NCBI GenBank assembly: GCA_963575745.1 | Contig: CAUYUJ010009779.1 | Location: forward strand, 1,114,664 to 1,178,663 | DNA from: Prorocentrum cordatum | Lineage: Eukaryota; Sar; Dinophyceae; Prorocentrales; Prorocentraceae | DNA: 64,000 bases | Direction: 5' to 3' | Shown here: piece after piece, positions 1-64,000 of the stretch | Layout: every line of letters starts with the position of its first letter | Position numbering within the stretch: position 1 is the stretch's first letter | The notes under the pieces: generated by a model | Databases searched by the model: none | What the model saw: the letters and a program-made list of their open reading frames with translations, nothing else | Told to the model about the DNA's origin: nothing | Program-made: the position numbers and the translations under genes

Positions 1-600
1 AGGAGGAGGAGGAGAGGGACGGACAACGACGACGACGGTTCAAAAATCAGGACTAAATCGAAACCGGGGGTGGCAATACTGAAAGAGAACCGCGTGCAAA
101 GCATCGGGCCGCAGCGGGCCGCCCGAGCATCGGCATCTCGGGCGAGCTCGGGCCGGCCGGAGCCGGCAGCAAGTCGGATCGATCGGATCGAAATGGGCCA
201 TGGAGGGGTGGACGGGGATGAAGGGGCCTGGGACACGAACACACACACACACACACACACACACATAAACACTCCAGATTTCGTAATACAAGGGAGGGGG
301 TCTCAACCGTCCCAGACGAGACGTTTTAGACCCCCCCCCGTGGGAGAACCCTCCAAAACATCGTCCCCAGACCCCCCCAGGCCCTCCAAGATAGCCTGGG
401 ACACACACACACACACACACACATAAATACTCCAGATTTCGTAATAAAGGGAGGGGGGTCTCATTTCGGGGGGGGTCTCTTCCAGGCTATCTTGGAGGGC
501 CTGGGGGGGTCTGGGGACGATGTTTAGCAGGGTTCTCCCACGGAGGAGGTCTGAAATGGCTTGTCTTGGAGGGTCCAGACCCCCTCCCTTTTATCACGTC
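1..600. repeat. Foldback structure with CA microsatellites
   Basis: Positions 331-395 and 482-545 are near-perfect inverted copies of about 65 bp carrying CATCGTCCCCAGACCCCCC and its complement. Between and beside them lie (CA)n tracts at about 236-266 and 400-424. A direct repeat reading ACTCCAGATTTCGTAATA occurs near 270-290 and 432-450. The strand could form a long hairpin. No coding signal was seen. Confidence 0.7.
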
Positions 601-602
601 AT

Positions 603-749
603 CTGGAGTAAACACACATAACAGGATTCCCCGTAGTTTCCGATATTTCCTTGGTGTTTGTCTTCCGCACCACTTCCCATGTTTCCCCCATATTTTCTCG
701 GGGATCGACGATTACTTGTGTCTGTGTGGTCTTTTCCCTCCTGAGGGGC
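603..749 (-). mobile_element. Family B element (putative introner)
   Basis: The core matches the other B copies: GGATTCCCC, two CATATTTTC-like blocks, TCGACGATTA, TGTGTCTGTGT and TTTTCCCTCCTGAG on the plus strand. On the minus strand a GC donor can be placed at 749 and a CTCCAG acceptor at 604-603. Flanking exons were not recognised. Confidence 0.6.
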
Positions 750-1929
750 GGGGGAGAACGACTCTTCCCACGCGACAGCGAATGCGCATGAGCACAATTC
801 CGTGCTAGAGCTCCGCATGACGCCCTGATTACAGGTCGCCGCGGTAGGAGGGAGGAGGGTGCCTAACGAGACGAGAGGGGACAAGATGCAACGCCCAACG
901 ACGACAATCCGACGGGACGCCCTCGGGCCTTGACCTCGACAGGCACGCTACCAAGACCGCTCCGCACTGCAGGACAAACTTGGCATCGACTGCGTGGGAT
1001 TCACCTGGGCAACTTGCCCCCCCCTCCCCCCGTATAGAAGGATGCCCACTGTACATCGACAGAAAGTTTGGCCAGGGCCATCTGGGGTTCACTGGTGCCT
1101 ACGCTCTCTTGACTTGGCCAGGCAGGCGCACAAGATTCACAGTGCTTGCTTCGAAGAAAAATTACCCTCGTGGGTGTCAGCCCATCACTCTGCCCCGCTA
1201 CCCCATGGTGTAAGGAAAGACAACAATAATAAACAAGACGGAGCAACCGCCACATCGTTATGTGGCATTTCCTGAACAAAATCAATCCGCCAGAATCTGA
1301 GCCCAGGAGGCGAAGCGAGGCGAAAACGCACTTCATGTATTGGTCAAAGCGCCTGAGTCCGAGGGCAACGACGCTCTATTCTTAGGTCTTCCCCCATACA
1401 AAAAAAGGCGCCGTTTATCCCTGTCTCCAAACTTGCTTCCTGACAAGGGGTGCGAGGCGAACCCGGCCGTGGCGAAAAGGGCAAGTGGTCCAAGGAGGCG
1501 GAAACGGATGCCATCGGCATCGGTGGTCTGCTTCCCAACTGGCCCCAACAGAATTCCACTCCCAAACGAGGCGCCAAACCGCTCCCGGGCTCGATCCTGC
1601 AAGGCTTCCTTTCCCCGGGACAAATCGGACGGCCCGTGGGCCCGAAACAGGCCTCAGGGGCCGAAGTTGAGGATACCACTATGCCGCGATCCGCGCTGGT
1701 TCCATCGCGATGCGCTGGCGCCGGTGTGTCCTTCCTGCCCCCCCCGAGCCCCTGGAGGTCCCCGTGGAGTCTCCGGGGAAGGGGCCCCGAGGCCCGAGAA
1801 GAGGGGCCACAAGCTCCCAGAGCAAACTTTGGCCTCGACCCTCTCCGACACGCGGGGTGCTGGATTGCTCTGCAGTCACTGGGGGGGAAGCCGTCGACCT
1901 GGAAATGGTGATACACCGCGCACAATCGG
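750..1929. other. No recognised gene
   Basis: I see no motif-bearing reading frame or repeat in this stretch. The overlapping open frames are ordinary for GC-rich DNA. Confidence 0.4.
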
Positions 1930-2098
1930 GGATGGACAGACCCCCCTTTAGTAAAACCGTGGTTTAGTGAAAACGACTTGAGGCCGAAACCTGGCGGGCG
2001 CAAGCCTGGAAAATAACAACCACGGTGCCCTCTCGAGAACCGAAAACGGACAATTCACCAATCGACGTGTCACTGTTGGGGGTCCTGTCCAGCCCCGA
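1930..2098 (-). mobile_element. Family D element
   Basis: Starts with GGGATGGACAGACCCCC and ends with the inverse at GGTCCTGTCCAGCCCCG. The internal CCTGGCGGGCGCAAGCCTGG and ACCGAAAACGGACAATTCAC are shared with the copies near 22.3, 41.6, 49.6 and 60.8 kb. Same polarity as all other copies. Confidence 0.75.
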
Positions 2099-2218
2099 AA
2101 CAAATCGGTGACAGGCCTCCGATAGCGAGCTCGCACGCCCTATGGCAAAATAAGCCATCGGGCACCCCTCGGCGATGAATGGGCAACTCGGGGTCGACGC
2201 ATACTCCCACGAACCTAC

Positions 2219-2402
2219 AATCGGGGCCTTGACCTAAGGAATCCAAAATAAGGAACGAGGCCACCTTTTCCAAGAAGTTAAATTTCGATTTCCAATCGAA
2301 AACATAAACAAAACCTGAGGCAAGGTGCGAAACACCTAAGGAACGTGGAGCCCCTCCCCAACGGAAAGGGTTCCTTCTTCAGGGCCCCGACTGTATCCAC
2401 CT
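2219..2402 (-). mobile_element. Family N element (TIR about 11 bp)
   Basis: Ends are CAATCGGGGCCTTGACC and GGGCCCCGACTGTA. The internal GGAACGAGGCC and GAGCCCCTCCCCAACG are shared with copies at 44272-44378 and 50702-50885, all in the same orientation. Confidence 0.6.
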
Positions 2403-3300
2403 CACACGTTGCCCCTGGTCTCCTCTCCCGAAGCCCAGCCCGCTGAGGCAAGCCACCACGTCGACCGACTGCGAGGCCAAGTCCAAGCCGAGCGCCTGCG
2501 CACGGAGTTTTTTTTCGCTCCAGCCTCGGGCATGCCTGAACGAGCATCACAGAAAGACAACTCCTGCCCCGCGGCGCCGCGCACCGCGGCCCGACCACGG
2601 CAGCGGCACCGCTCACAGCGCCATGACCCCGAAGCCCCAAGGGCAAACGGAGGGAGGAGGCCCCGCCTCGTTCTGCACCGGAGACAACCGCCCATACAGA
2701 ACGGGCAGGACCCCGCCCCGCCTCACGCACGCCCGAGGGACCCGGGCAAACACATGCTGGAACCCGGGACCGAAGAGCGACACGACCCGACGGAGGTCGG
2801 GCCGCCCGGCACGACCCCCAGGACGGGAAGCCCAGGGAGGGACACCTGGCCCGAACGGGGGACCTGCGCACCAAGCGACCCCCTGGGGAAGGGGACCGCG
2901 CTTTTGGCGGCCGTCCCCGGGTGCGGGGGCTTGTCGCCCCGGAGGCCCAGCGCTCCCCGCCTGCGCCAGGGGGCAAGCTAAACACCTGCATCGATCCTGG
3001 CCAGGGCCAGTCCTTGGCCCAGGCTGGGTCGGGCAGGTGGTAACGGGGGGTGGCCCGAACGGGGGGTGAAGAGAAGGGCCCCTTGTAGTGCCTCTTTGGA
3101 GCTAGTTTGGGCCCTAGAGGTGTCCTAAAGGGCCCCGTTCTTCACCCCCCCATTCGGGTCACCCCTCATTACCATCCGCCCGGATGGGCGTATGCGCACT
3201 GCCGGCTTGGCCAGGAAGGCGCCTGCACCAATCCTGACCCCGACCTCGGCCTGGCCAGAAGTAGGGTGCAAGTTTACACCTGGTGCACTCCGACCACTGG
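2403..3300. other. GC-rich stretch without a recognised gene
   Basis: Very GC-rich on both strands with several chance open frames and no conserved motif. Around 3145-3190 a piece reading GGTCACCCCTCATTACCATC recurs near 17690-17715, so part of it is repeat-derived. Confidence 0.4.
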
Positions 3301-3309
3301 GGAGGACAA

Positions 3310-3478
3310 GGAGGTGGAAGGAGGAGGAGGAGGAGGAAGGGGAGGAGAGGGAGGGGGAGAGAGAGACGAGGAGGAGGAGGAGGAGGAGGAGGACAGGACA
3401 GGACAGGACAGGACATCCGCATAATAAGGGGGTCAACGGAGGAGGAGGAGGAGGAAGAGGAGGAGGAGGAGGGGGAGG
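3310..3478 (+). repeat. GGA microsatellite with AGGAC block
   Basis: Imperfect (GGA)n interrupted near 3390-3415 by a short GGACA pentanucleotide run. Any open frame through it encodes only homopolymer-like peptide. Confidence 0.9.
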
Positions 3479-3899
3479 ATAATTGCAGTGTAAGGCTGAT
3501 GCCGTCAAGGGAAAGCATAACCCTGTGCGTCGGATGAGGCGCTTGGGCTCACCACCCCTATCGACGCGGTGTGGGTGGCTCGTACGCGCCTGCCGCAAAT
3601 CTTTAGCAGACGCCTGTGCCAGCTCAAGGTGGAAGGCACATCCACCGACGGCCATGTCCCAGTGACAACGGGGTCTCGCGGGAAACGTCCCCTCCTGATC
3701 CGTCTCGTCCTACGCATCCTCACCCGTGCTTGCTGCCACTGGTGGCAGGGGCTGCCAAACCCTGGGTGGGTCGTGCCAGAGGGCGCGAAAAGGGCCCCCA
3801 GAGAGCTCCACAAGGGTTCCAAGAGGGCCCCAGGACGCCGCTGCGCGCGGGCCCACCATTCTGCCGGGAGAGAATGACCCCGGCCCTGTCTTAAAGAAA

Positions 3900-5904
3900 C
3901 CGCAAGAACGCCCCCAGAAGGCGTTTCGCTGGAGTCCGCCTGCGCTGTCTGACGTGGGCGGGCTGTCGGCTGCCACGGGAAGACGTCACCGGAGTCCCGG
4001 TCCATGATGTGGTCCCAGGTTGCGGGGGCGACGTTCCAGATGTACACCAGGCGCCCCCGGCAGCACCAAGTGGCGTTCAACTTGCGCTGGACCCACGAAG
4101 AAAGCGGCCGCTGGTCCCAGCTGGGGAGGCCTGTTTTCTCGGGGCCTGAGGCCTCAGGCTCAGCCTCCCAGAGAAAGCAGCCGAGGGCTGGCGCGTCCAC
4201 CTCCCAGACCAGCAGGGGGCCTGATGGGGGGGCACGTGTCGCACTTGGCGGACAAGGGGCCCGTTTCGGAGGCGTCGTTGCCGAACCTTCCGTCCGTGAT
4301 CCTAATGGCCAGGATCGTGGTGTTCGCGGGCCGGGGGACGTGAGGTCCGGATGGGGTCATGAGAAGGTCGCCCAGACGCCTGGTCTCTCCCTCGGTGGGG
4401 TCGCGCCAGTATCCCAGGGGCCCAGGGCGGGGGGGCGGTGGGAGGGCGTGGGCGACTGGGTCCTTGTCGTGTCCGTTCCGCCACGCTGTGTAATCGGAGA
4501 CTTTGGCTGCGACGGTCGCGCCTGTAGGGCTTGGGATGCACTGGGCGTGAACGTGAGCCACCCAGCAATTCTCGCAGAACCATCTGAGGTTCTTCCCGTC
4601 CAGGTAGGCTGGCGGCCTGTTGCTGGCCAGAAGGTCCCTGACCGAGTCGCCCTCCCAGGTTCCGTCGGTGCGCATCAGCTTGTAAGTCTGGCAGCGGTCG
4701 CAGGTGAGGATAGCGTTCTTCTGGTCGCAATGTAACCCTGTCATCGGTGATGGTGGGTGGCTTCAGCTTCGCGCCTGGCGCGGGGGCGGGAGGCGCGGGG
4801 GGTGACGGGTCGGTTTTGGAGAAGGCTGTGCCCCCCCCCCTACCGTGCCCGAGGGCAGCGTCAACCCTGTTTCCCCCAGGCCCGAGTCGGGCCCGGCCAG
4901 GGCCGCGTGGAGGGCGCAAAGTGAGCACTCGTAGTCTGCGAGAGGGCCGAGGTGCGCAAAGGGAACGATTGCCTCCAGGACCAGCAGCGGGGCCTTAAGC
5001 TTGAAGTCGGCCATCTCCATGTCTCCCCAGGTCTGGGGGCACCCCGCCCTTCTGGCTGCGTCATGGCGGTGGGCGTTCGTCACCAGCTTGGAGACGTGTG
5101 AGTGCGTCCTCGATCTTCCCATGCAGGTCGGTGAAGTCGTTCACCTTGAGACTCCATGCTGCTGCCAACTTCTGTCGGACCTCTAGGTGGGCGTCTTGCC
5201 AGGGTACACAAAGGCCGAACACGGCCTCGACGACGTCTCCCGCGCCCTCGGCGTTGGCGAAGGGCCAGAGAAAAATACTGGGCTCTCGGATCATGAACAT
5301 CATGACGACCAATAGGGCGCGGGCCTTCCGTGTCTCCACGGGGCGGTCATCAGCGTCCTTCAGTCGGTCGCGTACTGGGGGTCTTTGTGTCCGGCGAGTA
5401 AGAGAACTGGGTGTGCAGGCCTGGGTGTGACCTGTGCCGACAACACCTGCTGGTGGACGCGCTCCATGCCTGGGGGACTTGCCTAAGAACCCCTTCGGCG
5501 CGCACTGGCGCCGGGACCCGCGGCGCCGCCCATTCGACGCCGGGCGCGGCGGAAGGGAGTCGGTTGAGACAGCGCGCGCGTTGTCCTCCCAGGGGGTGCC
5601 CGAGCCCCATGCCCACGCCAGGCAGGCCCCGAACATGTTGCAGACCAGGTTGCTGGCGCCGAAGCCGAGGTGGGACCAGGCTTTCCGGTCGGGTCTGCCT
5701 GGATCCCTGGGGACGTCCGCCAGGGGGAACTCGCGGGGGTGGAGCCCGGAGACCAGGTAGGAGGACCACGGCGAACGCAGGCGCCGAGAGGTTGTTCATG
5801 GCGTTCAGAATGGAACGCCCCAGGGCTTCCCAGTTGAATTCCGGCTCGAGCGGCGCTTCGACCCTGTCTGCGAAGCTGTTGGCCAGGGACTCGCGGGCGC
5901 GCTT
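3900..5904 (-). pseudogene. Frameshifted C-terminal part of the helicase gene, with zinc-ribbon Cys pairs
   Basis: Directly downstream of the helicase frame the minus strand stays protein-like, but the coherent reading changes frame repeatedly. Blocks in order: LYGRLTALWVRFKKHRTPGN to about 5905; RARESLANSFADRVE to about 5760; SNLVCNMFGACLAWAWGS near 5650; REPSIFLWPFANAEGAGDVV near 5270; ADYECSLCALHAAL near 4920; HCDQKNAILTCDRCQTYK with WFCENCW at about 4735-4570; WVQRKLNATWCCRGRLVYIW near 4080. The CDRC and CENC pairs look like a zinc ribbon. At least five frame changes without clear splice sites suggest a decayed gene or assembly indels; some could be unrecognised introns. I cannot name this tail; linkage to the helicase is inferred from adjacency. 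Confidence 0.55.
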
Positions 5905-7382
5905 TTAGCCGAGTCCACCTCCTTCGTCGCGCCGTCTCCTTCGATTTTGCTGGACCAAGAGACAGGGTTGGTGACCCAGGTCGCGAGGTCGTGGATCGGG
6001 TCGACGTCGGTGTCCGGTTCCTGGAGGAAGCGATTGCCTGGGGTGCGGTGCTTCTTGAACCTGACCCAGAGTGCGGTGAGCCTCCCGTATAAGCCTCGAC
6101 GAAAAGGCGCTTGCGAGCGTTCGCCCGTCCCCGATCACTATGACGAACCGGGTGGCCCTGATGATCGCACCGCTGACTCTGTTGGCATCGTCGATGAAGC
6201 TCCAGTTGCGGCTCCCGTTGGACCTGGTGGTGAGGAAGATCACTACGTCAGCCTCGCCAACCTGACTTGAGACAATCGTAGCAAGCTTGAGTGTGCCCTT
6301 TCTGAGGTGCTGGTGGGCGATGCGCCGAATCCCAGGGAAACTCAGACTGATTCCGACCTGCTGCCAGCCGAAGGTGTCGACAGGCCGGTCATCAAGCTCG
6401 CTCGACACAACTTTCGGTGCCAGTGAGCGGCTGCGGTCAATCCTGTTGCCTTCTCCTCCTCTGCGCTTGCCGCCTTTGCTCTTGCCTTTCCCACCGCGGG
6501 AATGCCGGATGACGCCTGTGATGTAATTCGGGCACTGAGGCCAACCATCCTCCAGGATCGCTGTCTGCAGGTGGTGCCCGACGACCAGGCGCACGGGAAT
6601 CCGCTTGTCCACAGGGGGTATGCGGGCGCGGAGTATGTCCTCTGCCAGGGCTGCTTCAGGGAGGTTCGCGTAGCCTGCGTGTATCTTGGACGTGACTTCC
6701 AGGGAAGGGTTGTCAACGAGTAAGAGACGGTGCCTGTCGTTCGGGTCGGCGGAAGTCGGGTGAAGCGGAGTGAGGGTCGTCTCGAGGTCGTCATTTTCGG
6801 ACTTCGAGAGTCTTGCCAGTTCGCTCAGCCGTTCGTCGTCTAAGGGCCTGATAACGCGCCAAGGAAGACCGTCGACCAGGGGCCGGTCTGCGAGGGGTGC
6901 GAGAAGCCCGCTGGTAATGCAGCTGCTGTAGAAAACCCATCTCGGCCAGGCGAGGATCTGCGGGTGCATCCTGTAGCACACCGCTAACTGAATGACAGCT
7001 GAGTTCTGCCCCTTGAGGGCGTGCAGTAGGCGGTCGAAGATGCTGACGAGGAGGACCAGGTCGGCGGCTAACTTGGAAATGACAGTGGGGGGAAGGTGTT
7101 TGGGATCCCTTACCAGCACTAGGTGGCCACCGCTGCGCACCAGATTGACCAGGGACATAGCGGAGTGGAGTTCAGTGGTCTGGCCCGCCTCATCGATGAC
7201 CAAGAGCGCGAGCTGGTTGGGGCATCCACCTAGTGCCTCAGCCGCTTCGTGGGTGGAGACGATCACTTTCGCCCTGTTGATGAGGGCAGCGCGGAATTGC
7301 ATGACATCCTGCGCGGAACCCTCAGAAAGCTGGAAGCGGCCTGTGGCGTTATGGTAGTGTCCTTCCGGGTGCGGCTTATCAG
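5905..7382 (-). CDS. UPF1-type superfamily 1 helicase, motifs Ib to VI, Walker A exon not found
   Basis: The reading frame carries SF1 helicase motifs in the right order: RAKVIVSTHEA (motif Ib-like), VIDEAGQTTE (motif II, Walker B, near 7195), RDPKHLPP (motif III, usually GDxxQLPP), CYRMHP (motif IV region), IPVRLVVGHHLQTAIL (usual VITPYxxQ region), GEADVVIF (motif V) and NRVSGAIIRATRFVIVIGD (motif VI, usually NVALTRAR). Upf1-like proteins are ATP-driven RNA/DNA translocases. The GKT Walker A loop is absent, so an upstream exon is needed. I start the exon after a GACAG acceptor at 7384-7383 rather than at the first Met at 7440, because that Met lies in a dispersed repeat. Odd points: a basic GKGKSKGGKRRGGEGN insertion, Arg for the usual Gly in motif III, a weak motif VI and a frame change at about 6090. 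It is probably inactive or needs correction. Confidence 0.7.
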
Positions 7383-7525
7383 CTGTCGACCGCGCCGAGC
7401 AAACAGCCGAAGCAGAAACAATCAGATGACGGACGAGCACACATCCTGAACATCCCCTGTATGCTGGTCAGCAGAAGGGCTGGACAAGGCCGAGCAAACT
7501 GAGGCAGAGGGACTCATCCTCTAAA
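7383..7525 (-). mobile_element. Family R dispersed repeat abutting the helicase exon
   Basis: Shares AACAGCCGAAGCAGAA and CTGGTCAGCAGAAGGGCTG with 56385-56560, in the same order and orientation. On the minus strand it ends in pyrimidine-rich CTGCTTCGGCTGTTTGCTCGG followed by an AG in both copies, which fits an intron 3' end. Confidence 0.6.
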
Positions 7526-7534
7526 GGTAGGTAG

Positions 7535-7685
7535 GGTATGTCTCCCTACAGGCGCATTCTATGCGAAAAACCAATCATGTCCCAAACATATTCGAAAACT
7601 ACTCAACAATGGTCAACACATCTACCCCAGACTATGGTTTCACTATTTTGGAGCGTTCCTCCTGTAGAGGGGCAGGCCCGACTTA
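7535..7685 (-). mobile_element. Family C element
   Basis: Arms TCTCCCTACAGGCGC and CCTCCTGTAGAGGGGCAGG, with the internal CTATTTTGGAG block near the right arm as in the other five copies and the same orientation. Confidence 0.65.
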
Positions 7686-7785
7686 ACTCTAAAGGGAGGC
7701 CAAGAACTTGGCTGGCGGTGGGCAATTCAAACGGAGCAGACTCAGAGGACGAACTAAACAATCCCCATCCCCACCAGGGAAGCCC

Positions 7786-8432
7786 CTCCTCCCCCTCCTC
7801 CTCCTTCTCCTCCTTCTCCTCCTCCTCCTCCCCCTTTTCCTCCTCCCCCTCCTCCACCTCCTCCTCCTCCTCCAGCTCCTCCTTCTCCTCCTCCTCTTCC
7901 TCCTCCCACTCCTCCCACTCCTCTCCCCCCCTCCTCCTCCTCCTCCCTACCTCCTCCTCCTCCTCCTCCTCCTCCTCCTCCTCCCTCCTTCCTCCTCCCC
8001 GCTGGACAATCTTCATCCCCTGGGTAGGGATGGATACCGTCTCGTTATGGCGTCGGAGCACCCGTCCTCCTCCTCCCTCCTTCTCCTCCTGCCTCCTCCT
8101 GCTCCTCCTTCTCTCCTCTCCTCCTCCTCCTCCTCCTCCCATCCTCCTCCTCCTCCTCCTCCTCCTCCTCCTCCTCCTCCTCCTCCTCCTCCTCCTCCTC
8201 CTCCTCCCTCCTCCTCCTCCTCCTCCTCCTCCTCCTCCTCCTCCTCCTCCTCCTCCTCCCTTCCTCCTCCTTCCTCCTCCTCCTCCTCCTCCTCCTCCTC
8301 CTCCTCCTCCTCCTCCTCCTCCTCCTCCTCCTCCTCCTCCTCCTCCTCCTCCTCCTCCTCTCCCCCCCGCTGGACAATCTCCACCCGCTGGGTAGGGATG
8401 GGTACCGTCTCGTACGGGCGTCGGAGCACCCA
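7786..8432 (+). repeat. TCC microsatellite arrays in a direct duplication
   Basis: (TCC)n tracts at 7786-7990 and 8068-8368 are each followed by the same 70-75 bp unique block, starting CCCGCTGGACAATCT and ending GCGTCGGAGCACCC, at about 8000-8072 and 8369-8432. The long open frames here are homopolymer artefacts. Confidence 0.85.
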
Positions 8433-8810
8433 TGTCCACCTAGAGGGGGTACGCTGGGAGAGCCAACTTGCCCTGCCCTAGTGGAGGTGGGGATGGTTCC
8501 GACGACGATGAGTCAGAGGAGCGGTTTTCTGACGAGAACAGCATCTGGGAGGGAGCGTAATCTCCGCTGCGTTAACCCAACACGCTGGGTTCCCCGCCTC
8601 GGTTCGCATTGTGATACGATGTTCCACTCGGAGCTCCTTCCTTCGAGGGTCCGGATGGGCGGGAGGATGGTCGGCTGCGGCGCGAGCACACCGAGCGTGC
8701 CCCTGTCCTCTGTCCAATCTCCTCCTGGTCATCGGCGTCCTCCTCCATCCGCTTCCTCGCCCTCCTCTTGCAGATCTCCTCTCCTCACTCGTCCTTCCTC
8801 TCTCCTTTCT
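8433..8810. other. No recognised gene
   Basis: Unique-looking GC-rich sequence between two TCC arrays. No domain or element signature was seen. Confidence 0.35.
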
Positions 8811-8811
8811 C

Positions 8812-8946
8812 CTTCTCCTCCTCCTCCTCCTCCTCCTCCTCCTCCTCCTCCTCCTCCTCCTCCTCCCCCTCCTCCTTCTTTTCCTCCTCCTCCTTCTCCT
8901 CCTCCTCCTCCTCCTCCTCCTCCTCCCCCTCCTCCTCCTCCTCCCC
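8812..8946 (+). repeat. TCC microsatellite
   Basis: Imperfect (TCC)n with occasional TTC interruptions. Confidence 0.9.
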
Positions 8947-9131
8947 ACCCTCGTCCTTCCTCTCTACTCCTCGCCGGCGCCCCTCTGCTCGCCGGCTTGC
9001 CCACCGCCTTTTCCACCCTCGCCCCGCCGCAGTCCGCTTCTCTCTCGCCTCTCTTCGGGGCCCGGACCGTCCCGTGATCACCGCCTGCCGCCAGGGAGGC
9101 ACGCCCAGTGCAGAGGTCACAACATCCCCCC

Positions 9132-9450
9132 CCCCCACAATAACCACCCCGACACGCGAAGTCGTTTAGTATACGCACCCAAACTGGGCATCGCTCGGAC
9201 GTCCATGTCCTGTGTTTTTGTTTGGTTTCGTGCGTGCTTTTTCGCCAGCTGATCAAGGATGCTCCTCGATGGTCCTCGCCGAAGGAAAAACGCACACGTC
9301 CGAGCGATGCCAAAACAATGACCACCCCGACACGCGAAGTCGTGTAGTATACGCGCCCAAAGTAGGAATCCAACAAGGGCAGGGCTGCTTAAGAAAACGC
9401 CCAGGGCCGTTTCGTAAACGGCAGTTGTCCGGTCCAGGTGGGTTTTTTCC
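9132..9450 (-). mobile_element. Family K element interrupted by a family A introner
   Basis: A 48-bp block starting ACCACCCCGACACGCGAAG occurs at about 9135-9183 and again at 9318-9366, directly flanking the A element at 9184-9310. The right part, CAGGGCTGCTTAAGAAAACG, matches 47550-47570. Confidence 0.6.
9184..9310 (-). mobile_element. Family A introner
   Basis: The plus strand shows GGCATCGCTCGGACGT at one end and ACGTCCGAGCGATGCC at the other. On the minus strand it starts TTTTG/GCATCG and ends CCCAG, so a 127-nt GC-AG intron can be drawn. Confidence 0.75.
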
Positions 9451-9542
9451 TCCCTAGGCAGTGACGCCGCGCACGCAACCGAGGAAAATCAACACTGTCG
9501 GGTACGTGTCGCTGCTGGTGCCACCACTGCAACAATAGCACT

Positions 9543-9667
9543 CTGGCCATCACTCGGACGTCCATTATGTGTTTTCTTCGGTTTCGTGCGTGGCTTTTTC
9601 GCCAAATGATCAGGGATGCTCCTCGATGGTCCTCGCCGAAGGAAAAATGCACACGTCCGAGCGATGC
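9543..9667 (-). mobile_element. Family A introner
   Basis: 125 nt. Minus-strand donor CCTTG/GCATCG at 9667 and acceptor GGCCAG at 9544-9543. One arm has CACTCGG for CGCTCGG. Confidence 0.75.
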
Positions 9668-9741
9668 CAAGGCACGCGACCAAGGAAAATCAACACTGTC
9701 GGGTACGTGTCGCTGCTGGTACCATCACTGCAACAATAGCA

Positions 9742-9869
9742 CTAGCCATCGCTCGGACGTCCATTTCCCGTGCATTGTTCGGTTTCGTGCGTGTTTTTTT
9801 TCTGCTCGATGGTCCAAGATCGTCCTCAATGGCTCTCGCCAGGGAAAAATGCACACGTCCGAGCGATGC
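9742..9869 (-). mobile_element. Family A introner
   Basis: 128 nt. Minus-strand donor CCTG/GCATCG at 9869 and acceptor GGCTAG at 9743-9742. Confidence 0.75.
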
Positions 9870-9889
9870 CAGGAGCACCAGCATGTACA

Positions 9890-10570
9890 CTTCTGCGCGC
9901 TGACTGTCACGCCCACCCCCCTGCAGGGGGGGGGAGGCACGTCGTCCACCAGCCACTTGGCATCGGGCATCTGGTCCGCCTCGCCAACCGCGCGCGGCCC
10001 GGCGCACCCCCGGCGATGCCCGCGAGGCACGGCACGCCGAACAGATTCTAGGGCGCAAACAATCCTACCTCGCATTTGACCACCCTCGCTTCCAAGAGAT
10101 ACCAAGCGACGCCAAACTACGGTCTGCGCTGGTCAGGCCACTTGACCAGGAGGCGCGTGGTATGACTTGGTTTTGCCTGGAAACGAAAGCGGGGTAGGTA
10201 ATTCACGCTCTGAGATTCTCACTGCGGGTGGGGAAGCTCAGCAACAGTCTCCATTGTCGCAGGGCTGCAGGACACAGACTACGAGAACGGTCCCCATGCA
10301 CCGTACCATGGTAAAAACTCCTTCCAGGCCCTGTAGTTCGGCGTCAAGGGGCCGAGCAACTATGAGGCCGCTTTTTTTGAATCGGCGATACCTCGGGTTA
10401 TCCGGGGAGGGGGGGGGAGAAGGGGGCCGGCCGATAACCTAACCTTCGCGCTGTGGGCAGCCCTGCATATGCCCGCGCCCGCCCACCCCGGACCTGCGCA
10501 GCCGGCCAGGTTTGGTTATCCTGGCGGGGGAGGAGGGGGTGGGCAAGCCCGATAGCCCAGGTTATGTGAA
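9890..10570. other. No recognised gene
   Basis: No conserved motif or repeat family was recognised in this stretch. Confidence 0.35.
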
Positions 10571-10572
10571 TA

Positions 10573-10752
10573 TCGTTTAACCGACACCCACCCCAGCGGC
10601 GTGACCTGGGCCCCACTGGCCGGTTTACCCCCCTAGATGGGTATGTAGGCCGTTTCCTTCGGGTCTCGAGGGGTGTATCCCCAACTGGGGTGGTACTTTG
10701 GTGGGGGTCTCGAAGGGCACGGGGATGGGGACGGGGATCGGTCAAGCGATAC
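10573..10752 (-). mobile_element. Family O element
   Basis: Shares CCTGGGCCCCACTGG, CGAGGGGTGTATCCCCAACT and a GGGGATGGGGA run with 31963-32140, same orientation. Ends are GTTTAACCGA and TCGGTCAAGCGATAC. Confidence 0.65.
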
Positions 10753-10777
10753 CGATGATCGCCGGACTCTCCACAAA

Positions 10778-11168
10778 AACAAGGGGCTCCCAGCTTCGTG
10801 CTTCGCGCTGCGCGAGAGCGCGAAGTGCGCTCTCGCGCCGCCTCCCAGTGGAGATGAGGAGGGTTAGTTGAGCAGGGGCCGACCGTCCCGGCATTAATAT
10901 AGTCATACCACGAAATGTTCTTAGAACCCCAAAAGGTTCTAAGAACAAAAACAATGTTCTTAGAACATAAACCCGATGTGTTAAAACGAAACAGTCCCAG
11001 CCAGAAATGTTCTACGAACATTTCGTGGGAACCACAAAAGGTTCTTAGAACATTGTTTGGTGGGGCGATAGGCGAGCCAGGACGCTTCGCCACTGCTTGG
11101 GTGAGGAGGAATCGGAGCCGACCCGCGAAGCGCGAAGAACTTCGGGCCCTCGAGGGAGCCCGGCGCAG
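10778..11168. mobile_element. Family H palindromic element split by a family G insertion
   Basis: The left half (10778-10864, CTTCGTGCTTCGCGCTGCG) and right half (11101-11168, CGCGAAGCGCGAAGAACTTC) together match the intact copy at 38646-38782. TGAGGAGG is found on both sides of the insert, as expected of a target duplication. Confidence 0.7.
10867..11100 (-). mobile_element. Family G element
   Basis: Begins GAGCAGGGGCCGACCGTCCC and ends GGACGCTTCGCCACTGCTTG. Contains several GTTCTAAGAAC palindromes. The ends are imperfect inverted repeats of each other. Confidence 0.75.
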
Positions 11169-11212
11169 AGGAGGAGCCCTCCTCATCCCCCCCTCTCGGC
11201 CAGCCCGCGGGG

Positions 11213-11613
11213 GAGGAGGAGGAGGAGGAGGAGGAGGAGGAGGAGGAGGAGGAGGAGGAGGAGGAGGAGGAGGAAGAAGAGGAGGAGGAGGCGGAGGAGG
11301 AGGAGGAGGAGGAGAGGAGGAGGAGGAGGGGGGAGGAGGAGGAGGAGGAGGAGGGGGAGGAGGAAGGAGGGAGGAGGAGGAGGAGGAGGAGGAGGAGGGG
11401 GAGGAGGATGAGGAGGAGGGAAGGAGGAGGAGGAGGAGGAGGAGGAGGAGGAGGAGGAGGAGGAGGAGGGGAGGAGGAGGAGGAGGAGGCGGAGAGGAGG
11501 CGGAGGAGGAGGAGGAGGAGGACGAGGAGGGGAGGCGGAGAAAGGGGGGGAGGAGGGGAGGCGGAGGAGGAGGAGGAGGGAGGAGGAGGAGGAGGAGGAG
11601 GAGGAGGAGGAGG
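11213..11613 (+). repeat. GGA microsatellite, about 400 bp
   Basis: Nearly uninterrupted (GGA)n with sparse GGC or GGG changes. Confidence 0.95.
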
Positions 11614-11817
11614 AGCCGAGCGATTCCAGGGGCAGAGGAGCGGCGGCGCCGCGGGGGGCCGCCAGCGCGGTGCGGTGCCCCCACGTCGTCCGCGGGCGTG
11701 TGAGGGCACCGCACCGCGGCTGCACGCCGGAGGCGCGCAGGGAGGACCCGGCAGAGCGAGGCGCACGGGAAGCCGCCTCCGCCGCGCTGCCGCCTCCCAT
11801 TGTTTTGGAGGGGCCCC

Positions 11818-12033
11818 AGGACACACCAAGTGAATAAGACACACGAAGAACAGGATTCCCCCTATGTTTTCCCATAGTTTTGTGGTTGTCGTCCTCCCCT
11901 TCTATTTTCCAATAGTTCTGTGGTTTTCGTCTGCCCCCCCCCCCCACTCTCCATCTCTTCCCACATGTTCGGGGGGAATCGGCGATGCACTGTGTCTGTG
12001 TGTGCGTGTGTTTGTTCCCTCCCGAGGTGTGTG
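11818..12033 (-). mobile_element. Family B element, expanded and diverged
   Basis: GACACAC, AACAGGATTCCCC, CCCATAGTTTTGTGG twice, GGGGGAATCGGCGATGCA and TGTGTCTGTGTG in B order. No AG acceptor was found at the usual place, so it may be a degenerate copy. Confidence 0.55.
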
Positions 12034-12179
12034 CTCTCGCACGCCCCCCGCCCCCCCCTTGGCTCGGCACGTCGCTTCGAGCCTGCCTTTGTGGTCGGGG
12101 CCTCGCGCTCGGTCTCCGTGCACGGCCCTCCTCCCCCCATCCCGTCGCCCCTCCTCCGACGCCGTCTCGTCCAGCATTC

Positions 12180-12374
12180 TCGGGCCGGGCGAAAGGGGGG
12201 ATAGCAAAGGGGGGGGGGGGAGAATCAGCTCACGTAGCTGATTTTCCCGGCGCCTCCCGGCGCCGAAGGCGGCCATGTGTCGAGGAATGGGCCCCTCGGC
12301 GAGGCCGAAACCAGCTGCATGCAGCAAATTCCGTACCCCCCCCTTTGCCAATCCCCCCCTTTCGCCCGGCCCGA
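12180..12374 (-). mobile_element. Family E element with 5-bp TSD CATTC
   Basis: Arms TCGGGCCGGGCGAAAGGGG and CCCCTTTCGCCCGGCCCGA. CATTC directly precedes (12175-12179) and follows (12375-12379) the element. Confidence 0.85.
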
Positions 12375-12523
12375 CATTCTCTCTGAGGTCCTTCTCTTGG
12401 CTCCCGCCGCGCTCAGCGAAGCTGCACTGCCACCACTGGGCACGAGGCCAGCAGCCTCTGCGACTGGTCCCCGTGACAACCATTTTACAGTGCGCACGCC
12501 GCCCACCTTCATCGCGACATACT

Positions 12524-12692
12524 AGGGCTCCCAACTTCGCGCTTCGCGCTCCGCGAAGCGCGAAGCGCGAATAACTTCGCGCTCTCGCGCCGCCCCCCCA
12601 AAGGGAGAAAAGGAGGACGAGGAGGAGGGGGAGGAGAAACGAGGACCGCGAAGCGCGAAGCGCGAATAACTTCGCGCCCTCGGGGGAGCCCT
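12524..12692. mobile_element. Family H palindromic element with GGA core
   Basis: Ends AGGGCTCCCAACTTCGCG and CGCGCCCTCGGGGGAGCCCT are inverted repeats. Multiple CGCGAAGCGCGAA palindromes flank a short GAGGAGGAGG core. Confidence 0.7.
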
Positions 12693-12914
12693 TGGACATA
12701 CCGCCACCCGCCCTGCCCCTTCGGAATCGCACTGCGATGCACCAACGCTGACCCTGCCCCTCACGAACGTCCTGCACAACTGTGTACCCTCCTGAGGTGC
12801 TCGTTATCAGCTGGGGCACCTGGCACGACACCGCACCGCGGCTATGATGCAAGGATGCGCGCTCGACAACACTGCTGGGCTATCGAGGCTGTTGATTCGG
12901 ATCCTGATCCTTGC
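12693..12914. other. No recognised gene
   Basis: No motif or repeat relationship was noticed. Confidence 0.3.
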
Positions 12915-13100
12915 TTACCCATCGGTCGGAAGAAGTAGGTAGAAACATGAAGTAGGAAGGCGCTGGAAATAGTTTGGGCTTCCGCACGCCTCCTGAAGAG
13001 GAAGGAAGAGGGAAAACCACTCGACTCTTGAAGTAGGCGCTGAAAGTAGATTGGAATCTGGGAATCCAAAAATACATAATTTCAACGACCGATGGGTAAT
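12915..13100 (-). mobile_element. Family Q element
   Basis: TTACCCATCGGTCG at 12917-12930 is inverted as CGACCGATGGGTAA at 13086-13099. The interior (AAACATGAAGTAGGAAGGCG and TGAAGTAG blocks) matches 27755-27930 in the same orientation. Confidence 0.6.
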
Positions 13101-13137
13101 CCTGGAAGTTCATCTTAAAAGAGCAACGGCAATCAAC

Positions 13138-13290
13138 AGTGCCGCACGCCCGCCGTCCGCGACTGCATCTCCTTGATGGCCGCGGGGGCGATGTCGACGC
13201 TGACCAGGTTATGAAATCCGTCGGCGTAGACATCCTCGCGGATTCGTGAAACGCTCGAGCCGCGGCAAACGATGAGACCGCCGCCCCCAG
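13138..13290 (-). CDS. Probable exon of a class I SAM-dependent methyltransferase (METTL13-like)
   Basis: The minus strand reads GGGGLIVCRGSSVSRI, then REDVYADGFHNLVSVDIAPA, then AIKEMQSRTAGVRH. In METTL13/EEF1AKMT-like methyltransferases a Gly-rich motif I is followed by an EDMYxxGF-type segment and an (I/V)DxSxxxI motif containing the SAM-ribose Asp; that order and spacing fit here. A GT donor can be placed at 13137, directly after GVRH. The upstream boundary is unclear because the frame stays open. Catalytic and post-motif parts were not found. Assignment rests on motif resemblance alone. Confidence 0.5.
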
Positions 13291-13479
13291 GAGCGCGTTT
13301 ATTTTTGTTTCGGCGATGAGGGGCGTCATGGGGGGAGGGGGGGGGCGAAAGGGGAGGGTATGAGGTAGCGCCCGCGTTACGTCATAGGGGGGGGGAGGGG
13401 GGGGGGCGAGGGCCATGACGCCCGTCATGCCCCAGCAGTGAAGAAACACGCTCCAGGCGATGGAGCAGAAGGACGGGAT

Positions 13480-13607
13480 CTGGCCGTCGCTCGGACGTCC
13501 ATTCCTTGTGTTTTATTTCGGTTTCGTGCGTGGCTTTTTCGCCAAATGATCAAGGATGCTCCTCGATGGTCCTCGCCGAAAGAAAAATGCACACGTCCGA
13601 GCGATGC
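13480..13607 (-). mobile_element. Family A introner
   Basis: 128 nt. Minus-strand donor CCCTTG/GCATCG at 13607 and acceptor GGCCAG at 13481-13480. It lies about 190 bp upstream (in transcription) of the methyltransferase-like exon. Confidence 0.75.
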
Positions 13608-13689
13608 CAAGGGATTGGCAGAAACATCGAAGGCGACGCCCGAGGCTCGGGCGACGCACCCGGCCAGCCTCCAGCGGTGGTTTTCCGGA

Positions 13690-13790
13690 GGCCGCAGACG
13701 CGGCACAGCGCGCGACCTTGTCGGGGCAGCTTGCGCGCGAGGCTTCGCCGCGCAGCCGGCCCTCTTTTGCATCTGCCGTTTGACGCTTCT
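13690..13790 (-). repeat. Dispersed block shared in opposite orientation with 17858-17985
   Basis: GATGCAAAAGAGGGCCGGCTG and GTTGTGCCGCGTCT-like sequence on the minus strand match the plus strand near 17868-17965. It is one of the few repeats in the window found in both orientations. Confidence 0.55.
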
Positions 13791-14004
13791 GACTACCTAC
13801 AAGACCACCCCAACCCAACCCGAACACCCGAATTTGACCCGAATTTCGGGTGGGGGGTGGGTACGGGTTCCATGTGTTTGTTCAATGTTCCCCGACCCCC
13901 CTCACACTGGAAATGGACGGCAAATTGAGGCCTTCGGGTTGGGTCGGGGTGGTTTGGTGGGTGGTGAGCTTATGCCAGCCCTGCACTGAAATTCGCACAG
14001 CAGA

Positions 14005-14190
14005 GCGGATCCAGGTGCATACGGGATCCTGGTGTATATACATTTGTCGGTGTTTCCCCCGGGAAGCGGGGAAAAAGGCATACGCTACACCACCCCGACG
14101 TTCTCCCCGACCCTCGAAAAAGTCCGGGGATTGATAAACAACCCGCCACTGGTAACGTATATTCTCCAGTTCCCTGTGAAGGGGGAGCTG
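14005..14190 (-). mobile_element. Family L element
   Basis: CGGGATCCTGGTGTATA near the left and CCGCCACTGGTAACGTATAT near the right, with CACCACCCCGACGT between, match 22640-22808 in the same orientation. Confidence 0.65.
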
Positions 14191-14216
14191 CTGGCGGCGC
14201 GCAAAGGGGGGTAAGG

Positions 14217-14368
14217 TCAAGTCGGGCCTGTCCCCCTACAGGCGGATTTTCGAGGACAAATTGAAACAACCAGAAAATATTCAAAAAAGATCAAAAAATG
14301 CTCAATGCATCGTCCCCACACTATTTTTTGACTATTTCTGGATTTTCCCCTGTAGAGGTGACCAGAAT
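14217..14368 (-). mobile_element. Family C element
   Basis: Arms TGTCCCCCTACAGGCGGA and TCCCCTGTAGAGG, interior TTTTTTGACTATTTCTGG. Same orientation as the other copies. Confidence 0.7.
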
Positions 14369-14431
14369 GGTGGCTCGGGGCAGCTGCAAACAAAGGAATA
14401 CTCAAACTTCGGCCTGCCGCTCCTCCCGTCC

Positions 14432-14490
14432 TCCCCGTCCTCCTCCTCCTCCCTCCTCCCTCCTCCTCCTCCTCCTCCTCCTCCTCCTCT
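14432..14490 (+). repeat. TCC microsatellite
   Basis: Short imperfect (TCC)n tract between two family C elements. Confidence 0.85.
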
Positions 14491-14609
14491 GAAGGGTAAG
14501 GGAGAGAGGGGGGGAGGCCTCCGAGGGGGAGGCTGGTCGCGAGAGGGCGCCGACCGCCCGGCACCTGCAGAGAAGGCCCGCGCCTGCTGAGGAGCACCGG
14601 GGAGACGAA

Positions 14610-14761
14610 AGACCAAGTCGGGCGTGTCCCCCTACAGGGGGGGGTTCTCGACGACCAAAAACAACTATGCAAAACATACACCCCCCAAAATATGCATCCC
14701 CCGACTGTTCTTTGCCCATTTTTTGATAGTCCCCCCGTAGAGGGACAGGCCCGACTTGAGC
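14610..14761 (-). mobile_element. Family C element
   Basis: Arms CGGGCGTGTCCCCCTACAGG and CCCCGTAGAGGGACAGGCCC. Orientation as the preceding copy. Confidence 0.75.
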
Positions 14762-15030
14762 GTAAGACTCGGGAACGGGGGACTCGGGTTGGCCAAATGG
14801 GGCCATCATAAAAATGGCAAAACCCAATCTGAAATTTGAGGCGAGCTCCCGCTGCAGACATCCCACGAAAACCGGACCGTAGAAATCCAAGACGCGCTCG
14901 TCCAGAAAACGTCGGCAGACCCGTGTTCCGGCTTACTCGAGTCTTACGTTTCCCCGAGAGCAGGGGTGCTTCTTAGAAACCTTCTCCCTCCCCCATACCT
15001 GAAAGGAGAAACAAAGCCGTAAACATACAC

Positions 15031-15258
15031 TTGTGGCGCTCCGCGCGGATCTGCGCTGGACCGCCCTCCCTAGCGCTCGGAGCGCGCCAAGGGCGGCGCC
15101 ACCCTCCCGATCCCCCCACTCCTTTCTCGTCGGGCCCGGCACATGGGAGATTGGATTGAAATGGGCCCAGGGGCACACAAATGAATAGACACACCTCGCA
15201 AGACTCCCGTTTCTGTCCATATCTTCTGGATGTTCGCTTCCCTCCCACTTCCCATAAT
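15031..15258 (-). mobile_element. Fragments of a family J hairpin and a family B element
   Basis: 15031-15110 carries GGCGCTCCGCGCGGAT and CGGAGCGCGCCAAGGGCGGC as in the J hairpins. 15147-15258 carries GGCACACAAATGAATAGAC as in family B but lacks the usual right end. Confidence 0.5.
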
Positions 15259-15530
15259 CCGTAAGGGCTTCGCCCCCTGCCGCCGGCCCCCTCTCTCGGA
15301 GAATGGGCCATGGAAGAGCTAAGTCATGAGGCTTTGGCGCTGTCGTGCAGCAGTATCGGAACTTCATGCGAGGCCGATTCGCAATCGGCAAAACCAACTG
15401 ATCACAAGAGGGGTTACCACACAGGGCGATTGGTAAGACGTGTATGGTTTACGAGCTTGGTTACCACACCTTGGGATTAAAGGGCCGAGGGAGTACTCGC
15501 AGTTTGGGTTACCACGCCTTGCGATGGATG

Positions 15531-15985
15531 TGCGTGAGGGGTGGCACCGAATTTCAGAAATGTAGCAAATCCCCTGTGTTTTTGGACCCTGACCCCGCAG
15601 ATCTGCGTGAGGGGTGGCACCGAATTTCAGAAATGTGGCAAATCCCATGTGTTTTTAGACCCTGACCCCGCGGGTCTGCGTGAGGGGTGACGCCGAATTT
15701 CAGAAATGTGGCAAATCCCTTGTGTTTGTGGACCCTGACCCCGCGGATCTGCGTGAGGGGTGGCACCGAATTTCAGAAATGTGGCAAATCCCATGTGTTT
15801 TTGGACCCTGACCCCGCGGATCTGCGTGAGGGGTGGCACCGAATTTCAGAAATGTGGCAAATCCATTGTGTTTTTGGACCCTGACCCCGCGGATCTGCGT
15901 GAGGGGTGGCACCGAATTTCAGAAATGTGGCAAATCCCTTGTGTTTTTGGACCCTGACCCCGCGGATCTGCGTGAGGGGTGTCGA
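15531..15985 (+). repeat. 73-bp tandem repeat, just over six units
   Basis: Units start TGCGTGAGGGGTGGCACCG at 15531, 15604, 15677, 15750, 15823, 15896 and (partial) 15969. Because 73 is not a multiple of three, open frames rotate through all phases and yield overlapping look-alike peptides, which are not genes. Neighbouring units differ at only a few positions. Confidence 0.95.
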
Positions 15986-15999
15986 TTTCGAGCCCCCCC

Positions 16000-16560
16000 A
16001 GCAATTCAGACAACGCGCCCAGGGGGTGCTAAAAAGCCGGTTTGGGCCTCCCCCCCCTCGCGCGGTCAATCAACTAGTTACAGTAACCAGCAATAAGTCA
16101 ACTAGTTACAGTAACCAGCAAGAAGCAGAACTGCAACACTGGAAACTACAACCTACGACTGGTACAGGAAACTGCGAATCACGGGCCTACAGCCTGGTGG
16201 CCCCACAAGGGGGCCGGCGGATTTCTCAACATGTCCCTCTGAATCGGCGATGATCTCTGTATGTGTGATGTTCCCCTCCTGAAAGATGTGGACCCCCGCA
16301 ATGGGTATGGAAGAAGTGGGTAATTACGATGCCAACAACCGACAGCCGCCGCTGCTGGGCTGGAGGCCTTCTGTCTCAATGGACAACGCCCACGGCGACG
16401 CCGACAGCGAGACCAGTTCAACATGAGGAAGAACTGCGGTTGGGCATCGTGCTCTCTGCAATGTTGTTTCAGTACTCATGTTTGCTCGTGCCGACCATCG
16501 TCCGACCTGCCACATGGGCGAGGGGATGCCCGCGGCACGCGGCAAGAAGTCGCCGCCCCG
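16000..16560. other. No gene; partial relation to 40.3 kb
   Basis: 16330-16500 shares GGACACCG/GGACAACGCC- and TCGTGCCGAC-type blocks with 40215-40470. A duplicated CAACTAGTTACAGTAACCAG pair lies at about 16068-16120. Confidence 0.35.
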
Positions 16561-16565
16561 AGGGG

Positions 16566-16680
16566 GGGGGGGAGGACGAGGAGGAGGAGGAGGAGGAGGA
16601 GGCGGAGGAGGAGGAGGAGGAGGAGGGAGGAGGGAGGAGGAGGAGGAGGAGGGATGATGCTGATGAGGAGGAGGAGGAGA
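16566..16680 (+). repeat. GGA microsatellite
   Basis: Imperfect (GGA)n. Confidence 0.9.
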
Positions 16681-16974
16681 TGGGAGGGGGTGCGAGGGCC
16701 GACGCCGATCGGCAAGACAACGCATGACCGCCCAACCTGGAGGGCGGCACGGGGCCCCTGCGAGGGCGCCTCGGTCCCTCGCGAAGCTCCCGCCGAGGTG
16801 AGGCGCCGGGCGCGGCTGCCCTTCCCGCTGTCCCCCGTGGGTGAAGAGAAGGGCCCGACAGTGTACCGACCGTCCCGGCAGTCCTATAGTATGGTGAAGA
16901 GAAGGGGTGAAGAGACCGTACCGACCGACCGTACCGACCCCCGTGGGTGAAGAGAAAAACCTGACAGTGTATTT

Positions 16975-17207
16975 GAGCAGGGACCGACCGTCCCGGCATT
17001 CCTCTAGTAGAGTCCTACCACGGCATGTTCTCAGAACCCAAAAATGTTCTAAGAACAAACGCGATGTTCTTAGAACATCAGCCTGATGTGTTGAAACAAG
17101 ACAGTCCCAGCCAGAACTGTTCTAAGAACATTTTGTGGGAACCACAAAGGTTCTTAGAACATTGTTTGGTAGGACTATAGGCACGCCAGGACGCTTCGCC
17201 ACGGCTT
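16975..17207 (-). mobile_element. Family G element
   Basis: GAGCAGGGACCGACCGTCCC start, GTTCTAAGAAC palindromes, CCAGGACGCTTCGCCAC end. A partial duplicate of its left end sits at about 16868-16895. Confidence 0.75.
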
Positions 17208-17210
17208 GAT

Positions 17211-17410
17211 TTATGTTGTTCCCATCGTGCTTCAGGAACAGATCCCAGAAATGAGTTCGAGCACCAAAACATGTATCGAAAAGGTGTCGAGCGAGTATCG
17301 CCTCCACAGGGCCCGGCACGTGAACGCCCTGCAATTTCGGTAGTTCTGTGGTGCTCGAAATTCTTTCTGGCGATCAAGGCTGAAGGCTGCTGGAACATCA
17401 TTAACGAAAG
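17211..17410 (-). mobile_element. Family I element
   Basis: TTATGTTGTTCCC start and GCTGGAACATCATTAA end are imperfect inverted repeats. The interior matches the copy nested in family E at 46069-46269. Confidence 0.65.
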
Positions 17411-17429
17411 TGGCCCTTTACGGTTGTGG

Positions 17430-17625
17430 ATGCAACGACAATTGACACCCTAACAACCCTATCATCGAATTAAGAGTGTGTCTAACATGTCGGAGGCATG
17501 CACTGGACATGTTCAAAACATGTTTTGAACATGTGTTTTACAGTTTTGACACATGTTATAGACATCTGGGAATGATTTGGAAGCCTGCTCCCTCTCCATT
17601 GACCGCTGTCTGCAACTTTGGGGTC
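17430..17625 (-). repeat. Family S repeat
   Basis: CCTATCATCGAATTAA, a cluster of ACATGT-type palindromes, TAGACATCTGG and TCCCTCTCCATTGA match 53610-53665 plus 54350-54455 in the same order and orientation. Confidence 0.6.
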
Positions 17626-17734
17626 CCCGCCGGCTCCAAAAGGGCCCCCCAAGGGGCCCCCTAGAGGGCCCTTTAGAACCCCAGGCAGGTCACCCCTCAT
17701 TGCCATCCGCCCGAACCTGGCCCCTCTCTCCTCC

Positions 17735-17920
17735 TCCTCCACCTTCCTCTTCCTCCGTCTCCTCCTCCTCCTCCTCCTCCTCCTCCTCCCCTCCTCCTCC
17801 TCCTCCTCCTCCTCCTCCTCCTCCCCCTCCCCCTCCGCCTCCCCCGAAACGGCGGATGCAAATGAGGGCCGGCTGCCGTGCCCCCTCCTCCTCCTCCTCC
17901 TCCTCCTCCTCCCCCTCCGC
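17735..17920 (+). repeat. TCC microsatellite
   Basis: (TCC)n tracts at 17735-17830 and 17883-17912, separated by the dispersed block also seen near 13.7 kb. Confidence 0.9.
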
Positions 17921-18059
17921 GCGCAAGTTGCCCCGATAAGGTTGCGCGTTGTGCCGCGTCTCTGGAAGCCACCACGTGGTCCTCTCTGAGCGTTGCGAGG
18001 GTTGCGCCGGAGGCCCCTGTCGCGCGCGCGTGCGCATCCGCCCTCTCGGGGGCGGGGCA

Positions 18060-18600
18060 GTTTTGAGGAGCTTCCTGACCACCTCTGGTTATCTTGAGGT
18101 CGTCTTGACGTCTCATTGGACGTATGTTGGGGAGGCCGCGTCTGGGCTTTTTCCAAGCCGCTTTTGGGCCGTGTTGGGAACCTCTTGGGGCCATCATGGG
18201 GCCGCCTTGGGGTCTTCTTGGGACCTCACTTATTCAAGCTGGCCCGGGCCCGTCTTGGGCCATCTCGGTGCCATGTTGGGCCATCGTGGACAATTACATC
18301 CTTCTTGGGCTGTCTTGGGGCTCGTTTGTTGTGTCTCGGGTCGATGTTGTTAATATCTTTGGCCACCGTGGACGCTGTGACAACTAAACAAACGAATACG
18401 AAAAAAACGTTGCACACACCTCCAGAGCATGAGCGCTTTGAGTTAGTCCTCTCGTAGCCGCTCTTGTGGTCTCTTCGGGCCGTGTTGACGCCATCTAAGA
18501 AACTCTGGGGCAACCTTGGGCCGTCTTGGCGATATCGTGCCAGCCTTGCAGGCCACAGTGGAACCCCCTGGGGTCTGCCTCGGCTGCGGCCCCGACTGGC
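18060..18600 (+). repeat. Family T array (GGCCNTCTTGGG units)
   Basis: Loosely periodic 10-14 bp units such as GGGCCATCTCGG, TTGGGCCGTGTTGGG and GGCTGTCTTGGGG. It is the reverse complement of the arrays at 58870-59480 and 62600-63130. Confidence 0.6.
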
Positions 18601-21495
18601 GCCCGGCGCGCGCCTGATCGTGCAGGTGCCCAGAGACCTGGACGCCAGGTCGACGGCGCGCGCTTGCGAAGCCACCGTCAAGCATCGAAAATCACAACGC
18701 AAACACTATCCCGTCATTCCGCTTGGCATCCCGACGCGATCTGACTGCCATGGCACAACAATTCGCTCGGGATGTAAGGAAATCCGCGTTTTCCGCCGGA
18801 CATGTTGCCCCCCCACCCTCCAATCTCGAAATCCGGCAGCAAAGACCACGCTCTACCCTAGTGGTCAGGAATAACTGGACAACGCTGACATGAGCAAAGT
18901 ACCTGTAGGACTGCTCACACACCAACGCACATCATACGATGCAGCCCGCAGCAAAACATTGAAGCGTCCGCAGTGGGTGAGGTGTGGACTTTGGAATGCG
19001 GTACAACGTGTAGTCAATTCTGCCGTGGGGCGCATTCATCGTAATATTCGGCGTGATCGTTTCGTAATGCTAACGCAAAGCATGGACATCATCGTGGGCG
19101 TCGTTAGCCGTCGCCGCGTAATTCGTGGCAACGGTCGGCATCAAACAATTTCACCATCATTGCGATGGTCGTCCTCACCATCACAAACAAATTAATTCGT
19201 CAACGTAGCGTCAACATCGGCTTCTGTAACCGTGAAAATCAATTGTGCCCGCGAGCATTGGTTCAGACCGTGCCGCGGACACCCAGCCGTGCCAAGGTGA
19301 TAGGACGGATGGATACGAATATCGCGGGGCAGGCTGGCGACAGGGTGCAGGAGGCCTGGGCCTGAGTGTACAACTAATTATGTGAGCCACCGTAGGCCCC
19401 AAACAGCACGCTTTCGCAACAGAAGGCGGACATCTATGTGTGGGGGGTACGTCGTACAAACTATGTGTGGTGGAATTAATTTAAGCAAATCGGGCTGACA
19501 CATCCCAGGCTCTTGCAAACATCACACCCATCCACCCGCAAGTTGGTTTGCAAAACCCATGCGGTGGCGATTGCGATGCATGCTTGGCGTTGTCTGGTGC
19601 ATCTCTGCGGCCGCGCCAACCCTGGCACGCGCGCACAGCGGCCAGCTAGTTTAGCACCGCCGACGCGGCCGCGGTGGCGCTGACCGCTGGGCGCATCCCA
19701 GCGGGCACTTCACTGCGAATCGGCAGCGGGGGCGGGCGCGGTATCGTGGCAACGCCGACTACGGTAGACACGCTGATAATAGTGGCGATGCTGGTGACGA
19801 TTTTCGCACCGACGACGGCGTGGCCAGTGCGGGCGCCGATGCTGATCACGCCGGCGACGATGACGGCGTCCTCGCGTCGGTCATGAAGGTGTTGGAACAA
19901 TTGGAAACTTCTCGCGCGCGCAAGCTTTTTTAAAAAACAGACGTTGCGAAACCATGTGTGTTGACTGTGGTTTGGACATTCGGTTTTCAGATCGCAACGA
20001 AGGCAAAGGTTTTTGATAGATTTCGGCATGTGCGCGCGGCGACGCGCGCGTGTGCACTTCGTCTGTTTTGCAGAATATTCTCACGACGGCACGCGCGAGA
20101 AGGCGTTCGAACGATTTCGACATGCGCATGCGAAGCCCGTTTGGTAGCATGTTGTGAAACTGTTGATAACGCATGGTTCCCTTAAGAATTCGCAAACACG
20201 CGAGCGCACGTGCTTTTTGGGGAAATCCGTGTTGCGAAACCCTGCGTTTGTTTATTTAGTGGACACTCAATTTGGAAGTCCTTCCGAAACCAAGGGATTC
20301 TTGAACACTTGCAATGCTTGATAAACGCGTGTGCGCGCAAAATATTGTTTGCTGAAGATGGCAGGGGGGGGGGGGGGCGAACCTGGACCGGCTGGGATGG
20401 TACGAACTCATATTTCGGATGGGCGGTGGGGTAGAACCATCTGTAAATGGCAACACAAAAAGGTGTACCCACAAAGCGGGGGAGGGGTAGAGTCTATCTA
20501 TATTACATGTAAAAAAAAGGGTATATATGTTGTAACGTATGTGCTCCAATATAGTTCGTGCAATCAGATTCTCAACATGCTGGTGCTAGCAATCTGTTCC
20601 AACCGATGCGGGGCAATATATGTGGTGCAATCTCTGTTGTGCAGTCCATGTCGTGCCGTCTATATGGTCCAATATATGTGGCGGCGGCGGTGATACTCCC
20701 AGGCCCAGAACACGGGCGGCGACGGGGCGGCCACGGCGACAACACAGCTGCCACACCGCCACCCAAGGCCAGACGACTGGCTGCGACGAAGTGGCGACGG
20801 GACGGCGGCGGCGGCAACATAGCCGCCAGACTGCTGGGCGCCAACAAACACGAAGACAGATAACCCGAGGTACCAAGGGGCCTCCTGGCAAACACCCCAG
20901 CGGAACCCCTCTTGGACAGAGAATGCATCTTGTACACAACAGCCCTCCGAGGGTTCTACAGCTCGCGCAAAATGAAGGCGGGAGTGGCGAAAAGCGAGAC
21001 ACCATTTCCTGATTGGGGTGGCTGTGTTAAACGTTCACACAGCCAACCTGCAACAATGGAGACCGTCCAACAATGTCCAAGCAACAAGACGCACGGTTCT
21101 GACCCGCGTTATATCATGGCGACGGCAATTTTGGCGGGGGGACGCATGCGGACCCTGCCGCTGGGGCCTTCGGTGGAGCTTCCCATGGGGCCACGAAACG
21201 TGTGAAGGATGTGCCGAAATGGTGGTCATGCGGAGAGCAGAAGCAAATATGGGGGGAGGAAGACCGGGAGGGGTGGACGCGGGGCGCTCTCTTCGAAACG
21301 AGGACCCAACACCACAAAATAGCTGAAAAATGCAACATGCATTTCGCGGCTAAATCTGGATCATGCGCGGCCGCCCCGCGATCACTGCCTGTTGGTGTTC
21401 GGCAAGGGCCGTGGGGGTGCTGGCATATTGCCTGCTGTGTGCAGGCCCACCAGACACCATGATGGCTTCCCCGCCGCGATTGCGTATCGGCTTCT
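18601..21495. other. No gene recognised; one diverged tandem duplication
   Basis: Less GC-biased than the neighbourhood. GTTGCGAAACCNTG followed about 25 bp later by a TTGGACA/GTGGACA block occurs near 19940 and again near 20229, suggesting an old duplication with a period of about 285 bp. No coding motif was seen on either strand. Confidence 0.4.
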
Positions 21496-21499
21496 GAAA

Positions 21500-21735
21500 A
21501 GGCTTCCTGATGTGTGCTGGCACGTGCGCGGGCGCACCTGGCACACTCTGCGCGTGCCCCGGACGTGGCGCACCTGGCGCAGATGGAGCATGTGGCACTC
21601 ATGGCGCACGTAGACCACGTGGTGCATCTGGCGCACTAGGCGTGCCTGGCACGCTTGGGCCCCAGGGCTGCCTAGTGCACCTGGCGCGTGTGGCGCGCCT
21701 GGCAAGCGTGGCGCACCTCGCAGCGTCGCACACAT
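21500..21735 (+). repeat. Degenerate GGCGCACCT/GGCACG minisatellite
   Basis: Short units such as CTGGCGCA, TGTGGCGCG and CCTGGCACG recur through the stretch. Confidence 0.65.
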
Positions 21736-21739
21736 GAGG

Positions 21740-22250
21740 TCAGATCTGTTTCCCAATAGCTGCCTTATCATAGACGACCACTGACCATGCTGAGGCACCG
21801 GTGCTACTTATGTGTTGGGAGGGCGGGTGGGAGTGAGCGACACCGCTTGCCAGGAGGGAGAGTGTCTTAATCCCTATCCCTACCCCTATCCCGATCCCCC
21901 TATCGTGGCCCCCAGCGGGACCCCCATTGATGTCCACATTGCGATTGTGCAGAACTGCGTTGGGCCTTCTGCCGCAATTGTGACATTTCGTGTCACTGTG
22001 CCCCACTCCTTCGTTGCCTCGACTGCGCCTCCAAACATCGCACGGCGGGTCCTCGCTGAGCCGGTCTACCCCGCAGCCAAGGTTGAGGATCCGTCTGGTA
22101 CGGTCCTGGGGCATCGCGCAACATCTGGGACAAAAACAAGCGTGTGCGGCAGATGGGCTCGAGGGGTGTCACAAAGTTGCTGCCGCCGTCGGCGCGAACA
22201 GCCTCAGATCGAACCGATGGGATGATTGCCCGACCTGTCGGCCAATCGTC
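21740..22250. other. No recognised gene
   Basis: Unremarkable sequence apart from a short CCCTAT-rich run near 21870-21900. Confidence 0.35.
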
Positions 22251-22253
22251 GGC

Positions 22254-22412
22254 GGTGGGCAAACCTCCCTTTAGTAAACCTCCCCTTAGCGACAACGACC
22301 TGGGACCGAAACCGACGGGCCTGGACCCGCAAGAATGACGGCCGCGAGGCCCTCTCGCGAACCGAAAACTGCCAATTCCTTAGAGGAGGTCTGCCCACCT
22401 CCGAAATCGGCA
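22254..22412 (-). mobile_element. Family D element
   Basis: GTGGGCAAACCTCCCTTTAG start and GAGGTCTGCCCACCTCCG end, interior GGCCCTCTCGCGAACCGAAA. Closest to the copy at 60749-60917. Confidence 0.75.
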
Positions 22413-22639
22413 AGGCCATCGAGCCGCCACAGACCCAGTGAGAACGACGAGCAACTGCGGCAGCAGCAGCGGCAAGAGGGTGCGAGTCGCCCGTGCGCCT
22501 CGCACAGGCTGATGTACGATGCGCGCCTTCACGGAGGCGCGGAAGACCATGGACAACGTACAATCGGTACCCCAAGTAAAGAGAGCCGAACTCTATACAC
22601 CGACGCCTTTGTCTGGCCTCACACAAAATCTCACACAGG

Positions 22640-22808
22640 AAAGCGGATCCTGGTGTCTACGGGATCCTGGTGTATACATTCTTCGTTGTTTACAAGGAAA
22701 AAAGTATACACCACACCACCCCGACGTCGTCCCCGACCCACAAAAAAGTCCTGGGATTGAGAAACCACCCGCCACTGGTAATGTATATGCTCCAGTTCCC
22801 GACCAAGG
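22640..22808 (-). mobile_element. Family L element
   Basis: Two GGATCCTGGTGT blocks near the left end and CCGCCACTGGTAATGTATAT near the right, as in 14005-14190. Confidence 0.65.
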
Positions 22809-22809
22809 G

Positions 22810-24530
22810 TCTCGGATTCCGGAAGCACTCCAGCAGACAATTGCGGACACACCAGGCGGAAACATGCACAATAGCATGTGGCAAACTCTGGGCTTTGTGC
22901 AAATATTGGCGGGGGATGGCCTTCGATTCCGCGTCCCCCAAGCCGTATCAGACTGGATCGAACCGACAGGCAACGTGTGAGCGAGCCAGTGTGATCTGTC
23001 GCGCGATGGAACCCTTCACCGCTGACGCAGAGATGTGGCACAATGGTTAAGCAGTAAATTTACAAGTATCAGCCAGCGCGCTTTGCAGCGGCAAACGTGA
23101 CCCAAGTACTTAGTGCAATCCTGATGTCTGCCCGTCCTTGCGAAACTCTGACAGCCGACCCGCGCAGGGTGTCCTTGAAGCGCAGAATGATCGACACAAG
23201 ATATTGCTTCTGTGAGCTTCCCACGAAATTTACGACTCTAGCGACAGAGTGGGGCAGGGAGAGATTCATACAAAACGTTCCCAAGATTTGACAATCTGAT
23301 CCCCCAATTTGGCTCTGGTCGGTCCAAGAGGTTCCAAGTTGCTCCAGAAGCACACGATGCGTTTCAACGCGCTTGGCTTCTCACTGTCAACGGCCCACGA
23401 CGGCCACCTTGGACAACGCTACGGCGGCAGAAAATAGCCTCTGGCCCCAATGCAGCCCCAAGGTTAACTCTTCCTCCTCCTCCTCCTCATCCTTCATCTC
23501 TTCCTCCTGCGAAAAGTAAATTAACTCGAAGGGTTTCCCCTTCCCTTTGTTCCCTTCCCCGGCCGGGGGGGGGGGTCCCGAGGGAAGCCCGGGGGCTCCT
23601 CCCCCTCCTTCTCCTCCTCCTCCTCCTCCTCCTCCTCCTCATCCGCCTCCTCCTCCTCCTCCTCACGCACTTCCTCCGCCTACCCTGTCACGTTGTCCTT
23701 TAGATCCTTCCTGTGATCATCACACATCCCGTCGCCATCGACGGCCAAAACCTTCAGGGTCGGCGGCACCGGCCGTAAGGCCTTCACAATAGCCTCTGGA
23801 TGGCCCCAATGCAGCCCCAACGTTGACCCACGAATTCAAAAATGGCTCCAATACCGCCCTTACGCCGATCAAAACGGCTCAAGCCGAGCCAGAGTCGGCA
23901 AACAACTCCTGCCATGTGAGCTCAACAAAAAAACAAAGAACAAACAACAGAACGACGATGAGAACTCAGAAACACATGAGACGGAAATTGTGCCGACGAG
24001 TGCAGAATGACCAGAGATGGCGCCAATCAAGCTCACCTAGCCCTGCACATCATCTCGAATATTCTGCCAACGACGATGACAATGCGCAGCGCGCGCAGCT
24101 GATATCATGCTCTTTCTGCGCACAACCACGACGAAGCCGCGGCACCGAGCCCAGTCACAGTGCTCGGACCAAGGGACAGTCAGCGCAAGGCCGTGAAACA
24201 CTCCACTCACTCCTGCGAGAACGGCACCTGTGGGCTGTGGGCGGCGCTCTTCCACTACAAGTCGTCTAGACTGCCTCAATCTCATCTCCTGTGTCTTCAC
24301 ATAAACAGCGACATAAACGTGTACTAGCGTAGACAGAAAATCGCAATCGCACCTCTATAGCGATCCCGTGGATGACTCATACGCAACACAATCGGAATCC
24401 ATCGCTCATTCTCAAAACAGCTTGCTGAACGGGGTGCTGCTGTGATCCTCGCTAGTTCCAATCGGGGGGCAAGTGCGCAATGCCATGTACATGAGATTTG
24501 GTGGTCCGGGCAATGTCGCCTGAGACGCTC
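22810..24530. other. No recognised gene; TCC tracts near 23.6 kb
   Basis: Contains (TCC)n at about 23605-23670 and a direct repeat ATAGCCTCTGG...CCCCAATGCAGCCCCAA at about 23434-23463 and 23791-23820. No conserved coding motif was found. Confidence 0.4.
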
Positions 24531-24538
24531 AGGCAAAA

Positions 24539-24734
24539 TCGGGCCGGGCGAAAGGGGGGGATAACAAAGGGGGGGTTGAGAACCAGCTCACGTAGCTGAT
24601 TTTCCCGGCGCCTCCCAGGGCTGGGAGGCGCCCATGTATGGAGGAATGGGCGTGGCTGGGGGGCCGAAACCTGCTGCATGCAGCAGATTTCGTACCCCCT
24701 CCTTCTCCCTATCCCCCCCTTTCGTTCGGCCCGA
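24539..24734 (-). mobile_element. Family E element with 5-bp TSD CAAAA
   Basis: Arms TCGGGCCGGGCGAAAGGGG and CCCTTTCGTTCGGCCCGA. CAAAA abuts both ends (24534-24538 and 24735-24739). Confidence 0.85.
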
Positions 24735-24760
24735 CAAAACGGCGTCGACCTCTCCTATTT

Positions 24761-24955
24761 TCGGGAGCGGAAAAGAGGGGGGCATCCAAGAGGGGGGGGG
24801 TGCAAATCATGACCGGCGACATGTGCGCGGCCCAGCGGGGGGGCCAGGGATGTAGTAACATAAGAAGAGGCGCCATGGAAGCTGGGGAAAAATCACGGCA
24901 CGCGCCATGATATCCACCCCCCCCTAGTCCTCACCCCCCTCTTTGCCGCCCCCGA
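24761..24955 (-). mobile_element. Family F element
   Basis: Arms TCGGGAGCGGAAAAGAGGGG and CCCCTCTTTGCCGCCCCCGA; interior GCAAATCATGACCGGCGACA and CGCGCCATGATATCCACC. No clear target duplication at this copy. Confidence 0.75.
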
Positions 24956-25024
24956 GTAGGGGGACGGGCCCGACTCAACCCGAGAGCCCGGAAGGGGCCG
25001 CCACAGGCCGGGCCCGCTCTCTGG

Positions 25025-25560
25025 CCGGGCCGCCGACGGGTCCTCCCTCTCCTCCTCGCCCTCCTCCCTCTCCTCCTCGTCCTCGTCCTCCTCCTCCTCC
25101 TCCTCGTCCTCCTCCTCTTTTCCGCCCCCGAATTATTTGAGTGGGAGGGGCAGGGAGAGGCAGGCCCATGGGGAGAGACGGGAGGAGGCTGGTGCCCCTC
25201 CGACGGGCGACGGCGCCCCAGGTGGCACAGGACAGGACAAGGAGGAGGAGGAGGAGGAGGAGGAGGAGGAGGAGGACAAGGAGGAGGAGGAGGAGGAGGA
25301 GGAGGAGGAGGATGGGGAGGTAGGGAGGAGGGGAGGAGGTGAGGAGAGACGGAGGGGAGGAGGAGGGAGGAGGAGAGAAGGAGGAGAAAGCAGGAGGAGG
25401 ATGGAGAGGAGAGTAGGAAGCGGTGAGTAGGAAGAGGAGGGTGAGGAGGACGAGGCGGAGTGGATGAGGAGACACGAGGAGAGGAGGAGGAGGACAGAGG
25501 AGGAGGAGGAGCAGGAAGGGGGAGGAGGAGGCGGACAGTGAGGGCGGAGGAGAGGAGGTG
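25025..25560 (+). repeat. TCC array followed by GGA array
   Basis: 25025-25125 is pyrimidine-rich (TCC)n and 25235-25560 purine-rich (GGA)n, so the two halves could pair as an imperfect foldback. Confidence 0.85.
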
Positions 25561-25756
25561 GCGGCAGATGAATACTCAGCACATTAGCTCCACGTGCCAA
25601 CGGACGTAGGCCTCTGCCTGGTCGACGGCTGGACCATTTTCACTTTTGTGTTTGGGCTAGAACTTTTTCGCCCGAATCTTCGAACGGGGAGGTTGGAGGG
25701 GGGGACTGGCGGATTTATGTATATATACACATAGAGATTGAGGAGAGGCTGTCCCA

Positions 25757-25915
25757 AGATGGGGTCCGGGTGGATGGGGTCGGAGGATCGAGTCGCATCG
25801 CCATTGCATCGCACAAGCATCTAGGATACATCGGCGACGTGGGCTCCACATCGAGCCGCATCGCCGATGCATCGGCGATGTGCATCTGCGATGCGGAGCC
25901 ATCCACCGACCCCAT
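25757..25915 (-). mobile_element. Family P element with GCATCGGCGATGC core
   Basis: Ends GATGGGGTCGGAGGATCG and CCGACCCCATC. The middle holds repeated GCATCGCCGATG/GCATCGGCGAT palindromes. Related to 42842-43060, same orientation. Confidence 0.65.
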
Positions 25916-25919
25916 CCAG

Positions 25920-26730
25920 CCCTGTATGGGGTGCCTGCAGAAGAGCGGGGGGAGAAGGAGACGGGAGGAGCGGCACCGACTACCCCCTCCGCACACACTC
26001 CTCTCGGCCAGTCGTTCGGAACACAGCGGCCAGACAGGTCACAACCGAACCAAGCAAGAGAGAGAGCAAGGCAAAGAAGAGCAGGCGGGGGGGGAAGGGA
26101 GATCACCAACGTCACTGCTGCCCATTTCGTCCTCCCCGTCCTCATCCTCGCTTCTCCTCCTTCCTCGCTTCCTCTCGGGGCGGGCGAAAAGGGGGGGTCG
26201 GCAGAGAGGATTGAGGAGGGAGAGGAGGAGCGAGGAGGAGGATGAGCGAGGAGGGGGAGAAGGCAGAGGAGGAGGAGGAGGAGGAGGAGGAGGAGGAGGA
26301 GGAGGTGCGTGCAGCACATGTCGCACCGCCCCATGTCCCTGCCCCGCCCTCTCGCCAAAGCAGACCCCCCTCTTAGGACGCAACTACTGGGAGGTTTTCG
26401 TCGGAAAGGGGGATGAAACCCTACTTGGGAGCTATTACGCCAGAATGGGCCTCGGATCAAGCGGGACTAGCCCAGATTCGGCGGGATCACACGGGATTAA
26501 GCCAGATTAAGCGGGATTAAGCAGGACTTCGGACCAGTGCAAAATCAGAATTAAACCTCCCAAGAGCTGCATCCCAAACCTCGTCGGCATTCCGCGCGTA
26601 AGCTTTTGCCCCCGCGGGCGGGCGAGGACGCTCCCCGAAGGTCGGCGCTGTAGTGCCACAGCACTACCTCTCCCGGGCGCGAGGGCGCGCCCACCCTAGA
26701 ATTGGTGGCGCGCATGAAGGGAGGAGGAGG
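25920..26730. other. No confident gene; short GGA tract and a GGATTAAGC cluster
   Basis: (GGA)n at 26266-26303. AAGCGGGATTAAGCAGG-type 10-bp units recur at 26455-26530. A minus-strand segment near 26600-26710 (MRATNSRVG, EVVLWHYS) might be a later exon of the glycosyltransferase but cannot be supported. Confidence 0.3.
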
Positions 26731-26830
26731 NNNNNNNNNNNNNNNNNNNNNNNNNNNNNNNNNNNNNNNNNNNNNNNNNNNNNNNNNNNNNNNNNNNNNN
26801 NNNNNNNNNNNNNNNNNNNNNNNNNNNNNN
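26731..26830. other. Assembly gap, 100 N
   Basis: Run of N flanked on the left by a GGA tract and on the right, after a short unique piece, by a TCC tract, so the gap probably lies in a microsatellite or foldback. Confidence 0.99.
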
Positions 26831-26949
26831 CGCCACCCCCTGAAAATCGTTATCCTCCTCCTCCTCCTCATCCTCCTCCTCCTCCTCCTCTCCTCCTCCC
26901 TCTCTCTCCTCTGTCCTCTCTCCTCCGTCCTCTCGCACGTTTGCCTCGG

Positions 26950-27206
26950 CGGGCGGTGGGGTCTCACCAGACCGCTTCTGGTAGTCCCCAAACGTGGTGG
27001 TGACAACACCTGGCGGTGAGTCTCGGGCGATTCGGTGCCACCACCCGGTTTGGGGACTCGTGCGGTTTTCCGAAGACGTCCCGGGCACTGGTGGGTCCAG
27101 GAGTCACAACACCCGGTGGTGACCCCGCGTCCCCAAACCAAGCGGTGTCCTTTCTGGGGATTCCAGGTCGCCACCTGGTATCTCACCACCCGGTTTGGGG
27201 GTTCCC
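26950..27206. mobile_element. Two adjacent hairpins with CACCACCCGGTTTGGGG arms
   Basis: GTCCCCAAACGTGGTGGTGAC (26985-27005) is inverted at CCACCACCCGGTTTGGGGAC (27042-27061). A second pair, GGTGGTGACC...CCCCAAACC (27113-27139) and CACCACCCGGTTTGGGGG (27185-27202), follows. Confidence 0.6.
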
Positions 27207-27306
27207 AACGCTTGGCGGCCCCGAGCCTCGCGTGCGCGAACATGCGATTGCACCGGAGGACGCTGCCGTGCTGCTCGAGGTGGCGGCAGGTGAAGTCGTA
27301 GTCCTC
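27207..27306 (-). CDS. Glycosyltransferase gene, exon 3 (GREB1/TAGT-like)
   Basis: Reads EDYDFTCRHLEQHGSVLRCN then RMFAHAR in frame. Removing the intron at 27307-27475 restores SLK/EDYDFTC. From memory of the GREB1-like / TET-associated glycosyltransferase (TAGT) family, a LKEDYDFT motif followed by a CNR(M/L)F segment comes downstream of the nucleotide-sugar-binding Asp motif, so this belongs with the exon at 30069-30862. A GC donor is possible at 27226 (CACGCGAG/GC); otherwise the exon runs into the hairpin at 27202. The remaining C-terminus was not found and may fall beyond the assembly gap. Confidence 0.6.
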
Positions 27307-27475
27307 CTTGAACGGGAACTGGGGCACACAAACAAATACACATAACAGGATTCCCCATATTTTCCTATATTTTCTGGGTGTTTGTCTTCCCCCCCATTTC
27401 CCATATTTTCGCATATTTTCCTTGGAATCGACGATTCATTGTGTCTGTGTTTCTTATGTTTTTCCCTCCTGACTC
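27307..27475 (-). mobile_element. Family B introner acting as an intron of the glycosyltransferase gene
   Basis: 169 nt. The minus strand reads CTGAAG/GAGTCAGGAGGG at the donor and CCCGTTCAAG/GAGGACTAC at the acceptor. AAGGAG is duplicated at the two ends, as expected of a target-site duplication supplying both splice sites. The donor is GA, a non-canonical type reported in dinoflagellates. The reading frame is continuous after removal. Confidence 0.75.
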
Positions 27476-27538
27476 CTTCAGGGACATGGCGGTGTCGAAC
27501 CGGCACGTCGAGGCGGGCTCCGCCACGAAGAAGTGCGC
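27476..27538 (-). CDS. Glycosyltransferase gene, exon 2 (core part)
   Basis: Reads AHFFVAEPASTCRFDTAM then SLK, ending at the GA donor. HFFV, the CRFDTxM motif and LK directly before EDYDFT fit the GREB1/TAGT-like family as I recall it. The frame is open further upstream to about 27575 (HLLAPQRP), but no AG acceptor is obvious, so the 5' boundary is uncertain. It should follow HFILGD of the exon ending near 30069. Confidence 0.6.
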
Positions 27539-27584
27539 CGGCCGTTGCGGGGCCAGTAGATGTGTGCGAAACCGCCCCCCCCAC

Positions 27585-27735
27585 GGATCCCACCGAACGG
27601 AGCGCGTAGTTCTTCGATGCGCGCCGGACACCCTCCCTGGCGCGCAGAGCGCGCCAGTGGCGGCGCTGGAGGCGCCGCCAGAGGGGCCCAGCACAGAATC
27701 CAAGAAATCCGCGCGGAGCTCCGAACATTGCTTCT
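27585..27735. mobile_element. Family J hairpin
   Basis: CTGGCGCGCAGAGCGCGCCAG core with GGCGGCGCTGGAGGCGCC and outer CCAAGAAATCCGCGCGGAG. It lies in the inferred intron between exons 1 and 2. Confidence 0.6.
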
Positions 27736-27754
27736 TCAGTGAATGAGTGCACAC

Positions 27755-27930
27755 AGGTACCCGTCAGCAGGAAGAGGTATGCGGAAACATGAAGTGGGAA
27801 GGCGGATCAAGCAGACTGGGTCCGGGCCAGCCCAGACAATAAGAAACAACTGCATGATGAGTTGGTGCTTGAGGTAGGAAAGCGCTTGAAGTAGATCGGG
27901 ATCTGGAAATCCAGAAATACCCAGACATTT
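27755..27930 (-). mobile_element. Family Q element
   Basis: AAACATGAAGTGGGAAGGCG, TTGAAGTAGATCGGGATCTGG and ATCCAGAAATAC match 12915-13100 in order and orientation. Confidence 0.6.
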
Positions 27931-27932
27931 GA

Positions 27933-28158
27933 GCAGGAACCGACCGTCCCGGCATTCCTATAGTCCTACCACGACATAGAACCCAATAATGTTCTAAGAA
28001 CAAAAACCGTGTTCTTAGAACGTAAGACCCGATGCTATATAACAAGACAGACTCCGCCAGAAAGGTTCTAAGAACACTTCGTGCAAACCACCACAGGTTC
28101 TCAGAGCATGTCTTGGTAGGGCTTTAGGCGAGCCGGGACGCTTCGCCACTGCTTGATA
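27933..28158 (-). mobile_element. Family G element
   Basis: GAGCAGGAACCGACCGTCCC start, GTTCTAAGAAC palindromes, GGGACGCTTCGCCACTGCTT end. Confidence 0.75.
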
Positions 28159-28223
28159 CATCTGGCCGCGCCAGTTTTTGTTCGATGCGTGGGCCTCGGA
28201 AGTCTGGACCACGTCTCCTTGGG

Positions 28224-28440
28224 CGCCCGAGTTATCCGGGTAACTCAGGTCCGGGGTAACTCGGGTTTGGATTCCCGAGAAAGGAACCCGAGTTAGCCCT
28301 GACCCGAGTTACCCCTGATGATTCGGGGCCCTGGACGCCCGAGTTATCCGGGGTAACTCGGGTCCGGGGTAACTCGGATTCGGATTCCCGAAAAACGAAC
28401 CCGAGTTAACCCTGACCCGAGTTACCCCTGATGATTCGGG
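28224..28440 (+). repeat. Two tandem copies of an about 113-bp CCGAGTTA repeat
   Basis: GCCCGAGTTATCCGGG...GTTACCCCTGATGATTCGGG is present twice, at about 28226-28326 and 28339-28440. Each copy contains several inverted GGGTAACTCGG/CCGAGTTACCC motifs. Confidence 0.85.
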
Positions 28441-28647
28441 GCTCTGACTTATCGTCCCGAGCCGTTCTTTGCCGCTCCCGAGGCCCGGCGAGGGCCCCCA
28501 AGAGGCCGAAACGTGGTCCCCAAACCGCCCGCCTCGAGCTTGCTCGGAGCGTCGGCTGTCTGGGCAGCTGCTGGGGCCCAAATCCCCAGACACGCCTACT
28601 CTCACGGACCGGCGCGCACCTGGCGCAGGCCGCGGCGTGGCACTGGT

Positions 28648-28845
28648 CTTAAGTCGGGCCTGTCCCCCTACAGGGGGATGTTCGACGAAAAAACGAGAAA
28701 AACAAAAACTAAAAATACACCCAAAAAGGTCAAAGAAGACTAAGCAAATATGACCCAGACTACTTTGGGGATTCTTGTTTGACTATTTGGAGGGATCTTT
28801 TTTTATTTCGTCGAAATCCCCCTGTAGGGGGACACGCCCGACTTC
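28648..28845 (-). mobile_element. Family C element, longest copy
   Basis: AAGTCGGGCCTGTCCCCCTA start and TAGGGGGACACGCCCGACTT end form an inverted pair of about 27 bp that continues inward as GGATGTTCGACGAAAA / TTTCGTCGAAATCC. Confidence 0.8.
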
Positions 28846-28951
28846 ACACTGGTCCGCGCGCGCGCGCGAGGGCCGGCGGCCCCCGCCTCCGGTGGAGCCT
28901 CCCCAGGGAGCGCGGGGGTCGGAACGCGGTCGGACCCAGCGGCTGGTCCCA

Positions 28952-29215
28952 CAACCCTCGTCAAAATTAATCTCAAAATGTCTGACGTGGTTGAACTGCG
29001 TGTCGGAAGATCTGGGGCCGAGTATCGATGAGTGCGGGGTACTTGCATGCGCCGCCCCTCCAATGTCGGTCGATGTCAAACTTTCGAGTCAACTTCGGTC
29101 AGACTATCATTGCCCTCGCCCCGACATTGAAGGGGCGGCGTGTCGACATTGAGGGGCGCGCCGAAATCGAAATGACGTGCCAGCAACTTTTGAGGTTAAT
29201 TTTGACGAGGGTAGC
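28952..29215. mobile_element. TIR element, about 265 bp, arms about 28 bp
   Basis: ACCCTCGTCAAAATTAATCTC near 28960 is inverted as GAGGTTAATTTTGACGAGGGT near 29190. Copy number in the window is one. Confidence 0.7.
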
Positions 29216-29267
29216 AGGATGGCGTCCAGGGTCGTGCCCAGGGGGGGAGGCCGCCCGCGAGCCCTGC

Positions 29268-29380
29268 CCCACCCACCACCCCATGATGTCTAAGGAGGGA
29301 GAGGTGGGGTTCACTTCGCTGGGCACCCCCCGAGGGAAGGGGACCCCACCTCCCCCCTTAGACATCGTGGGTGGTGGGGC
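29268..29380. mobile_element. Hairpin, about 40-bp arms
   Basis: CACCACCCCATGATGTCTAAG is inverted as CTTAGACATCGTGGGTGGTG, and the inner AGGTGGGGTTCAC pairs with GGGGACCCCACCT. Confidence 0.75.
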
Positions 29381-29445
29381 AGTGTTCGCAGGAGGCCTCC
29401 TAGAGGAGGCCCCAAGACAGCCCAAGATCGTCCAAGATGGCCCAT

Positions 29446-29571
29446 CTTGCCATCGCTCGGACGTGCATTCCACGTGCAGTTGTCGGTGTTGCGCGCCTGT
29501 GTTTCGCAGGATGCCCAAAGGTGCTCCTCGATGGTCCTCGCCGAAAAAAGACGCACACGCCCGAGCGATGC
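29446..29571 (-). mobile_element. Family A introner
   Basis: 126 nt. Minus-strand donor CGTG/GCATCG at 29571 and acceptor GGCAAG at 29447-29446. It lies within the long intron of the glycosyltransferase gene. Confidence 0.7.
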
Positions 29572-29828
29572 CACGCCAATTGACTGGACAGAGGAACCCA
29601 ACGGGCCGAATAGCCTCGAAAGCTCGCGCAAGGGCCATAACAAAACGGAGGCGGGCTTGGTTGGGCTCCTCGGGCCCGAGGGTGGCCGAGAGAGGGCCAC
29701 AAACTAGGCACAGAGGGCCACGGCCCACTGGAGCATGCGGACACATGGTAAGGAAGATGCAATGGAATGCGCGAAGCTGCAGAACTACACAAGCCACATG
29801 ATGATTTGCCATTGACCCCCAACACAAC

Positions 29829-29871
29829 TCGCACGCACGCACACACACACACACATACACACACACACACT
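29829..29871 (+). repeat. CA microsatellite
   Basis: (CA)n with a CACATACACA interruption. Confidence 0.9.
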
Positions 29872-30068
29872 TCACGACAAGACTTCGAGATGACACTACA
29901 AAACCCAGCACAGCTTACCACTCACTCGCCCTCAGTATCATCACCCTCCTCGCCACTCTGCCTATCTTGCTGCGGTCACCGAACTCGCCGTCCTGTAATC
30001 ACAAACGGCGCGCGCCGTAACGCGTCAAACAGATCACAGAGTATACTGGCCGCTGTGCGGACGGGGCG

Positions 30069-30862
30069 TCAGCCTCGACAATCGCCCAAGATGAAGTGGT
30101 GCGTCGAGTACTCCTCCTGGCCCAGGCTCATCGACGCGTTCCGCGTTGGGAATACCCCGCCGAGGTGGGGCCGCGAGGGCGACGACCGCATCTTGGCCAG
30201 GATGAACTGGGCCGCCGCCAGAGGGGAGACGCACAGCCGCTTGGCTCCGCAGACGGCCGCGTTCGCCCTCTGGAAGCTGGTCTCGCCTCCGAAATCCTGC
30301 CGCTCCACGTCGAAGTACTCCCACTTCGAGATGTCGTCGGAGATCTGCACGCAGACCTGGCGCCTGGACTTGGCATCGTCCAAGGCCAGGTTCCTGGCAG
30401 GAGTCAGCTTGCCACCAACGACCGCGCTGAGGCCAAGGCTCTTGTAGGCTTGCAGACTCTCCGCGTCCACATACCAAGTCGGCTTAACCCCTACCGCATT
30501 GAAGTGGGCCTCCACCGTCATTATCCCCAGCTGCCCCTCGTCCGACGTGGCTCTGCGTGCTGAGATGACTGCGAAGTGAAAATGCTTGGCACCAAGCACG
30601 CGATTCCTCTCGTCAGTGGAGAGGCACCCGTCTAAGAACGCCTGGTCTGCCCCCGGTGGCACGAGCTGCTTCACCGACCGCAGGACGCCATTGAAACCAT
30701 CGCGGGCGGTCAGCTTTCGTCCGATGGTCTCCTCGATGGCCGTCGGGTAGCCACTGCGGTGGTAAAAGAACTTGCCCTCGGGAGACACCCACCCCAAATA
30801 CGTGCCCCCGCGGCCCGTGTTCTTGATGGCCTGGCCCCAGTCGTCGGGCAGCCAGCACCTGC
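30069..30862 (-). CDS. GREB1/TAGT-like glycosyltransferase, exon 1 seen (nucleotide-sugar-binding part)
   Basis: Frame starts after TTCGCAG/GTGCTGG and reads CWLPDDWGQAIKNTGRGGTY near the top, then KPTWYVDAESLQAYKSLGLS, VGGKLTPARNLALDDAK, VCVQISDDISKWEYFD, LAAAQFILAKMRSS and HHFILGD. In GT-A-like glycosyltransferases of the GREB1 / TET-associated (TAGT) type the xSDD motif coordinates the metal and nucleotide sugar; QISDDI fits. Codon-level coherence over about 260 residues and the continuation into HFFV...EDYDFT exons at 27.2-27.5 kb support a real gene. Proposed TAGT relatives glycosylate hydroxymethylated pyrimidines in DNA; that role here is inference only. The downstream end is uncertain (GC donor TTGG/GCGATT, or the stop at about 30066 if unspliced). 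No promoter was recognised. Confidence 0.7.
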
Positions 30863-30884
30863 GAACTCTTCAGGTCCGACCAGC

Positions 30885-31012
30885 CATAACTGGGGGAGCT
30901 GTGGTCCTTACCCCCCTGGGGGAACCCATCGCCTCGACGAGCTCTCGAGAAGGGTGTCGAAATCGATGGGTCCCCCAGGGGGGTAAGGACCATAGCTCCC
31001 CCAGTTGTGGCT
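30885..31012. mobile_element. Hairpin element with about 48-bp arms, just upstream of a splice acceptor
   Basis: CCATAACTGGGGGAGCTGTG at 30883-30902 is inverted as ATAGCTCCCCCAGTTGTGG near 30990-31010. The arms continue through GGTCCTTACCCCCCTGGGGG and its complement. It sits in the intron entering the glycosyltransferase exon. Confidence 0.8.
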
Positions 31013-31119
31013 CGCCTGCAGGTAGAGCGCACAATCCCAGACCCCCCGACGTCACTATTCTGCCAACAGCGTGCGCCCCCGCAGGCCTCGACCCTCTCGC
31101 CTGGCCCGGCTTTTCATCC

Positions 31120-31712
31120 TGAGTCCTCCTCCTCCTCCTCCGCCTCCCCCTCCTCCTCTCTCTCCTCCCCCTCCCCCTCCCCTTCCCCCTCCTCTCCCCC
31201 TCCCCCTCCCCTCCCCCCTTCCCCTCCCCCTCCCCCTCCCCTCCTCCTCCTCTGCCTCCGTCCTACCGTCCTCACTCCTCCTCCTCCTCCTCCTCCTCCT
31301 CCTCTCTCCTCCACACTCCTCCTCCTCCTTCTCCTCCTCCTCTCCTCCTCCTCCTCCTCCTCCCTCCCCCTCCCCTCCCCCTTCCACTCCCCTCCCCCTC
31401 CCCCTCCTCCTCCTCCGTCCTCCGTTCTCCGTCCTCCGTCCTCCCTCCTCCCTCCTCCTCCTCCTCCTCCATCTCCTCCTCCTCCTCCTCCCCTCCTCCT
31501 CGTCCTGATGCTCCTCCTCCTCCTCCTCCTCCTCCTCCTCCTCCTCTCCTCCTCCTCGTCCCTGCTCCTCCTTCCTCGCCTGCTCCTCCTCCTCCTCCTC
31601 CCTTCCTCCCCTCCTCCCTCCCCCCTCCATCCCTCCCTCCCCTCCTCCTCCCTCCTCCTCCTCCTCCTCCTCCTCCTCCGCCTCCTCCTCCTCCGCCTCC
31701 TCCTCCTCCTCC
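31120..31712 (+). repeat. TCC/CCCCT microsatellite, about 590 bp
   Basis: (TCC)n alternating with CCCCTC runs, one of the longest in the window. The minus strand gives Glu/Gly/Arg homopolymer frames only. Confidence 0.9.
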
Positions 31713-31962
31713 TCGACTGCCTCGGGACCTGGAAAAGGACCCCCGACGGGCAGGCCCTACAGAACACCTCACGCCGCCAGCTTCCCCCACGGCGAGGCGG
31801 AGGTGGGGGCCTGCGCTGCCCGTCGACCAGGACGTTCGGCGGCCACTTCTCGAGGGGGAAGCCGCCGCGGAGGGGGGCCCCAGCGCGATCCCCCGGCGCT
31901 GGCGGCCTGGGTCCTGTGCAGCCGCACCTCGGGGAGGTCGGGAAGCGGCAGGGGCACGAGCG

Positions 31963-32140
31963 ATCGAGTATCGTTGAACCGATCCCAGCCCCAGCGGTGT
32001 GGCCTGGGCCCCACGGGTCGATTTGCCCCCCTAGAGAGGGGGTATGGGCCGTTCCTCTCGGGCTTCGAGGGGTGTATCCCCAACTGGGGGGTAGCTTGGT
32101 GGGGGTCTCGAAGGGGATGGGGATGGGGATGGGGATCGGT
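31963..32140 (-). mobile_element. Family O element
   Basis: GTTGAACCGATCCCAGCCCC start and GGGGATCGGTTCAA end are inverted. Interior CTTCGAGGGGTGTATCCCCA as in 10573-10752. Confidence 0.7.
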
Positions 32141-32144
32141 TCAA

Positions 32145-32250
32145 TCGGGTCGGGCGAAAGCGGGGGATAGCAAAGGGGGGGGGTGAGAATCAGCTCAAGC
32201 AGCTGATTTTCCCGGCGCCTCCCGGCGCCGGAGGCGGCCATGTATCGACC
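32145..32250 (-). mobile_element. Family E element, truncated
   Basis: TCGGGTCGGGCGAAAGCGGG start through GGAGGCGGCCATGTATCGA, then passes into a GGA tract. Right arm missing. Confidence 0.7.
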
Positions 32251-32256
32251 ACCAGG

Positions 32257-32350
32257 AGGGGGAGGAGGAGAAGGAGGAGGAGGCGGAGAGAAGGAGGAGG
32301 AGCAGGGGGAGGAGGAGGGGGAGGAGGTGGAGGAGGAGGAGGAGGTGGAG
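32257..32350 (+). repeat. GGA microsatellite
   Basis: Imperfect (GGA)n replacing the right half of the adjacent family E element. Confidence 0.85.
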
Positions 32351-32591
32351 GGCCCGATTAAAATGATACTGAGCGACGAGGTCGAAGCGGAAGAGCGGCG
32401 GTGAAAGAGCCACGGCCGGGCAGCTCGCGGAGCGACTGGCCCGCGGGAGAGCCCGCGCGCCGCGCCGCTCCACAGGGAGGGGGGGGGGCGGGGGAGGCGC
32501 GGGGGCGGGCAGCGTGGCAGGGCCGCTTCTGGCGCCCCGGGCCTCGCCAGGACCTTCTGGTACGCCGGGGAGGCCCCGATGCCGCCCCTCG

Positions 32592-33047
32592 CTGAGCAGG
32601 GGCCGACCGTCCCGGCATTCCTGGAGAGTCCTACCACGACATGTTCTCAGGGCCCACAAAAAAAAACTCCAGAGACCAAAACAGTGCTCTGAGAGCAGGA
32701 GCCCGATGTGACAAAACAAGACAGCCCCAGCCAGAAATGTTCCAAGGACATCTCGTGGGAACCACAAAGAATGTCCTCAGAACTCGGGAGCGGCCAAGAG
32801 GGGGGTGTCCAAGAGGGAGGGGTGCAAATCATGACCGGCGGCATGTGCGCGGCCCAGCGGGAGGGGGCAGGGACGTGATGAAACAAGAGGGGGCGCCGTG
32901 AGATCTGGGGAGATGTCATGGCCCCCGCCATGATATATCCACCCCCCCCTGGTCATCACCCCCATCTTTTTCCGCCCCCGAAGAGGAGGTCCTCAGAACA
33001 CTGCTTGGCAGGGCCATGGGCACGCCGGGACGCTTCGCCGCTGCTCG
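32592..33047 (-). mobile_element. Family G element interrupted by family F
   Basis: Left part 32592-32783 and right part 33000-33047 (GGACGCTTCGCCGCTGCTCG) complete a family G copy when 32784-32999 is removed. Confidence 0.75.
32784..32981 (-). mobile_element. Family F element nested in family G
   Basis: 198 bp. Arms TCGGGAGCGGCCAAGAGGGG and CATCTTTTTCCGCCCCCGA. GTCCTCAGAAC precedes it directly and recurs at 32989-32999, within an imperfect duplication of about 16-18 bp. Confidence 0.8.
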
Positions 33048-33230
33048 GCCTCGGCACCTCCCAGGGCGACGCCGTGGCCCTGCCGTAGCCGCCGGCGGCG
33101 CGGTGGCGGGCCTCCGCCTGCGCCGCGCGGGCCCGCGCGGCCGCCCTCCGCTGCGCGAGGGCTCGCCGGGCGGCCGCGGCCGCGGCCGAGGGCGCCCGGG
33201 ACACCGCCTTCCGCTTGACCAGGGGATATT

Positions 33231-33568
33231 TAGGGGAACAAAGAGAGACATAAACCTTGACGTCGCTCGGACGTCCCTTTCCCGCGCATGGTTCGGTGTC
33301 GTGCGTGTGGTTGTGTCCTCGATGGTCCAGGATGGTCCTCGTGGTTTCTCGCCGAGAACAAATGCACACGTCCAAGCGACGCCAAGAAACATAACAAAAC
33401 TCGAAGATCCATTTCTCGCATCGGCGCTGGGGCCCGCCCGGCGGCGCCTCCGGCGCCGCCCCTGGCGCGCCCCGCGCGCCGGGGAGGGGGGCCAACGCCG
33501 ATCCGAGAAATCCGTGCGGACCTCCGAGTTTCTTCATGTTTATGCCACGTTTTGTTCCCCTAGATATG
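33231..33568. mobile_element. Family J hairpin interrupted by a family A introner
   Basis: GGGGAACAAAGAGAGACATAAA at the left and TTTATGCCACGTTTTGTTCCCC (33540-33560) at the right are the arms. CGGCGCCTCCGGCGCCG is in the core. The A element sits in the left arm. Confidence 0.7.
33256..33382 (-). mobile_element. Family A introner nested in family J
   Basis: 127 nt. Minus-strand donor CTTG/GCGTCG at 33382 and acceptor GTCAAG at 33257-33256. Both arms carry GTCGCT/AGCGAC variants. Confidence 0.7.
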
Positions 33569-33569
33569 T

Positions 33570-34885
33570 CGACCCCTATCCCAGGCCTCGTGGGGTTTCC
33601 GAGTGTACCAGAAATGTGGGGCCCAGCCCTGGGACATGCACTGGGGGGGTGTCCATCCCAGATGGGGGTGCGTCCGAACAGCCCCCTTGGGGTGCCTCCC
33701 AGGGTTTTCTCATCTTTCTGAGCGGCCAAACCTGTCGGGCGAAGCTCGGGGATTGGGAGAGAAACATCGCCCGCGACGCTGCACCACGCCCTCCCCCATG
33801 CCCCCTCGGAGTCGCGGCAGACGCGCGGCAGTGGGCGCGCCACTTCCACGCGGCCAGCCGCCGTGGCGCCGCAGCCTCGAGCCCAGGTAACTGCACGGAG
33901 CAAGCCTCGGCCAACTCCCACAGGCCACACGGGAGCCGGCGCTGTGGATCGGTTCCTCTTCCATCCCCTTCTCTCCCATCAGAGAGGGTCTGACTACTGC
34001 CCCCTACTCATGCGGGACGACGATTCACAAAATCAGGGGGAAGGATTGAAAACATGATTCCTTTGACTTCTGTACGATGTTTCAGCGGGAGAAGGACGAT
34101 TCAAAAATATGTGATTACACGTCGGCTTCGAATCTTGCGTCGAATACTCATTTCACGTCGTCCATGGCAGGGTCCGCATGGCGGCCTCGGGCCACTTCGG
34201 CGCACCCCTCACACGCTTCGCGGCCGCCAAGGGAGCTCCACCGAAGGCCACAGTGGCAGGGTCCGCATGTCGGTACTCACAGCTGCACATGGTTGGGTCT
34301 TGCCCCTCCGTATCCTCCACTTGCTATTACAGCTCATGGTAACATGGTAAGTACAGATCCGATCCGCTCGTCGTTGTAATTGCATCCCGCTGCTGTTGCC
34401 CCCGCTTCTTTCTCCTTGACCCCCTCCCTCCTAACCCTTCGCTTCGGTTCCGTCTGGCCCGTCGGCTGTCTGGGCGCGCGCCCGAGGACGCCAGGGGGGG
34501 AACGATTAAAAAAATAGTTTCCCAGCCCGCGGCCAGTTGCTTCTACTCATCCTCTGGGGCGCCGCCCACGCGACACGACCACCGGTCATTGATTAATCGT
34601 CATCCTACATTCACAAGCACCCCTTCCCCCACTTGACCGGCCTCAAACCAGGAACAGTGAGCCCGCGCCCCCAACCACCTGTGCAAAAAACGATGCCAAA
34701 GTGCACGCGGCGTCAACCTCTGGCTCGTGACCTGGCACCCTGCCTGCGCGTTACGTTGGCGTCCGCTCGTGGGCCCCAAAGTGCGAGCACGCTGCGGAGA
34801 CCCTGAGGAGTTCGATCGGTCCGAGTTGTTTTATGAGACAACGTTGGGAGGCTGCTGGGACAGCTTGGTCCCAAGATGGCCCACG
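33570..34885. other. No recognised gene
   Basis: No conserved protein motif was seen on either strand. GCAGGGTCCGCATG occurs twice (34167-34180 and 34257-34270). Confidence 0.4.
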
Positions 34886-34889
34886 ATAC

Positions 34890-35049
34890 CTTTGAAGGGG
34901 CCCTGGGACACACAAATAAATACACACTAATGACAGGATTTCCCATATGTTCCCATATTTTCTGGGTTGTCGTCTTTCCCCCATTTCCCATATTTTCCCA
35001 GATGTTCTGGGGAATCGACGTGTCTGTGTGCTTTTTTCCCCTCCTGAAC
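34890..35049 (-). mobile_element. Family B introner
   Basis: 160 nt. Minus-strand GT donor at 35049 (ATAAG/GTTCAGGAGG) and acceptor TTCAAAG at 34891-34890. AAGGT is present at both junctions. Confidence 0.75.
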
Positions 35050-35715
35050 CTTATGATGGTCCCGCAGATGGTCAAACCTGGCTCAGGATGGTCTGCAGCA
35101 TGCCTCCAGTGCGGCCGGCCGCGGGCGCCCTGAGAGGATCCCGCGCAGCCCTTCGCTCGAGCTCCAGCAGCAGCGCCTAATCGAGGACCTCCCACCGCCT
35201 CAGCTGCCCTGGCCATCCAGGATATCCCCAAGGGAAGAACGAGGCTTACGAAATGGACCCATCATCGCCCCCAACATGACCCCGACGAGCCTCCAAAAGG
35301 CTTCTAGATCGAACGATCCACGACGGCCAGTACGTAATGATCCACGGCTTGGTCAGGCCCATCCGCAGCTTCGGTTTGAAAGCGGCATCCCGTCTTCGTC
35401 CCTGCATGCTCCTGCGCTGTCCCTTATCCATGCATCTCTCCTGGGGGTAGTTTCAGAATGAGCTTGTGGGGAGACACGCAGCGTCAATGATTGTCAGTCC
35501 GAGTGTGTATGGCGTCATGCACTGAAATACCATCCGTGTACAACTTCGCATCACCTCGAGTGCATTCGTCGTGCCCCGCTTTACGCCGCGCATGTTTTAC
35601 AGCTTGGCGAGCGTAGACATCTCGTAACTGCTGACCAGGGTGCCAGATCGCGGTCCAGAGACATCGACTTCGACACTGTTTCGGGACATCAACGTCTTGC
35701 ACGCCAAGCTATGTC
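35050..35715. other. Inter-element stretch, possible undetermined exon
   Basis: If both flanking B elements are introns, this would include exonic sequence on the minus strand. The frame near 35250-35400 (KPKLRMGLTKPWIITYW) is open but not recognised. Confidence 0.3.
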
Positions 35716-35716
35716 A

Positions 35717-35885
35717 CTCAAGGGGCCCAAGGACACGCAAATAAATAAACGCAAATAAAATGATTCCCCATATTTTTCCATATTTCTGGGTTTTTTGTCT
35801 TCCCGCCCAATTCCCATATTTTCCCATATTTTCCTGGGAGTCGACGATTAATTGTGTCAGTGTGTTTTTTTCTCTCCTGAGTCAC
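35717..35885 (-). mobile_element. Family B introner
   Basis: 169 nt. Minus-strand GT donor GCA/GTGACTCAGG at 35885 and acceptor CCTTGAG at 35718-35717. Confidence 0.7.
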
Positions 35886-36031
35886 TGCGTAGCACGCACC
35901 ACCCCACAAGACAGATCCACGACGGCCTCCAGGTCAACTCGAGGCAGCCCCGAGGTGGCCCGAGGCCGCGCCAGGACGCTCAAAGGCCCAGAAAGACAGC
36001 CCCGAAGAAATATCGAACACCCTGGGCCACC

Positions 36032-36202
36032 TTGAAGGGGCCCTGGGACACACAAATAAATGCACACAAATAAAAAGATGCCCCATATTTTCATATGTAT
36101 ATATGTTTCTGGGTGTTTGTCTTCCCCCCACTTCCCATAGTTTCCAATCTTTTCTGGGAAATCGACGATTAGTTGTGTCTGTGTGTTTCTTTCCCTCCTG
36201 AC
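36032..36202 (-). mobile_element. Family B introner
   Basis: 171 nt. Minus-strand GT donor GCTAG/GTGTCAGG at 36202 and acceptor CCTTCAAG/GTGG at 36033-36032. AGGTG is present at both junctions. The 146-bp interval to the next B copy could be an exon but gives no recognisable protein. Confidence 0.75.
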
Positions 36203-36379
36203 ACCTAGCTTTGCGTTTCGCGCAGCGCAAAGCGTGATGATCGTCTCACTCTCGCGCCGCCCCCATCTGAGAACCTCCGGGCTGCGTGCGGAAACCGCCG
36301 GCTGCCTCCGAAGACCAACGGATGCCCCCGAGATCTCCCTCGGAAAAACCCCCGAAGACGTCCGAACAGCGCCGTCGGT

Positions 36380-36650
36380 GACGACCACGGCGGCAACGAC
36401 GAGATCCACGGCTGCAGCGTCTGCCGCACCGGCGGCGACGGCGGCGACGGGCGGCGACGGGCGGCGGCGGGTGGCGGCGGCGGCGGAGGCAACGCTCGTG
36501 ACGACGACGACGACGCCGCCGACGACGGCGGCGGCGGCGGCGAGCAGCGGGAGCGACGAGCAGCGGCCACGGCGGCGGCCGCGGCGGCGACCGAGGCGGC
36601 GACGAGCGAGGCGGCGGCCGAGGCGGCGGCGACAAGGCGGCGGCGCCCAC
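36380..36650 (+). repeat. Degenerate GGCGGCGAC trinucleotide-rich stretch
   Basis: Long run of GGC/GAC triplets, open in several frames on both strands with Ala/Arg/Gly-rich products. No domain. Confidence 0.6.
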
Positions 36651-36800
36651 AGGTGAAGGGGCCCCAGGGCACACAAATACATAGACAAAAATAGCAATAT
36701 GCCCCATCTTTTTCCCCATCTTTTCTGGGCTTCTGTCTTCCCCCCCACTTCCCAGATTCTCCCAGATTCTCCTGGGAATCGAAGATGGATAGTGTCTGTG
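36650..36800 (-). mobile_element. Family B element
   Basis: GGGCACACAAATACATAGAC, two CCCCATCTTTT blocks, GGGAATCGAAGATGGA and TGTGTCTGTGTGTG in B order. The AG acceptor seen in most copies is missing here. Confidence 0.65.
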
Positions 36801-37184
36801 TGTGTTTGGCGGCGGCCGCGGCCGCCTCAGCCTGCCTTCACGTGGTTGCGCGAGGCCATCTGCGAGGCGGCGTCCGAGCCCGCCTCCGGCCTCGCGCGCG
36901 CGGGCGCCGACGGCAGCGCCGACGCCCGCGGGCCTCCGACGCCGAGGGCGCCGACGCCCGCGACGCGGACGCCGACGCCGCCGCCTTGACGACGACGACG
37001 ACGAGGACGAGGACGAGGACGGCAAGGACGTCAACGCCGAGGTCGGGCCCGACGACGACGGAGGGGGATGTTCCTGCGCCGTGCTGCCCTGCGAGGGGGA
37101 GGGGGTGCTGGCCAGAGGAGCGAGAGGAGGATGACGAAACGGGGAGGGAGGTATTGAGGGGAGAACGAGGATCGGGGGGGACGA
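36801..37184. other. GC-rich triplet-repeat region
   Basis: GACGCCGACG- and GACGACGAC-type runs, open in several frames. Nothing recognisable. Confidence 0.35.
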
Positions 37185-37310
37185 AAGGGTAAGACAGCAA
37201 AGGGCAGGGTAAAGAATCAGTTCACGCAGCTGGTTTTCCTGGCGCCGGAAGGCGCCCATGTATCGAGGACTGGGCCCGGCGGCGGGGCGGAAACCGGCTG
37301 CATGCGGCGA
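37185..37310 (-). mobile_element. Family E element, degenerate
   Basis: AAAGAATCAGTTCACGCAGCTG, GGCGCCCATGTATCGAGGA and CGGAAACCGGCTGCATGC match the E interior. Both arms are eroded. Confidence 0.6.
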
Positions 37311-37589
37311 CGAGGAGGGAGCACGGTGGCTTCGCGCGGCGCCGGCGCGTGCAAAATTTGCCGACACCGCCTCGAACGTTCAACCTTGAATCAATCGCGA
37401 CCCCGACCGACCGCGTCCCTCGGTGCTTCCGCGTCCCAGATTTCAACCTGGAACGCCGGCGCCGGCGTCGCCGGCGCGCCAGCGCCGCATGAACTTACCA
37501 TATGGGAGCAGGAGGGAAGCCTGCAAATCCCATTGGTCGGCGGAAGGACTGGGAGTGGCCGGCGAAGGGGATATTGGAACTGGGTGGTA

Positions 37590-37740
37590 GGGTTAAGTCG
37601 GGCGTGTCCCCCTACAGGGGGATTTTCGACGAAAAACTGAAAGTACGAAACAAATGCAACGGCATGGTAAAACATATTCAAAAAATAGTCCCCGGAGTAT
37701 GTTTGACTATTTTTGAAATATCCCTCCTGTAGAGGAACAG
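37590..37740 (-). mobile_element. Family C element
   Basis: GTCGGGCGTGTCCCCCTACA start, TTTTCGACGAAAAAC, GACTATTTTTGAAATAT and CCTCCTGTAGAGGAACAGG. Confidence 0.75.
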
Positions 37741-38125
37741 GGAGGAGGGTGCGAGGGAGGGAGGAGGGAGCGGGCGGAGGAGCGGGGAGGGGCCCCGGGA
37801 GGAAGGAGGGAGAGGGAGTGAGGAGGAGGAGAGGAGGGAGGAGAGAGAGGGAAGGAGGAGGAGGAGAGAGGGAGGGAGGAGAGAGGGAGGGAGCGGGCGG
37901 GGCCCTGGGGCGAGGGTGCGGAGGAGGGAGGACGGCAGAGCCGGGACGGTGGTCATCGGAGGAGGGGAGGGGGCACGAGAGGGGCAGAGGGCGGTACAGG
38001 AAGAGGGGACGATGGGGGAGGGGAAATGAGGAGGAGCACGAGCAGCAGGAGGATGGGAAGGGCGGACCAGGAGGGCGATGATGGAGGAAGGAGGGGAGGG
38101 GTTGGCAGGAGCAGGAGGAGGAATA
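37741..38125 (+). repeat. GGA/GGGA-rich purine tract
   Basis: Degenerate (GGA)n and (GGGA)n, about 380 bp. Confidence 0.8.
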
Positions 38126-38645
38126 TCGTCGTCGTCGTCGTCATCGTCCTCTTGCTGCTCCTCCTCTCCGACCTCCAACTTCCATCCGTCCTCCTCCTCC
38201 TCTTCCTCCTCCTCCTGGCAAGGTCCGAAACTTCCACTATCACCGAAATCCATTCGCCGCACTCCCAGAGCGGAACGCGCCCAGAAAATGGTGGAGCCAT
38301 GACACCTCGGCAAAAGAAATGGCTAAACTTTCTCACAACCTGCGCCCCCACGCGGGCACCTGACTTTGCCAACGCCCTGACAATGCCCTATCGCCGACAA
38401 CATCAAGAGGGTATCCTGCTGAACTCCCGGAACTGCTCGAAGGTGATCACATCCGCGCCTCCAGTGGCTTCAGCTATCATGTCAGCGCACTCGTCCTCCG
38501 TGATCGGCCAGACCCGCTGAACGGGCCACCCAGGCAACGAACCGAACATCGAGACGTTGAGCATGACCCCACCCTCGCTGCTGCCTTTTCCTGGGCGTGT
38601 GCCCTCGAAACGCTACCCTTGGCCAACCCTCCAGCAGACTCAGGT

Positions 38646-38782
38646 CGATCAAAGGGGCTCGCGCCTCGCGCTGCGCGAGGCGCGAATCGCTTCGCTCTCC
38701 CGCGCCGCCCCCGAGGGGAGAGGAGGAAGGTGAGGACTCGGAGCCGACTCGCGAGGCGCGAAGAACCTCGCGCCCTCGATGG
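38646..38782. mobile_element. Family H palindromic element
   Basis: GGCTCGCGCCTCGCGCTGCG on the left is inverted as CGCGAGGCGCGAAG near 38748-38762. Used as the intact reference for the split copy at 10.8-11.2 kb. Confidence 0.65.
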
Positions 38783-38816
38783 CGCCCTTGCTGGGTGATC
38801 CATACGCCCTGGCCTT

Positions 38817-39058
38817 AGTGGGCCCTGGAAACGACAGGGCCGTTTTTTTACCGGTTCCGTTTTGCCGTTTTTTCGCCGGTTCCGACGCCGTTATTTTACC
38901 GGTTCCGTCTCCGTTTTTTGACCGGCTCCGGCTCCGGTTCCAATCCTGGAGCCGTTTTTGTTGCTGTTTCTGGTCGCCGTTTTTTCCCGTTTCCATGTTC
39001 AAGGGACATTTTTTGGGAAACGGTGAACAAAAGGCCCTGCCGTTTCCAGGGCCCACAA
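38817..39058. mobile_element. Foldback element with T-rich repeat core
   Basis: AGTGGGCCCTGGAAACGACAG (38817-38837) is inverted as CTGCCGTTTCCAGGGCCCAC (39036-39055). The core has GCCGTTTTTT and ACCGGTTCCG-type units. Confidence 0.75.
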
Positions 39059-39179
39059 AGGCCCTGGCCCAAGTTTAAGGAAGGAGAATCACAACAAACG
39101 CCATAGATCAAAGTGAGGGGGCCGAGCGGTCATTCACTGCCCCTGGGTGCGTGGCTGAAGTGGGGTTCCGCGATGCGGA

Positions 39180-39740
39180 GTATTGTTAATGTGGTTGGTG
39201 TTGCTAGTGCTGCTGCTGTTGTTTGTGCTGCTGTTGGCGTTGCTGTTGTTGGTGTTGTTGATGTTGCTGCTTCTGTTGATGAGGATGTTGTTGTTGTTGG
39301 TGGTGCTGGTGCTCTTGTTAGTAGTAGTGTTGGTGCTGTTGCTGGTGTTGTTGTTGTCGTTGTCGTTTTCGTCGTCGTTGTTGTTGTTGTTGTTGTTGGT
39401 GGTGGTAGTGCTGGTGTTGTTGGTGTTGCTGTTGTTGGTGATGTTTTTGTTAATTACTATTTGGCGTCGTCCCCCCACACGACCCCGCCCGCGACGCACC
39501 TGTCATCCACCCCGCGACCCACCCGCGACCCACACCGCGGCCCACGGGCGACCCACCCGCGACCCAACCCGCGACCCGCCCGCGACCCCGCGACCAACTT
39601 GCGACCCACCCGCGACCCTGCCCGCAACCCACACGCTAACCGCCCCGCGATCCGCCCGCCGCGACCCACCCGCGACCAGGCCCGCGACCCACCCGCGACC
39701 CACCCGCGACCCACCTGCGACCCAACCCCGACCCACCCAC
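39180..39740 (+). repeat. GTTGTT/GCTGTTG triplet tract followed by CGACCCACCCG minisatellite
   Basis: 39180-39460 is (TGT/TGC)-rich; 39480-39740 is a degenerate 10-11 bp CGCGACCCACC repeat. Frames through them are low-complexity. Confidence 0.85.
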
Positions 39741-39889
39741 ATTGCATTAACGAAAAAGTCGCCGCCTGCGGCAGGCTCGCTGCATAGTTTGAAAAACTAT
39801 GCGCCTGTGGCGGGCTTTTGAAGAGCCTCGCAGACTGCCGACGTCCCCACCGCCCCATCACTCTTATCCGCACTTGCTGGCTGCTACGT

Positions 39890-40055
39890 ATAATTGTTTG
39901 GCGCTCGGCGTGGATTTCTTGGATCTGCGCTGGACGCCCCTCCCTGGCGCGCGGAGCGCGCCAGAGCGTGCCAGAGCGTGCCAGGGGCGGCGCCAGAGGC
40001 GCCGCCGGTGGGGACAGGCGCGAATCCAAGAAATCCGCGCGGAGCGCCAAAAGTT
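39890..40055. mobile_element. Family J hairpin
   Basis: GGCGCTCGGCGTGGATTTCTTGG is inverted as AATCCAAGAAATCCGCGCGG at 40022-40041. GGCGCGCGGAGCGCGCC core. Confidence 0.7.
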
Positions 40056-40214
40056 TGTTTGCAGTAGGAGCTCGACCACAAGAAACCTTCCACAAGAAAC
40101 CCAACCCTGAGCCCCATGGACGTCCATGGATTGTTGGTGTGGGAACGCCACGCTTTCCATAGCAAAAATCATCGAGACCCAAGAAGCCCAGGGTACCCTG
40201 GAGGCAAGCAGGGT

Positions 40215-40470
40215 GTTTCTTGGCATGGGTCTCCACTGTATGGCTTGGACGCCCGAAATTGGCACGGAAAGAATGGGTACAGTGCCCAACAACACATGTT
40301 GTCCCAAACCAACAGCGGCAGCTGTTAGGCAAGCGGCCCTCTGTCTCAAATGGACACCGGCCGCGGCGGCGCGGAAAGCGAGCTCTGTTCAGAATGAACA
40401 GGAACTGCTGCCGGGCACAGTGCCCATTCTTTCCGTACCCATTCCGTTCGTGCCGACATGGCGTTGTTTC
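40215..40470 (-). repeat. Dispersed repeat related to 16.4 kb and 55.2 kb
   Basis: ACGCCCGAAATTGGCACGG left and inverted GGCACAGTGCCCATTCTTTC right. ACGCCCGAAATGGGCACGG recurs at about 55179 and TGGACACCGG-like sequence at 16380. Confidence 0.5.
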
Positions 40471-40507
40471 TTTTTGCTCAACGAGGGCTGCCACTCCTCC
40501 GACGAGG

Positions 40508-40705
40508 TCGGGCGCGGCCAAGAGGGGGATGTCCAAGAGGGGGGGTGCAAATCATGACCGGCGGCATGTGCGCGGCCTAGCGGGGGGGGGGGGCCAGGGA
40601 CGTCATGAAACAAGAAGAGGCGCCATGAAATCAGGGCAGATATCACGGCCCACGCCATGATATCCCCCCCCCCCTAGTCATCACCCCCCTCTTTTCCGCC
40701 CCCGA
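40508..40705 (-). mobile_element. Family F element with 16-bp target duplication
   Basis: 198 bp. CACTCCTCCGACGAGG stands directly before (40492-40507) and after (40706-40721) the element. Arms TCGGGCGCGGCCAAGAGGGG and CCCCTCTTTTCCGCCCCCGA. Confidence 0.85.
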
Positions 40706-40739
40706 CACTCCTCCGACGAGGGCTCGGGGACCAGCTGAC

Positions 40740-40920
40740 CCGGGTCAATCCAGACCCGGGTCAGTCAGGCCTTGCAGAGTCCTGCAAGATGCTGCAAAAT
40801 CCTGCACCCAAACCCGGGCCAATGCGAAGGATCCTGCAGGATCCGGCAGGATCCAGCACCCAAACCTGGGTCAATGCGACCCTGGCCCTGCAGGATCCTG
40901 CAAGGTCGGGGCGCTCTGGC
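40740..40920 (+). repeat. GATCCTGCAGGATCC-type short repeats
   Basis: CCTGCA and GGATCC blocks plus CCCAAACC(C/T)GGG(C/T)CAATGCGA recur in both senses. Confidence 0.6.
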
Positions 40921-40963
40921 TGACCCCCGTTTGCACTGACCCCCGTCTCGAGGCTCCCGAAGG

Positions 40964-41158
40964 TCGGGTCGGGCGAAAGGGGGGGATAGCAAAGGGGGGG
41001 TTTGAGAATCAGCTCACGTAGCTGATTTTCCCGGCGCCTCCCGGCGCCGGAGGCGGCCACGTATCGAGGAATGGGCCCCTCGGTGAGGCCGAAATCAGCT
41101 GCATGCAGCAAATTTCGTAACCCCCCCTTTCCCAATCCCCCCCTTTCGCCCGACCCGA
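40964..41158 (-). mobile_element. Family E element with 5-bp TSD GAAGG
   Basis: Arms TCGGGTCGGGCGAAAGGGG and CCCCTTTCGCCCGACCCGA. GAAGG abuts both ends. Confidence 0.85.
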
Positions 41159-41352
41159 GAAGGGCCTCGGGCCCGGCTCCGGCTGGGCCGGGGCCTCCCG
41201 ACCGCCCCCCAATCGCGCCCGAGAGGGGGAGCCCGTGGCCCGGGCGCGCCCGCTCTCCCGGCGGTGCGGCGGCAACCGCGGCCTCTCGCTGCCGAGTGGC
41301 ACGCGGCGGGCCGTGCACCGTCCCCGTCTCTCTCGGGGATGGACGGAGCCCC

Positions 41353-41523
41353 CTTTTGAAGGGGCCCTGGGACACACAAATCAATAGACACAGATAAAAG
41401 GATCCACCATATTTTCCAATACGTTCTGGGTTTATGTCTTCCCCCCCACTGCCCGTATTCTCCCATATTTTCTGGGGAATCGACGATTCATTGTGTCTGT
41501 TTTTTTTTCCCCCCTGAGTGGAC
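41353..41523 (-). mobile_element. Family B introner
   Basis: 171 nt. Minus-strand GT donor GACG/GTCCACTCAGG at 41523 and acceptor CTTCAAAAG at 41354-41353. Confidence 0.7.
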
Positions 41524-41535
41524 CGTCCCCGCCTC

Positions 41536-41884
41536 TCGGGGATGGACGGAGCCCCCTTTAGCAAAACGTGGACTTGTGAAAGCGACCTCGGGCCCAAACT
41601 GGGGGGAACAAAAAGTGGCATAAACATAAACACTCGGAGGTCCGCGCGGATTTCTCGGATCGGCGCTGGGGCCCCCCAGCGGCGCCTCCGGCGCCGATCC
41701 GAGAAATCCGCGCGGACCTCTGAGTTTGTATGTTTATGTCATTTTTTGTTCCCCTACAAACCTGGCGGGCGCAGGCCTGGAAGAGGACGGCCGTGGCGCC
41801 CTCTCGAGGACCGAAAAAACGGCCAATTCGCTATAGTCGACGTGTCAGGGCAGGGGTTCTGTCCACCTCCGAGCCTCTGGTGTC
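41536..41884 (-). mobile_element. Family D element interrupted by a family J hairpin
   Basis: GGGATGGACGGAGCCCCC start, interior resumes at ACCTGGCGGGCGCAGGCCTG and ends GGTTCTGTCCACCTCCG. CAAAC flanks the insertion on both sides. Confidence 0.75.
41604..41757. mobile_element. Family J hairpin nested in family D
   Basis: GGGGAACAAAAAGTGGCATAA is inverted as TTTATGTCATTTTTTGTTCCCC. Inner GGTCCGCGCGGATTTCTCGG pairs with CCGAGAAATCCGCGCGGACC, giving a stem of more than 60 bp. Confidence 0.85.
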
Positions 41885-42079
41885 CCCCATGCCGCATCTC
41901 CACCCGTCCCGAGCCGCAGGCGGTGCGCCCGCGCCCGCCAGCCACGATCTTCCCCTGCCGCGGGCTGTGCCCCCCCCCTAAAGGAAACCCCGGTCCTCGA
42001 TCCACACGCTGGGCGCCGCTTCGTGGGGTGGGTGGGGTGGGGGGGGGGGGGGCGATCAAGGGGTACGCCTCGGGCCCCT

Positions 42080-42501
42080 AAGCCTCCTCCCTCCTCTCCT
42101 CCTCCTACCCCTCCTCCTTTACCAAACCCCTCCTCCTCCCCTCCCCCCCCCTCCCCCTCCCCTCCCCCTCCCCCTCCCCCTCCTCCTCTTCCTACTCCTC
42201 CTCCCCTCCTCCTCCTCCCCCTCCTTCAAGGAGAGGTGCACGCCTCGGGCCCCGAAGGCCCCTTGCTGGGCCCCGAAGGGCCACCCCACTCTCGGCAGCC
42301 ACCGCTGCCCCGAATGCACCGCCCCCCCCCCCCCTTTGCAGGACGCCCAAAAACACGGCGGAAGTCTCCTCCTCCTCCTCCTCCTCCTCCTGCTCCTCCT
42401 GCTCCTCCTCCTCCTCCTCCTCCTCCTCCTCCTCCTGCTCCTCCTCCTCCTCCTCCTCCTCCTCCTCCTCCTCCTCCTCCTCCTCCTCCTCCTCCTCCTC
42501 C
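42080..42501 (+). repeat. Two TCC microsatellite tracts
   Basis: (TCC)n with CCCCTC runs at 42080-42230 and purer (TCC)n at 42366-42501, separated by GC-rich sequence with no recognised gene. Confidence 0.9.
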
Positions 42502-42841
42502 TATGGGCGCCAGGGGCGGGCAAGTGCGATTAGACTGGGCAGCTCCCCGCCCACGCCGCCCGAGGGCCGTTTGGCCAGCCTCTCGGCGCTCGTCGCGGTC
42601 GGGCTGACGCCTCGGCTGCAAGAGCAGCAAGGGCAAGGGGGGCGGGCAAGGGCCAAGCCCGATGGGCATCTCCTCGCCCATGCCGCTGAGGGCCTTTGCC
42701 AGCCCCTTGGCGTTGATCGCGGGTGGGCCGAGCCTCGGGCGCGAGAGCGGAGGAGGCAGGGAGGCAGAGGCCGAGGAGCCGCGAGGGGACGGTAGAGCGG
42801 CGAGTCTCGGCACGTGCGCAATGCTTTAAAAGAGGCCTCCT

Positions 42842-43060
42842 ACATGGGGTCGGAAGAGATGGGGTCGGAAAATCGCGCCGCATCGCCGACGCATCGGCGA
42901 TGCATCGGCGATGCATCGGCGACACACCGGCGATGAAGAGGCGACGCATCCGCGAAGCCGGCGAGGGGGAGATCGGACTCCACATCTAGCCGCATCAGCG
43001 ATGCATCGGCGATGCGGCGCGATCCTCCGACCCCATCTACTCCGACCCCATCTAGGAGGT
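42842..43060 (-). mobile_element. Family P element with GCATCGGCGATGC core
   Basis: ATGGGGTCGGAAGAGATGGG start and ATCCTCCGACCCCATC end. At least four GCATCGGCGAT units inside. Confidence 0.65.
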
Positions 43061-43640
43061 CTCGATTTATGGGCTGTGTACTCACCACCTTTACTTCGAT
43101 AGTCTTGATCCCGGTCGGCCCACGGACAGAATGACATCCCCGAAGAGCACAAGACCCTCTGCTGGCCCAAACTGGAGAACACTCGAGGGTGCCCTCCCCC
43201 AGGATGCACATGAACATCCAACAAGCACGAAGAACAGTCGGGAACCCTCCCCGAACCGACCTCGATGTTATACCTCGGCCCAACCGTGCCTGCGCAGGCA
43301 AAATCCGCCAGCGATAAGACCTTTGGCTTGAGTAGCTGGCTGCAACAATGGAATGCACGTCAGGCGCTCAGTTACTTTGCTGAAGAGCGTGCAGCGATGA
43401 CCAATGTCTGGGGCTCGCTGGGCCCAAATGACCCATTGTTTGACGGTTGCCGTTGGGCTCAGTCGTGTCTGAACATGCCGGCCGAACCTCTGATGCCACA
43501 AACTGGCAACTCATCGCTCCAACGAGTGAGCTCTGCAGTCTGGAAGCTCGAGCCATGCGTGCGCCCCGATCGAGTAAAACTGCGAGCGCCAGGCTACGAT
43601 CAAAAGCTGCCCTCGAGTGCACAACACCCGAACACAGGGC
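43061..43640. other. No confident gene
   Basis: A plus-strand frame at 43265-43651 (128 codons) is open but matches nothing I recognise and is on the strand without other genes. Confidence 0.35.
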
Positions 43641-43644
43641 CGAA

Positions 43645-43870
43645 CCCATGATGGGCCCATTTTCCACAACCACTGCCACAGGTAGGACAGGGAGGAGGAG
43701 GAGGAGGAGGAGGAGTAGGAGGAGAAGGAGGAGGAGGAGGGGGAGGAGGAGAAGGAGGAGGAAGAGGAGGAGGAGGAAGGGGAGGAGGAAGAGGAGGAGG
43801 ACCTCCTCATCCTCCTCCCCCGTTCTACGTCCGGTAGCGGTGGTCGTGGACAGTGTGCCCAGCAGCGCCT
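43645..43870. mobile_element. Foldback element with GGA core
   Basis: GGGCCCATTTTCCACAACCA at the left and GGTGGTCGTGGACAGTGTGC at the right are diverged inverted arms enclosing (GGA)n at 43685-43805. Confidence 0.6.
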
Positions 43871-44149
43871 GCGACCCCACGCGCGCCAATGCACTCGCAC
43901 GCACACGAGCGCAGAGCGCACGCCGCTTGCCCGCCGGCACGCCCCGGGGCCGCGGCCCGACGACCGCCGACTCCTCGGAGCCCTCCTCCGTGTCCGAGTA
44001 CTCGTCGTCGCTGAACTGCTCCGACCCCTCCTCCGACGACCTGCCCCCCGCCCGGGGGCGCCGCGCCCCCGCCGCCCGCGAGGGGCCTGGACTCCGGGGG
44101 GCGAGCCCCCGTGGAAGAGCACGCTCGCAGAGATAGCTACACGATGGGC

Positions 44150-44264
44150 AGATGTTCCACCACCACTACCATATGTAGGATGAGGTCCTCCTCCTCCTCC
44201 TCCTCCTCCTCCTCCTCCTCCTCCTCCTCCTCCTCCTACGTATGGTAGTGGTGGTGGAAAATGC
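44150..44264. mobile_element. Foldback element with TCC core
   Basis: TTCCACCACCACTACCATAT is inverted as ATGGTAGTGGTGGTGGAA, enclosing (TCC)n at 44188-44236. Related to 43645-43870 but with the opposite triplet strand. Confidence 0.8.
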
Positions 44265-44271
44265 CCTGGGC

Positions 44272-44378
44272 ACTACAGTCGGGGCGTGGACCTAAGAAAA
44301 ACCCTAGATAAGAAACACTGTGAGCCCCTCCCCAACGAAAAGGGTTCCTTCGTCAAGGCCCCGACTGTACGTCTCCGC
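44272..44378 (-). mobile_element. Family N element
   Basis: CAGTCGGGGCGTGGACC start and GGCCCCGACTGTA end; GAGCCCCTCCCCAACG and AGGGTTCCTTC inside. Confidence 0.7.
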
Positions 44379-44689
44379 GCGGGGCATCCGCAAGAAGAGC
44401 TTTCGCGGGCCAGCGGGTTCCCGGCCCGGGGGCCTGGCCCACGAGGCCGTTGCTGCGCGGCCCAGCAGGAACGAGGAAAGGCGACACCAATACCACCAGG
44501 GCGAGGAGATGCGAGGAGCAAGGGGGGGGCTCCCTGGTGAAGGCGTCGCGGGCCCGGCGCCCCACGTCCCCGGGTTCGCGGCCCAGGGTCCTGGCCCACG
44601 AGGCCGCCGTGGGTGGGGATGAGCCTTCCGTGCGAGAACTTTGGCGGCGCGCACGAGGGGGTGGGGAGAGAGAGAGGGGGGGGGGAAAA

Positions 44690-44860
44690 GGGGGTAAGGT
44701 GAGGGTCGGCGCCTCTCAGGGCTCGAGGCTTGGCGCCCCTCCAGGTGAGGAACAACCGCCTTGGAGGCTGCTTCTTGGGAGGCGCCGGCCCTGCATCTAT
44801 TCCTGAGGCCCGCGCCTCCTAAGAAGCCGGGGTGCTTCTAAGAAGCCCTCCCCACTCCCC
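44690..44860 (-). mobile_element. Family M element
   Basis: GGCTGCTTCTTGGGAGGCGC, CCTGCATCTATTCCTGAGGCC and GGGGTGCTTCTAAGAAGCCC match 47310-47460. Confidence 0.55.
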
Positions 44861-44890
44861 CATCACCCCGCTTCTGCGAGTAGCCGACGC

Positions 44891-45019
44891 CTGGCCTTCG
44901 CTCGGACGTCCATTCCCTGTGTTTTTTGTTCGGTCTTCTGCGTGGTTTGTTTCACCAAATGACCAAGGATGCTCCTCGATGGTCCTCGCCGGAGAAAAAA
45001 GCACACGTCCGAGCGATAC
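44891..45019 (-). mobile_element. Family A introner with GT donor
   Basis: 129 nt. Minus-strand donor TCTTG/GTATCG at 45019, the only GT among the nine copies, and acceptor GGCCAG at 44892-44891. Confidence 0.75.
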
Positions 45020-45047
45020 CAAGACGCTGGACCTGGAGGCTCTGGGG

Positions 45048-45350
45048 GCGCTCTCCGTCCACCAAGAGGCGCCCAGGTTCGCGCGGCGCGGGGCGCGAAA
45101 AGCTGCGCGCTCTCGCGCCAGGGGGGAGAAGGAGGACGATTTTTGTTCAACATCAACGAGGACACGCGCCAGCAAAGCTGGAACTGTAGTGAAATACATC
45201 ATGATTATTAACCGTGGTTCAAATCCGCGTCTAATGGTGAGGCCTTGAACACTCTCGGAATCCACCAAGGAGGACGAGGAGGAGGGGGAGCCGAGCCGCG
45301 AAAAACGCAGAGCGCAAAAAACCTTGCGCCCCCGAGGGCGCCCTGGGGGT
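45048..45350. mobile_element. Family H-like palindromic region
   Basis: GCGCGGCGCGGGGCGCGAAA and CGCGAAAAACGCAGAGCGC with AGGAGGACGA cores, resembling a larger or doubled H copy. Confidence 0.45.
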
Positions 45351-45569
45351 CCCCAGGGGCTGCTCGCGCCCGCGGCCGACAGGCCTCTGGGCGTGTCGGC
45401 CTTCATCGCGGCGTGGGCCGCCAGGGCCGGCCTGCTCCCTCCCTCGCCTTCACGCTCCTCCGCCTCCTCGTGCTCGTCCTTCCCCTGCCCCCACTGCTCG
45501 TGCTCCTGCTCCACCTCTGGGATCTCCTGCTCCCCGCGCTCCTCCTGCACCCAAGTTCCACTCTTCGTA

Positions 45570-45652
45570 TTCCTCCTCCTCCTCCTCCTCCTCCTCCTCC
45601 TCCTCCTCCTACTCCTCCTTCTCATCCTCCTCCTCCTCCCCGTCCTCCTCAT
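45570..45652 (+). repeat. TCC microsatellite
   Basis: (TCC)n with TACTCC and TTCTCA interruptions. Confidence 0.9.
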
Positions 45653-45913
45653 GGCATGGAGTGCGTTGCACGGCACGCGCGGGATGAGATGATGTTCGGC
45701 ATCGAAGAGGGGGTCTCGAACAGCCTGGTGCAGAGCGGTCCTTTGCTGCAGAAAGGAGAACGTCAACTGCCACTGCCTGCCGAGGGACGTAGGGCGGCCT
45801 GCCTCCTGCGCACGCAGAGTGCGCACCCTGTACAAGCGTGGCACGCCGACGAAAAATAAAGAACTGGCAAGAGTACACTTTGCCTCTGGCCCGCTCGACC
45901 TGGTGCAGTCCTG

Positions 45914-46330
45914 TCGGGCCGGGCGAAAGAAAACGGGGATAGAAGGGGTGGGGGGTGGGGGGTGAGACTCAGCTCACGTAGCTCATGTTCCCGGCGCCTC
46001 CCGGCGCCGGGAGGCGCCCATGTATCGAGTAGTGGGCCTGCCAGAGGGGCCGAAACCAGCTGCATGCATTATGTTGCTCCCGTCGTGCTTAAGGACCTCA
46101 TCCAGAAATAATTTCGAGCGCCCCGGAAAGTGTCGAAACAGTGTCGAAACACGTGTCGGGCGAGCGTCTCCCAGGGCCCGACACGCGAAAACCATCGAGT
46201 TTTGGTACTTTTTGGGGGGCTCGGAACTCTTTCTCGTGATCAAGGCTCTAGTAGGTTGGAACATCACAATGCATGCAGCAGATTTCGTACCCCCCCCTCT
46301 CTCCCTATCCCCCCCTTTCGTTCGGCCCGA
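45914..46330 (-). mobile_element. Family E element with 5-bp TSD, interrupted by family I
   Basis: TCCTG flanks the whole element (45909-45913 and 46331-46335). Arms TCGGGCCGGGCGAAAG and CTTTCGTTCGGCCCGA. Confidence 0.85.
46069..46269 (-). mobile_element. Family I element nested in family E, 8-bp TSD
   Basis: TGCATGCA is present at 46061-46068 and 46270-46277; removing the insert and one copy restores the family E consensus. An 8-bp duplication is typical of hAT, P or Merlin-like DNA transposons, but no transposase is present. Confidence 0.85.
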
Positions 46331-46393
46331 TCCTGTGACACCGCGCGAATGTGGTGCGGCGCCTCGATCCCCCAACCTCCTGCCCTGGTATGT

Positions 46394-46600
46394 GCCTCTA
46401 GGGGCCCAGGGACACGCAAACACATAGACACAACTCCCAGGAAGACCTTAGATTCCAACAAATGTCCTGGATGCTCGATTCCCCCTCCACTGCCCATGCC
46501 ACTTCCCATGTGTCCCGTGCTTTACTGAAGATCGACTTATACGTGTTATACGTGTGTCTGTGTCGATGTGTGCCTCCTGGTGAATGTGCCCCCCTTCGGG
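46394..46600 (-). mobile_element. Family B element, diverged
   Basis: GGGACACGCAAACACATAGAC start and TGTGTCTGTGTCGATGTGTGCC end; acceptor CCCCTAG on the minus strand. Confidence 0.55.
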
Positions 46601-46767
46601 CGTTGGCAAAACTAGGTTTAGTGGGACCCGGTCTAATGATGTGCACTGAGGGACCGCCCCCCCCCGCCCCGTTTCACTAACCGGACCTGCCGTAACCCGA
46701 AGAAACACCACCTACGGCAAACCTGGTTTAGTGATTCTGGCCAATTCAGGGGCGCCGGGGCCCTACC

Positions 46768-46955
46768 GTCGGGAGAAAGGGGGGAATAGCAAAGGGAGGT
46801 TTGAGAATCAGCTCACGTAGCTGATTTTCCCGGCGCCTCCCGGCGCCAGAAGCGCCCATGTATCCAGGAAGGGGCCCCTCGGTGAGACCGAAACCAGCTG
46901 CATACCGCAGATTTCGTAACCCCCCATTTCCCAATCCCCCCCTTTCGTCCGGCCC
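46768..46955 (-). mobile_element. Family E element with 5-bp TSD CTACC
   Basis: Interior identical in layout to the other E copies; CTACC at 46763-46767 and 46956-46960. Confidence 0.8.
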
Positions 46956-46998
46956 CTACCACGAACCGGGTCGCCTCACCTAGGGTCCTGGCCATGAT

Positions 46999-47163
46999 TA
47001 GGGGAACAACAAGTGACATAAACATAAAAACTCGGAGGTCCGCGCGGATTTCTCGGATCCAACGCCGGTCCGCTGGAGGCGCCGCCTTGGGGCCCCAACG
47101 CCGATCCGTGAAATCCGCGCGGACCTCAGAATTTTTATGTTTATGTCACTTTTTGTTCCCCTG
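46999..47163. mobile_element. Family J hairpin
   Basis: GGGGAACAACAAGTGACATAA is inverted as TTATGTCACTTTTTGTTCCCC; inner AGGTCCGCGCGGATTTC stem as in 41604-41757. Confidence 0.85.
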
Positions 47164-47309
47164 ATAATTACCCGACCCCTTCTCGAGCGAGTCCCACAGA
47201 GCGTCCGCGCGAGTCGAGGCGCCTCGAAGCGCGGCCGAGCCAGTGCCCCCCCCCTCACTCGGGCTCCTCGCCCTTGCAGCCCTTGTGCTCCTTTGTTGGG
47301 GGCAGAACA

Positions 47310-47460
47310 GCTTGGCGCCGCGCAGAAGGGGGTGGAGGGAGGGGGGAAGGCTTCTTAGAAGGAGGCTGCTTCTTAGAAGGCACCGGCCTTGCATCTACAG
47401 ATAAGCCCCGCGCCTTCTAAGAAGCAGGGGTGCTTCTACGCAGCCCTCCCCCCTCCCCCC
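47310..47460 (-). mobile_element. Family M element
   Basis: GGCTTCTTAGAAGGAGGCTG, TTGCATCTACAGATAAGCC and CGCCTTCTAAGAAGCAGGG. Several AGAAGC palindromes. Confidence 0.6.
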
Positions 47461-47504
47461 ACCCTCCTCTGCGCGTGGCTGAACAGCCAACCTCAGAATA
47501 AGCA

Positions 47505-47631
47505 CCCCGACAAGCAGAGGCGTTTAGTAAACGCGCCCAAAGAAGGAATCGAGCAGGGCAGGGCTGTTTAGTAAACGCCCAAGGCCATTCAGTGAACGCC
47601 AATCATCGGGGTCGGGGTGGTCTTTCCCCAC
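47505..47631 (-). mobile_element. Family K element at the 3' side of the Cys-rich exon
   Basis: CACCCCGACAAGCAGAGGCG, CAGGGCAGGGCTGTTTAGTA and the GTGGGGAAAGACC end match 9318-9450. A GT donor at 47631 coincides with its minus-strand start, so it may be the next intron. Confidence 0.6.
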
Positions 47632-47922
47632 TGGATCCTTGGAGCAGCAGTACGCGATCTTCTTCGGCGACCACGACAGCTCCAGGCAGTGCATGCAGTG
47701 GTGATACCCCGCGTCGCAGTCGTACTCGCTGTTGTCTGGCGCCGGGGGAGCGTTGGACGGCGGCAGCCCAGAGGGCGGGGGGAGCTCCGACGGGCAGCCC
47801 TTGTTCGCGGTCTTGCAGCAGTCCGCCACCGCGCCCCCCTCGGCACGCGCGGGCGCGCGGTGGTGCCACGGCGGCCTGGCCCTGTGCTCCTGCAGCTTCC
47901 CTGCGCGCGTGCACCCCCAGCC
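47632..47922 (-). CDS. Modular Cys-rich membrane protein gene, 3' exon (two further Cys modules)
   Basis: After the family A intron the frame reads GWGCTRAGKLQEH, then ADCCKTANKGCPSELPPPSG, EYDCDAGYHHCMHCLELSW and SPKKIAYCCSKDP. The pattern DCxAG(Y/F)...W(S)xxKKxxCC...GC is the same module as in the exon at 48425-49368 (PCPIDCNAGYND and KKVYCCLHEGKGCP), so this is the continuation of that ectodomain. A GT donor at 47631 ends the exon; no stop codon is reached, so more modules probably lie downstream. Coding sense is supported by the repeated module; exact junction residues to the 48.4-kb exon are unclear. Confidence 0.65.
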
Positions 47923-48051
47923 CTGGCCATCGCTCGGACGTCCATTCCCTGTGTTTTTGTTTCGGTTTCGTGCGTGGCTTTCTCGCCAAATGATCAAGGA
48001 TGCTCCTCGATGGTCCTCGCCGAAGGAAAAATGCACACGTCCGAGCGATGC
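47923..48051 (-). mobile_element. Family A introner inside the Cys-rich protein gene
   Basis: 129 nt. Minus-strand CTCTTG/GCATCG donor and GGCCAG/GGCTGG acceptor. Length is a multiple of three and one frame is open throughout, so an unspliced transcript would add 43 residues without a stop. Confidence 0.75.
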
Positions 48052-48160
48052 CAAGAGCTTGCCGGCCGAGGCTCCCTGGCCATCGGGCGTCGAAGACAAG
48101 CGGCCCCAGGTGGCCGATCTGGTCCAGGGCTCCTTCAAGGAGGCCCCCAGGCGTTTCAAG
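48052..48160 (-). CDS. Possible small exon of the Cys-rich gene
   Basis: The frame reading GRLSSTPDGQGASAGKLL joins in phase with GWGC across the family A intron. There is no domain signal, so it may also be part of a longer intron. Confidence 0.3.
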
Positions 48161-48424
48161 AGTCGCCCCCCTTCTAATCAGGGAGCAGGGGAGGCCACAT
48201 CGTCGTCGCGAGGAGCCATGAGTGCATAGACATTTATCTTGCAGGGCCGAAGCGGAGCCAGGTAACATTCGGTGATCATGAGACCTTGGAGAGAGACAGA
48301 GAGCGGGAACCAACACATACACATAGACTCGCGAGCAGCGAAAATGTGCGAGATGAGTGTGTGGGTGACTCTCGACGAAGAAGGAGGTGGGCGAGAGGGG
48401 CCCGAGGACGATATCTGTCACAAG

Positions 48425-49368
48425 TTACGGCAGCGGGCCCTGTGCTCGAAAGGTGGCCACACGATCTGCTGCGCTGGCACGGTGGTGGAACTTGCCGCAG
48501 GCAGCCAGATACAGCTTCTTTTCGCCCGACCAGCCGCGGACCCACTGGAGAGGGTCCAGATCGTTGTAGCCCGCATTGCAGTCGATCGGACAGGGCGAGG
48601 TGGTGCTCCGCTGCGTAGTGACGACTGGCACCGGCGCGGGGATTATACTTGGCGCCGCAGGAGTCGTCGGGCACCCCTTGCCTTCGTGCAGGCAGCAGTA
48701 GACCTTCTTCGGGACATCCCAGCTCACGACGTCGCCCTCCCCACAATTAATCTTCTTCTCCGTCGTTGTGGGAGGCGGAGGCGGAGGCGGCGGAGGCGGC
48801 GGAGGCGGCGGAGGCGGGGGCGGGGGCGGAGGGGGCGGCGGGGGCGCCCTGGTAGTCGTCTTCTTTGTGGTCGTCGTGAAAGTGATTTCGGGCGGCGCCG
48901 TGGACGGCGGGACAAACGGAGTGGTGGTCGTCGTGGTCGTGGTGGTGGTCGAGCCGGACGCCATGGCGAAGAGCAGGAGCGGCAGCAGCAGCAGGCACAG
49001 CCCCAGGGGGATGAGGCACAGGCAGCAGCTCGGGCCGCGCCCGGGGATGCGGATCATGCCGAACTCGCCCGCGCCCATGCCCACGTACCTGTAGGTGGTC
49101 TCCGCGGCGTAGTCGCCCCCGGGGCCCACGTAGCTCAGCGTGGTGGTGCCGCCCGCCCCGCCGCAGCCGGACGCCTCGGCACACGCCGCGCCACAGGCGG
49201 GCCCGCAGCCCATGCACGCGGTGGCCCCGGCGCAGCACCCCGTGCAGCCGCCGCCGGCGCCTGCGCCGTACGCGCCGCCGGCGCCTGCGCCGTACGCGCC
49301 GCCCGCGCCGAGCGCGCCGGGGGCGCAGTGCGCGCCGCCGACGCCCGCGCGGTAGCCCCCGCCGTAGC
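48425..49368 (-). CDS. Modular Cys-rich membrane protein gene, main exon
   Basis: From the splice at 49368 the frame reads GYGGGYRAGVGG and a Gly/Ala/Tyr-rich stretch, CTGCCAGATACMGCGPACG (Cys-rich), YVGPGGDYAAETTYRYVG, then a hydrophobic segment PSCCLCLIPLGLCLLLLPLL (one predicted membrane helix), a Thr-rich run, a Pro-rich linker, and Cys modules NCGEGDVV...KKVYCCLHEGKGCP and PCPIDCNAGYND...GWSGEKKLY. I recall this layout (cytoplasmic Gly-rich tail with a YxxETTY segment, one helix, Thr/Pro stalk, repeated DCxAG...W...KKxWCC modules) from dinoflagellate proteins of unknown function, probably cell-surface or membrane-anchored. The module end should read KKLYCC; here it reads KKLYLAACG, so the true donor is probably near 48505 and the last about 80 bases are likely intron. 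Confidence 0.75.
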
Positions 49369-49373
49369 CTCAG

Positions 49374-49521
49374 GAAGGGCGTGTCCCCCTAGAGGGGGAT
49401 GTTGGGCGAAAGCCCAAGAATGCTCAAAAAATGCACCCCAAATGCTCAAGAATGGTCATCGTCTCGACTATTTTTGGGCTACTTTGGAATATTCCTCCTG
49501 TAGAGAGACAGGCCCGACTTC
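49374..49521 (-). mobile_element. Family C element
   Basis: GGCGTGTCCCCCTAGAGGGGGA and CCTCCTGTAGAGAGACAGGCC arms; lies wholly inside the intron 49369-49700. Confidence 0.75.
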
Positions 49522-49524
49522 TCG

Positions 49525-49694
49525 GGGATGGACAGACCCCCATTTAGTAAAACGTGGTTTAGTGAAAACGACCTGAGGCCCAAACCTGGCGGGCGCAAGC
49601 CTGGAAAATGTCGGCCACGGCGCCCTCTCGAGAACTGAAAACGGACAATTCACTAATCGACGTGTCACTGTTGGGGGTTCTGTCCACCCCCGAA
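49525..49694 (-). mobile_element. Family D element
   Basis: GGGATGGACAGACCCCCATT start and GGGTTCTGTCCACCCCCG end. Nearly identical to 1930-2098. Confidence 0.8.
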
Positions 49695-49700
49695 CTTCAC

Positions 49701-49755
49701 CGTAGCCACCATAAAGTCCGGAGCCGAGGCCGCCGGAGCGGAAGGAGCCCATCAT
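49701..49755 (-). CDS. Modular Cys-rich membrane protein gene, first exon
   Basis: Starts at the first of two consecutive ATG codons (49755) and reads MMGSFRSGGLGSGLYGGY plus one base, which completes a Gly codon with the exon at 49368. The frame is open further upstream (TAAAPLPRPG), so translation could start earlier. No promoter or spliced-leader acceptor was identified with confidence. Confidence 0.6.
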
Positions 49756-49799
49756 GGTGCCCGGGCGCGGGAGGGGCGCGGCCGCCGTGAGGTGTCTCC

Positions 49800-50380
49800 C
49801 AGGCCTCCCTCGGGCCAGAGGTCGCTGGAGCCTCAAAGGCTGCGGACGGCTGAAAGCTGGCAGCTGACCCGGGCAGTCTGGGAAACCCGTGGTCACGCTG
49901 GCCCTGCTACGGGCGACGGGTGGCTTAAGCATCAGGCTCCGAAGAGATGCCCTCTGGAGCAACATTTTGGGCATCTTGGGGCTATCTTGGCTGTCTGGAG
50001 CTGTCTGGGGCTGTTCACGTCGTTTTGGCCCTGGGGCTTCGTGGAGCCCTCCTGGTGCTCTCTGGGACCGTTACGGGGGCTCGTAGAGTCCCCTTGGGAT
50101 GCCTGGGGAGCATGTCGAAAGGTGCCTGGGCGGTCCTGGAGACAGCGTGTTTCCCAACCGGGGACTCAGGTGGCCCACTGTTTGGCGCCCATTTCCTCGG
50201 AGAAGCTCCTGGCAGGGTAGGAATCACAGTGAAATCGTGCTTCAAAGATCGTACGGCAAGCACGGTGAAGGTGACACAAGCCCATCGTCCTGCGAATCTC
50301 GGGTCCCGAGACGCAGCGCACCACACCGCTAGCCTGGCGCCCCTCCCTGAAGTACCCTTCCCTGCATCAGAGCTCGATCC
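49800..50380. other. No recognised gene; weak family T-like sequence
   Basis: 49960-50060 contains TTGGGGCTATCTTGGCTGTC-like units resembling family T. Otherwise nothing was recognised. Confidence 0.35.
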
Positions 50381-50382
50381 TC

Positions 50383-50512
50383 AGTACCCTCCTCCCTAAG
50401 TACCCTCCCCTTCCCTAAGTACCCTCCTCCCTAAGTGCCCTCCTCCCTAAGTACCCTCTACTTCCCCTTACCTGCATCCAAGTACCCTCCTCCCTAAGTA
50501 CCCTTCCCTTCC
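50383..50512 (+). repeat. CCCTAAGTACCCTCCT tandem repeat
   Basis: About 16-bp units of CTAAGTACCCTCCTCC repeated six to seven times with substitutions. Confidence 0.85.
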
Positions 50513-50701
50513 CGCCAACCTACAGTCAACCCGTATCATGAGGATGCGCGATGAGGATGCAAGCAACTTGGAGGGCCATGTCAACGTTTCTCGGACGAGG
50601 TTGGCCGCTGGCTGGCCAAAGTCGCCAAGGAACGGGCCGGGGGGCAAGGATGCAATGGCACCCTTGGGAAGGTTGCCCATCCCTACTATGCGGGTTGCCT
50701 G

Positions 50702-50885
50702 TACAGTCGAGGCGTTGACCTAAGTAACCCTAAGTAAGGAACGAGGCCCCTTTCGCCCATAAACTCAACCTCGATTTCCTACGGAAAACCTCTGGAAAAC
50801 CCGAGGCACACTTGGAAGCAGTCCAGGCACACCGAGCCCCTCCCCAGCGAGAGAAGGGCTCCCTCTTCAGCGCCCCGACCGTACC
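50702..50885 (-). mobile_element. Family N element
   Basis: CAGTCGAGGCGTTGACCTAAG start and GCGCCCCGACCGTA end, interior AAGGAACGAGGCC as in 2219-2402. Confidence 0.65.
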
Positions 50886-50889
50886 CTTC

Positions 50890-53040
50890 CCTGCACCAGA
50901 GCTCCACGAAATCCAACCGACGTGCCCCCCCCCCATCCGCACAGCCCCCCGACGGCCACCACAAGAGGGGGCCGCAGCCCCGCCGGCACGCGGCGGCGCC
51001 CCCCCCCCCTACGGGGTGGGACCGCGCCCGCCGCCGTGCCCGCCACTCCGCTGCTCCGCCCCTGCCCGAGCAGCAGCAGCGAGCCCACTCCCGGGGCCAA
51101 GCTGTTCCTTACCTCAGCGCTCTGGCTGTCTCATCGGTCGAGCCATCTGAACTGCGCCAAGGCGCGGGCGAATCTCAAACATTGGCGGGGAAGCTGACGC
51201 CATCAGCTCGCACGACTGTCTACGGGCCTCCCAACTGTGCACCGACCTAGTTTGCTCACGGGCTGCATCCTCTTCCTTGTAGCACGCCTTCTCCGATCCC
51301 CACCATCAGTCTGAACGCACTGCATTCCCCACAATGGTCACATGTGTGCTCACGAGAGTCTCAACCCATGAAGCGACTCTTCGCTGTCGTCGCCCAACGG
51401 GAACTCCTCTGGCCCGAAGAAAAAGAATGCCTCGGGAAGAATGGGGCGCGCATGTGACTCGAATGCTCATGCTACCACAAGCGCCACACAATGGTGTATA
51501 TCGATCCTCTACCTTCTCGTCAAACCGTCTATCCAATCCGAAGTCCTTATCGCCTCATCATGCCACTGGATGCTCACTGAATCGTCATCATCATCATCAC
51601 CACCACCATCATCATTACCATCATCATCACCAACGCTGATCGGCCCTGTTGTAGCTGCACTGCAGGTAGATGCGTTAGTATGCAGCAGCGTTTATTCACA
51701 ATTGCGCTCACGATTCAACCGAGACGCAACCTGGCTGCTTACGAACCTACCGACAGCAACACTTGCCGCAAGCAGTTCACTCGCACTACAAGAAACGCAA
51801 CATCGACGAAGCACGGTACGTGTGCAGGAGAACTCTCGAACATCTGTGATAACCACGACATCTGCGACTGGACCCTGGATGAGGCCGGTAACTCCGTTAC
51901 CTCTTTGCGCAAGCGTGTCATGCAACCGTGCTACTTCTGGGCTGCAGGCAGAACGCCTGAGAGGCCGAGAGGCTCGCGCAAAGACTTTGGGGTGTCTTCG
52001 GCACGTCGCCGAAACACAAAGATAGCGTCTCCGGCCTCTCGGGTATAATAACAAGAGGAACATACTTCGGCCGGTGACAAAGACAACAGAACTTCAGACT
52101 CCGACCTTTTGCAACATAAGGAAGATTACGAGTACAAGGCTCATGAAGACAGGATAATGCATAGCAAGGAGAAAAAGTAACGTGTAACTTGTTGGTATTG
52201 ACATTTGCTGAACCGTAAGGCGCGGCTTTAGCTTAAGTCGGAGCAGCCTATGTCTCGCCAATTCGGACTAAGCCCTTTCTGCAAGAGGATTGGCGACAAT
52301 TCTGCGCAACGCGGCGATTTCAGCAGAGTGGGGAAGACGGAGCGCTTATCGAGGAAGTGTGAACGCTAACTGGCTGCACGTTATCACTTGTGTTCTGCGT
52401 CTTCGGTTCGTGTTAACCTGTTGTTCAACAGCATTGCACCAGGGCGTACGATCGCGCAGACTCGCAGCGACCCCACATCACCGAGGACCCTCGAATCATG
52501 ACAAAATAATGCCTGGTTGCTGGCTCCTGGGTCAAGAAGACCAAACGCATATCTACATATCTGTCGACACGCCCAACATCGCCGCGAGCACGCGGGGGGG
52601 GGGAGACGCCGTGTGGCGCTGCGCATGACCCAATCAACCGTCTGAGTCCCCAGATTTCCGGCGTCGTTGCTTATCGTGACGCGGCCCCCCAGGAATCCTC
52701 GATCGCTTCCTCGGGACCGGTCGCTCATGGTCTTTGACGGCACCAAGATCCGAAATAAACCTCCAGAGGCCCTCATTGAGCCAGAACACTCAGTGGCCCA
52801 AATGGATCAGGGCCGAATGGCCCGAAATGAACCAAGGCACTCAGGAGAGAATTAACCGTGTTTATCTTTCTGTGGCGACTCATGAGATCCTCCCATGTCA
52901 TCTCCCTGGCCCCTGCGAATCGACTCTAACTGGCCCTGGTCTACCCCAGTCCACGCTAGTCGACGCTAGATCGTCGCTAGTCAACGCTGGGTCGGCGCGG
53001 TCCCATCAATTACCAGACGCTGACGTACACGATGCATTCT
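50890..53040. other. No recognised gene; short ATC/CAC microsatellite
   Basis: 51585-51636 is an imperfect (ATC)n/(CAC)n tract. The 194-codon plus-strand frame across it (51441-52025) is low-complexity in the middle and unrecognised elsewhere. Confidence 0.4.
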
Positions 53041-53384
53041 GGAGGCGAGCAAGGTGTTTGTTGGCATGGGTTCCCACTGCACACGATCACTCTGGTAAGC
53101 AACACCACATGGGACGCCCGAATTGTCCGGGTTCATTGCCAGGGCAACGTCGGTTTGGGCCCCCGAGGCGAGAATCTGCAGCTACCCCTGACTGCCCCCA
53201 GCCCCGATGATTCGGGAGGGTTCGCATTGGCACTGCTCCTCGGGTTGAGCGGTACCAACGCGGCCGTACTCCTGATTCCATACCTGACTGCTGCATGTCC
53301 TGGCAGCGCGCGCCGAGCGGGTGGTGGAATAGGTGTGCCGTCTGAGGCCTCGCGGAGTGACCCTTTGATAGAAGAAAAGGTTAT

Positions 53385-53555
53385 ATAAACATAAGTTGTG
53401 GCGCTCCGCGCGGATTTCTTGGATCTGCGCTGGATCCCCCTCCCTGGCGCGCGGAGCGCGCCAGGAGCGGCGCCAGAGGCGCCGCTGTGGGGAAGCCCAG
53501 CGCGGATCCAAGAAAGCCGCGCGGAGCGCCACAAGTTTACGTTGTTATGGCGTGT
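53385..53555. mobile_element. Family J hairpin
   Basis: ATAAACATAAGTTGTGGCGC is inverted as GCGCCACAAGTTTACGTTGT. Inner CGCGCGGATTTCTTGGATC pairs with GATCCAAGAAAGCCGCGCG. Confidence 0.85.
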
Positions 53556-53609
53556 CTGCTTCTTCGAATGGAAATTCCCCGCCGCGTCTTCGCCTCGCCC
53601 TGTAGGTTG

Positions 53610-54455
53610 TAGATGCCATGACAATGGACTCTCTAACAGTCCTATCATGGAATTAAACGTGTTTAAATTACAGGAAAATTCCCTACCTAGGCTCTGCCTA
53701 GAAGGGTTCTTACTCTCTTAGCTGAAAGGGGCCGGGCAGTGGAACACGCCCCGGGCGGTTCCCCCAGTCCCCTGGGAGCGGTTCCCCCCAGTCCCCTGGG
53801 AGCTTTAGCTTGAGCTTTAGCTCTAGCTTAGATTTAGCTTAGCTTTAGCTTAGCTGTAGCTTAGCTTTAGCTTAGCGTTTCGCGTAGCTTTTCGCTTAGC
53901 GTTTAGCTTAGCTGTAGCTTAGCGTTAGCTTAGCTTGAGCTCAGCTGTAGCTTAGCTTTAGCTTAGCTTTAGCTTAGCTTTAGCTTAGCTTTAGCTTAGA
54001 TGTAGCTTAGCTTTAGCTTAGCTTTAGCTTAGCTTTGACTTAGCTTTAGCTTAGCTTTAGCTTAGCTGTAGCTTAGCTTGAGCTTAGCTGTTGCTCAACT
54101 TTAGCTTAGCTTTAGCTTAGCTTTAGCTTATCTTTAGCTTAGCTTTAGCTTAGCGTTAGCTTAGCTTTAGCTTAGATTTAGCTTAGCTTTAGCTTAGCTT
54201 TAGCTTAGCTGTGGCTTAGCTTTAGCTTAGCTTTAGCTTAGCTTTAGCTTAGCTTTAGCTTAGCGTTACTGTTACTACTAATGCTGCTTTCCTAGGGGAT
54301 TCAACTCCTAGGTAGGGTCGCACTGGGATAATCTTCTAAACCGGTTTGAAACATGAGTGTTTCATATGTCTAAAACATGTCTAACGCATGTTTTAGACAT
54401 CTGGAAACGTATTTGGCAGCACGCTTCCTCTCCATTGATCGTCCTCCACAACCTG
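53610..54455 (-). repeat. Family S repeat split by a satellite-bearing insertion
   Basis: 53610-53665 (CCTATCATGGAATTAA) and 54350-54455 (ACATGT palindromes, TAGACATCTGG, TTCCTCTCCATTGA) are the two halves of the 17430-17625 repeat. Confidence 0.6.
53683..54318. mobile_element. Element with CCCTACCTAGG ends carrying an AGCTTTAGCTT satellite
   Basis: CCCTACCTAGG near 53683 is inverted as CCTAGGTAGGG near 54308. Between them 53808-54268 is about 40 copies of an 11-bp AGCTTTAGCTT unit with point changes. Confidence 0.75.
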
Positions 54456-55090
54456 CAGGAAGCTCCCCCTGGCTTGCTGCCGACTCCGTCTGCATGCCTG
54501 GGGGCCACGGCCCGAGCCCGCTCGAGCGGGCTAACGGCTGCTTTGGGAAACCAAAAGGTACCGATACCGCTGCCCCCCGGACCTCTCCAGGGATGCGTTC
54601 TGACCAGGATCTCGAGGCGAATCCAGCGGTGGCGACGAGATCCTCCGAGGAGGCCCGGAAAGAGGAGAACGGCCGAAGGGTAGCGGTATGGGCACCTGTC
54701 CTCAACCTCTCCCCTTCCCCCGCCCTGCACAGTGGTCGGGCCTCCTCCTGTCGGAGAGGCTCTGCCCTCTTGCAGGGCCTGCTTGGGGGTGCCGCGGGGA
54801 GGGAGGGGAACCGCCGCCTCGGCCCGCCGGGCCACGAGGCGCCCGAGCGGAGCCATTTGGAGCAGGGCTGCCGGTCAGAGAGCGCCTTCCTCTGCTGGGT
54901 GCCTGTTCCTCCTCGGAGCTCTTGGCTGCTCCCCCTGCGCTCGCCCCCGGGGGGGGGGCCTCCGACAGCTCCTCCTCCAGGGTCAGCGGCTGCGCAAGCC
55001 GCCGGCCCCCCCCCCTTGGGGTGCCGGGGCGTCGAGGGCACCGCACGCCTGCCTGGCCCTGCGCGCCGTGCCGCGCGGAGCGCGAAGCGT
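54456..55090. other. No recognised gene
   Basis: GC-rich with several long chance frames on both strands. No motif. Confidence 0.4.
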
Positions 55091-55091
55091 G

Positions 55092-55157
55092 CTCGATTGA
55101 GCAGGGGCCGACTGTCCCGGCACGCCTGTCGTGCTACCACGGAGTGTTCTTAGAATC
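55092..55157 (-). mobile_element. Family G element, left-end fragment
   Basis: GAGCAGGGGCCGACTGTCCC to GTGTTCTTAGAA only. It is followed by GAACGCCCGAAATGGGCACG, also found near 40.25 kb. Confidence 0.6.
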
Positions 55158-55374
55158 GGGGTCGGCCAAGATGTGAACGCCCGAAATGGGCACGGAAACA
55201 GTGGGCACAATGCCCAACAGCAAATGCTGTCCCAATCCGAAATGGGCACGACTTTCAAATTTCACTACGCACTCTGTGACAACACATATCGTACGCATGC
55301 GACACTTCGATTCGATGTGACCTCTTCCTCCTTCCAAATGACCGGCGAAAAGGTCAAAAGGTCAAACAACCGAA

Positions 55375-55850
55375 CGACCGACCTGCCAACCAACCTACCA
55401 AACGCGCAAGCAACCAACCGACCGACCGAACGATCGGCCGACCGAACAAACGTCCGACCAACCAGCAAACCAACAAAACGACAAGCCAGCCAACCAACCG
55501 ACCAACCAACCACCCAACCAACTAACCAACCAAACGTCCAACCAACCAACCAACCGACGAACCAGCCATAGAACCAACTAACCAACCAATCAACCAACCA
55601 ACCGACACACCGACTGACGAACCAGCAAACCAACCAACCAACCAACCAGCCAGCCAGCCAGCAAACCAACCAACTAACCAACCAATCAACCAGCCAACCG
55701 ACACATCGACTGACGAACCAGCAAATCAACCAACCAACCAACCAACCAACCAACCAACCAACCAGCCAACCAACCGACAAACAAACAAACAAACCAGCCA
55801 GCCAGCCAACCAACCGACCAAACAACCGACCGACCGACAAAACAGCAAAT
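55375..55850 (+). repeat. AACC tetranucleotide tract
   Basis: Imperfect (AACC)n/(ACCA)n with GACC and AGCC variants, about 475 bp. The Trp/Gly/Leu/Val-rich minus-strand frame through it is a by-product. Confidence 0.95.
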
Positions 55851-56068
55851 CTTGGCACACCCCTCACACGGATCGTGCCTGGGTGACCCGAAACCAAATC
55901 TGAAACCCTCAGAGTTTGCATCCGCGGAGCGAGGCTCGAGGGCCCGGCGCGCGACGCGGCGTGCTCCCGACGCCGGCGAGAGCTCCCGAGCAGCCCGCGA
56001 AGGGCTCCCGCGGCTGGCCCGGCGACGGCTGCGCCGGGAGGGCGCGGCTGCAGCGTGCCGAGCTCTGG

Positions 56069-56310
56069 ACGAGGAGGAGGAGGATGACGAGGAGGAGGAG
56101 GAGGACGAGAGAGAGGACGAGGAGGAGGAGGAGGACGAGAGGGAGGACGAGGAGGAGGAGGAGGAGGAGGAGGACAAGGAGGAGGAGGAGAAGGAGGAGG
56201 ACGAGAAGGATGACGAGGAAGAGGACGAGGAGGACGAGGAGGACGAGAACGAGGAGGACGACGAGGAGGATGAGGAGGAGGAGGAGGACGAGGAGGAGGG
56301 GGGGAACGGC
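56069..56310 (+). repeat. GAGGAC/GAGGAG hexanucleotide tract
   Basis: (GAGGAC)n and (GAGGAG)n with GACGAG variants. The Asp/Glu-rich plus frame is not convincing as a gene because it lies on the strand opposite to all host exons. Confidence 0.85.
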
Positions 56311-56384
56311 GGGGAGCCCAACGAGAGGCAACGGGTGGGGAAACTGGACGCCGAGAACCAATGACGCTGGGCGTCCGAACTGGA

Positions 56385-56560
56385 ACAGCTGGTCAGCAGA
56401 AGGGCCCCACGTCATTGCTGCTTGAAACCTTGCCGAGCAAACAGCCGAAGCAGAAGCAACTAGACGACGGACAGGCAAATGGCCTTGACGTCCTCTGCCT
56501 GCTGGTCAGCAGAAGGGCTGCACAGGGCCGAGCGAGCAGAGGCAGAGGGCCTCATCCCTC
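56385..56560 (-). mobile_element. Family R repeat
   Basis: AACAGCCGAAGCAGAAGCAAC and GGTCAGCAGAAGGGCTGC as in 7383-7525. CTGGTCAGCAGAAGGG occurs twice, at 56389 and 56500. Confidence 0.6.
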
Positions 56561-56753
56561 TCGGGGGGGGGGGGGGGGCAGGGGCTTCGCTGTCGGCGGG
56601 CAAGCAAAAGGGGCAGGGGCAGAGGACGAGCACGACAATCCCGACCCCGACTGGGGAAACCTGGGCCCAGCTGGGCAGTCTCCCCCCCACCCCACCCCAC
56701 CCCGGTGCTGATGCGTGCCGCCTCCTTCGGGGCTCTGGAGCACCCATCCCCAC

Positions 56754-56881
56754 CTCGCCATCGCTCGGACGTCCATGCCCTGTGCCTTTTTCGGTCTCGT
56801 GCGTGTTTTTTTGTGTCAAATGATCGAGGATGCTCCTCGATGGTCCTCGCCGAAGGAAAAATGCACACGTCCGAGCGATGC
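56754..56881 (-). mobile_element. Family A introner just after an EF-hand exon
   Basis: 128 nt. Minus-strand donor CGCTTG/GCATCG at 56881 and acceptor GGCGAG at 56755-56754. Its donor lies 9 nt downstream of the in-frame TGA of the EF-hand frame. Confidence 0.75.
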
Positions 56882-56890
56882 CAAGCGAAA

Positions 56891-57046
56891 TCACGTCGTT
56901 TGGACATCGCGGTCTCTGGAAGCCTGCTGGAAGACCATCTTAAAAGGAGGGCCACAGCTGGCGTCAATCGGCGCAGCCCGGTGGGGGATTTGCTCCAAGA
57001 ATTCGATCAGCTCGTTCAGTTCGATGTAGCCGTCACCACTTTCGTC
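56891..57046 (-). CDS. EF-hand protein, last coding exon
   Basis: Follows a strong acceptor (TTTCTCTCTACGCTTCAG/GAC) at 57048-57047. The exon begins DESGDGYIELNELIEFL, a complete canonical EF-hand Ca2+ loop (Asp1, Ser3, Asp5, Gly6, Tyr7, Glu9, Glu12), then EQIPHRAAPIDASCGPPF and MVFQQASRDRDVQTT, ending at TGA (56891-56893). EF-hands normally come in pairs, so at least one more should lie in upstream exons, which I could not find in 57.1-57.7 kb. The protein is therefore an EF-hand calcium-binding protein of unknown full architecture (calmodulin-like, kinase or ion channel are all possible). If the GC donor CAG/GCTTCC inside the exon were used, the C-terminus would differ. Confidence 0.75.
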   Translation of the reverse strand, partial: DESGDGYIELNELIEFLEQIPHRAAPIDASCGPPFKMVFQQASRDRDVQTT

Positions 57047-57059
57047 CTGAAGCGTAGAG

Positions 57060-57660
57060 AGAAAAGGAAGATGTGAGAAATATGGACGAGTGTGGCAGGT
57101 TGTTGAAGGTGCAATGGAACCAACGGAGAGGAAAGCAGAATAAGGAAAAGATAGATGGGACTTCCGAAATGTACGGTTCATCACACAATCGCGACAGACC
57201 GAAATACGTGAAAGTCAGATCCAAGAGAAACGCAAGCGCAGTGTTCAAGCGATGATTGCGAACACAGATCGGCGGTAGGACTAAATCAAGTTGGTATCAC
57301 ATCAATAGACAGTGGACCCACTGGTGCGAGCAATGCGGGCGCGTACGTCTTCAGACATAGGTTTGCGAGCGTGGGCCCTGCAAGTGAGGTATCATGGTGC
57401 TCGGCAGTTAGTGGTGCACCCTATGTGTTGCAACGTATAGGGTGGTATGGACCAGTCGTACCAATACGTACATATATACATACACGATGCAACAATGAAG
57501 TGCGCTGCATATGATCGAATGGATGTGTGGGAATGCACGAGATTCAACCTGCCATGCGTCTTCGGCACCTGAATACATATGCATATACACGCAGCTGCAT
57601 GCTTGCAAATCCGACCATCCGTGTACAGATGCACCTATACATATGCGAAAGAGCGTGTTC
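57060..57660. other. No exon recognised; probable intron of the EF-hand gene
   Basis: Less GC-rich than its surroundings, with TACATATA/ATACACG-type runs near 57470-57490 and 57580-57650. Nothing coding was recognised. Confidence 0.4.
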
Positions 57661-57669
57661 TACCGCTGC

Positions 57670-58680
57670 TGGCGGAAAACCGGGGGGCGGTCACTACTGG
57701 TTCGAAAACCTCCCCCCCCACCCCCTCCGGAAAACCGGGGGGGGGTCACTACCGGTTCGAACCCCTCCCCCCCCCCCCCCAGTTCATCCTGAAAAGGGGG
57801 GGGGGTCACTACAGGTTCGAATCCCCCCCCCCCTTTCGAAAACCGAGTGGGGGTGCGGACAGTGGTGGGGACGGTGTTGGTGGGGACAGTGGTGAGGGGA
57901 CAGCGGGACAGTGGTGGGGACAGTGGGACAGTGGGACAGTGGTGGGGACGGTAGTGGTGGGGACAGTGGTGGGGACAATGGTGGGAACGGGGGGGACAGT
58001 GGACAGTGGTGGGGACGGTGGTGGTGGGGACAGTGGTGTGGGGACAGTGGGAATGAGGTGGAAACAGTGGGATAGTGGAGGGTACAATGGTGGTGGGGAC
58101 AGTGGTGAAGGCGGTGGCGAGGACGGCGGTGGGACAATGGGACAGAGGTACAGTGGGGACAGTGGTGGGGACAGTGGGGACAGTGGTGGGAACAGTGGGA
58201 CAGCTCAGTGGGACAGCGGAGGAGTCAGTGGGACAGCGGGGACAGTGGGGATAGTCGGGCAGTGGTTGGGTCCGTGGAGACAGTGGGGAGAGTGGAACCG
58301 TGGTGGGAACAGTGGTGGGAACAGTGGGGACAGTGCGACAGTGGTGGGGGCACTGGTGGGGACAGTAGGGACGGTGGTGGAACCAGTGGGGACAGTGGTG
58401 GTGAGGACAGTGGTGCTGGGAACAACAGTGGGATGTGATGTGGACGGTGGTAGGGACCGGGAGTCGTTTGCTGGCGGTGCGTGGGGGGAGGGGGGTCGAA
58501 CCGGTAGTGACCCTCCTCCGGTTTTCGAGGGGGGAGGGGGGGTTCGAACCGGTAGTGACCCCCCCCCGGTTTTCCAGATCTGGAGGGGGAGGGGGGGGGG
58601 GAGGGGTTCGAACCGGTAGTGACCCCCCCCGGTTTTCGAGGGGGAGGGGGGGGGGGGGGGGTTAGGGGAGGGGGGGGTCC
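57670..58680. repeat. Minisatellite bounded by inverted CCGGTTCGAACCC repeats
   Basis: Left side (57678-57840) has three units of AAAACCGGGGGG-GGTCACTAC-(C/T/A)GGTTCGAA-CCCCC. The right side (58490-58640) has three inverted units. Between them 57850-58440 is a GGACAGTGGTGG-type minisatellite with a unit of about 12 bp. Confidence 0.85.
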
Positions 58681-58869
58681 GGGGGAGGGGGGGGGGGAAA
58701 AGGCTCCGGCAATTTTCCACAGTAAAGCGGCGGTGGATCACGCTCTCTCACATATGCAAACACCTGCGGAACCAGAACAAATACGTAAACGATGTGCATG
58801 ACAAATATAGGAACAACATCCGCCACCGTGCCGCTGGGCACGGAATAGGCGTGTCCTCAGGTCGTTTGC

Positions 58870-59480
58870 CCAATCCCCTGAGCCTCAGTCCTCGACCCTA
58901 AGCATTCTTCAGTGGCACGGCCCCAAAATTCTGAAACCTGCTTGGACTTGGCCAAGAGGTCCCCGAATCGTCGAGCGATCGCTGCAATACGCTCAAGATG
59001 CCCCCCAGGCGGCCCAACAGGCCTCCAAGACGCCCCAACAGGCCTCGAATAAGCTTCACAACAGGGCCCCAAGAGTCAAAAATCATTGATGTCCTTGTTG
59101 TATGTGATGGTTTTTGGTGTTCTCGCCTTTTCGGTTTCACGACGCTCCTAGACGGCCCTAGAGGCCCCCAAGATCGCCCCAAGACGGCCCGAGGCATGTA
59201 AAAGACACCAGGACGGCCCAAGAGGGTCCCAAGACGGCCAAGAAGCGCCCAAGGCGGCCCGAGAGGCCCCGAAGGCGGCTCCAAGAGGGGGGCCCATGTG
59301 ACGGACATTTCGAGCCCTCGGCCCCGAGGGCCCCAAGAGGCCCCCAGTAGCCCCATGGAGGCCGCCAAGAATTCCCAAGAGGCCCCCAAGACGGCGCCAA
59401 GAGGCCCCCAAGAGGCTCCAAACCTGCCCTAAAGAGGCCCCCGAAGGCTCCGAAGGGATTCCAAGAAACACCCCTGGAAA
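58870..59480 (-). repeat. Family T array (CCCAAGANGGCC units)
   Basis: Units such as GGCCCCCAAGA, CCAAGACGGCCC and CCAAGAGGCCCC. Contains AAAAATCATTGATG near 59080, echoed at 62865. Confidence 0.75.
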
Positions 59481-62165
59481 CTCTGACCCACAACCCAAGC
59501 ACGGTGGCGGAATGGGCCGATGGCACCATCCGCACAGAGGCTGCCTACATGCCTCACGCGAAGCTTCCCGAGGAAGACGTGGAGGCAATACTTGACCAAA
59601 TGGAGGCCGAATGCCGGGCAGCACGCGCAAAATGACTCCACGTGATCTCCGCCAGAGACTTCAACGTTCAAGCAGTGCCGTGCACAGAAAAGACGACAAA
59701 GAAATCGTCGGTCAAAACGCTGTGCCGCAGCGAAGCGACAGAGGCTCGACACTGGTGCATTGGTCAGGTCTTCACGGCCACGCCGTTGCTAACACATTCA
59801 TTCACACTGCATTCGAGGGCGCTTGGACTGTCAAAAACGCCGATGGCATGAGTGCATTCCTGCGCAATTACCGCTGTTGTTGACGTCGGTTCTGATCAGA
59901 AGCTGGTTCGCTTATATCTGAAGCTGCCCACGGACTCCTGAAAAAAAATCAGACAGACAAGTACGTCATCATCCTTTGTATCCTGGGTCGTCATACGCAA
60001 CGTTGCTAGGAGAACGGCTTCGCCATGTCGATTGGCAGAACGCCGCGCCGCATGAACGAGAACAGTTGCTGAACAGAACCATGCTCATCGCCGCAAGGGA
60101 AGGCAACAATAACGTTGGGAAACATCATTCTGACAAGAACATGACCGATCTTGACAAGCAGATCAATTTCCTGATTGCCGAGCGTCGTCTGCAAGAAGCC
60201 GATCCACAAAAACTGGGGTAAGCAAGTACAGCATTGGATATGCAATCGGCGCAATGAGACCACGCCAAGTAGGATCAAGACGACTCTTGCCGACTCCAAA
60301 AAAAATGAAGAACCTATAGGTCTTGCGGAGGAACCGCAAACGCGACAATATCATTTCGGCGGCGGGCCCGGGTAGCACGCTGCTGCACGAACGCGAAGAC
60401 ATCGCAGAGGTGTTCGAAACCTTCTTCGAGAACCTCTACGCGAGCACCAGACACGGTTGAAGGGGGCACGTCTACGGCAAGCAATCTGGCCATCTGATTC
60501 CCTCGTTCATACCGGAGGAGCTCGCCGCTGCAATTCGAAATATGAAGAACGGCATGGCGGCGGATGATCAGGGCGCGCGAGCAGAGTCTTCAAGGCATAC
60601 TCCTCGATCTTGCGCGAAACCATCCTTGAAACCTTCCAACAACTGCTTAGCCCTGCTGCTGAGATCCGCGCGGACTGGTCATCGGCCGGAATCTCCGTTC
60701 TCTACAAAAACGGGGCGCCTCGCGCCCGTCAAACCACAAGACTCGGCGGTGGACAAACCTCCCTTTAGTAAACCTCCCTTTGGTGAAAACAGCCTGGGAC
60801 CGAAACCGCCGGACCTGGACCCGCAAAAATGACGGCCGCGACGCCCTCTCGCGAACCGAAAACGGCCAATTCCTTAATCGACGTTTCAGGGTAGGAGGTC
60901 TGTCCACCTCCGAAAGACCATCGCGATCCTCGCCGTCTTGCACAAGCTACTCAATAGAGCGATTTGCAGCACACTGCCGAGGGACGCGATCTGGGAGCCA
61001 TCCGTCGACCGGGCGGCATACCGCCCAGGGTACAGCACTGCGGACCACCTGATGAGCACAACGTTCCCGCATGAGTCCACGGGGGGCTACAATGTTGAGC
61101 TGTGGGTTGGTATGGTGGACCTCGAAGTGGCTTTCGACACGGCAGAACACGGCACTCCTTTGTGAGCGCTAGAGAAGCAGAATGTCTGGCCAGAGTACGT
61201 CGACCTGCTGAAACGGCTGTATGCAGCACCATCGGCTCGTGTTGCCGCGGGAGTGCGAAGCCGCGCGTTCAGCAGATCTCCGGGCGTCAAGCAAGGCGAT
61301 CCGACCAGCTCGTTTCTCTGCATTGTCGTCATGGAACAGACCTTCTAGTCTCTCAAAAGAAGGTGGGGCAGCCTCAACGCCAGGCACACTGGTGAATACT
61401 ATGGCACCGTTGTCGACGACGCAACGAACACCCTGAACATCTTGAGGTTCGCCGACGACGTGCTCCTGCTATCTTCCATCAAGGGAGACGTGGGCCGCAT
61501 GATCGTGGACCTGGAAACCGAAGCGAAGAGGTACGGCCTGAAACCGCACATTGGCAAAACGGTGGTGGTAACCAAATCAGCAACGAGGCCGGCAACCATC
61601 CGATGCGCCAGTAACGACGTGCGAATACTGCAGCCAGGAGATGCGGGCAAATACATCGGCCGCCAGTTCACCTTGGACAACTACCACGGGGAGGAGATGA
61701 ACAACCGCTCCTCGTCTGCATTGGCAACGTCTTGGAGCAAGAAGAGTCTACTATGCAATCGACGCGTGCCCCTTCGTGATCGCATGATGCTCTTCCACGC
61801 CAGCGCTACGCCCTGCGCAATGTAAGGGTGTGCTGCTTGGACTTTGACAGTCGAGCAGGAGAGGCAACTCTGCGCAACGCAGAGGAAGATTCTGCGACAC
61901 ATGGTCGTCGGCGCGGGGCGTCAGCCAGACAAGCAATGGGTGGAATACATACGCAGGGCAACGGGCGCGTGTGAGCAACTCGCAAAGAGACACGGGGTCC
62001 AGGACCGGACAAACATCCTCTGGAAAAGCATATGGTCGGCTGCCGTCAGACTTGCTGCAACACAAGATGAACAATGGGCCGCACGTCTGACGAAGTGGGT
62101 GCCGTGCTTTCGAGCACACGCACGACGAAGCGTAGGAGGCAAGCGCAAACGCTGGTGCGATTGAC
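59466..62165 (+). pseudogene. Broken LINE-type retrotransposon (endonuclease, reverse transcriptase, C-terminal segment)
   Basis: The plus strand reads, across several frames: AAYMPHAKLPEEDVEAILDQ, ISARDFNVQA and GSDQKLVRLYLKLPTDS (apurinic-like endonuclease region, usual GDFNA and SDH motifs altered); FIPEELAAAIRNMKNG and AGISVLYKNGAPR (RT start), then after a family D insertion IAILAVLHKLLNRAICSTL, AAYRPGYSTADHL, GMVDLEVAFDT (palm motif A region), LRFADDVLLLSS (motif C, usual YADD/FADD) and HIGKTVVV; then QCATQRKILRHMV-like and ARRSVGGKRKRWCD. Stops and frameshifts (for example near 59632, 59938, 60460, 61163, 61347, 61823) make it non-functional. It is the only recognisable coding sequence on the plus strand. 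No poly(A) tail or target duplication was recognised. Confidence 0.8.
60749..60917 (-). mobile_element. Family D element inserted into the LINE reverse transcriptase
   Basis: GTGGACAAACCTCCCTTTAG start and GAGGTCTGTCCACCTCCG end. It interrupts the RT between YKNGAPR and IAILAVLHKLL, at the conserved NYRPIA region. Confidence 0.8.
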
Positions 62166-62595
62166 GCATTGGCTCCCTCATTGCCGTTCGTGTCGTCCTC
62201 GTTCCCCCCTCCCACTTCTTCCTCTCTGCCGGGCGCCTCCAGGAGAACACAGGTTGGCGTGGGCATGCCCGTGGGCAATGCCCTTCCCTCCCGAGGAGGG
62301 CTGGCCCAACCTGTGGCACGCCCGGGCTGGCCTGTGCTGTCTTGCCCGCCTGTAATGTCTCGGTATGTATGTTTCACACCACACCCATCAATTCATCTCA
62401 CGCCACGCTGGTAAACTTTCCGGCCCAGCGCACCGCCAGAGAGGAGGACCCGCGCCGCCTCCTTACGGGCCGCTGCTCTCTCTCTCTCAGGGGTGCCAGG
62501 TATGCTGAATGTCTGATAGTTGTTGGTTATTTCGAAGAGCTCCCCCTGGGCTTCAGTCCATTGTTGCGCCAGCGAACTGAAAAGCCGCCGAACAT
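62166..62595. other. No recognised gene
   Basis: Sequence after the LINE C-terminus, possibly its 3' untranslated region. Nothing specific was seen. Confidence 0.35.
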
Positions 62596-62599
62596 TCAT

Positions 62600-63130
62600 C
62601 TCTCGTGGGTCGGATCACCTCCAAGACGGCCCAGATGGCTCAAGATGGTCTCCAAGATGCCTCCAAAACGGCCAAGATGGCCCGAACATGCAATCCAGGA
62701 TGGCCCAGAGAGCCCAAGATGGTCCAAACATATTCAAATCCAAGCCGGCCCAAAATGCACCTAAGACGGCCCAACATGGCCAGATCCGAGAGGCTCCCAA
62801 GAGCCCTCCAAGACGGCCAAAGAGACCTCCAAAACGGCGTCCAGTAAGGCCCGACGAGGCCAAAATCATTGATTCCCGCTAGGTTTTGAAGGATTCTCGC
62901 ATTTGCTTCAAAACTGCCTTCCAGCGGTCCATGACGGCCCAGGAGGTTCCCAATATTGACACCAAAACCGCCCCAGAGGCTTCAAAGATGGCACCAAGAC
63001 GGCGCAAGAGGCTCCAAAGACGGCCCTGAACGGGCCCCAAGACGGCCCAAGAGGCCTCCAAGACGCTCAAGATGGCCATCAACACGGCCCTGAAGCACAC
63101 CAAGAAGGCCCCAAGACGACCCAAAGAGAA
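62600..63130 (-). repeat. Family T array (CCAAGATGGCCC units)
   Basis: Units CCAAGATGGC, CCCAGATGGCTCAAGATGG and CAAGACGGCCCAAGAGGC. AAAATCATTGATTCCC at 62863-62878 parallels the array before the LINE. Confidence 0.75.
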
Positions 63131-63164
63131 GGACCAAGGAACAAGGGCGCGGCCGCCAGAGAGG

Positions 63165-63370
63165 GCACACACACCACCACCACCATCACCACCACACCAC
63201 ACCACACCACACACCAACACCCACACCCACACCCACACCGCACACCCACACCCACGTCCAGACCCACACCGCACACCCACACCCACATCCACACACACTC
63301 AGGCACGCATCACGCACCACCGCACCCACGCACACGCACCACCACCACCAACACCACCACCACCACCCCA
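63165..63370 (+). repeat. CA/CCACAC/CCCACA simple repeat
   Basis: (CAC)n and (CACACC)n runs with ACACCCACACCC blocks. Confidence 0.95.
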
Positions 63371-64000
63371 AGGTCGCCAGGGGGGGCTGGAGAATCACAT
63401 CTTGAGAGAAACCTGCGCCTGTCTGTAAGAGCCCTCGGAAGTGAAGCACGTATAAAGTCCATATAGAGGAAACCGAGGATACTCTTTTCGCGCCCCGCGA
63501 CCTCGCCCCGAACCCGATAGCGAATGACTCTCTGGGACTGGGCAAGTATAGGACGCGCAGGGTACCCTGGTGCGCGGGGGCGACCCCGAATCAACTCTTC
63601 GTTGGGTGAGCAGAGCCAGACTCAGAGGACATGGCAGAGCACCCTTCCCCGCGGCGCCGCGGGCACGGCGCCGATATTCGAAACTCCGAAGTCGAGACCA
63701 AAGCGACCCCAAACCCGAGAGGACGCGAGGGTACCCTTGCCCAGAGACGCGACCTCCCCATGGCGCGACGCGTACCAGCACGTCGCCGATATGGCCCCAA
63801 CATCTGCGAACATGACCCGACAGTAGGGTACCCTTAGTCCCTTCACGCAGAGGACATGAGAAGGGATGGACAGGACACAAGAAAACCTTTCTTTTTGCAG
63901 GGTCGACCTGCCAATGCGCCCCGACCCGACTGTGAGCAGAAACGGCAAGCACGGCGAATGCAATCTATGAACGGAACGGGCAGGCAACTCTCGTTTGGAC
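63371..64000. other. No recognised gene
   Basis: AGGGTACCCT occurs three times (63560, 63730 and 63826) and GCGACC(T/C)C blocks twice, suggesting diverged repeats. No coding motif was seen. Confidence 0.35.

Follow-up and report, generated by a model that had tools for sequence, protein, structure and literature searches.

Introners are a leading explanation of why introns have been gained in bursts, and the need for splicing is assumed to account for their sense orientation; MITEs are short elements with terminal inverted repeats (TIRs) and target duplications, which normally insert in both orientations. The introners of Symbiodinium microadriaticum have TIRs, duplications of ~4 bp and an AG at the 3′ end, as described in the available text of the report (Gozashti et al. 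2022, PMC9860276). In Prorocentrum cordatum itself, the accessible sections describe introner elements as introns with terminal inverted and direct repeats, in a genome whose genes are mostly unidirectional (Dougan et al. 2023, PMC10666404), and in Amoebophrya the corresponding passages describe inverted repeats and direct repeats of 3-5 nt at intron ends, non-canonical intron boundaries and co-oriented genes (Farhat et al. 2021, PMC7789003). For intronic retroelements of mammals, the excerpts available attribute an orientation bias relative to genes to selection or possibly to transcription-coupled repair (PMC1794541, PMC3517506, PMC5717806).

The window analysed here, a 64-kb stretch of P. 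cordatum, a red-tide alga, shares with the introners of Dougan et al. the species, the terminal inverted and direct repeats and the gene unidirectionality; that report, in its accessible part, covers introns only and does not say how TIR families are oriented away from exon junctions. The window elements also resemble Amoebophrya introners in their inverted and direct end repeats, non-canonical boundaries and co-oriented genes, but the available text on Amoebophrya states that none of the inverted repeats proved family-specific, whereas the families of the window have clear conserved TIRs. Family B is similar to the S. microadriaticum introners, as far as these are described, in structure (a comparison of architecture and not of sequence): it has TIRs, duplications of ~4 bp and a 3′-end AG, and in some copies (33254 with GT, 44890 with GC) the first bases of the duplication could be used as a 5′ splice site. 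In contrast to those introners, most B copies have no canonical option for exact splicing, and one B copy lies inside an intron and another inside a different repeat. The elements are MITE-like in being short, having TIRs and target duplications, inserting into one another and having no coding capacity that we could find, and differ from MITEs in their single orientation. Mammalian retroelements are, in the cited excerpts, biased against the sense direction, whereas the TIR elements here are sense almost without exception.

The elements are short and apparently non-autonomous, of the introner/MITE kind. Conserved complementary ends, a MITE feature, are present in families A-H and J, and target duplications of at least 4 bp flank 30 of 44 window copies, compared to 15.1% of 1892 cross-pair controls; at a threshold of 5 bp or more, the values are 22 of 44 and 4.1%, and samples from the contig gave 20 of 42 against 10.6% for at least 4 bp. 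The duplication length is clearly constant within C and D, approximately so in other families, and weakly in E, which has weak 4-mers. Each family has 2-10 copies within 64 kb, the many similar copies characteristic of introners. Longer flanking duplications of 16-47 bp adjoin some copies (B 9178, A 41355, and H 40508). No transposase domain was detected in the Pfam-scanned ORFs of the window, a filtered part of the ORF set (582 ORFs of at least 50 aa, 107 kept per strand; 97 minus- and 104 plus-strand ORFs scanned, with a further ten, nine minus and one plus, and ten plus-strand ORFs rescanned), and an Rfam scan returned no match.

Table 1. Repeat elements and host genes of the window (TSD, target duplication; exact splice, canonical exact splice option)
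Feature	Position	Strand	TSD and splicing	Remarks
A	609-748	-		
A	11804-12025	-		
A	15160-15256	-		fragment
A	27303-27477	-	AAGGAG; GA-AG	exact intron of gene 1; homologs P0023/P0027 contiguous across site
A	34891-35051	-	AAGGT; GT-AG competent	
A	35720-35883	-	AGTGAC; no exact splice	
A	36027-36206	-	AGGTG; GT-AG competent	adjoins G fragment 36208-36264
A	36654-36807	-		degraded left end
A	41355-41521	-		both sides adjoin 42 bp direct duplication, 41 identical
A	46389-46497	-		weak fragment
B	9178-9316	-		nested in repeat K; adjoined by 47 bp direct duplication, 44 identical
B	9542-9876	-		two copies, counted once; single tandem duplication 9471-9669/9672-9871
B	13478-13617	-	ATCCC	
B	29441-29579	-		deep inside gene 1 intron 30081->27532
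B	33254-33387	-	GTTT by eye (GT...AG)	
B	44890-45025	-	GCGTC; GC-AG competent	
B	47919-48061	-		
B	56745-56889	-		
C	12177-12379	-	GAGAATG; no exact splice	
C	24537-24737	-	TTTTG; no exact splice	
C	32143-32248	-		fragment
C	37166-37308	-		degraded
C	40958-41161	-	CCTTC; exact splice none on minus, one on plus	
C	45913-46330	-	ACAGGA; GA-AG competent	split by nested repeat 46069-46266
C	46763-46957	-		
D	1926-2100	-	TTGT	
D	22249-22406	-	CGATT	
D	41521-41872	-	AGAGGC; GC-AG competent	split by foldback 41603-41756
D	49522-49694	-	GAAGT	
D	60742-60915	-	GTCTT	
E	10865-11100	-		nested in G element
E	16970-17210	-		
E	27927-28157	-		deep within gene 1 intron
E	32593-33048	-		split by nested H element
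E	55097-55155	-		fragment
F	7524-7684	-		flank repeat CCTTTAGAG; others assigned 14206-14358, 14615-14757, 37582-37735, 49372-49520
F	28651-28850			flank GACCAGTG; left out of orientation assignment
G	12525-12695	-		flank repeat GTATGTC; others 10784-11161 (split by E), 36208-36264, 38659-38790, 45267-45347
H	24761-24963	-		others 32782-32989 (nested in E), 40508-40705 (16 bp exact flanking duplication)
I	14501-14596	-		others 44763-44887, 47319-47482
J	2216-2398	-		others 44322-44369, 50702-50886
K	9133-9423	-		interrupted by B; intact copy 47491-47601
P1	10568-10742	-		pair with 31966-32140
P2	13989-14174/22626-22800			
P3	17211-17400/46069-46266			
P4	16337-16452/40246-40423/55174-55238			
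P5	17413-17605/53597-54441			
P6	21145-21222	.		window exception; inverted vs 34192-34269
Z	41603-41756, 15020-15101, 27602-27725, 33387-33577, 39886-40060, 46994-47180, 53371-53543	.		near-palindromic; window exception, mixed 5:2
Gene 1	31929-27190	-		uncharacterised dinoflagellate protein; exons ~31929-31811, 30858-30081, 27532-27473, 27312-27190; intron 1 boundaries taken from sequence
Helicase	7467-5908	-		superfamily-1 helicase exon(s), AAA_11/AAA_12

The near-uniform orientation of short TIR elements that the first-pass annotation had claimed was confirmed, as 52 of 53 comparisons in the window are direct. A segmental duplication, a one-sided search or chance could in principle produce such a count, and one B pair (9543/9742) is indeed a genuine tandem duplicate, but an artefact of this kind is hardly credible: both strands were covered in the copy searches, the flanks and duplications differ from copy to copy, the latter occurring at the frequencies given above, arrays in the same DNA are oriented 11:11, and the probability of 52/53 by chance is <1e-13. 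Along the contig, element copies are split 104:5 by orientation, and eight families comprising 76 copies over 1.2 Mb show no exception at all; family F has a real minority orientation in 3 of 18 copies. No report of such a pattern was found in the literature searched, as far as the texts available from it extend.

The host was correctly taken for a dinoflagellate, and the statement that recognisable host exons are on the minus strand holds for both recognisable genes. In 45 of 60 masked kb of the window, the minus strand is richer in T than in A, a skew that minus-strand transcription would predict; GC skew in the window was not significant (p=0.41), nor was T/A skew near kinase genes at other loci (p=0.33). 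The earlier proposal had named random orientation relative to transcription as the result that would speak against it. In a partial comparison, this was not observed: element direction agrees with the gene strand 8:1 in kinase-gene flanks elsewhere, 18 of 25 such flanks having no scored element, and elements inside other proteins follow the gene strand in 5/5 cases. On contig C18744, the gene strand itself switches, with a plus-strand kinase at 160 kb and a minus-strand kinase at 557 kb; a plus C and a minus F lie near the former and a minus H near the latter. Contig C7202 likewise has a switch of strand, located between 39 and 412 kb. A same-contig comparison of distant genes and elements (120 kb to 1.8 Mb apart) was mixed and uninformative, in that B is on the same strand as a distant kinase or ion-channel gene in three of three contigs (C1003, C5557, and C14656) and D on the opposite strand in two of two (C5324 and C13680). 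If close opposite-facing copies were lost as local inverted repeats, uniformity within 64 kb would be predicted, together with random flips between loci regardless of genes. This explanation is disfavoured and very improbable, because the uniformity spans 1.2 Mb, orientation tracks the gene strand at other loci, and long foldbacks are retained.

The idea that only copies splicing in the sense direction were kept stands for one element: A 27303-27477 is an exact sense intron, and is the one copy whose boundaries are shown to coincide with intron boundaries. Exact removal as GT/GC/GA-AG in the sense direction is possible for only 8 of 30 duplication-flanked window copies and 2 of 20 contig copies, compared to 15% for random targets, so that splice sites, whether own or derived from the duplication, are present in a minority and introner status is not established for entire families. 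The same orientation is adopted by copies lacking a splice option, namely 15 in the window and 18 of the 20 contig copies. Among the 15, B 9543 and C 40964 could be spliced canonically on the plus strand. The copy B 33255 was kept out of the 15, since longest-repeat scoring makes it non-competent and the duplication GTTT read by eye gives GT-AG. Four nested copies share the uniform orientation as well and are left unexplained by sense splicing. Nesting of A 36027-36206 in G was also suspected and is not counted, the joined alignment stopping short of the junction. In the classical introner reading, all copies would have been inserted in exons, where only the spliceable orientation survived. 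This is in agreement with the exact intron of gene 1 and with an AG|G type in three of four A copies with clear duplications and in C 45913, D 41521, E 32593, and H 40508. Moreover, the canonical splice test may be too strict because some Amoebophrya introns are non-canonical and have direct repeats, according to the accessible part of that report (PMC7789003). We nevertheless consider exonic splicing alone improbable, given the competent fractions, the position of B 29441-29579 and E 27927-28157 deep in an intron, and the nested copies, which were never exonic. In many families nearly all copies are co-oriented with the genes, including copies unlike introns, and thus something beyond the need for splicing seems to set the direction in which copies land or survive.

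We tentatively favour selection against antisense copies, at a probability somewhat below even. On this view, minus-strand transcription predominates in this part of the contig, which is dense with introner- or MITE-like TIR elements, and across the genome such elements have a set direction with respect to transcription. Copies that landed in exons would need to be spliced out, for which sense copies alone would be suitable; one copy demonstrates this step, and about eight others in the window are compatible with it. In transcribed DNA outside exons, antisense copies would be lost through selection and not excluded at the insertion step. In a family already abundant in the sense direction, any antisense member could yield RNA complementary to very many pre-mRNAs. 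The population of P. cordatum is large and haploid, and even weak harm might purge such a copy.

Alternatively, orientation relative to transcription could be imposed at insertion, either by the transposition machinery or by a process common to all families, for which transcription bubbles, R-loops, and a fork polarity co-oriented with genes are candidates, and would then be the same whether the target is an exon, an intron, or an older repeat. Such directional insertion is a real possibility, which we rank second. It accords with the lack of exceptions among the 76 copies, the uniform direction of splice-incompetent and nested copies, and the fact that no clear antisense burden was found; the 16-47 bp duplications, which hint that integration or repair is atypical, may be traces of directional integration. 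Against it, one rule would have to apply across families differing in duplication length, and the minority copies of F are real. To our knowledge, no eukaryotic TIR transposon inserts directionally. The results of the genome search raised our estimate for directional insertion from doubtful to its present level, and lowered those for exonic splicing alone, previously unlikely, and for avoidance of local inverted repeats, previously improbable. The more specific claim that several short TIR families insert, and do not merely survive, one way relative to transcription or a co-oriented fork, supplying new introns pre-set for splicing, is possible but somewhat doubtful.

Copies without a splice option that keep a near-uniform direction over more than 1 Mb, and change direction with the gene strand at other loci, make the choice between selection and directional insertion testable. 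If insertion is directional, TIR transposition in eukaryotes would have a property that is new, and new introns would arrive already in the spliceable direction. Under either explanation, the repeats allow the direction of transcription along dinoflagellate chromosomes to be read from sequence alone.

Genome matches were scored for at least 40 copies each of B and D. Patterns from B, C, A, F, and E gave no match in viral contigs, and the B pattern gave five in genome contigs, four of which comprise only ~20 bp of the end repeat. In a contig of a Crocinitomicaceae MAG (L003), the first ~200 bp resemble the B and C elements of P. cordatum; this contig is a chimera and is given little weight.

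The direction of the elements relative to nearby genes was examined genome-wide, with gene strands taken from protein-kinase matches (131 matches). In the 4 kb examined beside each of 25 such matches on 24 contigs (12 plus genes and 13 minus), nine oriented copies were found at 7 loci, eight in sense and one in antisense to the gene; plus genes carried C, C, D, and I copies in sense and an F copy in antisense, and minus genes carried A, E, E, and H copies, all in sense. At E<=1e-4 or 1e-3 the ratio was 9:1. In addition, families B and D were translated on both strands and searched against 5.8 billion proteins, the B query being balanced (19/27 copy-frames open on each strand) and the D query comprising 100 sense versus 80 antisense residues. 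This yielded five passing proteins, each annotated in P. cordatum and each from a different contig; P0144 and P0148 carry B, and P0145, P0146, and P0147 carry D. The element is in sense in all five, for which we estimate a chance of about 4%. P0144 bears the name histone H3-K79 methyltransferase, and its B piece lies between LDLGSGTGRAV and VAWALLQP, which we take to form together a Dot1 motif; the transposon pieces in the five proteins are therefore probably unrecognised introns inside conserved enzymes. The first-pass annotation, which had nearly all short TIR elements facing one way, proposed this comparison with gene strand, and both data sets agree with a direction that follows the gene.

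Gene-element pairs far apart on one contig are mixed (three on the same strand and two on opposite strands) because strands switch along contigs. On contigs C18744 (160 versus 557 kb) and C7202 (39 versus 412 kb), gene matches lie on opposite strands, and each contig probably contains a strand switch that would allow mapping of the orientation rule. T exceeds A on the minus strand in 45 of 60 masked kb of the window (p=4.9e-5) and in 16 of 20 unmasked samples along its contig (p=0.0025), which fits minus-strand transcription; beside the kinase genes the skew is not significant (16/24, p=0.33). A link between element direction and transcription is well supported.

The window was located in a 4.13 Gb assembly (G000:C9779:1114664-1178663), and its GC content of ~60% is in line with the species, given as 59.7% in PMC10666404. 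Both recognisable host genes, gene 1 and a superfamily-1 helicase, are on the minus strand, as had been claimed for all recognisable host exons, and Pfam detected no host gene in the filtered plus-strand ORFs scanned (104 + one). The ORF P0001 in gene 1 matches dinoflagellate proteins, the best being the annotated Prorocentrum cordatum proteins P0003 (94%) and P0004 (77%). P0003 is apparently the gene model of this very locus, since its first 70 residues align to 33979-33770 and its contig and that of the window both measure 1287678; P0004 is a paralog.

Most intact copies are ~130-240 bp with complementary ends. Both ends were located for 44 of the 52 window copies; exact flanking repeats of at least 4 bp occur in 30/44 and of at least 5 bp in 22/44, compared to 15.1% and 4.1%, respectively, of 1892 cross-paired controls. 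In the contig samples, 20/42 copies have a flanking repeat of at least 4 bp (control, 10.6%). Duplications are about 4-5 bp for B, 5 bp for A, C, and D, and 7-9 bp for F and G (three copies). Introners with terminal inverted repeats and target duplications are already known, including in dinoflagellates and P. cordatum (PMC9860276, PMC10666404). No report of a uniform orientation of non-exonic copies was found in the literature surveyed, from which absence from print is not claimed.

The first-pass annotation attributed the shared orientation either to the retention of only those copies that splice in sense or to orientation-biased insertion into transcribed DNA. In favour of the former, one family A copy is exactly one intron of gene 1, removed as GA-AG at AAG|GAG, where homologs read ...LKEDYDFTC... 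unbroken. Against it, most duplication-flanked copies are not competent, that is, the element plus one duplication cannot be removed exactly with GT/GC/GA and AG ends. Among duplication-flanked copies, 8/30 in the window are competent in sense and 4/30 in antisense (random-target controls, 14.9% and 11.8%), as are 2/20 and 1/20 in the contig samples; this test is too strict if P. cordatum widely splices non-canonical ends. Such ends are reported for Amoebophrya (PMC7789003). In families that also include a competent copy, 15 independent copies in the window are non-competent (A 1, B 3, C 4, D 4, and E 3), and all of these face one way. Four oriented copies are nested in other repeats (E in G, H in E, 46069-46266 in C, and B in K), the joined halves of each host repeat aligning over the junction to an intact relative, and B 29441 and E 27927 sit deep within an intron of gene 1. 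Since few copies are competent, and non-competent, nested, and deep-intron copies share the orientation, exon splicing alone is not enough to explain it.

Purging of antisense copies is slightly favoured over directional insertion, in which elements would enter in one orientation only. In exons, antisense copies would be purged through the need for splicing; elsewhere, they would be purged through RNA complementary to the very abundant sense copies. Purging embraces families that differ in duplication length, and the exceptions fall mostly in the self-complementary families F and Z. However, no antisense copy was found among 76 copies of eight families on the contig, arrays are retained in both orientations, and no clear burden of antisense motifs was seen, the counts being mixed.

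Features of the window and ends of element families
Feature	Position	Strand	Details
Family A ends			TCAGGAGGG...CCCCTTCA, complementary
Family B ends			CTTGGCATCGCTCGGACGT...ACGTCCGAGCGATGGCCAG, complementary
Families C and D ends			TCGG...CCGA, complementary
Family F ends			AAGTCGGGC...GCCCGACTT, complementary
Gene 1	31929-27190	minus	recognisable host gene
Gene 1 intron 1	about 31810 to 30859	minus	direct repeat CGCAGG at both bounds; GC-AG ends
Gene 1 intron 2	30081-27532	minus	ends share GGCG only; no clear canonical GT/GC/GA-AG ends
ORF P0001	30072-30869	minus	
Superfamily-1 helicase exon	7467-5908	minus	AAA_12 E=6e-16, AAA_11 E=3.5e-11
ORF	61349-61822	plus	weak reverse-transcriptase similarity (RVT_1, E=4.6e-5, under Pfam cutoff)
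B 9178-9316	9133-9423		direct duplication 47 bp, 44 identical, adjoins both ends
A 41355	41340-41560		direct duplication 42 bp, 41 identical, adjoins both ends
H 40508	40490-40725		direct duplication 16 bp, exact, adjoins both ends
H 32782	32765-33010		11 exact bases, 7 bp off (about 18 bp by eye), near-adjoining
Foldback	30882-31012		stops just short of gene 1 intron 1 acceptor
Foldback	271-609		right arm about 428-598
Tandem repeat	53805-54268		11 bp unit TTAGCTTTAGC, about 42 copies
Tandem repeat	15526-15981		73 bp unit x six, about 95% identity
Scaffold gap	26731-26830		100 N

The unclear ends of intron 2 in gene 1 may reflect a non-canonical intron of the direct-repeat type or, alternatively, decay of this copy of the gene. 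The 47, 42, and 16 bp duplications greatly exceed the usual 4-9 bp, and the segment flanking B occurs once in the intact copy of K (47491-47601). The right arm of the 271-609 foldback has some 40 genome relatives on both strands, mostly at 94-98% identity, and the 11 bp array differs from the GGA/CCT arrays elsewhere. A Crocinitomicaceae MAG contig (L003, JALRFI010000048.1) opens with ~200 bp resembling the B and C elements of P. cordatum; positions 1-200 are a chimeric or contaminated contig end.
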